Assembly: GCA_964019135.1 (NCBI GenBank)
Contig: OZ025258.1
Coordinates: forward strand, 16,709,771-16,773,770
Source of the DNA: Arenicola marina
Taxonomy: Eukaryota; Annelida; Polychaeta; Arenicolidae
Direction: 5' to 3'
DNA: 64,000 nucleotides
This document shows, in pieces, positions 1-64,000 of this stretch (positions within the stretch are counted from its first letter, which is position 1; each line of letters opens with the position of its first letter). Under the pieces are notes generated by a model, which saw only the letters and a list, made by a program, of their open reading frames with translations, searched no databases and had not been told where the DNA came from. The position numbers were made by a program, and so were the translations under genes.

Positions 1-106
1 CGATAGATGACCAACGGTAGATGACTAACGGTAGATGTCCAATGGTAAATGACTGATGGTGCGATATTTAACTTTATGTACAGCTTTTCCATGTAATATT
101 TTCCAG

Positions 107-3100
107 GCGTCGTAGTGGTTGTGAAGACGATTCTCTACGAAGTCTGCGACAATACCAACCAGGCCGTTGGGATGTCCGCGATCTCGCTGGGCTGGGGCAC
201 CGGGGTAGTGCTCGGACCCCTGGTATCCGGTAAATAGACCCTTATATCCCAAGTGAGGAAAAATGTAGATACCGATTTTTTTTTTCTGCATTAGATGGAG
301 TTGAATGAAACGCACTCCAGATAACTGTCAGGCCACTAGCTCTCGGCCTGTTGGTCTGCAGATATCGGCTTGCTAGCCAACTGAGCATAGTTGGTTGGCA
401 TCCGTCCGTCTACGAAAGACGATGGATTTTGCAGCTTTATTAGATTTCAAGTGATACGATTTGCGTCGCGCCATCTGCGCTTATGACTGAACAAGCCTAT
501 CTGTGACCGACAAGTCTTGGTTTATACTGGGTGCCTAGATTGGCGTTTCAAGTCCAGTTTGTCAAACCAGAGCCCGTCGTGGTGGGCCATTCCCTCACGC
601 ACGACACGTGACCATTCCCTCTTTTCAAATGCTAGGTCCTCCCAAGAATTTGTGTCGATGCCGAAAGCCTTCATTTCATTTCACGCAAACATCCTTAAAC
701 CTGAGCTTTGGCCGTCCAGTTGGCCTTTTGCCATCGGCAAGCTCACCGTAGAGCACATCCTTTGATATAAACTGAGCATAAGCATAATACTAATAAGAAG
801 TTTGGCTCGATGGGCGTCGTGCAGGAAACGTTAGGTAGTCATTGTTAGAGTGGTTGTTATCGTCAGGTGGTACTTGATGTGCCTTATGATGCTTGCATTT
901 GTCGTTGTCAGTCAGAAATATTTGCAGCAATGGGTTTGGTGTTCTCTGTCCATGTCAACATATAACAGAAGCTCGTTTCAAATCTCTTGGAGATTGCAAA
1001 TTGGTAGAAGTTCTTATGTGAAAGCCCCACACATATGCCACGTCCATCAACACAGCTTACTCAATGCATGAACATGAAATCTATTGATATATGATGAATA
1101 GTTTTTTGACGCATTTTATGTGACAAATGTGTAACCTCCCTTTGGTTTGTTATATTTCTACGCTTTCTAGCGAATTAAGTCTTCAATGGCATATGTGTGA
1201 TCCAATTTTGCTTGGATGTAGAGGCAATTCAAGGGCAATTGTTTGTACACGCCAAATGACACCGAGCGACATACATGGTGATTGCAGGGTACCTCGCTTT
1301 GCCGGCCGACAAGTACCCGGAAGTCCTCTCTCAGGAGGGCACTTTCGGCAGGTTCCCCTTTCTGCTGCCTGCCCTGGTGGCCACTCTCGTTACTGGAGGC
1401 ACTATACTCCCAGTCTGGCTACTGCTGCCTGAGACACTGCAAAAACACGTGTAAGTGATATAGACGCCACGTGCTACTGTATTATCGCTCAATGGCACCC
1501 ACGTCACCGGGGGGGGCGGGGGTGGGGGGCGCTGTACTCCCTGTCTGGTCAGTGCTGCCTGAGACACTGCAAAGACACATGTGTGTAAGTGAACCTGTCG
1601 CCACGATGTTCCATGATAATTGGAATGTAGTACAGTAACTGTACATAATGTAGTGCATCTTCATGTGTACTCAACAACGCGTAACCCAGTAGTTATTTTA
1701 CATACAGGGACTAAACCTGAGATTTTCGTTTTGTCCTAATTCAAGTTTTATTCTTGCATGGGCCGCTTTCAGATGCTATCCTTCGTAACTTATGCTATGA
1801 TATGATCTAATTATATATCTTTATTAAAAAACAAATAGTAAATAGTATTTTATACTTACAGGCGCCGCTTTCAGATGTTATCATACGTATATTTTGCGAT
1901 ATATCGATGCGTACATATTTTACAGAGATGATCCTGATGTTGTCATCACGGTGGAGTCCGAGACTCCAGGAGAGGGGGACAAGCTGATGGCTCCTGGTAA
2001 AGGTGACCCCCAGAGCGACGCCCAGAGACCGGGGATCCCTCTCCCATCTCGTCAAGCGGCCGACGCCAACAACCATGCCCAATACAGCGCTTTGCATCCA
2101 AAGGCGATTACCGCCCTCAGCGGGAGAGACGAAGTCGAAGTGACGTCGCGACTCAGTGAGAGCGAGAATGATGAGGTCAATGACCTGAGCTTCATCGACG
2201 ACGTTTCCATGGCAACGGATGACGTCAACAGGATGTACGGTCTCGGGGTCGTTCACCCGTCCATCGATGACCTCTGTAACCCCGCCCTGATGAGGTTAAG
2301 GTCAAGGTCACGCTCAAGGTCATTGAGGTCGATCACCAGCGCCAGACCCAAGTCCGTGGCGTCAGAGGCCAAAGCGGGTTCGGTGAGGAGCTTACCGCGG
2401 TCAGCTGCTGTAGCTGACCCCGGAAATGACCGCGTCACCAATGGATACGTCGTCGTGGCAACCACGGAGAAAGAAGAAGAGGAGCCTAAAGCCGACAGTT
2501 GTTGTGATAAACTCCGTCGAGTGGCATTCTTTAGACTGTGCAGGTAAGTCCGTGGCTCCGCAATGTTTCTGATGCGGCAAGTTTTCTTGCGATTATCATT
2601 TTGCATATTCATAGGCGATAATGTGACGTTATAGGCTTGCCGGGTTTTTAATTCTCACCAGGAATAATTAGAAATTATGTTCTTTTCTCCTGGAAACATT
2701 TGAAAATTAGTTGATCGATGCTTGGTGATCTTAACTGGGGTCAAAACCCCAACTTGGGCCTTAACTTGCTTAGTAAGCAGGCTGAACTGCGGATGAACAG
2801 GTCATGGGTTCACATCCGTAGCACGATCCATTCTACCCCCAATTTCAGTGACCCTAGTGGTTTCTTGGTTCCAATTTAGCCTACATGCAATGTGGCCTTC
2901 ATGTCAAGTATTACCTGGTCTCCCGGGGATACCCGGGGCCGGCCCTGTAGCTCAGTGGGTTAGAGCGCTCACCTTGAGCGCCCTGGCCACCTGAGAGCCT
3001 AACGGCACGTGGATCGGTGGTTCGAGCCCCGCTGTGGCCCTGTCTGGGTGGTCGGAGGGTAAAGATCCCATGTCCTTCTTCGCAAAGAGTAGGGGATTAC

Positions 3101-6100
3101 CCCGGGGACATGGCTTCACTCTCCCTTCCTTCTCCCATTGACGCGTCCCGAATATAAAACCAAGCCTGGGGTACCTCCAATATTCTCATCAGCCTCTAGT
3201 TAAAGTACGCAATATTGTGAAGCCTATAACAGACCTGTCATTGATCCCTACTTTCGTGCTTTTTCACTACATGTACTCTTTTAGGTTTTCCATTCTTTCC
3301 AACTTTTTTAACTACGTTTTTATATTGTCCGTACTTTTTTGAAGTTTTTTAAGATTTGACCAGATGACCCATTGTTTGAAGGAAGTCGGGTACATCAGGG
3401 TCACACCAAACGTATCTGATTGATGCCCGATGACCTATGACACTGGGTGCTGGAATGCATGTTATGTGGCATTGATAAGTGATTCCCCATGTGGTAAGGC
3501 TCTTGGTCATCTCGGTAACTAAATAAGCAGAAAAGGCGTATCGAATTCTCAGCATGCCCTTTTTTTTTCCCTCGGTTCCCTACTTTTTCGTACTTTTTTG
3601 TGATGGGTCATTCACAGGCCTATTACCAATCGCTGAAATGTGATTTAACCTGTGAGTTGTTGGTGGGGTGGTTGTTGCAGTATCTCCGACGTCAGAATGA
3701 GCGTCAGTCTTTACACCTTGCTCTCATTCGCTGTCATCGGCTTCGACGAGGTGTTCACCGTGTGGGCTTCAACAGAGGAACACCTTGGTGAGTGTTCGTT
3801 TGACCTTAGTGGGTGACCTTGGTAAGCGGTCGTGTGAACTTGGTGGGTGACCTTGGTGGGTAATCGTGTGCCCTTGGTGGGTGACCTTGGCGAGTGGTCG
3901 TGTGTCCTTTGGGAGTGGTCATGTGACCTTTGGTCTGGCGAATCGTTCCGTATGCAAAGGGGTGAGACCCAATTTCTCTTGAATAGCTGTAAATAAACTA
4001 AAATGCGAAATGCGGTATGGGACATGGGGCTGCTGGTATGAGTTGATGAAAGACTGAAGTCTGAAGTGTGTATATATATATTATATTATAACCATGTATG
4101 TACGTAGGATGGGAATATTCAACTGTATGTACCCGTCTCACGGTAAATAATTGGAAGAAGTATATAAACGTGTATCGACGTATATAGATGTTGCAAATGT
4201 TAATTCTTGTCGACAATACATGCATTAAAGTACTGATTTATTGACGGATTAATTCTTCGACATTTGACCCATTCCAATCGATGTGACGGTAAGTATTATG
4301 CATGCAGTATGGCATTGATATAATTCTTCATTCTTTGACCTTCAGGTGGCTTGGCCTTCACGTCGGAGAAGATTGGGAACGCTATCGGCCTCTCTTCCAT
4401 CCCCCTCATGCTGCTCAATGTCATCCTCTTCCCCATCATCGAGTCCAAGATCGGCGCCAAGCGGGTCAGTGTTTCCGCCATCTTGGCGCCATTGGCCATG
4501 AGCAGACGACATTTGCCGGTTCGCATGATGGGGGCGATAATAGAGTACCACTTGCACGTGCTATGACATTTCTCAGGGAGCATTAGCTAGACGGGAAGGA
4601 CGACGGTGCCGGTTACGAGGTTGCAGCTGGGCGGTAATACAGTACCACGTTTGAATAGCCTCATACAGCAGTAACCAGACAAGGAGCAGAATATAGATAC
4701 TTAATGAGGGGTGTGTGTGTGGGGGTGGGGGGGCGGGGGGGGGGGTGCCCTCTGAATTGCGAATCCCCAACAAGAATTAAAGAGAGCTATATCGAATCTC
4801 CAAGATGAGGACTGTTCAAGATTGGGTGCTAAAAAAAAACCATCTTAACAAATGTGATATCGCGAAGTTTGAGGAATTCGCAGACTGCTATTACGGATCG
4901 CGGTAAATAGGGAAAGTGTCTTCACGTTGTGCCAGGAATTGTGCGGATAACGATCCCCATAAAAATGCCGACAGCTAATCGCGAATCTCCCTGAATTCAT
5001 GGATGCCCATCGCACAGGTCGGAGAAAGGTATTCCCACCCCTCCTTAATGTTACAAACTATGTAGGAACTGTTTCTCCACAACTTACTACACACCCTTCG
5101 TGCCGCTATACTTCGATGTGACTACTAAATACTAGTTGAAGCGTAATGTTAAATCATATCGGATCATGTATAACGTACAATAAATTCATCAATGTGACAA
5201 ATTTTATAATATTTTTTCATCACTACTTTGTAGCAACACTTTTTTTGTTGTTGGTATTTTGAATGTTTTTGTTGCGTTTAGTGACGCCATCTTCTATCAT
5301 TTGTTCCAGACGTTCCAGTACTTCTGCCTTTATATGATCGTCTGCTCCACGATGACCGCCTGTCTCCGCTTCCTGGCCCACGAGTGAGTCACGCACCGGT
5401 CCCGCAGTTAACGTTATTCAAACAGCTTTTTCTCGCCAAAATCAGTCCCGCAGTTAAAGTTAGTCAAACAGCTTTTTCCTGCCAAAATCAGTCCCGCAGT
5501 TAAAGTTATTCAAACAGCTTTTTCCCGCCAAAATCAGTCCCGCAGTTTAAGTTATTCAAACTGCTTTTTCCCGCCAAAATCAGTCGCAGTTAAAGTTATT
5601 TAAACAGTATTTTTCTCGCCAAAATCATCTCACCGTCTAAAGATGTAACACTGATTAATAGTGCCAAATCTATGGGATGTAGATGTAGATCGTGGGTACC
5701 AACTCTGGTTTTGTAATATGTTTTGTGAATGTTAATCTTTCAATACAGCAGAATGCAGAATTGTTACCATTATTGCCGTAATACCAAGTATATCATGGAA
5801 ATACTCCTTCTGTTACAAGTTGGTAACTAGAACTCACTGGTAACTAATACCAGCTCAGTTGGTAATCAGGCTGAGCTGTACAGCAGGTCGTGGGTTCGAA
5901 CCCTGCCTGTTGCATCTGGGGCCAGTTCCACTTCGTTGTCCCGGGAGGAGTTTTCTTGGCTCACATTAGTCATTTCTGTGCACAAAGCTGGCCGTAAACA
6001 CCCACATTTCACCATTTTCTTTTACCTTTCTCAGCTGGGTGTGGCTGTGGACCATGCTGATGATCTCGACTGCAGGGCTGAAGAGCGCCGGAGTCATCTG

Positions 6101-6972
6101 TTTCTCCTGCGTCTGCCTCTTCATCAACAACTCGACCTCCCCCAAGGACACAGGCACCGTCAACGGCATGGGTATGATGTTCACGGCCATCGGCAGGTGG
6201 GTGTAGCCTCTAAACCCCTGACCTCTAGTATTTTTATGTCCCTGGGACGCTGGCCCTCACAGTGTAACCACTAAATATTTATTTTCACTGTCGAAAAAAA
6301 AAGATATTTTTCCTAATTACTTCATAATTTATTGTGTATGCCCAACATTTGTTTGTTCATTCAGTATTTCGTTTGCATTGATTCGTTTGTATTATGTACT
6401 TTAGGCCTGATGGCCTTGGAAACGGAAATCTATATCCTTAAGACGCTGTAACCACCAATTTATGACCTGGTATTTCTTTAACCCTAGGATCTATGTCTGT
6501 CACTACACTCTGACCTCTAGTATTTCTATAACCCATAGGATCTATGTCTGTCACTACACTCTGACCTCTGGTATTTCTATAACCTTAGAATCTATGTCTG
6601 TCACTACACTCTGACCTCTAGTATTTCTATGACCCTAGGACGCTGGCCCCCACGGTGGGCGGCAGTATCTTCGCCTGGTCGATCGTCGACGGCGTTCTGA
6701 TCGGCTTCCCGTTCGACGTCAACCTCGTCTTCATCATCTTTGGCGCCGTGTACCTGGCCGCCAACATCCTGTGCGCGCTCCTTCCGGAGTCGCTCAACAG
6801 GCAGAAGAAGAGTCAGGGTCCTGGAGCGGCGGGTCGGGGGTCGCCGCTCCCGGACGCCGATCCGGAACGGAAACCGACAGAGGATGGGGCACGGATTCAG
6901 GGGGAGTCGCGAGATGATAAGGGACCGGAGATCCAGGGGGGAAGGGAAGCGCAGGAACAAGCTACTGTGTAG
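107..6972 (+). CDS. ZIFL-type major facilitator superfamily transporter, 3' portion (8 exons)
   Basis: Exons 107-229, 1288-1450, 1926-2543, 3681-3787, 4346-4464, 5310-5383, 6035-6196 and 6639-6972 (stop TAG) join in phase and give 565 residues; the start and first helices lie left of the window. The first exon reads YEVCDNTNQAVGMSAISLGWG, followed by GPLVSGYLALPADKYPE and FGRFPFLLPAL. This resembles the EVC..yQAlGlS..GIGLI.GP..GGyLAqPAeKYP region known from plant and animal ZIFL carriers. Later exons supply TM7-12, including NGMGMMFTAIGRTLAPTVGG. A 206-residue hydrophilic loop is encoded entirely by exon 1926-2543, between TM6 and TM7. The family is proton-coupled and implicated in zinc, chelator or organic-anion transport in plants; the substrate here is unknown. 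Family assignment is firm; the ZIFL subgroup rests on remembered family motifs. Confidence 0.85.
1926..2543 (+). CDS. Exon encoding the long TM6-TM7 cytoplasmic loop of the MFS transporter
   Basis: This exon starts DDPDVVITVESETPGEGDK and ends DKLRRVAFFRLCR. It is acidic at first, then rich in RSRSRS, serine and arginine, with no hydrophobic helix. The phase (one base in, two bases out) fits both neighbouring exons. MFS proteins usually have a much shorter central loop, so this is a lineage-specific disordered insert that could carry phosphorylation or sorting signals (inference). Confidence 0.8.
2765..2900 (+). repeat. SINE family C copy, degenerate, in MFS intron
   Basis: Contains GTAAGCAGGCTGAACTGC followed by GGTCATGGGTTCACATCC, a tRNA-like stretch with a B-box-like element, then a decayed tail. 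The same head occurs at 5847, 11811 and, inverted, at 32570. Confidence 0.6.
2935..3168 (+). repeat. tRNA-derived SINE, family A, full length
   Basis: The head GGCCCTGTAGCTCAGTGGGT resembles a tRNA 5' half with an A box, and GGTTCGAGCCCC is a B box. The body has the family signature AAAGATCCCATGTCCTTCTTC, GGGGACATGG and CTTCTCCCATTGACGCG, ending near AATATAAAACCAA. It lies in an MFS intron in the sense orientation. At least eight further copies or fragments occur in this window, mostly in the opposite orientation. Confidence 0.85.
3230..3621. mobile_element. hAT-like MITE with CAGRCCTGT termini, copy 1
   Basis: Left end CAGACCTGTCATTGATCC; right end GGGTCATTCACAGGCCT, which is an imperfect inverted repeat of about 20 bp. 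The interior is T-rich and shares segments such as TTTGACCAGATGAC and CCATTGTTTGAAGGAA with the copy at 8837-9341. It has no coding capacity and sits in an MFS intron. The superfamily is inferred from the CAG..CTG ends; I found no clean target duplication. Confidence 0.65.
3781..3930 (+). repeat. Tandem array containing multiplied splice-donor-like motifs
   Basis: The donor of the exon ending at 3787 (CACCTTG then GTGAGTG) is the first unit of a degenerate array of about 17-25 bp units, with repeated CCTTGGTGGGTGA, CTTGGTAAGC and GTCGTGTG. At least five downstream units keep an intron-start-like GT context. Reading through the first donor meets TGA within about 30 bases, so use of later donors would truncate the transporter. 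Confidence 0.7.
5397..5640 (+). repeat. 46-47 bp tandem repeat in MFS intron, about 5 copies
   Basis: Units read approximately CAGTCCCGCAGTTAAAGTTA, TTCAAACAGCTTTTTC and CCGCCAAAAT. The array begins only about 15 bases after the donor of exon 5310-5383. Copies differ by a few substitutions and single-base indels. Confidence 0.85.
5847..5965 (+). repeat. SINE family C copy in MFS intron
   Basis: CAGCTCAGTTGGTAATCAGG is an A-box-like head and GGTCGTGGGTTCGAACCC is a strong B box. These are followed by the family tail TGTCCCGGGAG. It is the best preserved family C head in the window. Confidence 0.75.
6208..6638 (+). repeat. Repeat-rich last MFS intron with a copy of the exon 8 start
   Basis: A unit of about 60 bp (CTCTAGTATTTCTATAACCC, TAGGATCTATGTCTGTCACT) is repeated three times from about 6470 to 6630. 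The acceptor of exon 6639 is the end of the last unit (TATGACCCTAG). At 6215-6262 an older copy reads GGGACGCTGGCCCTCACAGT, matching the first bases of exon 8 but with CCTGG in place of the CCTAG acceptor. Confidence 0.75.
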
Positions 6973-7594
6973 GGGGGGGGGGGGGGGGGGTGTAGACAAG
7001 TAGCAGGGCGCAGATAAGTCAAGCTGTATGAGAATCAGGGATGAGATATTTGGAGAGGGATAATCTCCAGACGTGGACACAGAAACACAAAGACCTGAAT
7101 GTTAAAGAACCAGGGAGAAAGAGGAAATATGAACGGGTAAACTTCAGACAGGGGTAGAGACAAGTCAGACTGAGAAAATCTGGGATAAGATTTGTCTGAA
7201 ACCAGACTTACGACAGAACCAGAGAGAAAGGGAAAGTGTGCTGGGATGCCCCTAGATGGCGGTAGTGACAGGCCAGACTAAGCGAGACAACCATTGTTTG
7301 GGGGAAAAGTCCTTTGGCGCGGCAGACGTAGGTAGCGAAAACTTAGATATTAAGAGAATCTTGATGTAAATGTGTTATCTAGTTACCATAACTACCAGGT
7401 GCTGAGCTATTTTGTCACCATAGTGGCGAATCCGGTGATTGCATTTAGCCTCCGGTTTGAACCATGATACAATAGTAGACATATTTGGGAATATTGTGAA
7501 AACCGGTGTCCATGACGTAACTACTTAGACATGACCACAGGCCACAATACAGCTGGTAGTTAGTCCTTTGATATTAATATGTACATGTACTTTG

Positions 7595-7680
7595 TTGTCG
7601 TTGTTAATTTAATGAGCTTGATGACCTGAAAATGGTGGTGTTGTTAATTTAATGAGCTTGATGACCTGAAAATAGTGGTG
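7595..7680 (+). repeat. 43-bp tandem duplication
   Basis: GTTGTTAATTTAATGAGCTT followed by GATGACCTGAAAAT occurs twice head to tail with one clear substitution, indicating a recent local duplication. Confidence 0.8.
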
Positions 7681-7719
7681 TTTTGCCATTGCTATTTCAG
7701 CACTGGTGATTTACCTGGG

Positions 7720-7925
7720 TAAATTACCATGGCGACTTACCATGGAAACTTACTATAGTGATTGCCATGGTGACTTATCACATGTGGTAGCTTACCATTG
7801 TGACTTACCATGGTGTTTTACCATGGTTACTTACCGTGGCGACTTACCATGGGAACTTACCATGGGAACTTACCATAGATACTTATCACGGCAATTATCC
7901 ATGGTGACTTTAACATAGTAGAACC
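7720..7925 (+). repeat. Degenerate short tandem repeat built on CTTACCATGG
   Basis: CTTACCATGGTGA-like units recur about every 14-20 bases across 200 bp (GACTTACCATGG, TTTTACCATGG, AACTTACCATGG). The open frame through it is a by-product of the repeat. Confidence 0.7.
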
Positions 7926-8836
7926 TGATGACATGGAGGAATCCTTTGGGATTTTTTGAGACTGAGCGTGTTGCCTCTTGACTGGTGTGTTACCGAGTGG
8001 ATGGAACCACCGACTTACCCATTGATTTTCCCAGTGACTTGTAAATTTAGACATAACCTGCAGAACCGCGTCTCATATACCTTGCCTTACGTTGTGTGGC
8101 ATTTGTATGGAGAACCAGCAGTGGCTGGAGCAGAATTTGTCAAGGACGGACGGGAGGTGGCTTTTGGAACTTTGCGTGAATAAGTGAGTTCATAGAGGCA
8201 ATTTACTGGTTCATACAATTGTATAGATCATTTTCTCAACTTCACCCGTAGGTAGTATTTCCTCATTTTCTCGATCTCGACAGTGGAATGTAGGTTTTTG
8301 CACGACCTCCCCTGTGCGTACGCACCCTTGTAACAAGTAGTAACTCGATTTAGACACTCCAAAATAGGTATAAATATCCAAGAGTCTGACGCTGTTAGAT
8401 ATATGCTTTTGTGTGCGGGATTTGTGGACAAGTGAAAGGTACCATGTTCAACGTTCGTAGACTCCATTTCCTCCGCCATGATATGTTACTATATAATTTT
8501 TTTAGTATAGATATTTTTGGGACTCTACGTATATTGGGGCTAGGGGAAACGTTTATTTTCGGCACAACCCGTAGGGTGGCGCCCCCTATGTGACTACTTA
8601 CCTTGACTGTTCAGCCTTGATTTTGAATACGCTCTAAATGTTTGTCTGAATCGATCTGGGTAAATTCCGTTCAAATTAATTGCGGGCAGCCAAGTCATTT
8701 GCTTGGAGTTTTTGTTATCGTTTTCAAACGCACTCGAATGTCTTCAAACATATAATTGTCTTAGGTGGTATGTCACGAGTTTATCAAGGTTGCAGCTTGT
8801 TATATAAAACAGGGAATCTCGCTCGGATTACAATGT

Positions 8837-9341
8837 CAGACCTGTGGTTGATCCCTACTTTCCTACTTTTTCACTACTTTTTTTTAGGTTCTCCTTACTT
8901 TTCTACTTGTTTATTTTGTCCCTACTGTTATAATACTTTCGTTGAGATTTCTAATATTTGACCAGATGACATGAAAGGCACCCATTGTTTGAAGGAAATC
9001 GGGTATATGAGGATCTTGGCACCAGTGGCCGTTAACCTGTGGCACTGGGTACTGGCAAAGAGTGGTTATTATAGAGTAGTTATTATATTGTATAATACGT
9101 TCTCTGTGGTAATGGAAATGCATGTTTTTCCGTCCTGGTCTCAAAGTAATAAATGATTCATCCTGTAGTAAGGGTAAAAGTCATCTCAGAAAGTAAATAT
9201 GGAGAAAAGAGGTAGCTAATTTTAAGAATGCTCTACTTTTTTTCCTGGAGTCCCGATCTTTCCCTATGTTTTCAACTACTTTTTTGGCCTGAATACCCTA
9301 CTATACTTTATCTCTTACTTTAGGGGTCAATCACATGCCTG
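8837..9341. mobile_element. hAT-like MITE with CAGRCCTGT termini, copy 2
   Basis: Left end CAGACCTGTGGTTGATCCC; right end GGGGTCAATCACATGCCTG. Internal segments TATTTGACCAGATGACA and CCATTGTTTGAAGGAAAT match copy 1 at 3230-3621. A separate foldback begins immediately after the right end. Confidence 0.65.
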
Positions 9342-9345
9342 TAAT

Positions 9346-9595
9346 ATATACTACTCACAATTTGCTAAGGATCCCCTCCATGAAGAGATATCCGAGTGTA
9401 TAACAGGTGACTGTGCAATTCTACTATAATACAGATAAACCTTCCCCAATATGTGTCCAATATGTTACTCGTGTGCCACCATGCATGGTAAAGGCAAAGG
9501 TCTTTGTATTATAGTAGAATTACACAGTCACCTGTTATACACTCAGATATCTCTGCATAGAAGTGATCCTTAGCAAATTGTGAGTAGTAGATATC
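9346..9595. mobile_element. Foldback element with arms of about 95 bp
   Basis: The left arm contains CTACTCACAATTTGCTAAGG and CAGGTGACTGTG, then TTCTACTATAATAC. The right arm carries their reverse complements: GTATTATAGTAGAATTACAC, CAGTCACCTGTTATACACTC and CCTTAGCAAATTGTGAGTAG. The arms match imperfectly over nearly their whole length around a loop of about 60 bases. No coding capacity. Confidence 0.85.
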
Positions 9596-10589
9596 CCTCG
9601 CTTTGAGAAGTACTTCGATGTAGAGCTTTATTTTTCGTATCATAGACGTTTCAGTGCGTGAATATTGTTTGCAGTCCTGCTCTGACCAAATCTCCGAGTT
9701 CGCCCGACAACCCCATGTTTTTCCTCGTCAAAACGTTGTTTCTATGACACTCCAGGCACCAAGCCCGTGGTACAAAATGAATGGGTTTTTTTCGCGTCGT
9801 TTCTAAGACATTTATATGTTGCTATTAACTGCACGTTATCTGCGATCATGTTGTGCCAACGGTCTTACCATGTCGAGAGGGTTAGATGTGTAGCAACCCG
9901 AATCTGTACAAAATCTCCCCGCGATACGTACTTAATAAAGTGTATGTAATAGGACTTTTTCCATGGGCATGTATATATTAGTAAAATTCACTGATGACGT
10001 CACTCTATTGTTCTCTCACGGAATTATTTTTCTGTAATGTAGTTTCTTTGAGTCATAAAGACGTGGATTTTACATAAGTTAACGTCTTCGGACAACGACA
10101 TTACCGGATGCCATTTAGTTATTATCCGGTGATGTCGCGTTACTTGGACATTAACTTACACATCGTATGTTGATAATGCAGTCAATGGGCTGGTCACAAA
10201 ATATATGCCAAAACTGTTATCTACATATATAAATATTTATAGATATAGTTGTATTTCAATGGAATTATGGTGAGTTTATATACATTTACACTGCATATGA
10301 ATCTCTGTATGACTGTCTAAGTGGGTATCTACGTCACACGCGTGTACTGGCAAACGCTCATTCCAGAGAGGAAATATGCTTCGTATTTATCCTTTCTTTG
10401 ATTTGTGTACATATGCAGAACGCCCCTGTGCCATTTGAACCTTATCCCTTTGGTCCATTGACATTCCGCCCTACCTTCTGCGATATCATAGCGACATAAA
10501 TTGCGTTTGTAGTAGGTGATTATTTGTAATTAATGTAAGTCTACTTAAGTAACGAACCAGTCATTATACATGTATTTTTTAAGCTGCCG

Positions 10590-10700
10590 AGAGCCTCCCT
10601 AGCTCGGTTTACCTGCAGAACAACGGGTAAAGCTTTCGCACCCTGGCTTGAGTTTTTCATCTGGGGCATGTTTAATCGAACCTTTCTTAGATGTTTCGTG
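10590..10700 (+). repeat. SINE family C remnant
   Basis: CTAGCTCGGTTTACCTGCAG, then ACAACGGGTAAAG and CATCTGGGGCATGTTTAATC, resemble the family C head and body but are heavily decayed. Confidence 0.4.
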
Positions 10701-11400
10701 GATCAATATATTAGCCGCCATTTGCATAACAGTAGACTAGCACATCAAAATATATTTAATTTTTCCGATATGGTTGTCTCGGAGCCAAAATACGTATTCG
10801 TCCATATTCTTACTTGTTTATAATACCAACACTGACGTTTGCTTATGATATGGAGGTCATATGTTCTTTGTTAGTCGGAGTACACTTGGGGTTATATAAG
10901 CTGGCCTATCTATCTTATTGCCCCACAGCCATTGTCGTACTGCAAAGCTCACGTAGTACTCACAGAAAGGACTGACTGGCCTTATATATCATCTAGCCTG
11001 GGTGGTGGACCGTAAATCGTGGATCTTCCGCGTGGACAGAAAACATATCGGGTATCCCACAGTTGTTGTAACAGGTGTTAACAGTGCAGATGTATTGTTT
11101 GTCTTCGTGTTCGTTCCAGTTGTGTTATATGACTAATATGCGAATATGGTTGTGATATTTGCTTGCAGTCTAGGTTATTATTGCATGCCTTGATGCGAGA
11201 TATTTGTTTCGCAATCTGGACGCATGTCAGGTAAGGTACATAGCATACACTGTTTGCGGGTATCAGAAACTTACTTAGTTTCCTATACTTGGCTGTCTAC
11301 AATTCCTCTATGTTTAGATGAATTGAAAGGGCTAAACTGAGCAAAGGAACCGCCCGGGACGATGATTGATCAATGGATGAAACAAGCCCCAGATTAGGTA

Positions 11401-11785
11401 CCCAGGCCCGGATTGGAACCCCGGACTTATGCCCCAGATTAAGTGCCCAGGCCCGGAATCAAACCCCGGACTTATGCCCCAGATTAAGTGCCCAGGCCCG
11501 GAATCAAACCCCGGACTTATGCCCCAGATGAAGTGCCCAGGCCCGGAATCAAACCCAGGACTTATGCCCCAGATGAAGTGCCCAGGCCCGGAATCAAACC
11601 CAGGACTTATGCCCCAGATTAAGTGCCCAGGCCCGGAATCAAACCCAGGACTTATGCCCCAGATGAAGTGCCCAGGCGCGGATTCAAACCCAGGACTCAT
11701 GCCCCAGATTAAGTGCCCAGGCCCGGAATCAAACCCAGGACCTATGGGTTTGCGGTCTAGTGCGCTAACCACTACACCGGGCAAC
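11401..11785 (-). repeat. tRNA-derived SINE whose B-box segment is amplified as eight 45-bp repeats
   Basis: On the minus strand a tRNA-like head, GGTGTAGTGGTTAGCGCACT, is followed by eight units with exact 45-bp spacing (unit starts on the plus strand 11401, 11446, 11491, 11536, 11581, 11626, 11671, 11716). Most units contain GGTTTGATTCCGGGCCTGGG, close to the pol III B-box consensus GGTTCGANTCC; the unit at 11671 gives GGTTTGAATCC. The unit length is a multiple of three, so both strands show open frames, which I treat as artefacts. Confidence 0.8.
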
Positions 11786-11810
11786 CCCACTCTATTCTAT
11801 ATGTTGATCC

Positions 11811-11960
11811 CAAGTACGCTTGGTAAGCAGGCTAATCCGCAGATCAACGGGTCGTGGGTTCGCGCCCTGGCACAAACATTTGGGCCATGTTTCATCCAAT
11901 GTCATTGTCCCGGGAAGTATCCTGGTCCTGGTATATTGTCATGTGCAAGAAAGTGGCTTC
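11811..11960 (+). repeat. SINE family C copy
   Basis: GCTTGGTAAGCAGGCTAATC, a B-box-like GGTCGTGGGTTCGCGCCC, then GGGCCATGTTTCATCCAATG and TCATTGTCCCGGGAAG. It directly follows the 45-bp array. Confidence 0.7.
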
Positions 11961-11984
11961 AGCAGTTCCGGAGCGGGAACCGGC

Positions 11985-12235
11985 CAAAGAACATTGACAG
12001 TACTTTTGTAGGGCGAAGTAATGGTTGCAATGGCTAAAGAGCATTGTCATTACTTTTGTAAGGCAAATGTATGTTTTCTATGGCTAAACAACATTGACAG
12101 TATTTTTGTTAGGCGAAGTAATGTTTTCTGTAGCCAAAGAACATTGACAGTACTTATAAATATAGGGCAACGTAATATTTTATATGGCTCAGTAACATTG
12201 GCAGTACTTTCGAAGGGCGACAGTACTTATAATAC
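11985..12235 (+). repeat. Tandem repeat of about 60 bp, 4-5 degenerate copies
   Basis: Recurring elements are AACATTGACAGTACTTTTGT, AGGGCGAAGTAATG and TATGGCTAAA, in the same order in each copy and with increasing divergence. Confidence 0.75.
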
Positions 12236-12443
12236 GCCCTGGGTGTGACATGGTGACGTGCTTGTGCATACATTAATGTGTCCGCTGTACAGAATAAGGC
12301 AACATCTAGTGTTAAGCGGAGGTAAAATGCATGATGATCACCTGTTATTGCAGAATGTGCGTTTCTGTCTATATTATCCAAGGTGTTTCGGTCATATTTG
12401 TGTCCAATCGCGCCTGCCGGTGAGTGATAGGCCTGTATGTAGA

Positions 12444-12665
12444 ATGGCGCATCGCAGTAGATATTATACGTGAGTAGTATGTGAGCTCTTCTTAAGCAAC
12501 CGCTGGGGCGCTAAACGCGGTAGAACGAGCTGGACGCGCGCGTGGTACAGAATTTGCTGACGTCGCAGTAGATATTATACGTGAGTAGTATGTGAGATAT
12601 TCTATAGCCACCACTGGCGCACGAAACGTGGAAAAACGAGCTGGACGCATGGTAAAGAATTTGCT
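12444..12665 (+). repeat. Tandem duplication of about 120 bp
   Basis: Both halves contain CGCAGTAGATATTATACGTG, AGTAGTATGTGAG, a GGCGC..AAACG segment and GAACGAGCTGGACGC or its variant, ending AGAATTTGCT. Confidence 0.75.
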
Positions 12666-13198
12666 ATTTTATTTTTGTATGGAAAGAAATGCAACCTGGG
12701 TCCTATCATATCATATCCAGAGATGAAAGATCCGGAGAGAATGGGTGTTGTGGTGGGGTGGTGGTGGAGGGGGGTGGGGGCGGTAGTTTATAGACAGTCC
12801 GTCATACTCTTCTGATTTCAATGTACAGATTTATCGGTGTGCCATTGAAATAAAGCGTTAAAGTTGTTAACTGGTTGTTATGTTTAATTTAGACAGACAG
12901 CTAGATCTGCGAGAGTGGTCGTTGCATTTACCTTTGAAGCTGTTCTTACATCAATGGGATTCATGAGCACAAATTCAACACTTCTTAAATATTTCTTAAG
13001 GGGAAGTCCTTTTTATTGATATCCTTTTAGTAATTGTCACTTTTTAGGGTCCAAAGGGACTTTCAAGACCCGAAACCCAATATATTGTGCCATAAAACTA
13101 GAATTCCCGTTCAGTTTATTCCGGACCTCCTTTAAAGTCACTTGCTATTATCTCCTACGACTCGTTAAAACATGACGAAATAATCGACGTTCCGTAGC

Positions 13199-13366
13199 TT
13201 CCCGTTTGAAGAGCTGGTGAGAGGTGCTTTGATTTATAATATATGGAATAGCATTTTACCCTCAGGGAATCTTTTGTTACAGAGTTTTTAGCAAAATAAA
13301 TAGCAGGACTACCTGACTATTCGCTTAGACATCAAAATGGAGCAGCACGAACTCTTCAAACGGGAA
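13199..13366. mobile_element. Small MITE-like element with perfect 15-bp terminal inverted repeats
   Basis: TTCCCGTTTGAAGAG at the left is exactly inverted as CTCTTCAAACGGGAA at the right, 168 bp apart end to end. The interior is AT-rich and non-coding. No target duplication is evident, so a chance or decayed palindrome remains possible. Confidence 0.5.
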
Positions 13367-15419
13367 TTACATTAATTTAGATCATTTGTAATGGTACTTC
13401 CAAATAAAAGTACATGTACATGTAACAGTTATCCTATTCTGACGGCACTGTATATATTGGGATTCAGGTGTTGTTCTCTTGTTTATATTCCACCTATGCC
13501 AGACTGCCAAATGGAATCTCTTAGCCTTGCCCGTAATATCAGTTTCCCACAGGTTTTCAACTTAGTTTTTGTGCTTCGCGATGCTTTATTATAAGTAGCA
13601 GTGCCGCGACGGAGTTCCGCGGTGTCCCGGGATAGACACGTTTGCCATATAACAGCCAAAACGGCGATGTTTATTAGGTTTCTGCATTTATAGAATGAAA
13701 CAATCGGCTTGCTGCAAATTGTGATATATATGTCGCCTGGGCTTCGATTTAATGCCATGATGGCAAACAAATGTTACAGTTAAGAGTCGCCATGCACGAA
13801 AACATATTCGGAGGACAAAGTGATTATCAACCAGTTTAATCATTCGTTTATTCCCCATTTTTCTAGTTGCATATATTCATTCATGGTCACAAATACTCAG
13901 ATTAGCGCAAAAATATGTTTGAAGAAAAAACACAAAAACTGCGAGGGGGCGTGACATCACCTTATGACGTCATATCCAAGAGCTACCGGTTGAAACTGTC
14001 TCCATGGACTGGGCTGCCCACAAAGATTCGGCGCTCACAGTATCATGGGAATCCCAATTATCGTCATCCTCAGTCAAGTGCTGCGGAACTGCATGCTTAC
14101 GACGTTACCATGGCAACAGCGTTCCATCTGTCACGTGGTTTGGGATGAACGCGAACCGGTCCTGAAGACACATTTAACCGACTCTTCCAGACCAGCGTTA
14201 CATAGATTGGTAAATAGTCAGATTGATAGTTTTATTAAAATCCGTGTTATATTATAGCACCATAGAGTTCGTGACGCGGGCGAACCGTTGATGGAAGATA
14301 TTGAAGGACAGCGTATTACCTCTAATGGAACACAATGGAGTTCCCTCAACAGAAGAATTTGTTCAATGTGACACTGAGAATGGGAACGTTTACAGGCATA
14401 CAAAAGGCACACATCAAGTAATCTATAAAATAAAGCTACTCGTCACATCATAAATATAAGATAAATATTTATAGCATATTCGTTAATATATTTAATTAAT
14501 ATATTTACAGTCTTGCAACGCACAATTATAATTATTGCCTTAACAGCTCTTAACATCAAAATTCCAGATCATTTGAAAGATCACCATAAGAATCTTATTT
14601 TCCTGACTCCGTGCAACACAAGCAACGCACAATATTACCGCATGACGCAGGAAAATGTCATGAAATTGTGTTCACCAACTCAAACTTAACACATTTAATG
14701 AAAATTCGCCAAACTTTCAATTGACCCCGCGCCAATCGAATAACCGTAAATTTGATGAAACGCTTCTTCTAAATGCGTCTGTTTACATTTAAACTTTGAA
14801 GGCACCGCAAACTCAATTCGAACATGTTCCACGCATTAAGAATTCGTCATTGCAACAATCATTGCATCAACGCCACTGAAGCAAAATCCAACAAAGCAAC
14901 TGTGAACATACAACATAAACCCCCAGTAACACCACTTGTTGCTTACCTACACTACAAAGAAAACAATGAAAGCAGGTACCGCGAATATGCGCCACATACA
15001 ACTGGAGGGGGCAAGGGGTATTTCTGTTCCTCATTTCACCGTGAACTGGGAATGAGCAAAATAAATCTTCGTGGACTGGGAATCGGATATTAGCCGCCCG
15101 TCGTGATCAATGCTTTTCATCAATCGTGAACTGAGAATTTTAATACGAAATGATCCTCCCCGACCCCCTATAGCTAAATCGAGTTGACACGACAAGTACA
15201 TTTTGCACACCGAAGACAGGATAGTTGATTACGGGAACAAAAAACCTTGAAAAAAGTCCATTTGTCGTCAAGAAGAATCCTCACTATTGAGACTTCATTT
15301 GTTCAGAAAAAGTTATATCAAACCTACCGTGATTTGATACAGAATAAAATAATAGCATCTGTGCAATCAACACTTTGACAGCCACAAACCTTGGGACTGA
15401 TCCATGGCGACAAGCGCCG

Positions 15420-15594
15420 TGACGTCATAACCCATACCAGTGACGTCATAGCGGACTAGTGTGTGCCTACCAGTATTCAAATCGATGACGTCACGACACA
15501 GATCAGTGACGTCATTAACTATTACGATGACGTCATCGCCCAGATCAGTGATGACGTCATAGCCGACTAGCCCGTGGCCAGTCCAATGACGTCA
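15420..15594. promoter_or_regulatory. Cluster of seven perfect TGACGTCA (CRE/ATF) sites
   Basis: The 8-bp palindrome TGACGTCA begins at 15420, 15441, 15486, 15507, 15528, 15552 and 15587. Several spacings are 21 bp, about two helical turns. Flanks share a decayed unit (CAGATCAGTGACGTCAT, ATAGC.GACTAG), so the cluster probably arose by tandem duplication. TGACGTCA is the classic CREB/ATF binding site. The cluster is about 2.5 kb beyond the golga3 stop codon and no transcription start is identifiable nearby, so enhancer function is inference. Confidence 0.6.
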
Positions 15595-16070
15595 TGGCCG
15601 CGTTGTTCTGTTGTGGCCATGACATCAGGGACGAGTTTGCTTTTAATGAATGTCTTTGCATAGATAGGTATGTTAAAACGAGGTGACGTCCCAGTATTTG
15701 GCAGTAGAATTAAGCAAACAACTAGCCAGAATGTGTTCAGGTCACTTAAAGTGAGCCGATGACTAGAAAAAAACAAGAAGCAAGCGGAGTAAAGAGATTC
15801 TTATCGACCTCACCAAAGTACATTTTCGCTCAGAAAAGTGACCCATAGACCTACGACTTGATCCGAAGACTGAATGTCGCTCATAGGCTACCGTACTCTC
15901 ATGACAGACTTTATTAGTCTGAACGCACCCCGAAGACCGGTGCGCCAAGCGTAGGAATGTTTCACCAAAATACGCACCTCCGAGCTGATATCCCATAATA
16001 TCCACAGCACGCAAGGGGGTGCCTGGGGCTGACTCCGGCTTGGTTCCGTTCAATGGCACATCACGAAGTA

Positions 16071-16326
16071 GGTTGGTTGGTTATCCAGGACGCTTTAAGC
16101 ACTTTTGGTCATATCGCGTCAATGGGAGAAGGAAGGGAGAGTGGAGCCATGTCCCCGGGGGTAACCCCCTACTCTTTACGAATAAAGGCATGGGATCTTT
16201 ATCCTGCGACCACACAGACACGGCCACAGCGGGGCTCGAACCACCGACCCACGTGCCGTTAGGCTCTCAGGTGACCAGAGCACTCAATGCGAGCGCTCTA
16301 TCCCACTGAGCTGTCGCGCCGGCCCC
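16071..16326 (-). repeat. tRNA-derived SINE, family A, with target-site duplication
   Basis: This is the inverse of the 2935 copy: it begins GGTTGGTTGGTTATCCAGGA, contains GGTCATATCGCGTCAATGGG and the B box (inverted) GGGGCTCGAACC, and ends GTCGCGCCGGCCCC. Flanks TCACGAAGTAGG (16061-16072) and TCACAAAGTAGG (16327-16338) form a 12-bp target duplication with one mismatch. Confidence 0.88.
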
Positions 16327-16900
16327 TCACAAAGTAGGAATGGATCACACAATCAGCATATGACGCCATGGCCCAATCAGTAACCAGGGAAGTGCCATTT
16401 CTCGGGGCGTGTATCTCTCGCAGGGATCGCCCCTCTCCCAGACCTCGCTCTCCAAGCAACGTAACCCTCTCTGGATGTAATCTATGCGGACAGTTTTCGT
16501 CTGAAACATTTCACCTTCCATCGCTCTCACAATCCTGTGACTATAACATCCAGACGGCAAAGCTAGACGTGGGATTTCACAGAATGGCCAAAATACAGGG
16601 TTGCAGGAGGTTGTATCATAAGAAGTGCCATAGACATATACATATATATATATATATATACTCATTTAGATTTGAGACCCGCTTTAACGTAGCTGCCGAC
16701 GCAAACAACTGGGAAGAGTGTGCCTGGCTTAATAAGTGGAAAGTCTCTAGATACTCAGTCCAGCAGAAAGACATTAAATCGATTCTTGAGGCGCCGCGCC
16801 ATCAGAACCACCCCTAAAGCCCGGTAAATTATTCTTGTCGGTCGCAAGATTCATATCCACATGTATCCTTTCAACCGTCAGACTTCCATCTAAACTTCAG

Positions 16901-17080
16901 TAGAACCGCCGTTGCGTCATTATGCGGTGTGCATGAGCAGAACCCCGAAGCTCCGGCTGGTCGACTAATCGCTTTATATATATATATCACGCACTGGCGG
17001 TTCTACGGTACTTCGACAGCCGGCCTCTAAGAGCGTGGAACTGCACACCGCATTAAAAAAAAAGCAACGGCGGTTCTACG
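16901..17080. mobile_element. Foldback element with GTAGAACCGCC termini, copy 1
   Basis: The left arm GTAGAACCGCCGTTGCGTCA, then TTATGCGGTGTGCA, is inverted at the right as TGCACACCGCATT, then GCAACGGCGGTTCTAC. An extra internal inverted copy, CACGCACTGGCGGTTCTACG, lies near 16990. A second, shorter member is at 30354-30431. Confidence 0.8.
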
Positions 17081-18058
17081 GGTTCCACAGATTGAGCCCG
17101 CATAAACGCATACAAAGCCCAACGGTTTACACATGTAACCACGGCTATATATTGCATCTCTAACCTGACAAAGCGACCATGAAAGCCCCGAAGACACACC
17201 CTAGCGCATTGCATCAAACCCGACAAGTAATACCTTGCCACCTCACACCCTTAATATTTCCCACCAATAACAACTTGGGTACGTAGTCCGTATAGTGCGT
17301 AAATAAAACCGCCATACGCAATCTCTAAACTACCTCTATAAACCCCTATACGTGCATGTTCAGGTACCCTATTCACACATCGAGATTGAATTTTATATCA
17401 GTTTATGTACAAAACCCTGATTTACGTCATAATCCGAGTACACTGTGCCTTGTCTACCTGCTAAGAGCGAGCTACGTATCCCCAGCTACACCGAGAACCA
17501 TTTTATATATTCCCCCTGCGAGAGTCACGTGTCATCCCATGAGAACGTATAAGGCCACTATTTGTTGTTTTTCCCCCTTTCACGGTCGATCGAGCAACGA
17601 AACGAATGAACCACGTAGCAGTCAGCGGTGATGGGTATACACCTCAGACAGATGAAAGCACTTCGGGGTACACATTGTAAAACCTTTCAGGGAGATCAGT
17701 GGCCTATTTCAACAGCGATTCTGAACAGGTACGCGTCCTGCGTCATGTGTCGCATACGAATTTCAAACGACGCATTTCAGCTGTGAGGGGACGAGCTGTG
17801 AGGGGACATGGTGACGCATTGTAAATGTAGAGTGAGCAGACTCATTTAAATTTATGTCCCATAATGTTGAAGAGCTCTGGGACACTGGGACCCACCCACT
17901 GGCCTACCTATCAGAATCACTGAAGTATTTCACGTACATAGTTTAGCCGGCTACAGGGGCTTAGTCGGCTAAACTCGCCCATCATTTACAATGGTAACTT
18001 TAGCCGCGTGAAATACGCCACAAAACTTTCTATTTGGTGTCTTCGGGGATTGTCTCAG

Positions 18059-21000
18059 TTAGCTGCTGGAGGTCTCCACAGAGGCCAACAACTCTGGAGC
18101 GATAGTTGGGAGGGGAGGGGGCAGATCGTTGTCACCGCCGGTAGAGGGCGCGGCTGCCGGCGTCTGGGGTAGAGGAGCGCCCCTGGCGGTCATCTCGATA
18201 CTCCCGAGGACAATCTTATCCGAGGCGGCGCGGTCGGCGGCAGATGTTTTGCACACGTCCCGCAAGTCACGGACCTGAGCTTCCAGTTCTCTGTGTGACA
18301 AGCGACGATGGAATATTAAGGGCACCGCCGAAAAAACTCTCTTCCATTTGGGTTGGGATTTTATTTTAAGATACTCTTGTAATATTAATGTAAACACTCC
18401 TACTAATATCGTCAATGTCAATTATAACATTAATAATACTTTAGCTCTACACACGGTAAATAAGTGTACTAACATCAAAACAGTCAATCATAACTAAAAA
18501 ATCAAGTTCTTCATCCACCTTATTCTTAATAATATTAATAACGTATTAACATTATTATTATTTATTATTAATTTATGGGTCGTTACCATTGCAAATAACT
18601 AACATCTCATTAGAACATCAAGTCAGGGTTACGGCAATATACATTGGAGACAAGGAGGCTAATATAGAGTACGTAGCATAATATGATAGTCCTTCCAGGA
18701 TGTAGCCACCTACTTCCACGCCTGTGACGAGCTCTGAACGGCCATCGTGTGGGCGCTGACCTCTTGTTGGAGGCCGGAAATCTCGCCTCGAAGTCCCGTC
18801 AACGTGGCTTGCAGAAAGCTTAATGGCCTACACAGCATAATGGACCAAAATGATGACATGTATTCTACCATCAGTAATAAAATAAGCGCAAAAAACGATA
18901 AAAGTATTATATTAATGAAGTCTTAACTTCATTGTCTTCATGTTCCTTGTCCGATATATATGTTAGAAAAATATTTCTTAAATTTATATAAATATATAAT
19001 TTTCCATGACTGTCACTCTGCTACGGTTCTTAATTTTCTATCTGTTAAGTGCCAATGTAAGGTCAGCAAAACGAGACATCAAAATTGAGTAGCACGGGTA
19101 AATTCTGTACCGGAATGTAAATTCCCAAGTTGTATTATAGATTTGACTACGACGGTTTGGAGTAACATGTCTAAAGATGTTGTACTCACTTGCTCTGCAC
19201 AGTAACTGGGGTCGTGTCCTGTAGGAGGCGCTCCAGAGCGGCAAGGTCAAAGGGCAGAGGTGGCGCCTCGAAGTCTGCCATCTCCTTGGTCTGGGACGCA
19301 ATCAGCTTCAATGGACACACAAGGGTCACGTTAAAGCAGCCTACTTTACAACATGGTCACAACGGGGCGCGAACCATCGAGCCACGTGCCGTTAGGCTCT
19401 CAGGTGGCCAGAGCGCTGAACGCCAGCGCTCTAACCCACTGAGCTATGGGGGCGGCCCCCAGCAAATAAGTGAAAACATACATGATATAAACATCCCTTA
19501 TTCAGATATTGATATCTCACTCTCTAAAGTCTTCGTGTTAAATAAATGTAATTGTTTTTTTACAATTTCAGTGTTAATTAAATAGTAAGGCGGCTTAATA
19601 AAGTGGTTTGTGGGGTGATACCTAAACTGAAATAATACCAGAGGGCAGAGTCTTTTGCCACCTTAATCGTTGGTACAGATGGGATTTTTATGGATTGGCG
19701 TTTTACGGCCACGTTTATGCACACATGGGGATCAATGCATACATGGGCTAAATGAGGGTCAGTGTATCCATGGGCAATAGGAAACAATAGAAAAATAAAT
19801 ATTGTTTACAAAAACATAAAAAACAGAATTCCTGGACGAGGAGATCAAAGGAGGAAAGAGCCATAGACCCAGGTGGGGTTTGAACCCCCAGCTTGTTGAG
19901 CTGTAGTTGAATACAAGGAGGAAGTTTCCGTGGTTACCAAGATGGCGGCGATCACACTTACCTTTGTGTGTTGGACGCTGGCCCGCAGCGCCCCCTTCAG
20001 GTCGGAGACTTTAGCCTGTAGCTGGATCTTCTCGGTCTTGGCGATCAGTAGATCCTCCCGGATCTGGCTCAGCTCCGTGGATGACGTCTGGATCAACAGG
20101 ATCACAGGAGCAGATGCAAGAATGGTTCACAGATCCCAAGGTTGTTCAGAAATATTGGGGCAAAAATTAAAGCTTTTTGTCACTTTTGCACACATCAAGG
20201 CTAAATTAGGCGAAAATTCAATGGTGATGTTAACGGACACTTTATCGAATTTTTATTCACCTTTGTGACGGAGCTACCATTATGTAAAGTAACTTATGGA
20301 TCAAAATCGTGGGGCTACAGCTTTAAGTCAATATTAAACCCCAACCTGCCTATAAAGTAACGTTATTGCGTCTGTCTGGTATTTCTTTCAAGCAGGCACA
20401 CGAAAAGAAGTTAGTCTCCAAATTATTCAATCTAGAGGTAGTCGCACTCGGTTTTGTCTGTACGCTGACGGATCCTATATGAGGGTTCGGTATGACCGAC
20501 CTGCAGTGTTTTGGTGAGCGTCCCGGTCTCCATGTTCTGGCGTTCCTCTACCACTCGCAGCTGCTCCTGAAGTGCCTCTATCTCAGCGGTCTTCTCTCCC
20601 ACCAACCACTCCAGGCTCTGCCAACCAACGCAACCAAACATATGTCAAGGCGATGTATATATAGCAAAGTAACCTTTCAATTATTGTAATAATTTTAGGT
20701 TTAAAAATATTGTGATAATTATGAGTATTACATTCATATGGCATTAATCGCAGATCATGAGCCGGTAGCAGACCTGATTTTTTTTAAATTGCATTTTCAC
20801 GCAGTTAAAACGATTATGGTAATAACAGAACCATATCTTACGCTACATTAAGTATTATGACTATTGCATCCATGCCAACCCCAGTAATAACTCAGAGCTC
20901 AGTAGCCGGCTCCTAATACACTGACACCATTTCCAGGAGCGAAATCCCCACCCAACCAGCCCCTTTCACACTCAGAACCCCCTCCCCACACACCCACCCA

Positions 21001-24000
21001 CCTGTAAGCGTTCCGCCACGACGGGGTCCCTGGCCCGCCTCTCCTCCACCTCGCCGCGGTAGCCGTCGCGCTCATCCGACACCCCCTTCCTTCCCCTACC
21101 CCCTACTCCCCCCCCCCACCCTCACACACACCCACCTGTAAGCGTTCCGCCACGACGGGGTCCCTGGCCCGCCTCTCCTCCACCTCGCCGCGGTAGCCGT
21201 CACGCTCATCCGACACCCGCCTGAACTCCGTCGCCAAGCGCTCCAGCTCGGCTCGGTGCTTCTTGTCGCTCTCCCGCACCTTGTGTAGCTCCTCCCCCAG
21301 CGTGGCCACGTGCTCGGCCTGGCCACCCACCTCACCGGATATGACGTCATGGTCCCGCTGCAGACCCTCCAGCTGGCGTCGCACCTTCACGTGCGCTCCC
21401 TTCTCCGTCATCAGCTGCGCGGTGGCGGGGGGAGGGGGGTGGTTATATAGGTTGTATACTCAGGACGCTTTAACAACTTTTGGTCATATCGCGTCAATGG
21501 GAGAAGGAAAGGAGAGTGGAGCCATGTCCCCGGGGGTAACCCCCTACTCTTTGCGAAGAAGGACATGGGATCTTTATCCTGCGACCACACAGACATGGCC
21601 ACAGCGGGGCTCCAACCACCGAGCCACGTGCCGTTAGGCTCTCAGGTGGCCAGAGCACTCAATGCGAGCGTTCTAACCCACTGAGCTATCGGGGCGGCCC
21701 CGCCAAGGTTTGTGGGGAGATAAAATACCGACATTACGCTCCATGAGATAAAACCCATTGATTCGAGAACTACATACCTCGCAGTGAAAAACCCTGATTT
21801 AAGGGTTGTGAAACTCTGAACTATAATACAAACCCAAAGGTGCGACAGACGCCGACCACACGGACCTGTTTCTTGGCGTCCTTGACGGCGCGTTTCTCCT
21901 GCTCCAGCGCCTCCTCCAGCTGCTCCACGCGCTCCCGGAGCTGGCCGGCCTCGCGCTCCCGTCGCTGGAGCTCGTCCTCCACGTGGGAACTCATCTGGAC
22001 GGAGGAGGATTCGCTGCGGGCCAGCGCCGCCTCCAGGGAGCTCGTGTGGTCCTTCAGCGCCGAGTGGCTCTGCTGCACGCCTGCAGCAGAAATAAAGTTA
22101 AATATCAAAAATATCGTTTTGTAGTTTTTGTTTTTAATTAAAAAAAACATTTTTGAAGAAAAACATTTTTGAATTAAAATATTGTAAAAATTTGAATTCA
22201 CTTGTTTTATAATTAACTTGTTTTTAATTACAATTTGTTCCAATTGACAAAATTTAGTTTAAAAAATAATTCACATATATTTAACTATTACTAATTAAAC
22301 TATTTTTAATTACAATATTTGTAAATTAAAACATTTTTTATATTTAAAAATTAACGAAAAATGTATTTGTATTTAGTTTTATTTAATCACCAAATTTTAT
22401 TAAATATAATAAAACTCTCCCCCCGCCCCCTCCCCGCCCAGCATGACCCCCTCTATCTCCTCCCCCCCATCGTCCCCGCTCTCACCTGCCAGCTTGCCCC
22501 TCTCCTTCTCCAGGTCGAGTTCCAGCTGCCTGAGTTGGTCCTCCCGCCCCCGGTGCCGCTCCAGCACCTCGCCGGCGGCCCGGAGCTCGGCCTCCAGGTC
22601 GGCAATGTGCTTCCTGTAAGCCTCCTCGTCCACCTCCCGCCGCTGGAAGACCTCCCGAACCTCAGACTCGATCGTCAGCTTCTCCTCCGTCACGGTCTTC
22701 AGCTCCAGGCGAATGAGCTGCCGACAAACAGACGCACTCACTTTAACGTTCAGATTGAGATTATAAAATCACGTATTTGTCAAAGCGGAGACATTTAATA
22801 CACGACTTCCTTGTCAATTCTGATCCGAAGGTAGAGACAAAATAACCGCTTCCCACTGTTATCGAGACTGCTTAAATTGAATTTGAATTGAATTTAATTG
22901 AAGGTCGCATTTTCTGCGTGAATGAGGAGCGTTCATTTTCTCATAAACTTTGTACCGTGTCTGCACCCCCAACTTGTTACCTTAATATATATACACTACA
23001 TTGGATTAGCAGTTAAACATAATTAATTACGCTAGTGGACTTGCCAATGAGGAAGAAAGAGCCACAGCGAGACCAGAAAAAAGGAAGTTTCCTTATGTAT
23101 ATACGGAGTTAAGTCAGAATTGAAAAGGCAGGTCAGAATTTGACAACCACACACGTATGAACATCAAACGGATAACGCCACGTTGACACCGTTGAGCAAG
23201 GTCAGAAGCATATATAAAGCAAATTGAGTAATTATTGATGTTGTCGGCCTCGTGTCACTGTATAACATTATGCTATGTATAATTGCATTTAACTATATTC
23301 ATGTGTCATATATAGATTTCGTTGCTGAAGGAATAAAAACAAGAGAAACATGAGAAGAGCATGAGAATGAAGGGTGGGTGAGGATACTCTTGTCGTTGGC
23401 ATATTACAGATCAAAATCCTGCAATTCTCAGAACAATTTAAAGTACGAAACGGCCAAAACGTAACACAAACTATGCCCTAGTAACAATTACATAGACATT
23501 TACGTTTACTAGCAACTACAGTTTAGTACGAAAAGGAAAGAACATCTTTCAAGTGAGGCAGGGAAATTCCTAGCCGAAACCCAAATCCATTTTTTACTGT
23601 GCAATAACATGTCAAATAGGCGTTCCATTGACGAAACGGGAATAAAACAAGTTTGGATTAATTCCTGGACCAGTACCTTGATTTCCAATTAACTAAATAT
23701 CCAATTACGCCGCCTGGTAATAGCATTAAGATAATTCACTGTGATTGGTTCGCTGTGACCGTCCTGTACATATACCACTATCCTAAGACCATAAAATTGA
23801 TATCAGACTGATATATATATGAGTAGCAATTGTGATCGCTCGTTACATACATTTAAAACTCTATTGCTAAGATATCATGTCGATATCGCTCTGCTAAATG
23901 TGCATAGCATACCTGAATCTCCTGTTGGAGCTGAGCCGTCTTCTCATCCAGGTCCAGAGAGAAGCGTCCCTGTACGGTGTGTAGCTCCTCCTCCAGCCTC

Positions 24001-27000
24001 GCTTTGGCCTCCTCGGCGGCCGCCAGCCTCTCTGTGACGTCATCCACGGAGTGTCGCAGACCCATGATCTCCTCTTTGTGTTCTTTGGTCGCCAGCTCGA
24101 GATTCTTCCCAAGGGCCAGCGCCTGGGAGATATCAATGTTAAGTTGGCACATTTTAATCCAGTCGAACCAGCGAAACCACGCTCGTATCTTGGGGTAAAT
24201 GACCCCCATAGTGAGCGTGACGTTGGAGTATTTTTTCGACACATGTTAGCTAACAACATTTGCAAAGCAATAACTGCATGTCCTACTCCGTAATGAATAA
24301 AAAATATCTTTTCATCCCTTTCACGGCACAACATTTTGACCACAGAGAATTTGAGAATCACTGAGCATCTGGTACTGGAAGTACTTTGTTTAGATATTAG
24401 CAGACACTGGAAGTATCCGCAGTCAAAATATATTTATGTAACTTGTTTAGTTTAAAGTCTCTAGTATCGGTATATTCTGACGTTTAACGTTGTCTGTGCA
24501 AATTTTGCAATGTTCATGATCTTTAACAAGCAAAAATACTGGAACGAATGAACAATAATGTGATTTCCTTGCAGCATGTAAGACATTAAGTGTCTATGAC
24601 TGTCATTTAGTAATTCAGGTATTAGCAATTACCGCTTCAATTTGCATCACACAGAGAGTCCGGACCAACGTTAAGCGTTTAGCGGGATCTCACCTTCGCC
24701 TTCTGCTTGGCAATCTCCTTGTGCGACTCCCGCTCCAGCTCGGCAACACGTGACCTCAGGTCGGTATTCTTCACCTGGAGCTGACTGAGCGTCTCCTGCT
24801 CGACGCGACTCCCCGCCAGCTCCACCTCCAGCCTCCCCCTCTCCTCCTCCACCTCCGTCAGCTGCAGCCGGAGCAGCGACACGGCGCTGGACTCCGACTG
24901 ACTGACCTGAGCCAGCTTCTCCTGCAGCCCCGCCTTCTCTTCCTGCACGAGCCGCAGCTGCTGCTGAACCTCCTCCAGGTCCTTGGCCACGGAGTCGTGG
25001 GCGGACCGCGCCTCTTCCTGAAGCCGGTGTTTTTCCTGCTCCAACTGAGCCATTCGCTCCGTCAGATCTGTAATTCTCTGAGATTCGCTCGCGAGATCCG
25101 CGGACGTCACTTTCTTCTCGAAGTCGAGTTTCGCGTGGCGCACCTCCTGCAGTTGTTCGGTGAGCTGCGTCACGACTTTGTCCTCGGACGACTTCTGCTC
25201 GCTCAGTTGTCCTTTAAGGATACCATTCTCCCGCTTCAGATCTTTCACTTCGTTTCTCACCGCGGCGATATCCTCCGGGATCTCCAACAACCTGTTCTCC
25301 TGCTCGTGATCCAACGACTTCCTCACCTGGTCTCTCTCCGCCACCACCTCGTCCAGTCGTTGCCTCAGCTCAGCCATTTCCTTATCGTCGTCCGTTCGCG
25401 GCGACGTGGCCACCCCTAAAGACGTCAGGTCGCTGTGCAACTGGTTCCGTTCCAGCTGCAGCTGAGAGATTTGCTCCTCCACGGCGGAGAGTTTCTGGGC
25501 CAGTTCACCCTCTTGTCCTGTAGAGGCGTCAGCGCCGGTCGCGTCGACACGAACCACCTGCCAGGGCGGTCTGTCGGTTTTACTCGTTGCCTCGATGTGA
25601 GATTGCAGCTGCGCGTTCACCGCCTGCAGCTCGCTCATCTGACGCTCCAGCGTCTTGATATCCTTCACTTCCGCTTTGGTCTTCCCCAGCGCGGCGAGCA
25701 GAGCCTCGTTTTCATCTCGCAACGATTGCAACTCGCGCGATAATTCAGACTGGATTTTCGCGCCTTCCATTTGGGTTTCATCCGTCGTTCGCTTTGACAT
25801 ATCTACTTGTTGCTTTAGCTGTGCGTGGTTGGCTTCCGCGGCTGACCTCTGAGCGTGCAGCTCCTCCATTGCCACGGTAGTGCTGTGTTTCAACGCCTCC
25901 AGGTCCTTCTCCAAGGCAGCTTTGCTGGCTCGAAGGATCTGCATCTCCGCCTTTTGCATGTCCACCTCCTTATGCAAGCCATGGACCTCAGGCACTTCGT
26001 CTTCGCCATAGAACAGACCAGGATCAGTCTGAGACCCGCTAGATCTTCCTTTCTCCTTCATCATCACCGTGGTTGCCTGAGTTTTGCTGAGTCGTTCGTG
26101 TTCCACATTCCGCTCCTCCAGCTTTGTCCTGAGTGAATTCCTGTCCGCCTGTAGCTCAACCAAATCTTCTTGTTTCTTACTCAGATCCTGCTTCATGTGT
26201 TTGAAGCTCTTCTCCACTTTGCTCATATCTTCCTTCAGCGTTTGTAGGGCGAGGTCGAAGGCTTTCTTCTCTTCCCTGGCGGCGGAGAGCTCCACTTCCA
26301 ACCCGGATTTGTCCTCCTTCAGCTTGGCGATGTCGTTCTCGAGTCCCTGCATGGCGAGTTCCGTCTGCTTGAGCTGGACCTCGGCGTCCACGGCTTTCCG
26401 GTCGACGGACTCGATGGTCTTATCCCGCTCCAGGATGCTCTCCTGAGCCATGGTCAGCCTCTTCACCAGCTGGGCCTGCTCGTGTTCCATCACCGAGATG
26501 TGCGCCTGCCGCCGGCGCAGCTCGTTCTGGGCGCGCTTCACCTCCTGAGCCATCTCGCCCGAGAGCTCCTCCTTGCCTCGCTCCAGCCGCGCCTGCAGCA
26601 TGGCCTCCACCGAATCCTTCTGGTGCTGGATCTGCGCGAAACTCGCTTCCCGGTCCATCATTTGGGACTCGATGGCCTCCAGGTGTCGCGCCAGTCGCTC
26701 TTTCTCCATCAGCGCCCTTTGCTCGGCCTCAGTCAGCTGCTTCTTGGCCCGCACGTTGTCCACCTTGAGCCGCTCGATCATGGTCGACTGCGCGATCATC
26801 TCGCCCTTGACCTTCGTCATGTCCTTCTGGAGTTGCGCCTTGGATTCCTGCACCAGCTGCAGCTGATCCTGGTACCACGACTTGGCCATGGCCAGGGACT
26901 TCAGCTCGCTCATCAGGGAGCGGATCTCGCCCTCCGCCAGGATCTTGTTCTGGTTGCTCGTCTGGAAATCCACGTACAGCTCGGCGATTTTCCCCTTCAT

Positions 27001-30000
27001 ATCCTGAACGGTCACGTCCTTCGTCTGGATCTCCCGCTTTAGATCTTTGATCTTAGCCTGGAGCTTATCCTCCCCCTCCTTGGCCAGCTTTAAATCCTCA
27101 TCCAGAGTCTTCAAATCCGAGTCCTTGTCTTCCAGAAGCTTGCGCGCGTCCATGATAACCAGCTCCAGACGGCCGCGGTTGGATCTCAGGGTCTCCATGT
27201 CGGCTATGGACGCGTCCCGCTCGGTCTGGATAGCGCGCGCCGAGGACTCCCCGACCTTGACCTGTTGCTGAAGGGCTCCGACCTGCGCCTGAAGCTCGGC
27301 GCGTTCCTTGATCACGGACCTCGTTTCCGCTTCCAGAACCTCGATCTGGCCCTCGAGCTTGGCCTTCGCGCGTAGCGCTCTATCCAGCTCCCCCGTCAGA
27401 TAATCCGACGTCCCGTGGTCGACTTCGGAACTTAAATCCAGGCGGGGGACTTCCCCGAATTCCGGGCGTTCCTTGACAACCTCAACGGTCCGGATAACAT
27501 TGGTCTTGATGTCCACAATCCGTTCCTTGTGAGAGGAAACTTGGGTTTGTAACTGCACGTTGCCCTCGCGGTACGATCCCTCCGTTGTTCTTGTCGCAGT
27601 CTGAGTCTGTCTGATGACGTTGCGTTGAGTATTTTGAGACGTCACTTCCGCCGGAAGCGTCGTCGAGGTCTGTCGCACAGGTGTGGAAGTAGTCATGCCG
27701 GGAACATCAACGCTGGAGGCGTCCGTGATGGAATCATCGCTCTCCCGCCTCGGGCTAACGGCGGCACCGGGGATCAACCCACGACTATGTTGGGCGGTGT
27801 GGAAAGCGCCGCGCTCGGGACTGCTCTTCGCCACCTTCACGCTGGGGTCGCTGGACGCGGAGGTGACCTTCCGTTGAGAACGCGGGTCTTGTGGCATTTG
27901 CGTTTCCCCCACGTCATCTCTAGGTGCCGCATTTGGCGCATGCGCCGAGCCATCGACGACGGGTGCGACGGCCCCGGCGAGAGATACATCCGGGGCCTCG
28001 GCTTCCCGGAAGTGGCTCGGACCAGACGCATGCGCATGTTCAATGGCGTCTCCGCCGGCGTTAGGCGTCGGTGACCCCTTGCCCTGACGTTGATCCTGAC
28101 CTTGACCCTGACCCTGACCTTCGCGCTCTTCACCGCCGCCCTTGGCGGGGGGTTTCCCCCGGGGATTTGTCCCGGGTTTCCGTGACGAGAACCACGACGA
28201 CGATGACGCCTTCTCCACAGTCGTCGTGATCCGCTCCTTCGGGACCCGGATCAGGTGCTTCTGCTGAGACGAGGACCTGTCCGACTGAGAGCTGCTCTCG
28301 CTACCGGAGCGCCCTCTGACGGGAGCGTCTCCGGCCGACAGTCCGGGCGGCGCGCCGTCATCACTCGATGGGATAACCCCGTTGCCGACCACGCTATTCA
28401 CGCCGTTGCTCGTCACGTCCTTCCGGTGACCTTGACCTTGGCCGGGCAGATCCCCGGGCGTTTCTCGCGGTTGCCATGGTAACCCGTCCTCATCGTGTTG
28501 AACCATGGATATTAGCAGACTTCCTTCCTCATCTTTCGAGATGTCTTCCGAATACGGGACCTGCAAATAAAGTTTTAAGGGAGTTGGTTAGATCCAAAAT
28601 CCGAAAGCGAATGAACGGTAGAGACAAATCGAGAATCACTATCGCACAAATTCTCAAGGGTCCGGATGTGGAGGTAATAACGATCGACAACAATTTATAT
28701 CACTTTTTTAACAACCTAAACGCCGTGCCTTACCGGACTATCAACTGTATCCTTTCGGTCTTGACCTTTCATTTTTCTCCGGGTCTCCGCTATGACCCTC
28801 GCAACTTCATCTGCTGAAGCCGGTGTAACGCTTGAGTTTCCTTAAAGTATATGAAGTAGCCTTATAAGACACGTTCATTATACGTGATACGACCTTGGTT
28901 GGTTGGTTGGTTACTCAGGACGCTTTAACCACTTTTGGTCATATCGCGTCAATGGGAGAAGGAAGGGAGAGCGGAGCCATGTCTCCGGGGGTAATCCCCT
29001 ACTCTTTGCAAAGAAAGATATGGGATCTTTATCCTGCGACCACACAGACATGGCCACAGCAGGGCTCGAACCATCGATCCATGCGCCGTTAGGCTCTCAG
29101 GTGACCAGAGCACTCAATGCGAGCGCTCTAGCCCACTGAGCTATCCCGCCGGGCCCTGATACGACCTTGGTCGTTTGTGTAGGGACGGGAGGAGCTTTAG
29201 ATACGACCTCATCGACAGGTCCCACGGAAGTCATACTACATGCCATGTACTACATTAATAATAGGATTTTTTCATATAAAACATTACATTACATTTTCCA
29301 TCGCAAACTAAGAAGAAGCAGTCCGTATATGCTGCTGCAAGACAGAAAAAATCAAAAAGAAATCAACAAAGAAAAAATATTACTAAGAAAATTTTAAAAC
29401 AACAACATTTTAATAATGCCGTACACAGCTGTTTTATCACTCAAATAATGTTATGCTAAAAAGGTATACAGGCTATAAATTGTATCCTGTATTCGGACCT
29501 ACATGACGTATTACTGTCACAGTACATCACAGTAGGGCAAATCAGTTTCTATTATACAAACCAAACAGGTGTTTACTAACCAAATTGCACAGGCGTCTAA
29601 GGTTGGTTGGTTATTCAGGACGCTTTAACCACTTTTGGTCATATCGCGTCAAATGGGGGAAGGAAGGGAGAGTGGAGTCATAGCCCCGGGGGTAACCCCC
29701 TAATCTTTGCGAAGAAAGACATAGGATCTTTATCATGCGACCATACAGGCATGGCCACAGCGGGGCTCAAACCATCTATCTACGTGCCGCTAGGCTCTCA
29801 GGTGACCAGAGCACTCAATGCGAGCGCTCTAGCCCACTGAGCTGTCGCGCCGGCCCCCCAGGCATCTAAGAGCTTGCATGGAAGCTGTCACGCACAATAA
29901 GATTCTAACGCAAATTTCAGTTTTATTAAAGTCACTCATACAGAAAGTTTCTCTCTAAATAATGAATTTCGGATTGTTTCGTAAAATTGACCTGGCAGTA

Positions 30001-33000
30001 TTGTTCAATCTGTTTCATTTTTAACACTAGGAATTGTGAACATTCTCATATTGAATTTGTCGCCTTTAAGTGGCAAAAAGATAGCTTAATGACGCAGTAT
30101 ATAAGAACGTCAGTTTTTCACGCACTCGTCACTAAAAGCATCTTCCTCTTAGTTCTTGTTAACTACAGCATGTCGTTATGCGAGAGGGACATCACTACAT
30201 GATTTAAACCTGACTGATATAAAATGTTATTCATGAGAAACATTGCTATAAGAGCGGCTGTAAGATTTAACGACCGAACAAACGTATATATATTATATAC
30301 AGATATGCAAAATCGACATACAGGATATCTTTCAAACCGTCAGAACTAAACTACCGTAGAACCGCCATTGCGTGTTCATGCGGTGTCCGTGGCTATTTAT
30401 AGCAATGATTCAGCACGCACTGGCGGTTCTACGGTTCTCAGGCAGCCAACCTCCCGGGGCCTACAATCAGGTAACTGCGCTTCAAAGGTTATGTCTCGCA
30501 TCGTTGTGATTGTGGCATCATGGCTCCAGGAGATATCATACCCGATGGCAGGACGGCCGTCTCACAGACTCACCAATGACAGATTTCTGCAGCGCCAGAG
30601 CCTCCACGGTTTCCGTGAAAGCATCGAAGGAGTCCCCAGTGGGGTCAAGGGTCATGCTCTTTTCGGTGCGGTGGTAGTCGGACACCTGGAAGTGACATGA
30701 GGGAAATGGTTTTAGGCCACTTGAGTGCAAAAAAGGGCCCAGCTGATTAGGTGCCCAGGCCCGCCTGGATTCGACCTCAGGTACTATTGATATGTCGCCT
30801 AGTCAGTACGCTACCCACTACATGCACGTAGCGCGTTCGGCTATTGTCGAGTGTGGGACACAATGAGGCGAGTTTCCCTGACTTAAGGTAAGCCACCCAT
30901 AATAGCAAGGTAAAAGAACTCTGTATTTGTGATTATTTTATGAAAGTATACCCAATTACACACCTTCTGGTGAATTTTTAGGATATATTACCTTTCCGTT
31001 AAAAAAATATTCTCCATTTTCCAAGCATACCCCCATTTCACAAAATGACCAAAACTTGACACCTACCACGAATATGTAATTTTGCTACAATTCAGCTCAA
31101 TATTAGGTCATTATCATCAGTAATAGCTCGTTGGAAAGCTCAAACCTAGTGCAATACAGGAATGATATTCAACAATGTAAATAGTAGCCACAAAAAATAA
31201 CAGAATGGCAATAATAAAGTTCAGTTATGCAAAAACAGGACCGTTTTTGTCAACATTCGAAATCACCACCTTCACAAAATTGACTATAATTTCATCAAAA
31301 ATGAAAATCTTGACACCAAACTACGTTTAAAAACTTCTAAAAACATAGTTCTTGTAACAACAAAAGAGAAAAATATAGGTAGCCTTGCAAATTTCCCGAG
31401 AAACAAGTCCTGAAACTTGAAAATGTTATTTCAGAAATATTTTTTGAAGCAGCTTATTTCACACCAATTATCAGTAGTTTACGCCTTGTGCTCACATTTT
31501 AATAAATCTGGTTGTATATAATGGTCTCCGATATAATTATGATCTACACGAATGTTTTCTGAACTATTTACACGTTTTCTCTATGTTTTTTTCTTGAATA
31601 TTCGGAATTTATCACGAAAAGCCATTCTTGGGGAAATACCCTGTGAATGACGTCACGAATTGGGGATTCCCTGTGAATGACGTAACGAGTTAGGGATTCC
31701 CCTTTCACTGACACCCGCCGATGTTTGTCGATGTTTACCGAGGTCTTTTCTAAATAGCCGAAGCTTATTATACGATGCTCTATGCATTTTACCTATGTCA
31801 CCACTTCTTTTGCTATTTTGTTCGTGCTTTGTTTCATTAGGACTGCGTAAAATCTCAGGGCTACAGCCCGCCGATGTTTGCCGATGTTTACCGAGGCTCA
31901 TTATGGGTGGCTTACCTTAACACTAATTTCTTATTCATTTATTATCAACAAAGCAAAATACGGAACAAATTACGTTAGTGGATTTAGTAAAAGAGAGTGA
32001 CCTCATCCAACACAATATCGATACAGACCGTACACTAGACGTGATAATAACTGAATAATTGTGTACAAGCATAATGTGTCGGTGTCATATATACAAAGTA
32101 ACGATATAGGAGCGCGACAGGACGTCGCATTTCCATTATGGTTGGTTGGTTGCATATTCAGGACGCTTAAACCACGTTTGGTCATATCGCGCCAATGGAA
32201 GAAGGAAGAGAGTGTGGAGCCATGTCCCCGGGGGCAACCCCCTACTCTTTGCGAACAAAGAAAAGAGAACTTTATCCTGCGACCGAACAGACATGGTCAC
32301 AGCGGGGCTCGAACCAGCGATCCACGTGCCGTTAGGCTCTCAGGTGGTCAGCGCGCTCAAGGCGAGCGCTCTAACTCACTGAACTACCGGGCCGGCCCCC
32401 ACGTGTCGATGTAGACCGTACAGTTGAGAATGTTCTATGGTTTCTTACCTGTTTTCCCCCATCCTTGGTTACACTCTCGCGCACCACCGGGGGCACTGAA
32501 AGAAAGAGAGAGAAACACCATCATGCAAGTGAAAAGTTTGTGTTTTAGGACGCTTTAATGCACATGGCGGCTAAAAATTGGGCCGGGATGATGGATGAAA
32601 TGAGGTTGGATGCACCAAGGCCCTATATACATGCATAGGTGCCAAGTTTTGTACCCACGATCTGTTAATCCACAGCTCAGCCTGCTTACCAACCGAGCTT
32701 CGGAGGGCCCTCTCATAAAGTACGCGCAGGGTTTCCCAGCATATCGATATCTGAAAGCCCATGCATCTAAACAAGGCCAACAAATTTGGCGTTTCTTTAA
32801 GTAGCGCCCAATTCAGTTCTCTTAATTTGAATTAGGTCATAGTTATTGAGAGTATAGTCTTATCTAGAGTTGAGTAGACAAACCATATGGGATAAGGAAG
32901 GACACGCAATACAACATAATATAATAGCTATATATATCACATATATTGCAGAGCATGCAATGCCAGCCTTAAGAAAAATCCCGGAAGGTAAGCATCACTT

Positions 33001-36000
33001 ATGAAAATCAGTCATAATAATGGAATGAAATAACTTATCTATAGCCAGAAATGAGTATTTACCAACAATCAGAATAAATAATTTAACATACTTGTAATTC
33101 GAAATACAAAAATATTTAAGCATCAAGCACAACATTTTTCTCCGCAAATGTGCCCTCTTTCACCCAAATTTATATTAAACACCATCAAGGGAGAAAGTTA
33201 TTCAGATAAATTGGTTTCCCCAGTTTAATCTTCAACCTGACTTATCGGTAATAGTAATATAATAAGTAGCACAGATGAGCACACTTAAGTACCTGGATAA
33301 GCGTGGTTCCCGGCAAGCTGCGGGGAGTCGTATTTGTAAGGCTGGGCCTGGTTAACATAGGCATCTGTGTAATAGTTTTGCAGGAAGTGATCGCGACTCT
33401 CTTCCTGAATGTACTCGCCGAGACTGGACACATGACCTTCACCTGAAGTGTCTTGCAAAATACGAACAAGACATGTCATTCACTTAGTGGCAAAAAATGC
33501 GACCATTCGCGAGCTTCAAGGGCAAAGTAAGAAACAGTAGCGGAGGTAAGATCGAAGCGAAGCGGAAGTTGCAAGATAGGTCTTTGGCATATAACGGGCG
33601 CTCGCTATGGGGAATAGAGCAGGTTGAGAGTTTGCCAAAATACTTTCTCAATAAGTCATCATGGTTCTCTTTCGGTACCATGGTCTGTTTTAGGTACCAC
33701 AGCCTATATGTCCGGTACCATGGTCTATTTTACGTACCATGTCTATTTTAGGTCCCATGGTTTATTTTAGGTCCCATGGTCTATTTTAGGTACTGGTAAT
33801 AATAGCCTATGTCCGGTACCATGATCTACTTTAGGTACCATAGTCTATGTCCAGTACCATGGTTTTACTTTAGGTACCATAGTCTATGTCCGGTACCATG
33901 GTCTACTTTAGGTACCATAGTCTATGTCCGGTACCATGGTCTACTTTAGGTACCTTAGTCTATGTCCGGTACCATGGTCTACTTTAGGTACCATAGTCTA
34001 TGTCCGGTACCATGGTCTACTTTAGGTACCATAGCCTATGTCCGGTACCATGGTCTACTTCAGGTACCATAGCCTGTGTCCGGTACCATGGTCTATTTTA
34101 GGTACCATAGTCTATGTCCGGTACCATAGTCTATGTCTGGTACCATGGTCTACTTTAGGTACCATAGTCTATGTCCGGTACCATGGTCTACTTTAGGTAC
34201 CATAGTCTATGTCCGGTACCATAGTCTATGTCTGGTACCATGGTCTACTTTAGGTACCATAGTCTATGTCCGGTACCATAGTCTATGTCTGGTACCATGG
34301 TCTACTTTAGGTACCATAGTCTATGTCCGGTACCATGGTCTACTTTAGGTACCATAGCCTATGTCCGGTACCATGGTCTACTTCAGGTACCATAGCCTAT
34401 GTCCGGTACCATGGTCTACTTTAGGTACCATAGTCTATGTCCGGTACCATAGTCTATGTCTGGTACCATGGTCTACTTTAGGTACCATAGTCTATGTCCG
34501 GTACCATGGTCTACTTTAGTTACCATAGTCTATGTCCGGTACCATAGTCTATGTCCGGTACCATGGTCTACTTTAGGTACCATAGTCTATGTCCGGTACC
34601 ATGGTCTACTTTAGGTACCATAGCCTATGTCCGGTACCATGGTCTACTTCAGGTACCATAGCCTATGTCCGGTACCATGGTCTACTTTAGGTACCATAGT
34701 CTATGTCCGGTACCATGGTCTACTTCAGGTACCATAGCCTATGTCCGGTACCATGGTCTACTTTAGGTACCATAGTCTATGTCCGGTACCATGGTCTACT
34801 TTAGGTACCATAGTCTATGTCCGGTACCATAGTCTATGTCTGGTACCATGGTCTACTTTAGGTACCATAGTCTATGTCCGGTACCACAGTCCGTTTCCGA
34901 TACAATGATCCATAATCAGGTTTCTCTGCTTAGATTTAGTGAAATCCCTTTTAGGGTGTCTACGTGCGTATACAGACTGGTACTTTACTCAACAAGATGA
35001 CAATGAGGCCCGATATTGACCAGTGAACTTTTTAATTTGTAATTATACATCAATCTACCGAACTATATCTGTCCGAGACACCCACAGCTTTTAGTGGCTT
35101 GAGCACTTTCTCAAGGGCAAGCAAGATTGACCGAAAATATTATGTTGTTATAATATTAAATACAATAAAAATAATAAATACAAGTAATATACACTAGACA
35201 ATTATGATAGTCCCATCCACCTCTTGTTCATTTCAGTACAGGATAATTGGACATAGAAAACTATTTTGATCAGATTTTCTGTCATAACTACCGGTAACAT
35301 TGTACTTGGGTTGGGAGGCATAACTATATTATTAAAAAGGGCGGGATAGACATTGCTTTATAATTCCATCACCATTGGTCTAATATATATATATATATCT
35401 AGGAACAAACATTAAATGCAACATGGTAGAAAACATTTTCCACAATAACGAACATAATTTGTTCATTATATTTACACCTACATTCTTCACCGTGTGTAGG
35501 ATAGGCCAGGATGGAAAAAATATTGAGAATTTCACAAACAGTACTAAAGTATTGATACAAGTAACATGAAGTTTGTCACATATCAGTGAAGGACCTTGCA
35601 CCGAGCATGATTAAAGACTCTAACATGCCTAGGGAGGAGAACCAGGAAACACAATATAACAATGATCACATGTATCAACATGTATCCTCAGTACATTAAC
35701 CTTCCTACCTTCGGTAATGGAAGCAAGTGCTCTCTCTGAAAAGGTCAGGACACTTGTATCGCCAAAAATGGATCTAAAATTCTCACAATAAATTTTATTG
35801 TTCGAAAAACTATCATTTCTAATCTACCCAGTAACTCAAAATAACAAATTCTCAGACAGCTTAAGTTAGCTTAAACAGTTTTGAACTAACTAACTATCTC
35901 TGTGAGGAAGTCACAACTGCCGGAAACAAGTGTAACATAGTGAAAGGCTTACAAGGAGATTATCATCACAAGTGCCTTTACTTAATATCCATTTGATGAC

Positions 36001-36180
36001 TATATACTTACTTGGACTCTGTTTTAGAATTCTTGCTTTGACCGGGATGCCTTCGCGGTCTTCTTCTTTGAAGTCAGAGTCATACGACACCAGATTATTG
36101 AAGGAGCTGAGGGAATCTCCCTCACTTAAATCCTTCTCTTCGAAGTTGACCTGGCTCACTGAGAGCTCAAACGGCTCCAT
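18059..36180 (-). CDS. golga3: Golgin-160 (Golgin subfamily A member 3) homologue, 15 coding exons
   Basis: Coding exons, 5' to 3' on the minus strand: 36180-36012 (ATG), 35735-35709, 33442-33293, 32495-32449, 30685-30574, 28544 (or 28560)-24694, 24122-23913, 22717-22486, 22080-21866, 21414-21136, 20617-20501, 20087-19962, 19305-19190, 18818-18714 and 18290-18059 (TAA). Phases agree and give about 1,995 residues. A disordered head of about 550 residues precedes almost continuous coiled coil. Identification rests on family motifs recalled from vertebrate GOLGA3: AEGEIRSL..AKSWYQDQLQL, LEKERGKLAG, QLQAKVSDLKG, PFDLAALERLLQD and GLRGEISGLQQEV..H. Golgin-160 is a cis-Golgi peripheral membrane tether. 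The vertebrate protein is about 1,500 residues, so this one is longer. The acceptor of the big exon is uncertain: the strong TTTGCAG at 28561 is out of phase with the preceding exon, whereas GAAG just inside (exon from 28544) is in phase. Confidence 0.85.
18714..18818 (-). CDS. golga3: golga3 penultimate exon with weak acceptor
   Basis: It encodes FLQATLTGLRGEISGLQQEV and then SAHTMAVQSSSQAWK. This parallels the conserved vertebrate C-terminal segment in which a leucine-rich helix is followed by a serine-rich stretch ending SSW. The acceptor CCATTAAG has a poor pyrimidine tract but is the one that keeps phase with exon 19305-19190; the nearby TGCAAG is out of phase. Confidence 0.7.
19350..19460 (-). 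repeat. SINE family A, head-end fragment
   Basis: Only the tRNA-related end is present: the B-box region (inverted) GGGGCGCGAACC, CACGTGCCGTTAGGCTCTCA and the terminal CACTGAGCTATGGGGGCGGC. It lies in a golga3 intron, antisense to neither gene's exons. Confidence 0.8.
20995..21094 (-). repeat. Partial duplicate of the adjacent golga3 exon end with its donor
   Basis: About 95 bp ending in ACAGGTGGGTG on the minus strand repeats the 3' end of exon 21414-21136 and its splice donor, 134 bp downstream. One substitution is visible in the shared coding part (GTCGCG against GTCACG on the plus strand). The copy lacks the exon's acceptor end. Details are under findings. Confidence 0.85.
21446..21702 (-). 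repeat. tRNA-derived SINE, family A
   Basis: It carries CAGGACGCTTTAACAACTTT, the inverted B box and terminal ACTGAGCTATCGGGGCGGCC. It is inserted in the golga3 intron, ending its sequence only about 30 bases upstream of the acceptor of exon 21414-21136. Confidence 0.85.
24694..28560 (-). CDS. golga3: Giant golga3 exon: end of head domain plus most of the coiled coil
   Basis: This is a single uninterrupted exon of about 3.85 kb, about 1,285 codons. The first 380 or so residues are low-complexity (Gly, Gln, Ser, Pro), including a short GQGQGQGQDQRQGKG run and serine-rich patches. Heptad coiled coil starts near YLTGELDRALRAKAKLEG and continues to the end (ESHKEIAKQKAK). The donor is AAG followed by GTGAGA. 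Such a long exon beside nine short downstream exons suggests intron loss or a retained ancestral long exon. Confidence 0.85.
28900..29156 (-). repeat. tRNA-derived SINE, family A, with perfect 15-bp target duplication
   Basis: Flanked on both sides by TGATACGACCTTGGT (28885-28899 and 29157-29171), so the insertion is recent. The SINE is full length from GGTTGG..CAGGACGC to the tRNA 5' end. It is in the golga3 intron between exons 30574 and 28560. Confidence 0.9.
29602..29858 (-). repeat. tRNA-derived SINE, family A, with target duplication
   Basis: Flanks CAGGCGTCTAAG (29590-29601) and CAGGCATCTAAG (29859-29870) differ by one base. The body has several substitutions relative to the 28900 copy (for example CAAATGGGGGAAGG), so it is somewhat older. 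Same golga3 intron. Confidence 0.88.
30354..30431. mobile_element. Foldback element with GTAGAACCGCC termini, copy 2
   Basis: CCGTAGAACCGCCATTGCGT is inverted as CACGCACTGGCGGTTCTACG with one internal mismatch. The loop begins with TTCATGCGGTGTCCGTGG, like the 16901 element. This appears to be a deletion derivative of the same family. Confidence 0.75.
30735..30850 (-). repeat. SINE remnant related to the 11401 family
   Basis: On the minus strand: a tRNA-like GTAGTGGGTAGCGTACTGAC, a B-box-like GAGGTCGAATCC, then GGGCCTGGGCACCTAATCAG. The same B-box to GGGCCTGGGCAC..AATC order is the unit amplified at 11401-11740. Confidence 0.6.
30887..31916. mobile_element. 1.03-kb non-autonomous transposon flanked by TTAA
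   Basis: GGTAAGCCACCCATAAT at the left is perfectly inverted at the right as ATTATGGGTGGCTTACC, and TTAA borders both ends (30883-30886 and 31917-31920). TTAA target duplication is the hallmark of piggyBac-type transposases. The interior is AT-rich and non-coding, with a short repeated GCCGATGTTTGCCGATGTTT motif near the right end. It is inserted in a golga3 intron. Confidence 0.85.
32141..32400 (-). repeat. tRNA-derived SINE, family A
   Basis: Starts GGTTGGTTGGTTGCATATTC and ends CTACCGGGCCGGCCCC. It is more divergent than the 28900 copy. It lies about 50 bases downstream of golga3 exon 32495-32449, within the intron. Confidence 0.85.
32570..32712 (-). repeat. SINE family C copy
   Basis: Inverse of the family C head: GGTTGGTAAGCAGGCTGAGC and GGTACAAAACTTGGC on the minus strand, with the ATCCATCATCCCGGCCC tail. 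It sits close upstream of golga3 exon 32495-32449. Confidence 0.65.
33675..34895 (+). repeat. Higher-order 19/38-bp minisatellite with KpnI-site core
   Basis: Two related 19-bp monomers alternate: GGTACCATGGTCTACTTTA and GGTACCATAGTCTATGTCC. The 38-bp dimer is repeated about thirty times over 1.2 kb. Local trimers and ACTTCAGG and CATAGCC variants recur at regular intervals, showing nested amplification. The left edge is more degenerate (TGTTTTAGGTACCACAGC). It lies in the golga3 intron between exons 35709 and 33442. Confidence 0.9.
35709..35735 (-). CDS. golga3: 27-nt golga3 microexon
   Basis: Between TTTTCAG and GTAGGAAG the minus strand reads AGAGAGCACTTGC then TTCCATTACCGAAG. It has one base carried in and one carried out, so it joins exon 36180-36012 (ending ..SP plus A) to exon 33442-33293 (GT GAA GGT..) and yields KRALASITEGEG. 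Inclusion or skipping preserves frame, as is common for regulated microexons. Confidence 0.65.
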
Positions 36181-36599
36181 TTTGGTATGTTGTTATATCT
36201 CTCAACTCTTCACGAAAGGCATTATTCTCCAACCTGAAATCATATGTTGACACAGGTAAACAAAAGGTGTATCTCAGACTACTGTGTGGGTATGTAGGGT
36301 GATTTCAGTCGAGAAAGAGACCATCAGTAAGTAGAAGTAGCGATATCATTTCATAAAATGGTAATAAAGCCACTCCTGTGCACCTGAAGACTGCACTCGA
36401 CCAAGAATCATTTCAGAAAAACATTTGCTCAGTTGAAAAATGCCCAACATGGCCCAGGTTGTAAACTCATGACCAGCTGATCAGCAGCCCAGCTAGCTTA
36501 AGACTGAGGCTTCCTTGCTCTTAAGGCTTAGGATAATGTTGCACCTTGCACCCAAACCTTGATGTCTCCCCAAAAGTAATCTGGATCTTCGCCTTTAAC

Positions 36600-36680
36600 A
36601 TGATAGTATATAGTATAGGAAGTTCCTATACTATATACCAGTACTATCATTAGGTTCTTAGGTTCCTAAACTAAGAACCT
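36600..36680. repeat. Two adjacent hairpins
   Basis: ATGATAGTATATAGTATAGG is inverted as CCTATACTATATAC with a short insertion and CTATCAT. It is followed by AGGTTCTTAG (36652-36661), inverted as CTAAGAACCT (36671-36680). It lies about 420 bases upstream of the golga3 start codon on the minus strand. Function unknown. Confidence 0.7.
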
Positions 36681-37600
36681 TTCTGAGAAGATCAGCAATA
36701 TGACCAAACTCTAGGCATGACATGATACACCATACAATATGTATCATGATACATATCAAATGAAACTAAAACTGTTCTACACTGGGAAAATTAGAATGAA
36801 ATCCACTGTATATGGTCTAAAAGTCTATAAAAATGGCTCACATTATTGCCGTTGGTATCCTAGTTATAGAATCAGCCTGCATGGATGCAATGCACAGCAA
36901 GGGAGCACATTGGCGCAAATGTCCATTTAAGCACTAGTGCCAAGATAGCAGCAGGGCTTGATTAACACCAACTCCTAACATGTACTTGTCCCTCACTTTC
37001 AATTTTTACTTGTCCCACTTGATATTAACTTGCCCTCCCCTGCCCCTCCCACAAAATAGTGTTATCTTAAAGAACCACTGCCACGATTGCAACTACTATT
37101 GTGAAAGTGATCATGGTAGTCCTCCAGGACCTGGTTTTGTCGGGCAGGCTCGCGCTAGGATATTTTTTTCATTAGCCAATTTGGCTAATCCCGTGGAAAA
37201 ACATTAGCCAAAATTAGCCAAATATATTGGTTATAAATTGGTTATAAATCTCATAATTGGAGATGAATGTAGTAGATCTACCATGTGATGTGTTTTCCAG
37301 GCACATCTATGCCTCGATAGCCAGAGGAACAGTTGATAAATGGGGTTAAACACTCATAAAACATGAATAAAAATGTGTTTGTAGTTGAAATTTTATATTC
37401 GCCATTTTGGCGAGTGTCCAGGAAGTTCTTATCGCCAAATCCCGAATTTTCTCGCCAAATGGCTATTGGCGAATGCTAACGCGAGCCCAGTAGTCAATTT
37501 TGAAACAAGCGTTAAAAATAAGTGTCTCGCCAGTTTTTTTACTACCCAGATACGTTATTGCTAACCAAATGGATGATACAAATGGCATCAGTATACATTC

Positions 37601-37689
37601 CAGGCCTGTACCTAATCCTTACTTTCTTACTTTTTCATCATTGGCCCTATTTATCCTGATTTTCTTGTGAGGGGTTAATCACAGGCCTG
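37601..37689. mobile_element. hAT-like MITE with CAGGCCTGT termini, 89-bp copy 3
   Basis: CAGGCCTGTACCTAATCC and GGGGTTAATCACAGGCCTG are terminal inverted repeats matching those of the 3230 and 8837 copies. The interior retains CTTACTTTCTTACTTTTTCA. This is an internally deleted member. Confidence 0.7.
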
Positions 37690-38617
37690 CTATTCCTTTC
37701 CAAATGATCCTGCATAACTGCACATAAAATTTTTAAATGACACATTTTATTGAGCTGAGGGACATGGTGGCGCATTATAAGTATATAGTGTGCAGACGAT
37801 GATGTCTCATCATCAAGTTATGCCAGGGGTGGAGCCACCTGAGTGGACCCAGCCTAGAGTTTCTGACAGGCAGGCCAGTTCCAAGCCTGCATGTTCGTAG
37901 TAGCGATACCCTGGAGATATAAGTTGAAGTGAAGTCGTTTGGTCATCTGTGAAAATATTGATTTATGCAGTCATTGATCTTGCCTAAATGAGTGCTAATC
38001 TTATCTCCCAATGCTTCCATTTATATCAATGAAGAAAACTGCTATTTCAAAATATGGCTGACAAGTGATTGTCTAATTTAGTCAAGATGGGAAAATAAGT
38101 TTCTTGAACAGTAAACCAGAGTGATGAGTTCAGACGTTACTTGTCATCTATCTTGTTTTTAGACTATGTCAAGCTATATGAACACGATAGCCAAGACCAC
38201 AGGCACAGTAAATCAGTGGAGTGTGGGGGGATGTGAGATTTAATGTGCATGTGGCCAAGACAGTCATCGACACTTGATAACAGTACAGCTCCATTTTTAA
38301 ATTAGGTCATACATCATCAAATATCATAACATGGTGTGACTGTAAGTAAGACAGTCTAGCATATGACATGTAATATGAGTGATCAGCGACCGTGGGCACA
38401 TTTCTTTGGCAACCTGGGTGTATCCCCACAATAGACCGAATATGTATATTACGCATCAGTAAACTGCCCGACATTTCTTTCACCCAGGTATGGGTACATG
38501 CATAGCCATTCGGAATGCTGATGGGCCCTGCTCAAAACAGCACTGGCCATTCGGGAGAAGATGGCAGCGGATTGAAAGGTGATGAGGTCCCCCTATAAGC
38601 CCCTATGACATATTTCT

Positions 38618-38796
38618 TTGGACCAGGTTTGGTACCCGGCCCGGGACCCGCAACACGGTGCACATAGCCATAGGCTATGTGCACTGGATGTGAACCGGGT
38701 ATGCATTTCATTGGAATAGGCATATCCCTGTCGGCACACCCGGAAGTTCCCTGTCACGTGTTGCGGGTCCCGGGCCGGGTACCAAACCTGGTCCAA
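38618..38796. repeat. Perfect 40-bp inverted repeat enclosing a 27-bp palindrome
   Basis: Arms 38618-38657 (TTGGACCAGGTTTGGTACCC, then GGCCCGGGACCCGCAACACG) and 38757-38796 are exact reverse complements. Directly inside the left arm, 38658-38684 forms a second perfect palindrome (GTGCACATAGCC, ATA, GGCTATGTGCAC). The arms are GC-rich and unmutated. It could be a young foldback transposon or a hairpin RNA gene; nothing here settles which. Confidence 0.85.
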
Positions 38797-39195
38797 CGAA
38801 AAACGCGCCCTGTGGTGGCTTGACAGCTTGATGCGGGATGCGGTACCGTATGTCATGAGGGCGGTGGGGCGGTGCCGTAATAAAGTAGCGATAATAGGAG
38901 AAACTCAGGACACACCCTGTTGCCATCAAAATAAGGACACAAATTAGTATAACATATGTTCAGAAACAATACACATATCAAACACTTCGATCGTACGACA
39001 ACATAAACAGACCATTGCGCGATTTTTCTGTCTCTACAATCAAAACACTGTATCAAAACAAACAACCGAGAGGCGATCTCGTCGCCACCTCAACATCTCG
39101 CGGACATCTCTCGAGAGAATGTGAAGGTGTATAAGTACGGCGCCCTCTGGCGGGAGAGTGCATGGTACATCGGAGAGACGCGGGAACCAACAGAC

Positions 39196-39271
39196 ATGTG
39201 GCACGGGAGGCGCGGGTTGGGGCTACTTGTCGCATTTTGTGTCATATTCATCATCTCTTATTGTCTTTCGA
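39196..39271 (+). CDS. Tentative first exon, signal peptide of the CUB protein
   Basis: ATG opens MWHGRRGLGLLVAFCVIF then IISYCLS: positive residues, then a hydrophobic core, typical of a signal peptide. The one-base remainder matches the phase required by exon 42636-43034, giving SNCSGLL at the junction. The donor TCGA/GTTCAC is non-optimal and the next in-frame stop is only five codons further (TGA at 39283-39285). Another upstream exon could serve instead. Confidence 0.45.
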
Positions 39272-42200
39272 GTTCACCTTCCGACTGATACTTTGGCAAC
39301 ACTTGCCTGCCGACTTCTATGCGGCTGCATTTTTAGTCTAGTAGACAACATTCATAACATTGCATTTGCAAGTGCTAAATTGTGCATAGCGTGATCTACA
39401 AATCGCATGTTGCGAATGGGATTTGCCAAGCACGCTAACAGCAATTAAGCTTAGTGGCATTCTATTATATTTGATAACTTAATTGATAATATCAATTCTG
39501 GTTTGATAGCCGACGACGACTAGGTGTGTCGGGTCAGTCAACTGTATTATATCGATGTCCTCTATCTTCCCGCATTTTGCTGATTTCCACAGTATCTCGG
39601 GACACTTAATATATAGGGCTATAAAGTCTCGTTCGCTTAGACTTCCGGTTTACTCATTTTGGGGACAAACAAACGAAGCACGTGTTCGGAACGAGTTAGA
39701 ATCTCTGCGCACAATGGTATCCTGACTATCTGTGACGTAGACGTGACATGTATGTTACGCAAAGAGAGAGACTAGGAATCAGACTACCTGCGCAAAAACC
39801 AGGCGCCGAGGGGTGGGTCCATTGCGGAAGGCCTAGCGCTATGATTAAGAATATTTAAGAAATATAGCTTCACAAAATGGATAGATGACATATTTTTTAT
39901 TCGTTTGCGCCATCACAATGACGAATATTTGTTACGACGGGACAATACGACTGAGAAACTAACGTTTTTTTGCGTTTCCTACGAAAACGAGGCATTATGA
40001 CGTCACACGGATTCTCCCCGGTGACAACGTTGGCGCAACGCTTCAAACAGAAAACTTACAAAAATGAAGAAACTTGGTCTTTTCGTGATCCAAAGGTGAT
40101 ACGAAAACATCCAACTGCTCTTATTTTATCTTTACCATGTGGTTTAATGACGCACCCGTGTGTTGTTACTCCATGCACTGCACATCTTGACAGCGGAATG
40201 GTTAAGTCGATCACTTGCTCTCGCCATTGTTGTTACCGCGGAGGCACGCGAAACTCTGTGACGTCACTCGCTGTTTGGTGAACTTGCGAAAGCCCCGGTG
40301 CACGGCTAAATTTAGAACGTTATTTTTAGCTTTCGACTGTTTTGAAGACAGATTTTTCCTTGTATATTCCCAAAGTTCTGCGCTTCATCGCCTCCAAATA
40401 TTTTAACGTATATCTCCCATAGCCATGTTTAGTGAAATGGTACTCATAGTCTTTAGAATAAACCTGGAAATAAATTGACTTATAGCTGCCTATACTTCAA
40501 CATGGAGCACGTGTGTTTGTTTGTCCCCAAAACTGAAGTCTCGCGGCCCGATCGCGAGAACTGTATAGCCCTATTGCTTAATTCGGATGTTCAGAAAACA
40601 TATTATCTAGACCTATACTGATTCCGAAACTAATTGTAATCTAAATATACCAAGTGACACGGTAGATGTTTAACTGAGTATTGCAGCCGTAAAGATACAC
40701 GACGAGGCATAGTCTATATACGACTCTTTCTTTCAATGCTTTTTGTGTGTATTTCCGTTAGCCATGCAGCAACCAACCAACCAACAACATATGACAATTG
40801 CACAACGATGAAGTATATGATGCCAGCAGTTCCATAAATTTGAACAAATCTAAAAAGGATATATATTCTACTCATAAACAGCATAAATATGTCTCACATG
40901 GCATGTGGCTTCTCGCGTCTCCAGTGTCCCGTGTCTAATTGCGCTCTTTACTCCAACGACTCCGGTCCCTCGTCAAAAACAACTTCGTGAGGCGGGAGCG
41001 TCGAGTGGGGTGAAGCGATGAAACCGTGACTTGGTGAAGATGGCAGCCGTATTCAGCTCGAGCTTGTTTGTCGTCGTAGTGGGCATTCATATGCAGATTA
41101 GTAGATGTAATGGACGACGTGTCAGTGAAAACGTAAATACAAATATTTACTGAGATCAATCACAGTGGCAGTGAAAGAAAAGTGCTCGACAAATTCGCTG
41201 TGCCGGTGCACCCCCCCCCCCCCCCACCCGCTCTCCCCCACGGTCTTCCTCCCTTCTCATCCATATTGATTTACTTTGCCTGGTGTGTGTTGTACCACGG
41301 ACGCTGCCAATTGTTGACAGACACAAGAAAGGCAGGGGCCTATAGGGCACAGGCCCCTGCCTTTCTTTGTGTGACACAGCCCTGGTCACAGATCTAGGAT
41401 TTAAAAAAGTGGGGGATGGCACTAAAAACTTATGGCAGGTGGCTTTCTGGTTTCTGAAAACTTACGATAGGGGAAAAGGTGGAGGTCCACACTTCTGATA
41501 TCCTTGATTTGGCACAGAAAATCTTTCTCAAAAATGGTCTTTAAAATAATTTTAAATTTGAATAATTTCCTAACTTTGTTTACCGCCTTTACTAAGGTAT
41601 AGGATAAAGATTGTATATCAGGTTTATGGGTTAAGGCATATGGCAGTACACCTGATTATACTCTGCCATTGTTGAGAAGTAACTGTACAGCTTATAATAT
41701 AAGTATCATACTTAACATAAACCAACTTAATACCCAATAATCTGTCACCCCTCCTTCAGTCAGTACATCTTTTCCATGCTTATAGCAGAAATTATTTAAG
41801 ATATAAGCAGATAAAGATACCTATGATATGAGTTTAGTTATATTACTTTTATACTTATGACATGTGATTTTTTATTTGCAGCAGTTGAACACTGTTGAAA
41901 GATATAAAGGTATGAATTATATGTTATATATGCATAATCTGATAATAAAAAATATTTATCTATGCTTGCTATTTAACCATTTAACCATGGAAGTTTTTTT
42001 TTATCAGAAACTGTGTTACAAATTTAAGGCATATATACTGTTAGCAACATATCTTGTAGCAACTGCAATGTTAATAATTAAAACAAACTGAAAGTGATTT
42101 ACTTTATGCAGCAAGCCCTAACCTGTGGCCATACTGTTTTACAGCTTTTATACACAGGACTTACATAAAAAAGTCACTAACAGTTCCATTTTCCCTGAGC

Positions 42201-45200
42201 ATGCATTATTCATATATGTACTTAATTAGTTCGTTCTATATAACCTCTCAAATTAAGTTATATTAGCAATGACATCTGGATATATACATAATACAACTAC
42301 TATAGAAATATGGATAGCGGCAGTGGCTGACAGCTAGGTACCATACTTGACTGTGGTCCCACATGTTGTCAAGTCCAAATCCCACTTGTGGCCATTTCAC
42401 ATTTTCATATTGGGGTTTCACATTCTGGTTTATCTCACATGTATTCAAAAGTAGCCTAAACAATAATTCATCCATCTGCAGAAACATTCTGAGAAAGATA
42501 ATCATGAGCATTGTACCTGCCTCTGAATATGTGTACCGGTATATAAGATTGGTGAGCCAGGCATGTACACCATGCATAATATTTCATTTAACTTGCCCTA
42601 GGCTACCATTAGTCAACATATATATACATTTACAGACTGCAGTGGCCTATTGGAGCTATCCGAGGGGCAGGGCCAGGGTCTGATTTTCCCTCCCAAGGGT
42701 GAACCGACGGATGTTCAGAGCCACCGTCTTCTCGCCTGTGAGTGCGTCCTAAATCCCCCACCAGGTGGCCACGTGGTCATGGATTTTGTGACCTTTGACC
42801 TTCCCTCCTCCGGCGACACGAGCCTCTGCCTGTATGGCTCCGTCCTGTACGGGGATTATAACCACCGTGGGGAGAGGGTGGTGAGGCATAAACTCTGCGG
42901 ATCTGTGGCCGCTCCCCGGCGCTTTACCACTCAGGGATCCCCAGCTTGGATCAGCATGGAAGCAATCGTTGTAGATGGGACTGTGTGGACCAAACATGCT
43001 GGGGTTAAGGTGAAGGTCCACTTCTACGAGCCTGGTGAGTCACAAGGTGTACTTGTTACAAGTGTACTTTGTTACATACAGTCCTGTGTCGGATATAGGA
43101 TTGTGACGGTGTGTGGTTGGTTTAATAGGTTGATTTAACTAGGACGTTTTAACCTCTCCAGGTCATATCGCGACAATGGGATCCAGGAGCCATATATCAC
43201 CTGGGTGTAACCCCTACCCTCAAAAACGATATTTTATCTTCATCCTGTCTGCTTCGCAAAACTCCTAGTCGGGTGGTTGGTTATAAATAAGACTAATAAT
43301 TTGTACCTGTGTAGGCCATATCGCGATAGTGGGAATTCAGGGTCAAGGCTCGGATGAGGATTGTCTCCGGCAATAATTAATCCCGTACTGTTTGTGAAGA
43401 AAGGCATGGCATTTATCCTGCACAACCGTAGATGTTGGCACAGGTGGGATTTGAACCTCACACCGGCCGCTTAGGGCTGGCCTCGCAGAGCACACTCGAC
43501 AGTAGCCGAACGCGGGGTGGCTTTAATCTGAAGGTGGGAGGGGGTATACAATATGGCTGGGATGTTCGTGTAGGTTAAATATATCTGAGATGATTGTGAG
43601 TATTAGGGCAATGGTTGACCACCACTGCAAGAGAAATATGGCCTATTAAAATTAACTTTGGTATTTATTTGCTTACTTATTAATAACGCATGTAAGAAAG
43701 TAACATTTTTGTTCATAAAATTTCATCCGGCATATTGGATATATCAAAACATCATAAAGCATGCGTTATTTTGTGTTCCGGTTATTAGGCATAAAAGTGC
43801 AGTGATTTGTCCTCTTTTTTTTCAGATTCGTTCAATATGGAACTGCTCCTAGCTGGCGTCATATACTTCATCGTTGTCCCAATATCATGTATCTACCCGT
43901 TCGTGAAATTCGTGTACGTAGCATGTGTATATAACATGACGTTTATAGTTTTTGTAGCATATCATATCCATTCAGGGATGGTGTACTCTATTTTATTGAT
44001 GAAGTAGGCCTACACCTATGCATCGTAGTAGGAGTTTAATACAGTGTTAGTAACTTTAGTTGTGTAACTTTATGTCGGCCTCACATTATGCGGTTTTTCC
44101 AGCAGGTTTAAAATATGAATTCAGGTATTTGTTTTTTTTATACCCATCGGATTTAATTGCGATGTCGCAAAAAGACCTGTCGATATCTGTTTCCCGATTC
44201 AATTGGAACGGTCATTAATACATACATACATCTGATACAGCTGTATAGTCAGGCTTGAAGCCTATCAGCTGGTCGTGGCTTTTAACCAACGCTTTTACAT
44301 TTATATCAGTGCAAAAATTAATGCGCTTTGATCATGTAGTTTAGCATATATATATACATGTATATATATATCTACAACTTATTTTATAATATATTTCATT
44401 ATCGGGGGCGGATCCCGAAATTTGAAAAAGGGGGCTCAAACTTGGGACCTGGGGGTGGGGGGGGGGCACGCTGCCTCAGATAGCGTTCTTCTTCAGATAG
44501 CGTTCTTCCTCAAAAGGAGGGGGGGGGGGGCACGCTGCCTCAGATAGCGTTCTTCCTCAGATAGCGTTCTTCCTCAAAAGGAGGGGCGGGGGGGGGGGGG
44601 GGTCCACGCCTCAGATGGCCTACATTTTGCTTCGGCACTCTTCCTCAAAAAAGAAGGCGGGGGCATTATGATTACTGTGGATGTAATGGATGGCGGGCTG
44701 GATCCTGTTAGGTCCCGGCGGCATCCAGGCCGGGTAGTGATCACCGATTCCATCGTGATGGACCGACTTCAGTGGCAGATGGAGAAGGAGAAGGTGGCGT
44801 CCATCTGCGTCCAGCAGACGACAGGCGACACCAAGGTCAAGGCCTCGGCGAAGAGAAAGGTGGGCTTTTTGATGACATCCGGGCCGTTACGGGAACGGCG
44901 ACATGTTTAAAGCAGCCTACTTACATACGCCACCTTAGATTTTTACATTTTAGAATCAAGACTATAAGTATCTCAAAGTTATGATGCATAGATGTTTGAT
45001 ATCTCGTTGAGTCTGTGAAACAACAATTTCAACATGAAACTGCGCGGACTAGTTTATCGCGCGCGGACGTCCTAGCGCGAGCCGCGGTCAAAATCACATA
45101 GAATACCGAACAACGAACAGGCGCGCAAGGATATAAAGCCAGCCACCAACTTCTGCTCCGGTGACCAAATTTGCTCCTCTCCAGATCGCCCACAGGCTTT

Positions 45201-48200
45201 CAGGATTTTAATTAAAGACTGGATATACTTATTTGATATGGGAGAAGAGATTGGTTAAAGATGACGTCATTCTGGGAGCGCGTTATGACAACAACAAAAT
45301 CTTCACTGGATAAGACGTCGTAAATAACTGTCATTATCGGACCATAACGAGTGGCGAGATCCTGTGTTCGTAGTCATCCATACGTGGAAAGCCACTAGCG
45401 TACGTGTTAAGGGTGATGATAGCTTCACTAGAGTGCGCCACTGTGGTTTTTACAGATTAGGAATGTCGCTTATTGATTACATCAGGTGACTTATTAAGGC
45501 GACATTGGCTTAATTCGCATCGCCGACAACAATTAACTTTATATTTCTCCATATATACCAACCCTATTATTTGGCGAAATGTTGGCCAATCTGTACATGT
45601 TGAGGATGTTATTCGGGATGTCCTCCATCAATAAATAAGTACATACCAATTAACCGTATATCGCACACTCATATTTCTGGTGATCGTTTCCAGCGAGAAT
45701 CCCATGGGCAGACCACGTGTTTCTCGGTATCCCAGGGCAACAGTCCACAGTACGAAGAAATCCCGGCCATTCGAATTTTCCCGCCAGATAATGCTCTGCA
45801 TTGTAAGTGCTTTAAGGTCGGGTCTTAACGACAGAAATTTACTTTGGAATTTTCAAGTCTTATTATCATGTCACCCCCCCCCCCCTTCCCCTCACCCCAC
45901 CTCACTCCCAGGTCATACATACTGCGGCTTGTGTACTAATGACATCATCACTGTTGCACCCCCCTATCAACACACCTGCAATCTGTCTTTCCGATCCATG
46001 CAGAAGATGCAGTGATTTTCGCTCCCATCTTTCATGCGAGAGCCCACGGAATGGGTCATGGTAGTGAATAATAGCATGTAAGACATACGTGAGCTATGCT
46101 GACATTATAACGATTCGCCGCCCTTACACTGAAGAACGACCGTTCGATTACTTTGTTATATTAACTTTTGTTGTTCACAGTGGAAAATGTAACATTTACC
46201 TAAACGTATCATTATCCAACATTTCTCGCGATGCACTTTAAAAAACAAAAGTTTAGAACAAAGTAATCGAACGGTGCATCCCGAGAAATGTTAGAACAAA
46301 GTAATCGAACGGTGCAGCCCGAGAAATGTTAGAACAAAGTAATCGAACGGTGCATCCCGAGAAATGTTAGAACAAAGTAATCGAACGGTGCATCCCGAGA
46401 AATGTTGGATAAAAAATGTTATTTTTCCCACTGTGACAATAAAACTACTTATCTTGATTAGTTGCAGTGGTAGCGGAGACAAGTCCTAGGCACTTAGCAG
46501 TGCCTTCTGAGAACTGTGAGGTAACGATTGCTGCTCATTATCCTTCTGTGTTCCGGTTCCGGTTCCGGTTCTCCTCTTACACTTCCCCTATCAAGCAAAG
46601 ATTCCTCGCAAAAGATATCGTCAACGCAAGACTATTGCTCATATGCGTAGTTGCAGATCAGTACACGAGATTTTATAAGTCTCGGTCCACTAGGAATTCA
46701 TCATTTCTATAATAGAATATGATCATGTTATATCTTATAGTAGATTGGGCTGAACTTCTACCGTTGCAAATGGTTATTTGACCACTATAAGCGCTTGCAG
46801 GCTCAAGAAAATAAACTTCAGTGATAAATAATTGATAAGAATAAGTAATTCTTGCACTAATCAGACCTTAAAATGTTACAATTTTAGATCCTGGCCTGAT
46901 TTTGGCGGGAATCCACTGGATTCAGACAAATAGTTTTAAAACTTACCACATACGGAAATGACAGATCTTCGTTATGTCTTTCTTTTCTTCACGCAGAGCT
47001 CGCAGTCACCGCCGCCCCTTGATCCCGACCCAATCCGGCACCAGGACGCTATGCCACTCCCGCCGCGAGATCCACTTCCGGTCCGTGGTTCACTTCCGGT
47101 TATGGCCCACGGTGCGATCCCGCCGCCGCCGGATTCACCCCCCGTGGATCGCCACTCTCCGGATGAGCCGTACCGACAGGACTCCCCGACCTACATCAGC
47201 CTCCCCTCACCTGGATCCATTCTGCGGACTCCCTACCAGACCAGTCGGGATCTGTCCTTCACCAGCGTCAGGGATTGTGGCGCCGGGGATTTCTCTCTGA
47301 TCCAGGATGAAGAATACCCCTCCGAGGCCAGCTTCCAGGTTATTATACCACATGCGCCCCCGTGGACGGGTGTCTGGGGGTCACCCCGTGGCCTAGTGGG
47401 TAGCGCATTCGACTGTTTGCAAGTGTGCTCTGCTAGGCCAGCGCAAGCGAGCGGTGTGTGGTTCGAATGCCACTCGTGCAAAGATGTTGTCAAGTGTGCT
47501 CTGCGAGGCCAGCCTAAGTGGCCGGGGCTTAATTCGAATCACATCAGCAAACGTCTACACTGTACACATGTCTATGTTCGTGCAGGATAAAGATCCCGCA
47601 AAGAGTAGAGGATACCCGTCAGAGACATGGCTCCTCATTGCCTTGGCCATGTCCATTGTCGTGATATGATCCACAGACTGAGGTTAAAGGGTTCTACTTC
47701 ATCACTCAATGGACGGGGCATGGACATTATTTACATGGCACTCCAGTAAAGAATTGGCGGCACAATAATAAATAACGCTTTGTCACTCTTACTTTGGGTC
47801 CCTCCTGGCTTATAAGGCTTTCATTGGTTACTTGATATGTTTCTAAAAATCCCGTCATCGCTTTACAATTGGTCTACAAATACAATAATACGATGCACTT
47901 TACCCTGTGTAAAAAAACGCTTTACAATAACAATCTAATGCCATGACATTGAGTGTTAGTTTCTTTTTTTTATGAGTTCTGGGTAAATATGTGTGGCTTT
48001 CACTTCATAAAATTAGCATAAGATATGTATGTTTTCTGTAATGAAGTTCACACGTATCTCCCTGTAGGCCGCGGCGGTGATGGAGAGGACGAGTAAGTTG
48101 GTTGTATATTTAGGACGCTTTAACCACTTTTGGTCATATCACGTCAATGGGAGAAGGAAGGGAGAGTGGAGCCATGTCCCCCCGGGGTTAACCCCCTACT

Positions 48201-50484
48201 CTTTGCGAAGAAGGACATGCGATCTTTATCCTGCGACCACACGGACACGGCTACAGCGGGGCTCGAACCACCGATCCACTTAGAGGAGGAGGAGTGAGTA
48301 TTTGTGGCATTCACTTCACGTAAGTAGCGTAAGATCTGTATGTTGTTCATGCCGTTTAGACATATCTGTCCGTAGGCCGCTGCGGGGATCGGGAGGATGA
48401 GGAGCACGCCCTTCTCCCTGCTGGATATGCCGCGGAGGCTTCTGGGTAGTGACGTCCGAGCCGCGGAGGCCCTGATGGTGGAAGCGGACGAGGAGCCGCC
48501 CCCGAAGCGCGGTCGCCGGGCCACCGATACCAGACGACTCTCGACGTTAGCCTCCATCTCTGAGCATCCGGAACTGGAAGAAGAAACGCCGGCCGTCACC
48601 GTGCTACCGCCTGATCCCGGTCGTGATCCCGATGGGCAACGTCCTCCTGGTCATCCGGATCATCACAAAGCGGAGGAGATCTCCACCGATGGTAGCGTGT
48701 TCGACGCCCGGGAATACTCGCTGAGGGATTTTACGGGATTGCTGCAGTCCAGCGGAGAAGTCGGATCCGGAGTCGTCATTCGTGGATCATCGGCGTCCCT
48801 AGATGACGCGGGTAACAATGTCGGCTATAGGGAGTCTCGAGATCGGCGGGATTTTTCCGAGCCGCCCAAATCCCGGATTGAGAGCCGAGAGGAAACGGAA
48901 GCAGGGGAACCCATGATGACGGAGGAACCGGAAGGGGGAATATCGCATCTTGACGGCGTCTTGTGGAGGATGTCAGATGATGACGTCATCGCCGGTGTCC
49001 CACCCACCCTGGCGACCAATGACCTTGGAGAGGTCATGGATAGCGACAGTGTTACCTCTTCACAAGACTCCGATCCCGAACTCGCTAGGAGTTCCACCAC
49101 CCAGGCACAGACCCAGCCCCGGGGGGTGGGAACCACCAACCTTGTGGGAGAGGACTCCGAACTGGCAGCTTCCTACCTGAATTACATCGATGAAGAAGAA
49201 GAGCAGAGGGAGGAGGAGGAGAGAGACGAGGAGGGGGATGAGGCGGAGGAGGAGGAGAGGGACGAGGAGGGGGATGAGGCGGAGGAGGAGAAGGAGATAG
49301 AGGAGGGGGAGGAGGAGGAGGAGAGGGCGGAGGAGCAGGAGGGTGAGGAGATTGACGAGGAGGGGGAGGAGGCGGAGGAGGAGAGGGACGAGAAGGGGGA
49401 GGAGGCGCAGGAGGAGAGGGAGGAGGAGGAAAAACAACCACAGCGACTCTCGTCGAAGCATCATTTCCGCACATATCCGGAGGATCGGCGAGACGTATCC
49501 GACTTCCTGGATAAGTTACTACGTCGTCCGAACGTTACCATGAGGGTGGTGAGCCCCCGGCCGGCCAGCTCCCGACCGGCCAGCCCCCGACCGGCCAGAC
49601 CCCGACCGGCCAGCCCCCGACCGGCCAGCCCCTCATCCAACTTTGACCTCACGGATGTGACCGCGATCACCTCCCCGTCCACCTTCATATCAGAGCCCTA
49701 CACCCAGGACTCCGCGTCGACAAACTTTCGCGATCTCAACCCCGACGAGCATCTCGACAACGTTTGGCGGATACGCCAGGCGCCCTCTACCGTAGGAGGG
49801 CATATTAATCAAAATCACGATCGCGTGACGATGAGCCAGATGCCGGGGAAGGGCTACACCGTGCGCCAGACGTCGCGCGAGGAGATCTGCTACCGCTTAG
49901 CGCTGACTGACCTTGCCGACCTCAGTCACATGGCACGTGGCGGGTATGGTATGGTCCGAGCAAAATCTAATTTGCTGTCACCGCGTGAGGCGGAAGCCAC
50001 GCTCGACTCCGATGACGACATCGGGGAGAACCGCGGCGTGACTCCAACAGAGTCGCGGCAGACCTGTTTGTTACCAAGGCAACCGGACTCCGCCCTTGGA
50101 TCCGGCGGCGGAACTCTCGACGGAGGAGTTTCTGTGAACGCCGGTACAAAACACAAGCTGTTTCCAAGGCAACATTCCACGACGAGGCAGACTACTACCA
50201 CGCCGTGTTCACCGTGGAGAGAAGATAACGGCGGGCAACGGGCCAAACCTCGCACGTCCAAGGTCACCTTCAAATCCGGTAAAACAGGTGAGAAGACCCA
50301 TAAGCGCTTCCGGTCACGTTCACTGAAAAAGCGGAAGACGCCCGGTAGACCACGTGACCCGGCGTTACGCCAGATGGAACCGGAAGTAGGTGGCGACGCT
50401 CTCGGTGACGTCACGTCCTACTACTCCCTGGGTGGTTCGACTTCCAAGATAATGTTTGGGATCGGCAAAGAAACCTCATGCTGA
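39196..50484 (+). CDS. Single-pass CUB-domain membrane protein with long cytoplasmic tail
   Basis: Exons 39196-39271 (tentative signal-peptide exon), 42636-43034, 43826-43913, 44712-44859, 45694-45802, 46468-46520, 46997-47338 and 48376-50484 (TGA) sum to 1,107 codons with matching phases. Residues 1-25 (MWHGRRG, then LGLLVAFCVIFIISYCLS) look like a signal peptide. Residues 26-158 form one CUB-like domain. Residues of about 162-187 (MELLLAGVIYFIVVPISC then IYPFVKFV) are a TM helix, followed by the stop-transfer SRRHPGR. The tail of about 920 residues includes YEEIPAIRIFPPDNALH, proline-rich stretches (LPPRDPLPVRG), a glutamate-rich block and RPASP repeats. No orthologue is recognised. Exons from 42636 onward are well supported; the donor of the first exon (A then GTTCAC) is weak. 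Confidence 0.7.
39616..40571. mobile_element. 956-bp inverted-repeat element flanked by TA
   Basis: Left end GGGCTATAAAGTCTCGTTCG..ACTTCCGG..TTTTGGGGACAAACAAACG. The right end inverts this as CGTGTGTTTGTTTGTCCCCA..GACTTCAG..CTGTATAGCCC; the two match over about 70 bp with gaps. TA borders both ends. A TA target is typical of Tc1/mariner-like transposases. No intact transposase frame is present. It lies between the tentative signal exon and the CUB exon. Confidence 0.7.
42636..43034 (+). CDS. CUB-domain exon
   Basis: It reads CSGLLELSEGQGQGLIFPPK, then CECVLNPPPGGHVVMDFVTF, DLPSSGDTSLCLYGSVLYGD, HKLCGSVAAPRRFTTQGS and KVKVHFYEP. This follows the CUB pattern: an initial cysteine, a C.. then ..G.hi.l.f..fdL core, a C.YgsV.v pair and LCG..P before the final strands. 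The first two bases complete a codon begun upstream; the donor is CTG then GTGAGT. Confidence 0.75.
43121..43522 (-). repeat. Two adjacent SINE copies (family A-like tail fragment and family B)
   Basis: 43121-43260 carries a decayed family A tail (GGTCATATCGCGACAATGGG). 43262-43522 is a fuller family B copy: on the minus strand GCCACCCCGCGTTCGGCTAC, GTGCTCTGCGAGGCCAGCCC, a B box near GAGGTTCAAATCC, and AACATCTACGGTTGTGCAGG. Confidence 0.7.
44440..44620 (+). repeat. G-rich tandem duplication in CUB-gene intron
   Basis: CACGCTGCCTCAGATAGCGT followed by TCTTCCTCAAAAGGAGG occurs twice, separated by runs of 9-18 G. The G tracts are dense enough for quadruplex formation. It ends about 90 bases before exon 44712. 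Confidence 0.8.
46130..46440. mobile_element. Foldback element with internal 38-bp tandem repeats
   Basis: The outer arms TTCACAGTGGAAAATGTAAC and CCAACATTTCTCGCGATGCA are inverted on the right as TGCATCCCGAGAAATGTTGG and AATGTTATTTTTCCCACTGT. Inside, GAACAAAGTAATCGAACGGT, then GCATCCCGAGAAATGTTA, repeats about 3.5 times at 38-bp spacing, and CGTTCGATTACTTTGTT at 46131 is its inverse. It ends 30 bases upstream of the small exon 46468-46520. Confidence 0.8.
46468..46520 (+). CDS. Small 53-nt exon of the CUB gene
   Basis: Between GATTAGTTGCAG and GTAACG. It resolves the phase between exon 45694-45802 (one base over) and exon 46997-47338 (phase 0), and reads LVAETSPRHLAVPSENCE. Without it the downstream join would create a TAG stop, so its inclusion is well supported by phase. 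Confidence 0.65.
47387..47700 (+). repeat. tRNA-derived SINE, family B
   Basis: GTGGCCTAGTGGGTAGCGCA is an A-box-bearing head and GTGTGGTTCGAATGCC a B box. Related segments at 43262 (inverted) and 55697 define the family. The segment GTGTGCTCTG..AGGCCAGC is repeated within this copy, so it carries an internal duplication. It begins about 50 bases after the donor of exon 46997-47338. Confidence 0.8.
48068..48092 (+). pseudogene. 25-nt decoy exon copied from the start of the last CUB-gene exon
   Basis: CTCCCTGTAG precedes GCCGCGGCGGTGATGGAGAG, then GACGA and GTAAGT. It resembles the true exon start 308 bases later (CCGTAG, then GCCGCTGCGGGGATCGGGAG). About 85 bases of upstream intron are duplicated as well. 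Both splice signals look usable, but its length is not a multiple of three, so inclusion would shift the tail out of frame. Confidence 0.6.
48097..48280 (-). repeat. SINE family A, head-truncated
   Basis: Runs from the CCAACC-side tail (TAGGACGCTTTAACCACTTT) to the B-box region GGGGCTCGAACCACCGATCC and stops before the tRNA 5' end. It sits exactly between the decoy exon and the duplicate that contains the real exon acceptor. Confidence 0.85.
48376..50484 (+). CDS. Last exon of the CUB gene: low-complexity cytoplasmic tail
   Basis: This exon has 703 codons including the stop. It opens AAAGIGRMRSTPFSLLDMPR. A block of about 80 residues of Glu with Asp, Gly and Arg is encoded at 49189-49432. 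Repeated RPASP units are encoded at 49550-49630. A basic KSGKTGEKTHKRFRSRSLKK stretch precedes the end, ..MFGIGKETSC. It is largely predicted disordered. The purine-rich stretch makes long open frames on the other strand, which I regard as shadows. Confidence 0.8.
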   Translation, partial: AAAGIGRMRSTPFSLLDMPRRLLGSDVRAAEALMVEADEEPPPKRGRRATDTRRLSTLASISEHPELEEETPAVTVLPPDPGRDPDGQRPPGHPDHHKAEEISTDGSVFDAREYSLRDFTGLLQSSGEVGSGVVIRGSSASLDDAGNNVGYRESRDRRDFSEPPKSRIESREETEAGEPMMTEEPEGGISHLDGVLWRMSDDDVIAGVPPTLATNDLGEVMDSDSVTSSQDSDPELARSSTTQAQTQPRGVGTTNLVGEDSELAASYLNYIDEEEEQREEEERDEEGDEAEEEERDEEGDEAEEEKEIEEGEEEEERAEEQEGEEIDEEGEEAEEERDEKGEEAQEEREEEEKQPQRLSSKHHFRTYPEDRRDVSDFLDKLLRRPNVTMRVVSPRPASSRPASPRPARPRPASPRPASPSSNFDLTDVTAITSPSTFISEPYTQDSASTNFRDLNPDEHLDNVWRIRQAPSTVGGHINQNHDRVTMSQMPGKGYTVRQTSREEICYRLALTDLADLSHMARGGYGMVRAKSNLLSPREAEATLDSDDDIGENRGVTPTESRQTCLLPRQPDSALGSGGGTLDGGVSVNAGTKHKLFPRQHSTTRQTTTTPCSPWREDNGGQRAKPRTSKVTFKSGKTGEKTHKRFRSRSLKKRKTPGRPRDPALRQMEPEVGGDALGDVTSYYSLGGSTSKIMFGIGKETSC

Positions 50485-51084
50485 GGGTTATATCACGTTG
50501 GAACACACAACATTAAGTTCGTCCTGGTACGTTCTTGAATACCTTTAACTTGTATTTATCAGTGTTCAAAATCATGATTCAATATTTATTTAACTGTTAT
50601 TTAGCTGCTACTTATGTTGCTAGGATATTAATATTTATTAACAGGAGTATAAAATAATCCATAACTATATTATATACGCTTACTGCATATGGTAAATAGA
50701 CATGGGAAGCGGGTGGGGTAGGGCCAGGGGAGCACCCCCCCCCTCCTGCCCCCCCCCCTCTCTCGTGATGGTTGGACACTAGTACCCCCCACCCCACCCC
50801 GACGCCCCGTTCCTCTGTTTTTTGGAGCCAACTTGGTCTCGCCGACGGTAAACTGTAAATCGCTCGCATATTGCTCATATTCTTCACTTAATATACTTAG
50901 CTGTGATTAACCATTCCAACAGCGTATATTTACGCTCACAATCTGAGTTTTTTTCTGAGACAATGATCTGTGGTGTTATATTCAGTTATTGCTTATCATA
51001 AGGTGTCAGTTTATTTATGTTTATTAAGCTTGTTGGTGTTTCGTATTATTTCATTATGTTTATGTTTGTTGCTGTCCTTTTTTC

Positions 51085-51100
51085 ATATAAATAAAATAAA
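51085..51100 (+). terminator. Candidate polyadenylation signal of the CUB gene
   Basis: ATAAATAAAATAAAAGG contains overlapping AATAAA hexamers about 600 bases after the stop codon, followed by a GT-rich stretch (GGTTGTTCGTTAC..GGTTGG) as expected for a cleavage region. Confidence 0.5.
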
Positions 51101-52107
51101 AGGTTGTTCGTTACTTAATAAGGGTTGGTCATTTATTGTTTCTCGACCGTCTTGCACTTGACTTGTTTTCGGTTTTATTCTCCTTTTAGCACTAGAATAA
51201 ATATAGGAACCGTTGTAACGGTAACAAGCTGTGTGGGTCCTCCATTAGCAGCATCCTTTACATTCAACATTTTCCTTTTAAGCGGCTCCAATTATTTGCC
51301 TACATCGATGATGAATTTTGAAATATTTTGGAAAAGCGTTCCAGACACATTGTCTGAGTGTATAAATATTAACCCTATGAAACGCAGATATGTTATCATA
51401 TGTTAAAAAGGTAAAACAAATGCTGTAATGAGCGACTTTTGATGACTTAGTAGACAAGAAAGTTGGCGGAGGGGGGGGGGGGGTCGTATTACCAAATCCC
51501 GAAGAATAGTTTTTTTTTTATTCCCAGGTCCTGGTAAATTAAAAAGGATAACTCTCAGTATACATAGGAAGGGCAGATGCATTATATAAATTTCGATTTC
51601 CTGATTCACGGCCATCTAATATTAAAATTCTCAGTCTACGATTGATGAAAATCTTAGATTACGACGGTCGGCTGATATAGCCCATTCACGAAGAAATATT
51701 TGCCTCCTCAGTTTAGGAAGAAATGAAAACCCCATTCCCGAGGAACCCCCCCCCCCCCCCCCACCCATGAAACTAACACTTTCCCAACCGAGATGTGCCA
51801 AGTTGGTAAAAACATGTGTCCGGTTACTTATTGCATACAATATATATGTGCGTTTATATGCTAAGAATATAAACTCCTCATTTCCAGTCCAAGCGTTTGT
51901 TCCACTTTCTCAGTCAAGGAAAATGTTGCTGTATGGGTAATAGTATAGTCCTCGTGGCCTTAACTTGGACTGAGCACGTATTTTTTGCTATGTAGATTCC
52001 ACGTGGCGACAGATCCCCGTGAATTAGATTGGCAAATTCAACGACTGTCACGTAGACAATGTGGACAAATCACGTTGATTCCACGTTCCCGCCACCAGTA
52101 TTTCTCT

Positions 52108-52351
52108 CTATATAAGGGCCCCTGGGGTGGGGTAGCCATGTTGCGTGTCGATTTTAAGAAAAGGTCCATGTCGCGTGTCCATTTTAAGAAAAGGTCCATG
52201 TCGCGTGTCGATTTTAAGAAAAGTTCTATGTCGCGTGTCGCTAAGTCTTATGTCGCATGTCGATTCTAAGACAGCCCCAATGTCGCGTTGTCGATTTTAA
52301 AAATCGCCCGTGTCGCCGTGTCGAAAAAGCCCCTCTGGGGCCCTTATATAG
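52108..52351. mobile_element. Foldback with 15-bp arms enclosing a 30-bp tandem repeat
   Basis: CTATATAAGGGCCCC (52108-52122) is exactly inverted as GGGGCCCTTATATAG (52337-52351). Between them ATGTCGCGTGTCGATTTTAA followed by GAAAAGGTCC is repeated about five to six times with decay toward the right. The architecture resembles the 46130 element (inverted ends around a minisatellite). Confidence 0.75.
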
Positions 52352-55325
52352 GGACCTCCGTAGTTCATTTCATACTCGGGCCCCCGTCGTTTTCTGAGGC
52401 GTGTTTACCTATAATGAATATCCTCTCATTTTCCCTTGAGGTAACTTACTGGCTAGGCCCATGTGTGCACAAGTCTGGCCTTAAACACCATGCAGTGCCC
52501 TCTCCAGCACATTTGGCACATAACCCAGATATAAATCATCGCCTGAATTTCAGCCTAAAACACATCTATATATATGTATTATTGCATATTATGGGGTCCT
52601 ATTTTATACGTCGACTAGACCAATACTCGGTAGAGTTCAGTTCTAAATACATGTACATTTGCTGCCCGGCCAGTAAACTTTCAGTAGTACCCCCCGCATT
52701 CGTTGGTAGATTAACCCCCGACCAGAACCTGATCAATCAAGGTATAACCAATTTACCAGGTAGGTATAATAACTAAGGCGGATTACCACTTCAAAGGGCG
52801 ACTGTAGATATTTCCAATTACGAGCTTTGGCCTCACAATGGTCGAGCGAGCGTGACCGTGGAGTGTTGTCACTACAGTCTTTATTTGTCTCTTTGTGATA
52901 AATAAACAGATCGTCTGTGGCGACTTTTAAACGCCTTGAATGCCGTCAATTGTCTCGTTGGGAGATTATTAATTAAGACAACATAATTATGATTCTTCGC
53001 CACGGTAGTGCGGGACTAAAAATAATAGCTCGACAGGCACAAAGAAAAGTTAGAAGAATTAACGCCAGTCTCAAGAAAAACTCCCGCCTTTAGATTGCAT
53101 ATGCTTCAGTGGGTTTTGTAGTCCTAGTAATTATATGCTTCCAAGTTTACGAGGCCACGTAATTGCTGAAACAAACCGGCTGCAAAAGCGAAGAAAAGAT
53201 CTCAGAGGCATTGTTGTAAAAATGTTACTCCTACAGCAATATTTTACCTGAGACAATTGGATATGATTCATTTAGGTTCTTAATTCGGGCGTCCCTACCG
53301 TTTTTTGCCTGTTTCAGTGCGATAACTTATCTATTTCGTACAAAAGTTACTCATCGTTTAAGTAGAAAGTTTCTTTATGAGTAGCTTTAAGTGAAAGAAC
53401 AATTTTAGTGATGACCTGTGTATAGACATTTCCTATTAATAGGATGCGTGCATGATAAACATTAATTAAATATTGACATCTACGCTTCATATGCTATCAG
53501 TATGGAGAGTCCTGTTATCACCCGTGTCTTGGTTACGTCACGAACAACGTAATATATAGACGTTGTTAGCCTCAGTTTGTAACTAAGGATTTCTCATTCG
53601 TGGGTGTCTATACGCCCTTTAGCAGTATTATCAGAGAGCTTGCCTTTAAATGTACTATAACGAGCTCGCTTCGAGTGATAGATCTATAGATTGGAGACGT
53701 TCAAAGCACTATCTCTATACCGAGGTGTCACTTTACAACACGTTAGCGTGGCGTCGTCTGCGAGATTCGTAAGTGGCGGGAAAACTTGTGTGGGAGAGAT
53801 GCCTGGTCGGATAATCAAGGCCGGTACGTGGTTGATATATGATCTTGTTGTGGTAAGATGTATATATTTAGGGGCGATTGTAAAGGCGTGATTGTGGTTC
53901 TAGATACGGGTATTAAATTAGGCGTGCGCGGGCTTTGTATTGGTGTGCGTAGGAGTAAAAATGGGTGAGGGTGAAAGGGATTGGGCGTGTGGGTGGAGCA
54001 GGGATGAGTGTAATGTAGGGTTGGGTCTATTGGCGACTGGAGGTAACGGGCTCGGCTGGAGGAGGGGTAGGGGTGAAATGGGTTAGGTGTGTGGGTGGAG
54101 CCGGGGTGAGGGTAGGGTTGGGTTTATGGACGCCAGGAGGTAACGGGCTGGGGTGGGGGTGAGGGTATATATGCATGAGTACGCATACATATGCGTAGCG
54201 CCATTTTGTTATTAAAAAGCCTTTGGAGTGCCGTCATTAAAGTCATGAATATGGTATATATATCCGCACATTTCACCTTGGATTGTTGGCATAGTGGCGT
54301 GTACCGTATACAACCTGGCAACGAGCGAGAGGCTATCTCACTGTGCTAACAGGTCACGCCAGCCAACCTTCCATACCCCCCCCCATCCCTACCCTCCGCC
54401 CCGCTTCCACTCTCACCCTCACCCCGAGCCTACACTGTAGCTATATTGCTATATTGTGGCGGTCTTCAAGCGCCACTCCCCCCCCCCCCCCTACTTGTTA
54501 TCATCGCCCCACCATTAAGCTCCCCCTCCGCCACCCCCCTCCCTCCTACTTGTTATCGTCGCCCCACCCTCCCCGTCACACTCGGCGCACCCACCCCCTC
54601 TGCCGCCACCCCCCTCCTCATCCCTCCCTCCCTCCGCCAACCTCACCCTCACCCTCACCTTTGCGTGCGCGTAGCCGAAGCATCACAACTGACGTGGATG
54701 ACAAGGCCGCGCGTAGGCCTACTGCAGCATAAAAGGCGAGTCTCTCCCCCCGACATCTCACAAACAAACACTGACAGACAGAGGGACAGAACCCTCCGTT
54801 GTGCCTTTGCTCCGCTCTCCGGTCTGTACGCCTGTCGAGGTCTTTCTCGATCTCGCCGTCACCGACATATCTGGTTATATCTGTGTGTGTGTTAGGGAGG
54901 GTGCTTTAACAGTGAGAATTCCCCGATGAGCCCTGGCCGGCCGCGCCACCCTCTCAGCCTCACGTGCTATCACCTATACCACCGTGAGTGTCTCATGTGC
55001 AGGAAAATAAAAATGACTGCATACCTGTGTAGTGAGTGAAGTACACCAACAACTAGCGATCGAGTATCGTGAGACAGAACGAACGCTGACGAACATACCT
55101 ACATTCACAGCAGGGATACGAACTGAAGGACACTTCAAAACGACGCCGCATCACACGTAGCTTGATGATAACTGGCGAATCAACGTTGTCAGTCATTATA
55201 GCAAGAGCGCAGATCAAGCGAGGAGAGTCCTCTTCAAGTGGAAGATCTGAAGATGTCTTCTTCGTTGTTGTCTTTGATCAACGGCGGACACTGATAAGTT
55301 TAGACACAGTTTTTTTGTTTGTATT

Positions 55326-58300
55326 ATGAACGGAGTCTCATTCGATACTATGGTGTCCCTGTGTACAATGCGACTTGGACCGCGAGCGCACAGTCCTCTA
55401 GGTGAGTGACGTTTATATGTTATTTATTAAATGGTTTAATTATTAATACCTATAGGCCACTTGCCACTATATGATCCAATGTACTTGTGTATATAGTTCT
55501 GTTTAGTGGAGTATTATAACGTAGGAGGCTTCACAAGCTAAAAGTGGTTGCAGGATCATGATCACATTTTTTCGCAGAGAGTAGGGGGTTTCCCCCGGGG
55601 ACATGGCTCCCCTCTCCCGTCCTTCTCCCATGGACGCGATATGACCAAAAGTGGTTAAAGCGTCCGGAATATAAAACCAACCCACAAGCTGGAAGGGGCC
55701 ACCCGAATGGTATAATGGTTAGCGCGTTCGGCGTTATCAAGGGTTCTGCCAGGCCAGCCAATCGTGCCTGAGTTCGGGGATTTCCGCCCGACTGTGTAAA
55801 TATCTACGTTCGTGCAGCATAAAGACCACGTGTCTTTGGAAAAAGTGTAGTGTAAGGACATGACCCCGCTCTACACTTGACCTTCCTCTGTTGACACGAT
55901 GTGACCTTTCAAAGGTTAAAGTTTCTTCCTCAATCTAACCGATTAACTAACGAAAAGGCGTGACGGAGCCCTTGTCTTGTAGGCTTTGTTCGTTGACGTG
56001 TACTGAGTGTCAGCCATCGTTTATACACCTGTGTTTGCCGAACAATTACCATTGCGTCGTGTTGTAACAGTTAACCTATAACAGTGGTTATTGACTAAGC
56101 CATACAAATATAGTGTTTGGCACCTTGAAGTATCATGTGATTGCTATACCTCCTAGCTGGGTGACGTGTTCTATATTTCGGGAATACACTGCTTCCGTGT
56201 TATGTACATTCTGCGTTCCATTCGCCTACTGTACTTCAAGAAGGAAAGGACGAAATTCACCCATGCCCAGTGAAGTTTCCCGAAGAATCGTGTCTTCGTC
56301 GTAAAAAAAAATCCATGCGTCAATTAACCCGTGCAATCCTCCGCTTCCTCCTTTCAATACATGTCCTAAACGTGTATCCTTTGCTTACATTGACGTCTAG
56401 CTGGCACGTCAGAAGCAATTTATTCGATACTAAATGAAATCGGAAAAAATAAAAATGAGCAACGTCCGTTAGCCTCCGCCACAAAACCTTTAAACCCCCC
56501 CCCCCCCTTAAGTTATTATATTTTAAGCAAAAAAGACGAGTCTTAATGGTGAATAAAATCTTTTGATTGTGAGTGTATCTGCCAATCAAAGCCACGCCGG
56601 CTCTGCTGCGTGGCTGACATGCCCCAATGTGTTTCATATCGCATGACAGCCTCTTCAGAAAATTTGAATTAACTCTTTCTAATAAGACACATCACCCCAT
56701 CGTCCACCTTAACGCGACATATATTCCCTTCCCCCCACGTCCAATGACACCGTAATATATTCGCCAAGTGAGTCTCCTCTGACCCATAACCCCACCGGTT
56801 TTCGTGGGGGTAAGGGACCTGGCAGTCCATGGGGGATGCGGGCGCGAGAAGGGAGTAGTTTGGGTGTAGAGCGGCCCAAGGTCGGAGGAATGACGTATGG
56901 CAATCTCAGCTATGATTTCCTCGTTATAGTTTATAATGGACAGCGCTGCACCCCGGGAGTTCACACCCGACATATCTCTAACGGACTCCCTTTTAAAACT
57001 GAGATTGCGATCACGGGACGCTTTTTTTTCTTCTCTTATCCCTTTCATTACCTCAACGTTAGTTTCGTATTTTTATCCTGTATGATTTTTTTTGTTGGCG
57101 GCACTTCAGGGTCTTGTACATAGGCCTTGGCATAACACATTTATTTGCCATATTTTTCTGCCCTCAGGATAATGTGATATATTAGCTTTACATGAATTAC
57201 CGTTACGCGTCAGGAGGGGAGTGCATGCGAAACATGTGAGAGAGAAAAAAAAGACTTGTCTTCATGGCGTTCGCATTCACCCTCGCCGGAGTGTATCATA
57301 CCTATAGTACAATGCCTGCGGCTGTCAAGTCATGATTTATGGCAACATTACACGAGCTGAAGACACATATTTGAATGTAGTGAAGTTCGTACGGGCGACA
57401 AGACCTCTCACTTCTGCTACTGCCATGCAATTATAAATAAACGACTGCCTCGAGTACCACGAAGAAGCTAGCTAGTTAGGTTACTTGAAATATCCAAATT
57501 AATGGTACATGTATTTGTATACCCCGTTACACTGTTGCTTTTTCCCTGTCATTGATTTTTAAACCTGTTTTTTTTAATGTTTTTGTTTTAAATGTTTTTG
57601 TTTTAAATGTTTTTGTTTTAAATGTTTGTTTTCTTAATGTTCGTTTTTTTAATGTTTGTTTTTAATGTTTGTTTTCTTAATGTTCGTTTTTTTAATGTTT
57701 GTTTTTAATGTTTGTTTTTCATATTTGCTCACTAGGTCGGGTTTCAAAAACTACAGAAGACGAATATGGATTTCTTCCCTGGCAATCTGGTCAGCCGAGC
57801 AGACGATCTATGACGTTAGGTTGTCCGGAGAGGCAGCACTTGGAGCGCCATCTGGTGAGCGCTCCCCGCGAGCGACCTATCCAAGAACGACCGGATGTGC
57901 AGCGCCGCCTGGCGAGCCCTCTGGACGAGCGCCCGGATGTGCAGCGCCGCCTGGTGAGCCCTCTGGACGAGCGCCCGGATGTGCAGCATCGCCTGGCGAG
58001 CCCTATCCAAGAACGACCGGATGTGCAGCGCCGCCTGGCGAGCCCTATCCGAGAACGACCGGATGTGCAGCGCCGCCTGGCGAGTCCCATCCAAGAACGA
58101 CCGGAGGTGCAGCGTCGCCTGGCGAGTCCCATACAAGAACGACCGGATGTGCAGCGTCGCCTGGCGAGCCCTATCCAAGAACGACCAGATGTGCAGCGCC
58201 GCCTGGCGAGTCCCATACAAGAACGACCGGATGTGCAGCGCCGCCTGGCGAGCCCTATCCAAGAACGACCGGATGTGCAGCGCCGCCTGGCGAGTCCCAT

Positions 58301-59891
58301 CCAAGGACGACCGGATGTGCAGCGCCGCCTGGCGAGCCCTATCCAAGAACGACCGGATGTGCAGCGCCGCCTGGCGAGACCTCTCCAAGAGCGCCCGGAT
58401 GTATCACATCGCCCTCTACCGAGGGTTCCGGCGTTGCGACGCAGGGAGACAGTGGCTGGTCCACCCACTCCTCCGAGGCAAGACTGGACATCATACTCTC
58501 GGACGTCGAGCGAGAAGTGCGTCACACCGCTGCGCGACAGAACGGAAGAGCAGATCTATGAACTCTTGAAGACTCCAAGTAATCATGCACAGGTAATTCG
58601 TCCCTAACAGTTCCTATTTGGATACTTTAACAACAAGAAAACGCGTCCGAAATGTCATTGCAAGTTATAGATATTCGGTATATTTAGCCCAGGTGGCATT
58701 ATTGTATTGTGTATAAATCTCATTTTCTGTTTTGTCCTTTAATATATGGAATACATGGAAATTTGGTCATTTGTTTTTGCGTTGTAAAATGTCGTCATTA
58801 TGAATATTCATATTGCCTTATACTGACTTTTTCAGAACACATCTGTGACAACCTCCACGTGGTCTGACTTCAGTGACGTCACCATTCCTGTCGTCCATGG
58901 TTCTGATGCGACATCTTGGGGGACTCCCCTCACACGCTCCCAGTCCGTCTACGTCCGCAAGGATGTGCCGAGGGTACCGCCTACTATGACGTCATCGGCA
59001 TCATCGATCCCACAGCCTCATTCCCGTGACGTCACGCGCAGCCAGTCGATGACGAAGGCCAGATCGGAACGTCAACCGGAAGTCGTGTCATTTCCGGAAT
59101 ACACGCCGATGGTGATAACGCAGTCGTACGACCCGTTACGTGACCCCGGCGTCTCCGGGGAGCAGCTGCTCAACTCGTGCGTCCGGGTGACGCGAGGCGA
59201 GATCGTGAGCGCCATCTCGCGGCGCGGCGAGAGCATCCTGGTCCAGACATTCACCGGGAGATTCGGCTACGTCCCGGCCTCCTGCGTACATCCGGTCAAA
59301 GCCATTCTGCGCAAGTGCAGACGCGACTTTTCCCAGCAGTATCCGGATCCGTTATTCTCGGACAGATCCGACCCCTCCAATCCGGATCACAGCCTCCTGA
59401 CTGACGTCACGGCCTTGTCTGGATCATTCTCCACGGACTCCGGCTTGCCCGATAGCTCCCCGAGTAGAGACAGTTCTGGAGAAAGCGGGGAATCCGGCAC
59501 GGATAATCGGGATCGGAATGAACACTCCAGCGTCCTGCGGCAGCTTAGGGACCGGCCTCCCAGGATCCGACGCCCGCTAACCCCGGCGTCTACTCCGATC
59601 AAGGATCCGTCGTACCCGCCCTCCTACCCACCCCTCGCCCTCTCCCCCTCCTCCTCATCCTCCTCCACCCCCTCCAGACCAAAACTCACGGTGCTCTTCA
59701 AGTACGATCCCGTATACGATGGTGACGTCACAGTGCGTCGTCAAGACGTGGTGACGTTGCTAAGCGACGACGACTCCAAGTGGCTCTACATCCAGACGAG
59801 TCTTGGCAGACGAGGGTACATCCCTAGAACTCACGCCATCGACCTGACTTCATTTAATCTGGATCCAAGTGCTAAAACAACGTATCTCTAA
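55326..59891 (+). CDS. Repeat-containing protein with two C-terminal SH3-like domains
   Basis: Exons 55326-55401 (ATG), 57736-58592 and 58836-59891 (TAA) join in phase to give 662 residues. Residues 76-243 are twelve 14-residue repeats of the form ERPDVQRRLASPIQ. A helix-like RTEEQIYELLKTPSNHAQ ends exon 2. Residues of about 404-468 (ITQSYDPLRD..RGEIVSAISRRGES..GRFGYVPASCV) and about 595-653 (LTVLFKYDPVYDGDVTVRRQ, DVVTLLSDDD..WLYIQTSLGRRGYIP) have SH3 features: an ALYDY-like start, a central W in the second domain, and GYVP or GYIP before the last strand. The linker is Ser/Pro-rich. This is probably an intracellular adaptor (inference). I do not recognise an orthologue. The start codon is the first ATG of a frame whose donor phase matches exon 2. 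Confidence 0.75.
55566..55682 (+). repeat. SINE family A, tail fragment
   Basis: Only the 3' body is present: TCGCAGAGAGTAGGGGGTTT, GGGGACATGGCTCCCCTCTC, GACGCGATATGACCAAAAGT and the terminal AATATAAAACCAACCC. It lies in the first intron of the SH3 gene. Confidence 0.8.
55697..55925 (+). repeat. tRNA-derived SINE, family B
   Basis: GAATGGTATAATGGTTAGCG is the A-box head, followed by a degraded B-box area, then ATCTACGTTCGTGCAGCATA and ACACGATGTGACCTTTCAAA. It is inserted next to the family A fragment. Confidence 0.7.
57885..58388 (+). repeat. Twelve exact-length 42-bp coding repeats in the SH3 gene
   Basis: The unit encodes ERPDVQRRLASPIQ, and all copies are in register with no indel. Substitutions are mostly at PLD/PIQ and single residues (H, E, G). 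Because 42 is divisible by three, alternative frames on both strands also stay open. The chosen frame is the one that joins correctly to both flanking exons. Confidence 0.9.
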
Positions 59892-62800
59892 CCACCCATC
59901 TGTCCGTAAATATCTAGTTGTGTACAGCCGTATTGCTTGTAAAATGCCACGAAAAAAACCTAATCTAGTGTTGACGCAATATATCAAAATGTAAGTTAGC
60001 GCGCAAATACCGCTAGAGCCGGTCATTTCGGTACGTCAAATAAATAGGTCCAAAAAATGCTGATTTATTTTTTATTTTTCAAGCTTAATGATGAATAGTT
60101 ATGTAAACAGAGCGCCATTTATTATCCATGTCATTTATTCGCTGGTCGAATATCTAGTTTCATAAGGATTCGAACGTAATCACGTAATTTCATTTCATTT
60201 TTTAACTCGAATAGATCATGCAATCCCTGTGTATATTTCTTCAATTTTATCGTTATAGCTATTGTAAAAGTCAGTAACCTGCAGATATGAGAAGGTAATG
60301 AAAACTGTGGCTTGTTATTTGCTTAAATCAAGAATGTTCAGGATATCTTTGTAAATAAAATCTTGCCACAGACGAAATAATTGTTCAAGTAATCACGCAA
60401 TGTATCACAACGGTCCAGTGAAACGATACACAACTTATATTAAAGCCAAATGGATATATACACAACCCTTAACAGTATACACACACACATATCTTTCAGC
60501 GATACTTTCAAGTATTCACTAATGCGTCAGAACCCATTAAAATTTAACTTATCGCATCTTAAGCACACATGTATCGCAACTTACAGCGCTATTCAGATGT
60601 CTGATATTGGAAGTATATTGAAGGCTGCGCCAATGTGACACAACCCATCAAATGATACAGACTATATATTGGTGCCACACGTTAAAGTATTCCCCACCGT
60701 ATCACAGAACATAAACATTATGCACGCATTTATTGGAGAGAAAGGTTCAAGTATTCGCTCAGTGTGCTAAACGGTTCAGGCGGTTTTACCAGAAAGGTGT
60801 ATTTTTAAGACACAATCACATTTGTCAAGATAGGGAACTTTCTATTAGAAGTAATCTAATATTGATGCAATTGCAATAACACGAATTACTTTTTTACGAG
60901 GCATAATGTGATATTACTCCATCTAAACTTCAATTTGACTATTTACATCTGAATAACTGTATATAGCCCCGACCCCTGTCTACCCTAGCCCCTCATCATA
61001 AACAACGTCATCACCTGCTGTCATAAACATGCCAATAATAACACTTCGGCCCCCGCCCCCCCCCCCCCCAGCCCCCCACCCCCGCCTCTCCCCCTCCCCC
61101 TCCCCATTTACTTCCCCCACCCCAGCCTCACCGTCACGGAAGGTGAAACCATCACCTGTATATAATATATTTATATATATGATGTATACGCTGCAGACCT
61201 GGACAATCCCAGGCGCCGATATTAGGGGACATTCCACACTGTGGACGCCGCCACCAGACCTATTGAACGCCTGTATACATACATGCGTGTCCATAGCGAC
61301 CGCCCCGGGCCACATGGGGCATAATTACATGTCACAATGCTGTTATGACAACGTTTAGCGGACGTTTTCACGGCTCACACGGGAACATGAATGGCAGCGA
61401 CGGACCGCAGAACCCTTTAAAGTCTGTGCGTAGAAACAGTCTCGAGTCGCCGTGCACCTCCCAGCTAGCTGTAAACCTGTATGTATATATATATATAATT
61501 ATATATATTGGACCGTTAGAATGTGCATTATATATACATGGGCAGGAGTCGTGCTGAGGGGGTTGGAGGAGACGGGGGGTGAGGGGGGGAGGGTGGCGGG
61601 GGTATAGTATTTAGATCAAATTTCTTAGTAAACGGCGTCGAATTTAGTTTTCGCCCCGGGTCTTGTCACGTACTATTTGCACGGGTCTTTCCAACGCTTT
61701 ACAAACACGTTACACACTGGTATAACAGCCCACCTCCCACTGCTGGCATTGTATCGATGGGGACAGGAAGGTGGGGGGGGGGGGTGGAGTCTTTTGACGG
61801 CGGTAAGGTCAGGAGCGTGACGTTTAGTAACCCCACGACCATGTCATGACCTGGCCAGGAATGAATAGCTCGCATATCTATAATTACAGGACCTCTCCGC
61901 GTGGAATGCCAAGCTGATTCACGCTCCAAAGGAAGACTTCTCATTCTTAAGTTATTGGCAAAACACAAAAGTTCAGCATTTCATACGGGGAATTGTAACG
62001 ATTGAGATCTAACTCATCATCTAGTCTGCTCCACGGACTCCCCTCACCCGAGGAGACGCGGAGCCGCGGTAGCGCCGCCCAGCGGCAGTCTGCGGAAGAG
62101 ACTAACTCATCATCTCCCGATGACGAGTCAGCCATTCTAGCTCTTAAGCTAAAGAATTTCCGTAACCTCCAAATCTAGACAGTATTACGAATTAAATTAT
62201 ATTATAATTAATCATGATAACATGCTGCCGATTAACTTAACGTATAACTGCGCATAATGTTAGGCTAGATTTATTTGCGTAGCCTTAGTCACTTTATACA
62301 AGCAAAAGTGAAACTGTCGGCATGAAACCAAAACTCACCTGATGACTCAACACAGAACACGGAAGCGAGTGAAGAGCGCAGTGAAAACTTAGACCCCTAC
62401 CTTATAAGGCCGCATATAACGTCGTTGTCACCAAAATCCAATCTATCGCGCAAATAAAAGGTGATTCACTTGCATCCTATGCGTTTACCACAATTATTTT
62501 ACTGTACCATTACTGTCCACGTCTATGGCACGCGAAATGTGTCATAATTCATGAAGCGCAACATTTATTTTTACGCACTCCCACCGTTGCAATGCAGGCT
62601 GCGACCCCGACACTAATTGGTAGAAATGCACGGCGCATTTTGTCCTATGAATTTTCGCAGCGCCGCCCTAGCGAGCGAGTTTGAAAATGCATTGAGGCGT
62701 AAAACTAGGTTTTACATGCGTAAAACTGGGTTTTACGAGGGTGAAACTGGGATTCACGAATTGTAACAAATTTCGCTTGCCATACGATTTTCTCAATCGT

Positions 62801-63000
62801 GAGGTACAAAACAGAAAGAAACACGCATGTGGACAGTAAAAACTTATAATATAAATTCTAGACAAATTTCTCCATTATTATTTAACCTACCCCGGTATAA
62901 ACGTAAATGTAGCTTTACACTAGTTACACCATCCCAATGTCCAATTATGCTAGAAAAACAAGAGTGACAGTAGCACTTCAGTTTGGCAGACACCCGACTG
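59892..63000. other. Intergenic interval right of the SH3 gene; no firm gene
   Basis: Mostly AT-rich unique sequence with C or G runs near 61053 and 61770. The only coding-like stretch is minus-strand 62135 to about 62045, which starts MADSSSGDDELVSS and meets a good donor-like GGTGAGGG. No second exon is visible, so I do not call it a gene. Confidence 0.45.
60039..60044 (+). terminator. Candidate polyadenylation signal of the SH3 gene
   Basis: AATAAA lies 148 bases after the TAA stop; a second AATAAA occurs near 60354. Either could serve. Confidence 0.4.
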
Positions 63001-64000
63001 CTAAATTGCTCGATCTGGTTCCCGGACCAACTTCGATGACGTCACATACAGCGCAGACGTATTTCTGACCACAATATCGGGGGTTGATGTTGGTCCTTGT
63101 CCGATCTTCGCTTGGCGGGAAAGCCCGGGATGGATTGCTCTTCTACGGTTGGCAGAAAGATGTGTGTGTCCGTTATCACGTCCAGGTCCGGAAGGAGCAG
63201 TGGCGCCATCTGTGAAGCAAAACCGACGACGAGTCGCGTCACTGGCGTTTGACGCAACAGAAGTGGCGCCACCTAGCGAATTGTTGTTCGCTCGGTTGGA
63301 ATCAACTGAATCTGAACCTGCGGGTATGGCATGCGGTTGGGGCTCCAAGGCAACGCCTTTTGGTGGATTAGAATTAGCGCCATCTGGCGGATTAGCATTA
63401 GCGCCATCTATTGTAACGGAGACGGCGCCTTTGTGACAATATCTACGTGACAGGGATCTCTCCCGGTCAAGCGCGGATCCAATAGGGCTGGAGATGGCGA
63501 TGAAAGACGTCGGTCTCCTAGCGGATAAAAATTTGCTCTGTGCCGACGCCAATGACGTGCGACCTCTTAAATCAGGGAAAACATTGCCGTTTTTATTGCT
63601 GGGGTCATTATCGCGACCCTTAACCCCTGGCTGACGACGGTAACACTTAACCCGACCTTGACCCTGACTTTCGTAACTTTTCTTGACCTCAGGATGCGAC
63701 GCCAAAGTTCGCGGACCTTGAAAGCAGACGACCAGCGGCGCGATACCCTTGGAGTGACCTTGAACTCGGTCCTTACCGCCGACGGCGAATCCGATGGGAT
63801 TGCGCGAGAGGAGCGCGGGATTTCCAGCAAGTCTCGGCAGCCATTCCCGCGTCCAGTCGTTGTATCGTTGTGTCCCCAGACCCCGGGGTAAGGTGTCGTA
63901 TACGGCCATATGGGACCTCTGGGAACACATGCCTCCTGGGGATGTTGTGTCGTCTCCTCCGGTTCCTCCCAATGGCAGACGCATCTTCTCAACGGAGCCA
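63001..64000 (-). CDS. Terminal exon of an unrecognised gene, truncated by the window edge
   Basis: The frame is open from the right edge (GSVEKMRLPLGGTGGDDTTS) to the stop at 63001-63003, about 330 residues. There may be an acceptor beyond the window, or the ATG at 63984 may be internal. Composition is polar, with TLPRGLGTQRYNDWTREWLP near the start and a short repeated DGANANPP, DGANSNPP motif. No domain is recognised and no TM segment is present. The length of the open frame and GC content above the surroundings support coding, but nothing confirms it. Confidence 0.5.
   Translation of the reverse strand, partial: GSVEKMRLPLGGTGGDDTTSPGGMCSQRSHMAVYDTLPRGLGTQRYNDWTREWLPRLAGNPALLSRNPIGFAVGGKDRVQGHSKGIAPLVVCFQGPRTLASHPEVKKSYESQGQGRVKCYRRQPGVKGRDNDPSNKNGNVFPDLRGRTSLASAQSKFLSARRPTSFIAISSPIGSALDRERSLSRRYCHKGAVSVTIDGANANPPDGANSNPPKGVALEPQPHAIPAGSDSVDSNRANNNSLGGATSVASNASDATRRRFCFTDGATAPSGPGRDNGHTHLSANRRRAIHPGLSRQAKIGQGPTSTPDIVVRNTSALYVTSSKLVREPDRAI

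Follow-up and report, generated by a model that had tools for sequence, protein, structure and literature searches.

Tandem duplications across exon edges in Arenicola marina: no excess over introns and a shortage at myosin acceptors

Background

Tandem repeats that lie across exon-intron boundaries and carry duplicated splice signals have been described in amphioxus under the name mirages (PMC3087553). They occur at both edges of globin exons and have been proposed as a source of introns (PMC3087553, PMC3902484); further cases in the mirage papers are PGBD5 (PMC3902484), Adh3 and troponin C, and the units given there range from 10 to 160 bp. Intron gain through tandem duplication of AG/GT sites has been proposed (Rogers 1989, Gao and Lynch 2009, both as cited in PMC3087553). 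In human segmental duplications, internal tandem repeats at exon-intron boundaries alter gene structure (PMC2812944). The metallothionein genes of earthworms have clusters of minisatellites in intron 1, with a mean monomer of ~180 bp, as well as exon 4 copies that do not appear in transcripts (PMC12783039).

The exon-edge arrays of the polychaete Arenicola marina reported here look like amphioxus mirages. As far as the cited parts of the amphioxus reports go, the two have in common the unit size (28-134 bp here), the position at either exon edge and the many copies with AG/GT. The unit spans the exon-intron boundary at 5 of 61 edges in the window (one of them marginal), at 17 of 79 myosin donors and at 2 of 69 myosin acceptors; unit lengths fall within the amphioxus range in window cases 2 (34 bp) and 4 (134 bp) and in the myosin arrays; and the copies keep their signals, with GT present in 14 of 17 myosin donor hits. 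Unlike in those parts of the amphioxus reports, the host is an annelid, up to 79 identical donors are found in motor-protein genes, and density was gauged against the intronic background, which gave no excess at edges and a shortage at myosin acceptors. The amphioxus mirages have been tested for splicing and instability, and the human repeats, likewise minisatellite expansions at exon-intron boundaries, reportedly create novel introns supported by transcripts (PMC2812944); the annelid arrays are described from DNA sequence. The earthworm genes also combine minisatellites with exon copies in an annelid, but arrays headed by an exon edge are not described in the cited part of that report (PMC12783039).

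Among the open-licence papers listed by the literature searches, none was seen to describe annelid exon-edge arrays or a difference between donors and acceptors. Splice signals are moved to new places both in intron gain by tandem duplication and in the annelid, the latter without a demonstrated gained intron; a potato RdRp study reportedly describes intron gain by tandem duplication of AG/GT sites. The starting point here is a stretch of 64,000 nucleotides (the window), in which a sequence-only reading had noted five exon edges copied into the adjacent intron.

Results

Assembly and gene models

The assembly that holds the window has 867,369,267 bases in 762 contigs. One contig of 15,942 bases (C762) is the mitochondrion, identified by cox1 (profile) and tRNAs (ARAGORN). 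The other mitochondrial genes were named from reading frames and the ribosomal genes placed by gaps; three ARAGORN hits, two of them the sole hits on the other strand, were taken as spurious. The order is cox1-N-cox2-D-atp8-Y-G-cox3-Q-nad6-cob-W-atp6-R-(non-coding)-H-nad5-F-E-P-T-nad4L-nad4-C-M-rrnS-V-rrnL-L-A-S-L-nad1-I-K-nad3-S-nad2. This is the order tabulated for Eisenia, with the non-coding region between trnR and trnH (PMC9848864), and without the tRNAs it is the order called ancestral for Sedentaria, given for oligochaetes, leeches and Siboglinidae (PMC8924214). It points to a sedentarian annelid as the most likely host, and amphioxus, a host suggested by the mirage literature, was rejected on this ground.

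Four multi-exon genes were modelled in the window from frame continuity and splice consensus.

107-6972, + strand: gene 1, 8 exons in the window, MFS-type transporter (Pfam MFS_1, 5.8e-13), spliced frame continuous
1288..1450, + strand: exon 2 of gene 1 (window numbering), 3' end duplicated (case 1)
36180-18059, - strand: gene 2, 15 exons, coiled-coil protein of ~2030 aa, one continuous frame
21136..21414, - strand: exon 10 of gene 2, continuous frame over 15 exons
41040-50484, + strand: gene 3, 8 exons
55326-59891, + strand: gene 4, 3 exons, SH3 domains

A single reading frame runs throughout genes 1, 2 and 4. The phases of gene 3 mismatch between exons 4/5 and exons 6/7, so exons are probably missing from or misplaced in that model. 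Together the models give 61 splice edges, 30 donors and 31 acceptors.

Several other repeats are found in these genes. Gene 4 contains a coding minisatellite (57876-58402; 42-bp unit, 12.5 copies) that stays in frame and gives 14-residue repeats like SPIQERPDVQRRLA. The last exon of gene 3 has low-complexity coding repeats, with an acidic GAG-rich stretch at 49209-49430 and a 15-bp repeat at 49552-49632 encoding about SPRPA. An intronic minisatellite of 1.2 kb in gene 2 (33673-34891), with 19/38/95-bp units built on GGTACCATGGTCTA, makes up the biggest single share of the intronic duplication coverage of the window. A SINE-like repeat with a tRNA-like head is present in nine copies or fragments, 82-91% identical to the reference copy by blastn; searches with Rfam, ARAGORN and for plasmids returned nothing for it.

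2935-3145: SINE-like copy
16071-16326: SINE-like copy
19352-19459: SINE-like copy
21450-21701: SINE-like copy
28901-29156: SINE-like copy
29601-29857: SINE-like copy (reference)
32144-32399: SINE-like copy
48097-48279: SINE-like copy
55545-55682: SINE-like copy

Structure of the five duplications

A blastn self-scan of the window (same strand, shift of 12-1500 bases, score at least 36) gave 72 pairs; three Markov-simulated windows with local dinucleotide frequencies gave none at that score. The scan, for which the noted coordinates were not used as input, recovers all five duplications, and they lie in three genes as had been said.

1395..1471, + strand: case 1, original, final 56 nt of exon 2 of gene 1 with donor and 21 nt of intron (blastn, alignment)
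1525..1605, + strand: case 1, intronic copy, donor TGT|GTAAGT at 1584 with a G-run before it (blastn, alignment, site score)
3782..3909, + strand: case 2, 34-bp minisatellite, 3.8 copies (TRF, site scores)
6218..6264, + strand: case 3, intronic copy of acceptor and exon 8 start (blastn 89%, alignment)
6470..6640, + strand: 50-bp array adjoining the exon 8 acceptor (TRF, site scores)
6611..6657, + strand: case 3, original, acceptor 6638|6639 plus the 19 nt that open exon 8 (blastn, gene model)
20978..21084, - strand: case 4, intronic copy, donor CAG|GTGGGT at 21001 (blastn, site scores)
21112..21218, - strand: case 4, original, last 83 nt of exon 10, donor 21135|21136 and intron start (blastn, alignment)
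47988..48093, + strand: case 5, copy in the intron, with acceptor and exon start (blastn 75%, site scores)
48097..48279, + strand: SINE fragment between the case 5 copies (tRNA-like features; blastn 85.9% to 29601-29857)
48299..48401, + strand: case 5, original, acceptor 48375|48376 plus the 26 nt that open the last gene 3 exon (blastn, gene model)

Four cases (1, 3, 4 and 5) are solid in the self-scan. Case 2, at 3.85 kb, is marginal; its first unit includes the donor and only the last 6 nt of exon 4 of gene 1, and so fails a 10-nt margin. Weaker donors recur within it at 3821 and 3855. The case 1 original spans donor 1450|1451, and the copies are 79% identical (blastn), the copied donor scoring 6.4 bits against 8.6 bits for the true one. 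The case 3 copy no longer has the acceptor AG, reading TGG there, while the adjoining 50-bp array holds three extra AG sites (6487, 6538 and 6588) in addition to the true AG at 6638. The case 4 copies are 95% identical overall and 98.8% over 84 bp (blastn), and true and copied donor share the same nine letters, CAG|GTGGGT; the frame is preserved by donor 21135|21136 alone, use of the donor at 21001 adding 134 nt and shifting it. The case 5 copy has an acceptor at 48067 (6.2 bits) followed 25 nt on by a donor, CGA|GTAAGT at 48092. The SINE fragment between the case 5 copies is bordered by 14-mers that match at 12 of 14 positions, which we read as a probable target-site duplication, and this suggests that the insertion is later than the duplication.

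Identity ranges from 75% (case 5) to 95% (case 4), and the events therefore probably differ in age. On the exon side the copied parts take in 6 to 83 nt and on the intron side 21 to 77 nt; with such scattered reach the breakpoints are not at the splice junction. Cases 1, 3 and 5 are two-copy duplications rather than arrays.

Some copies keep a good consensus (CAG|GTGGGT at 21001, CGA|GTAAGT at 48092, the acceptor at 48067), which would agree with copied edges being functional alternative splice sites or microexons under selection. We regard that explanation as improbable, as the case 4 copy (+134 nt) and the case 5 candidate (25 nt) both break the frame, the copied acceptor of case 3 is dead, and in 13 of 17 myosin donor hits, described below, a stop lies between the true donor and the donor of the next copy. 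The earlier suggestion of new microexons finds no support among the five cases; the sole candidate seen (48068-48092, 25 nt, frame-shifting) has an acceptor and a donor, but sits between exons that join in phase 0.

Edges compared with introns in the window

With a margin of at least 5 bases, five of the 61 window edges fall within a copy, and with a margin of 10 bases four of 61 do. Random intronic positions fall in duplications at a frequency of 10.9%, which gives 6.7 edges expected against the 5 observed (P of at least 5: 0.81). When the duplications are rotated along the window, 5.0 edges are expected (P 0.55), and when they are rotated within gene spans, 6.0 (P 0.76); the local expectation from non-coding positions at most 1 kb from each edge is 4.7. 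Counted as events, 5 of 13 duplication families (those within gene spans and not wholly coding) strike an edge, where random placement gives 4.0 (P 0.36). Two pairs were removed before the window counts: 28901/29601, formed by a pair of SINE copies, and 59615/61068, which is C-rich with 1.45 kb between its members. By edge type, 3 of 30 donors (2.2 expected) and 2 of 31 acceptors (2.5 expected) are hit, without asymmetry, and duplication coverage on the acceptor side is 0.08 to 0.14, with no dip. All five duplications are real, four of them solid and one marginal, but the argument that five in 64 kb exceeds chance holds for the duplications themselves and not for their coincidence with exon edges (5 of 61, 6.7 expected).

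Donors and acceptors of myosin genes

A myosin-head profile identified 77 exons; 70 were used, the seven weakest matches being omitted, and with 1.5 kb on each side they form 36 regions of 157 kb. Outside the window, edge positions are estimates based on profile matches and on a splice-site matrix made from the window gene models. In this way 137 edges were placed, 101 of which pass the filter (site score at least 5 bits, at most 30 nt from the match end). A tblastn search of the myosin exons against their own regions gave 80 hits, sorted by eye: 39 were taken as further exons, bringing the passing edges to 148, and 41 are repeats of exons already counted, confined to four regions (C11:15791133, C12:10142802, C12:10160263 and C2:59155064).

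Local duplications cover 33.5% of the 136,891 non-coding positions in the myosin regions, against 0.4-0.7% of bases in three Markov controls. Donors lie in duplications in 17 of 79 cases (21.4 expected), and 17 or fewer are reached in 13% of within-region rotations. Acceptors do so in only 2 of 69 cases (19.9 expected), a count as low occurring in 0 of 5000 rotations. The difference between donors and acceptors has a Fisher P of 0.0009, the Fisher and Poisson-binomial values taking linked edges as independent, and is reached in 1 of 5000 rotations. The idea that duplication is tolerated at exon edges is borne out for donors, which show no significant depletion, and fails for myosin acceptors (2 of 69, 19.9 expected).

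The difference recurs in the held-out exons added by tblastn, taken alone (donors 5 of 23, 5.3 expected; acceptors 1 of 24, 6.0 expected). Across score cut-offs of 36 to 120 or with TRF arrays, donors range from 11 to 17 of 79 and acceptors are constant at 2 of 69; TRF arrays in place of blastn pairs give 14 of 79 and 2 of 69. A looser site filter gives 20 of 95 donors and 6 of 86 acceptors. Three donor hits come from a myosin gene with duplicated whole exons, and without that gene the counts are 14 of 68 against 2 of 61 (P 0.003). Going upstream from myosin acceptors, the duplication coverage rises from 0.07 (first 15 intron bases) to 0.11 (31-60), 0.15 (61-100) and 0.34 (201-400); after myosin donors it already starts at 0.20 and stands at 0.27 at 201-400.

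The difference between donors and acceptors could instead be mutational, a donor-side feature such as the G-rich runs after GT seeding duplications and acceptors being poor seeds. A donor with a G-rich run is present in case 4, in the myosin arrays C2:59155064 and C11:15791133 and in two kinesin arrays, and the window arrays with a G7/C7 run in the first unit number 3 of 17 against 0.5 expected (P 0.007). In the myosin regions, in contrast, such arrays number 6 of 83 against 4.5 expected (P 0.29), the arrays with the most exact donors (C4:2727077, C4:41899659 and C12:10142802) have no such run in the units inspected, and density at donors is not above background. We think a mutational origin of the difference unlikely. 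G-runs as a general seed of duplication were dropped as a candidate, being raised by the window count (3 of 17, 0.5 expected) and not by the myosin count (6 of 83, 4.5 expected).

Outside the window, a myosin gene at C4:367768-384767 (- strand), by our reading muscle-type, has runs of similar exons. Four matches fall at profile positions ~110-154, with a neighbour at 89-127, and four at ~590-640, as would be expected of mutually exclusive exon arrays.

Arrays of spare donors

Some myosin donors stand at the head of arrays in which exon end and donor recur together, giving 14 to 79 identical donors when the true one is counted; the array lengths come from a single assembly and may include assembly error. 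Unit lengths are 28, 42, 62, ~100 and ~125 bp. The exon at C4:41904101 closes with CGCTTTAAGCAGTTCGCCGACAG|GTAAGA; its last 36 bases plus GTAAGA recur at 42-base steps nearly to the end of the sequence read, with 33 exact CAG|GTAAGA, one step of the 84 kind included. The unit at C12:10144472 has 62 bases, 48 of them coding, which by our reading would encode KGDPIGGHINNYLLEK, and 14 of intron, and it yields 24 exact donors AAG|GTAGGC. At C4:2.73 Mb a 28-base unit beginning three bases inside the exon gives 79 CAG|GTCAGT, and at C2:59.16 Mb a unit of ~100 bases gives 14 CAG|GTGGGT. Two kinesin donors have smaller arrays of the same kind; one spans KLNLVDLAGSERQGK, which we read as a kinesin segment, and one (C20:13012401) falls below the site-score filter.

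The next copy retains GT at the expected place in 14 of the 17 myosin donor cases, two lacking it and one giving no reading. At the level of sequence the proposal that such duplications are a source of new splice sites holds. In 13 of the 17 the first in-frame stop past the true donor comes ahead of the donor of the next copy; among the remaining four the stop is further on in two, one has no copy reading and one is the array edge C4:2727077, placed 28 nt too late.

Kinesin genes and pooled edges

Of 133 kinesin matches, the sample takes the 20 highest-ranked that lie on chromosomes C1-C20 and contain no stop, flanked by 400 bases per side rather than 1500. Of 38 edges placed, 23 pass the filter. 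Donors are hit in 1 of 12 cases (2.1 expected) and acceptors in 1 of 11 (1.4 expected), without asymmetry. Some of the best kinesin matches, on the small contigs C390, C504 and C536, hold several internal stop codons; these could be pseudogenes or foreign sequence.

Pooling window, myosin and kinesin edges gives 21 of 121 donors against 5 of 111 acceptors (P 0.003). In the pool without myosin the difference is absent (4 of 42 against 3 of 42, Fisher P 1.0). Purging of acceptor duplications is likely on the myosin counts and may extend beyond those genes.

The sequence-only reading had proposed that tandem duplication often starts at or near splice junctions. For such hot spots speak the five cases across three genes and several myosin and kinesin arrays that start within the exon, as far as ~90 nt ahead of the donor. 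Against this, edges show no excess over random intronic positions in any of the three sets (window, myosin and kinesin), and the breakpoints are dispersed and away from the junction. The proposal fails the comparison named with it as a refutation, edges being hit no more often than random intronic positions in both the window and the myosin genes, and junction hot spots now seem scarcely credible. At the edges examined there is, firmly, no hot spot.

Discussion

The explanation that we consider likely is that duplications occur throughout introns and that edge copies are incidental, near-neutral at donors and removed by selection at myosin acceptors. Short head-to-tail duplications with units of about 25-135 bp would arise all over introns, and one that happened to span an exon edge would copy the exon end and its splice site into the intron. 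Repeated unequal exchange or slippage could then extend the copies into a minisatellite with dozens of intact splice sites.

Exon sequence and the order of synthesis favour the donor on the exon side. A donor duplication may be near neutral, as the exon-side original remains joined to the whole exon and presumably continues to be used, and use of a later copy would usually run into a stop codon or shift the frame. At acceptors the situation would differ. The 3' splice site is located from the branch point to the next AG, and a second set of branch point, tract and AG lying upstream would therefore compete directly with the original. The dip in coverage near myosin acceptors and not donors fits such competition. 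Arrays are scarce in myosin genes at the acceptor and the ~100 bases upstream, where branch point and pyrimidine tract would lie, and the simplest cause of this scarcity is removal by selection.

The counts indicate that a handful of exon-edge duplications is the chance expectation in a genome dense in tandem repeats, which corrects an easy inference. Mirage-type exon-edge minisatellites apparently now extend to an annelid worm. Phantom exons of this kind, to which 41 of the 80 new tblastn hits here belong, could mislead gene predictors and exon-level homology searches.

In a stronger form, to which we give somewhat less than an even chance, donor duplication would be near-neutral and acceptor duplication strongly counter-selected in this annelid, and its motor genes would be spliced correctly past dozens of identical intact donors. 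To our knowledge, the choice of the spliceosome among identical splice sites has mostly been studied with few engineered duplicates. If the stronger form is true, this genome would be a natural experiment in which the exon-side donor wins whatever number of equal competitors follows. Motor-gene exons are here trailed by copies of their own exon end and donor, and RNA reads from one animal could reveal which copy is used.
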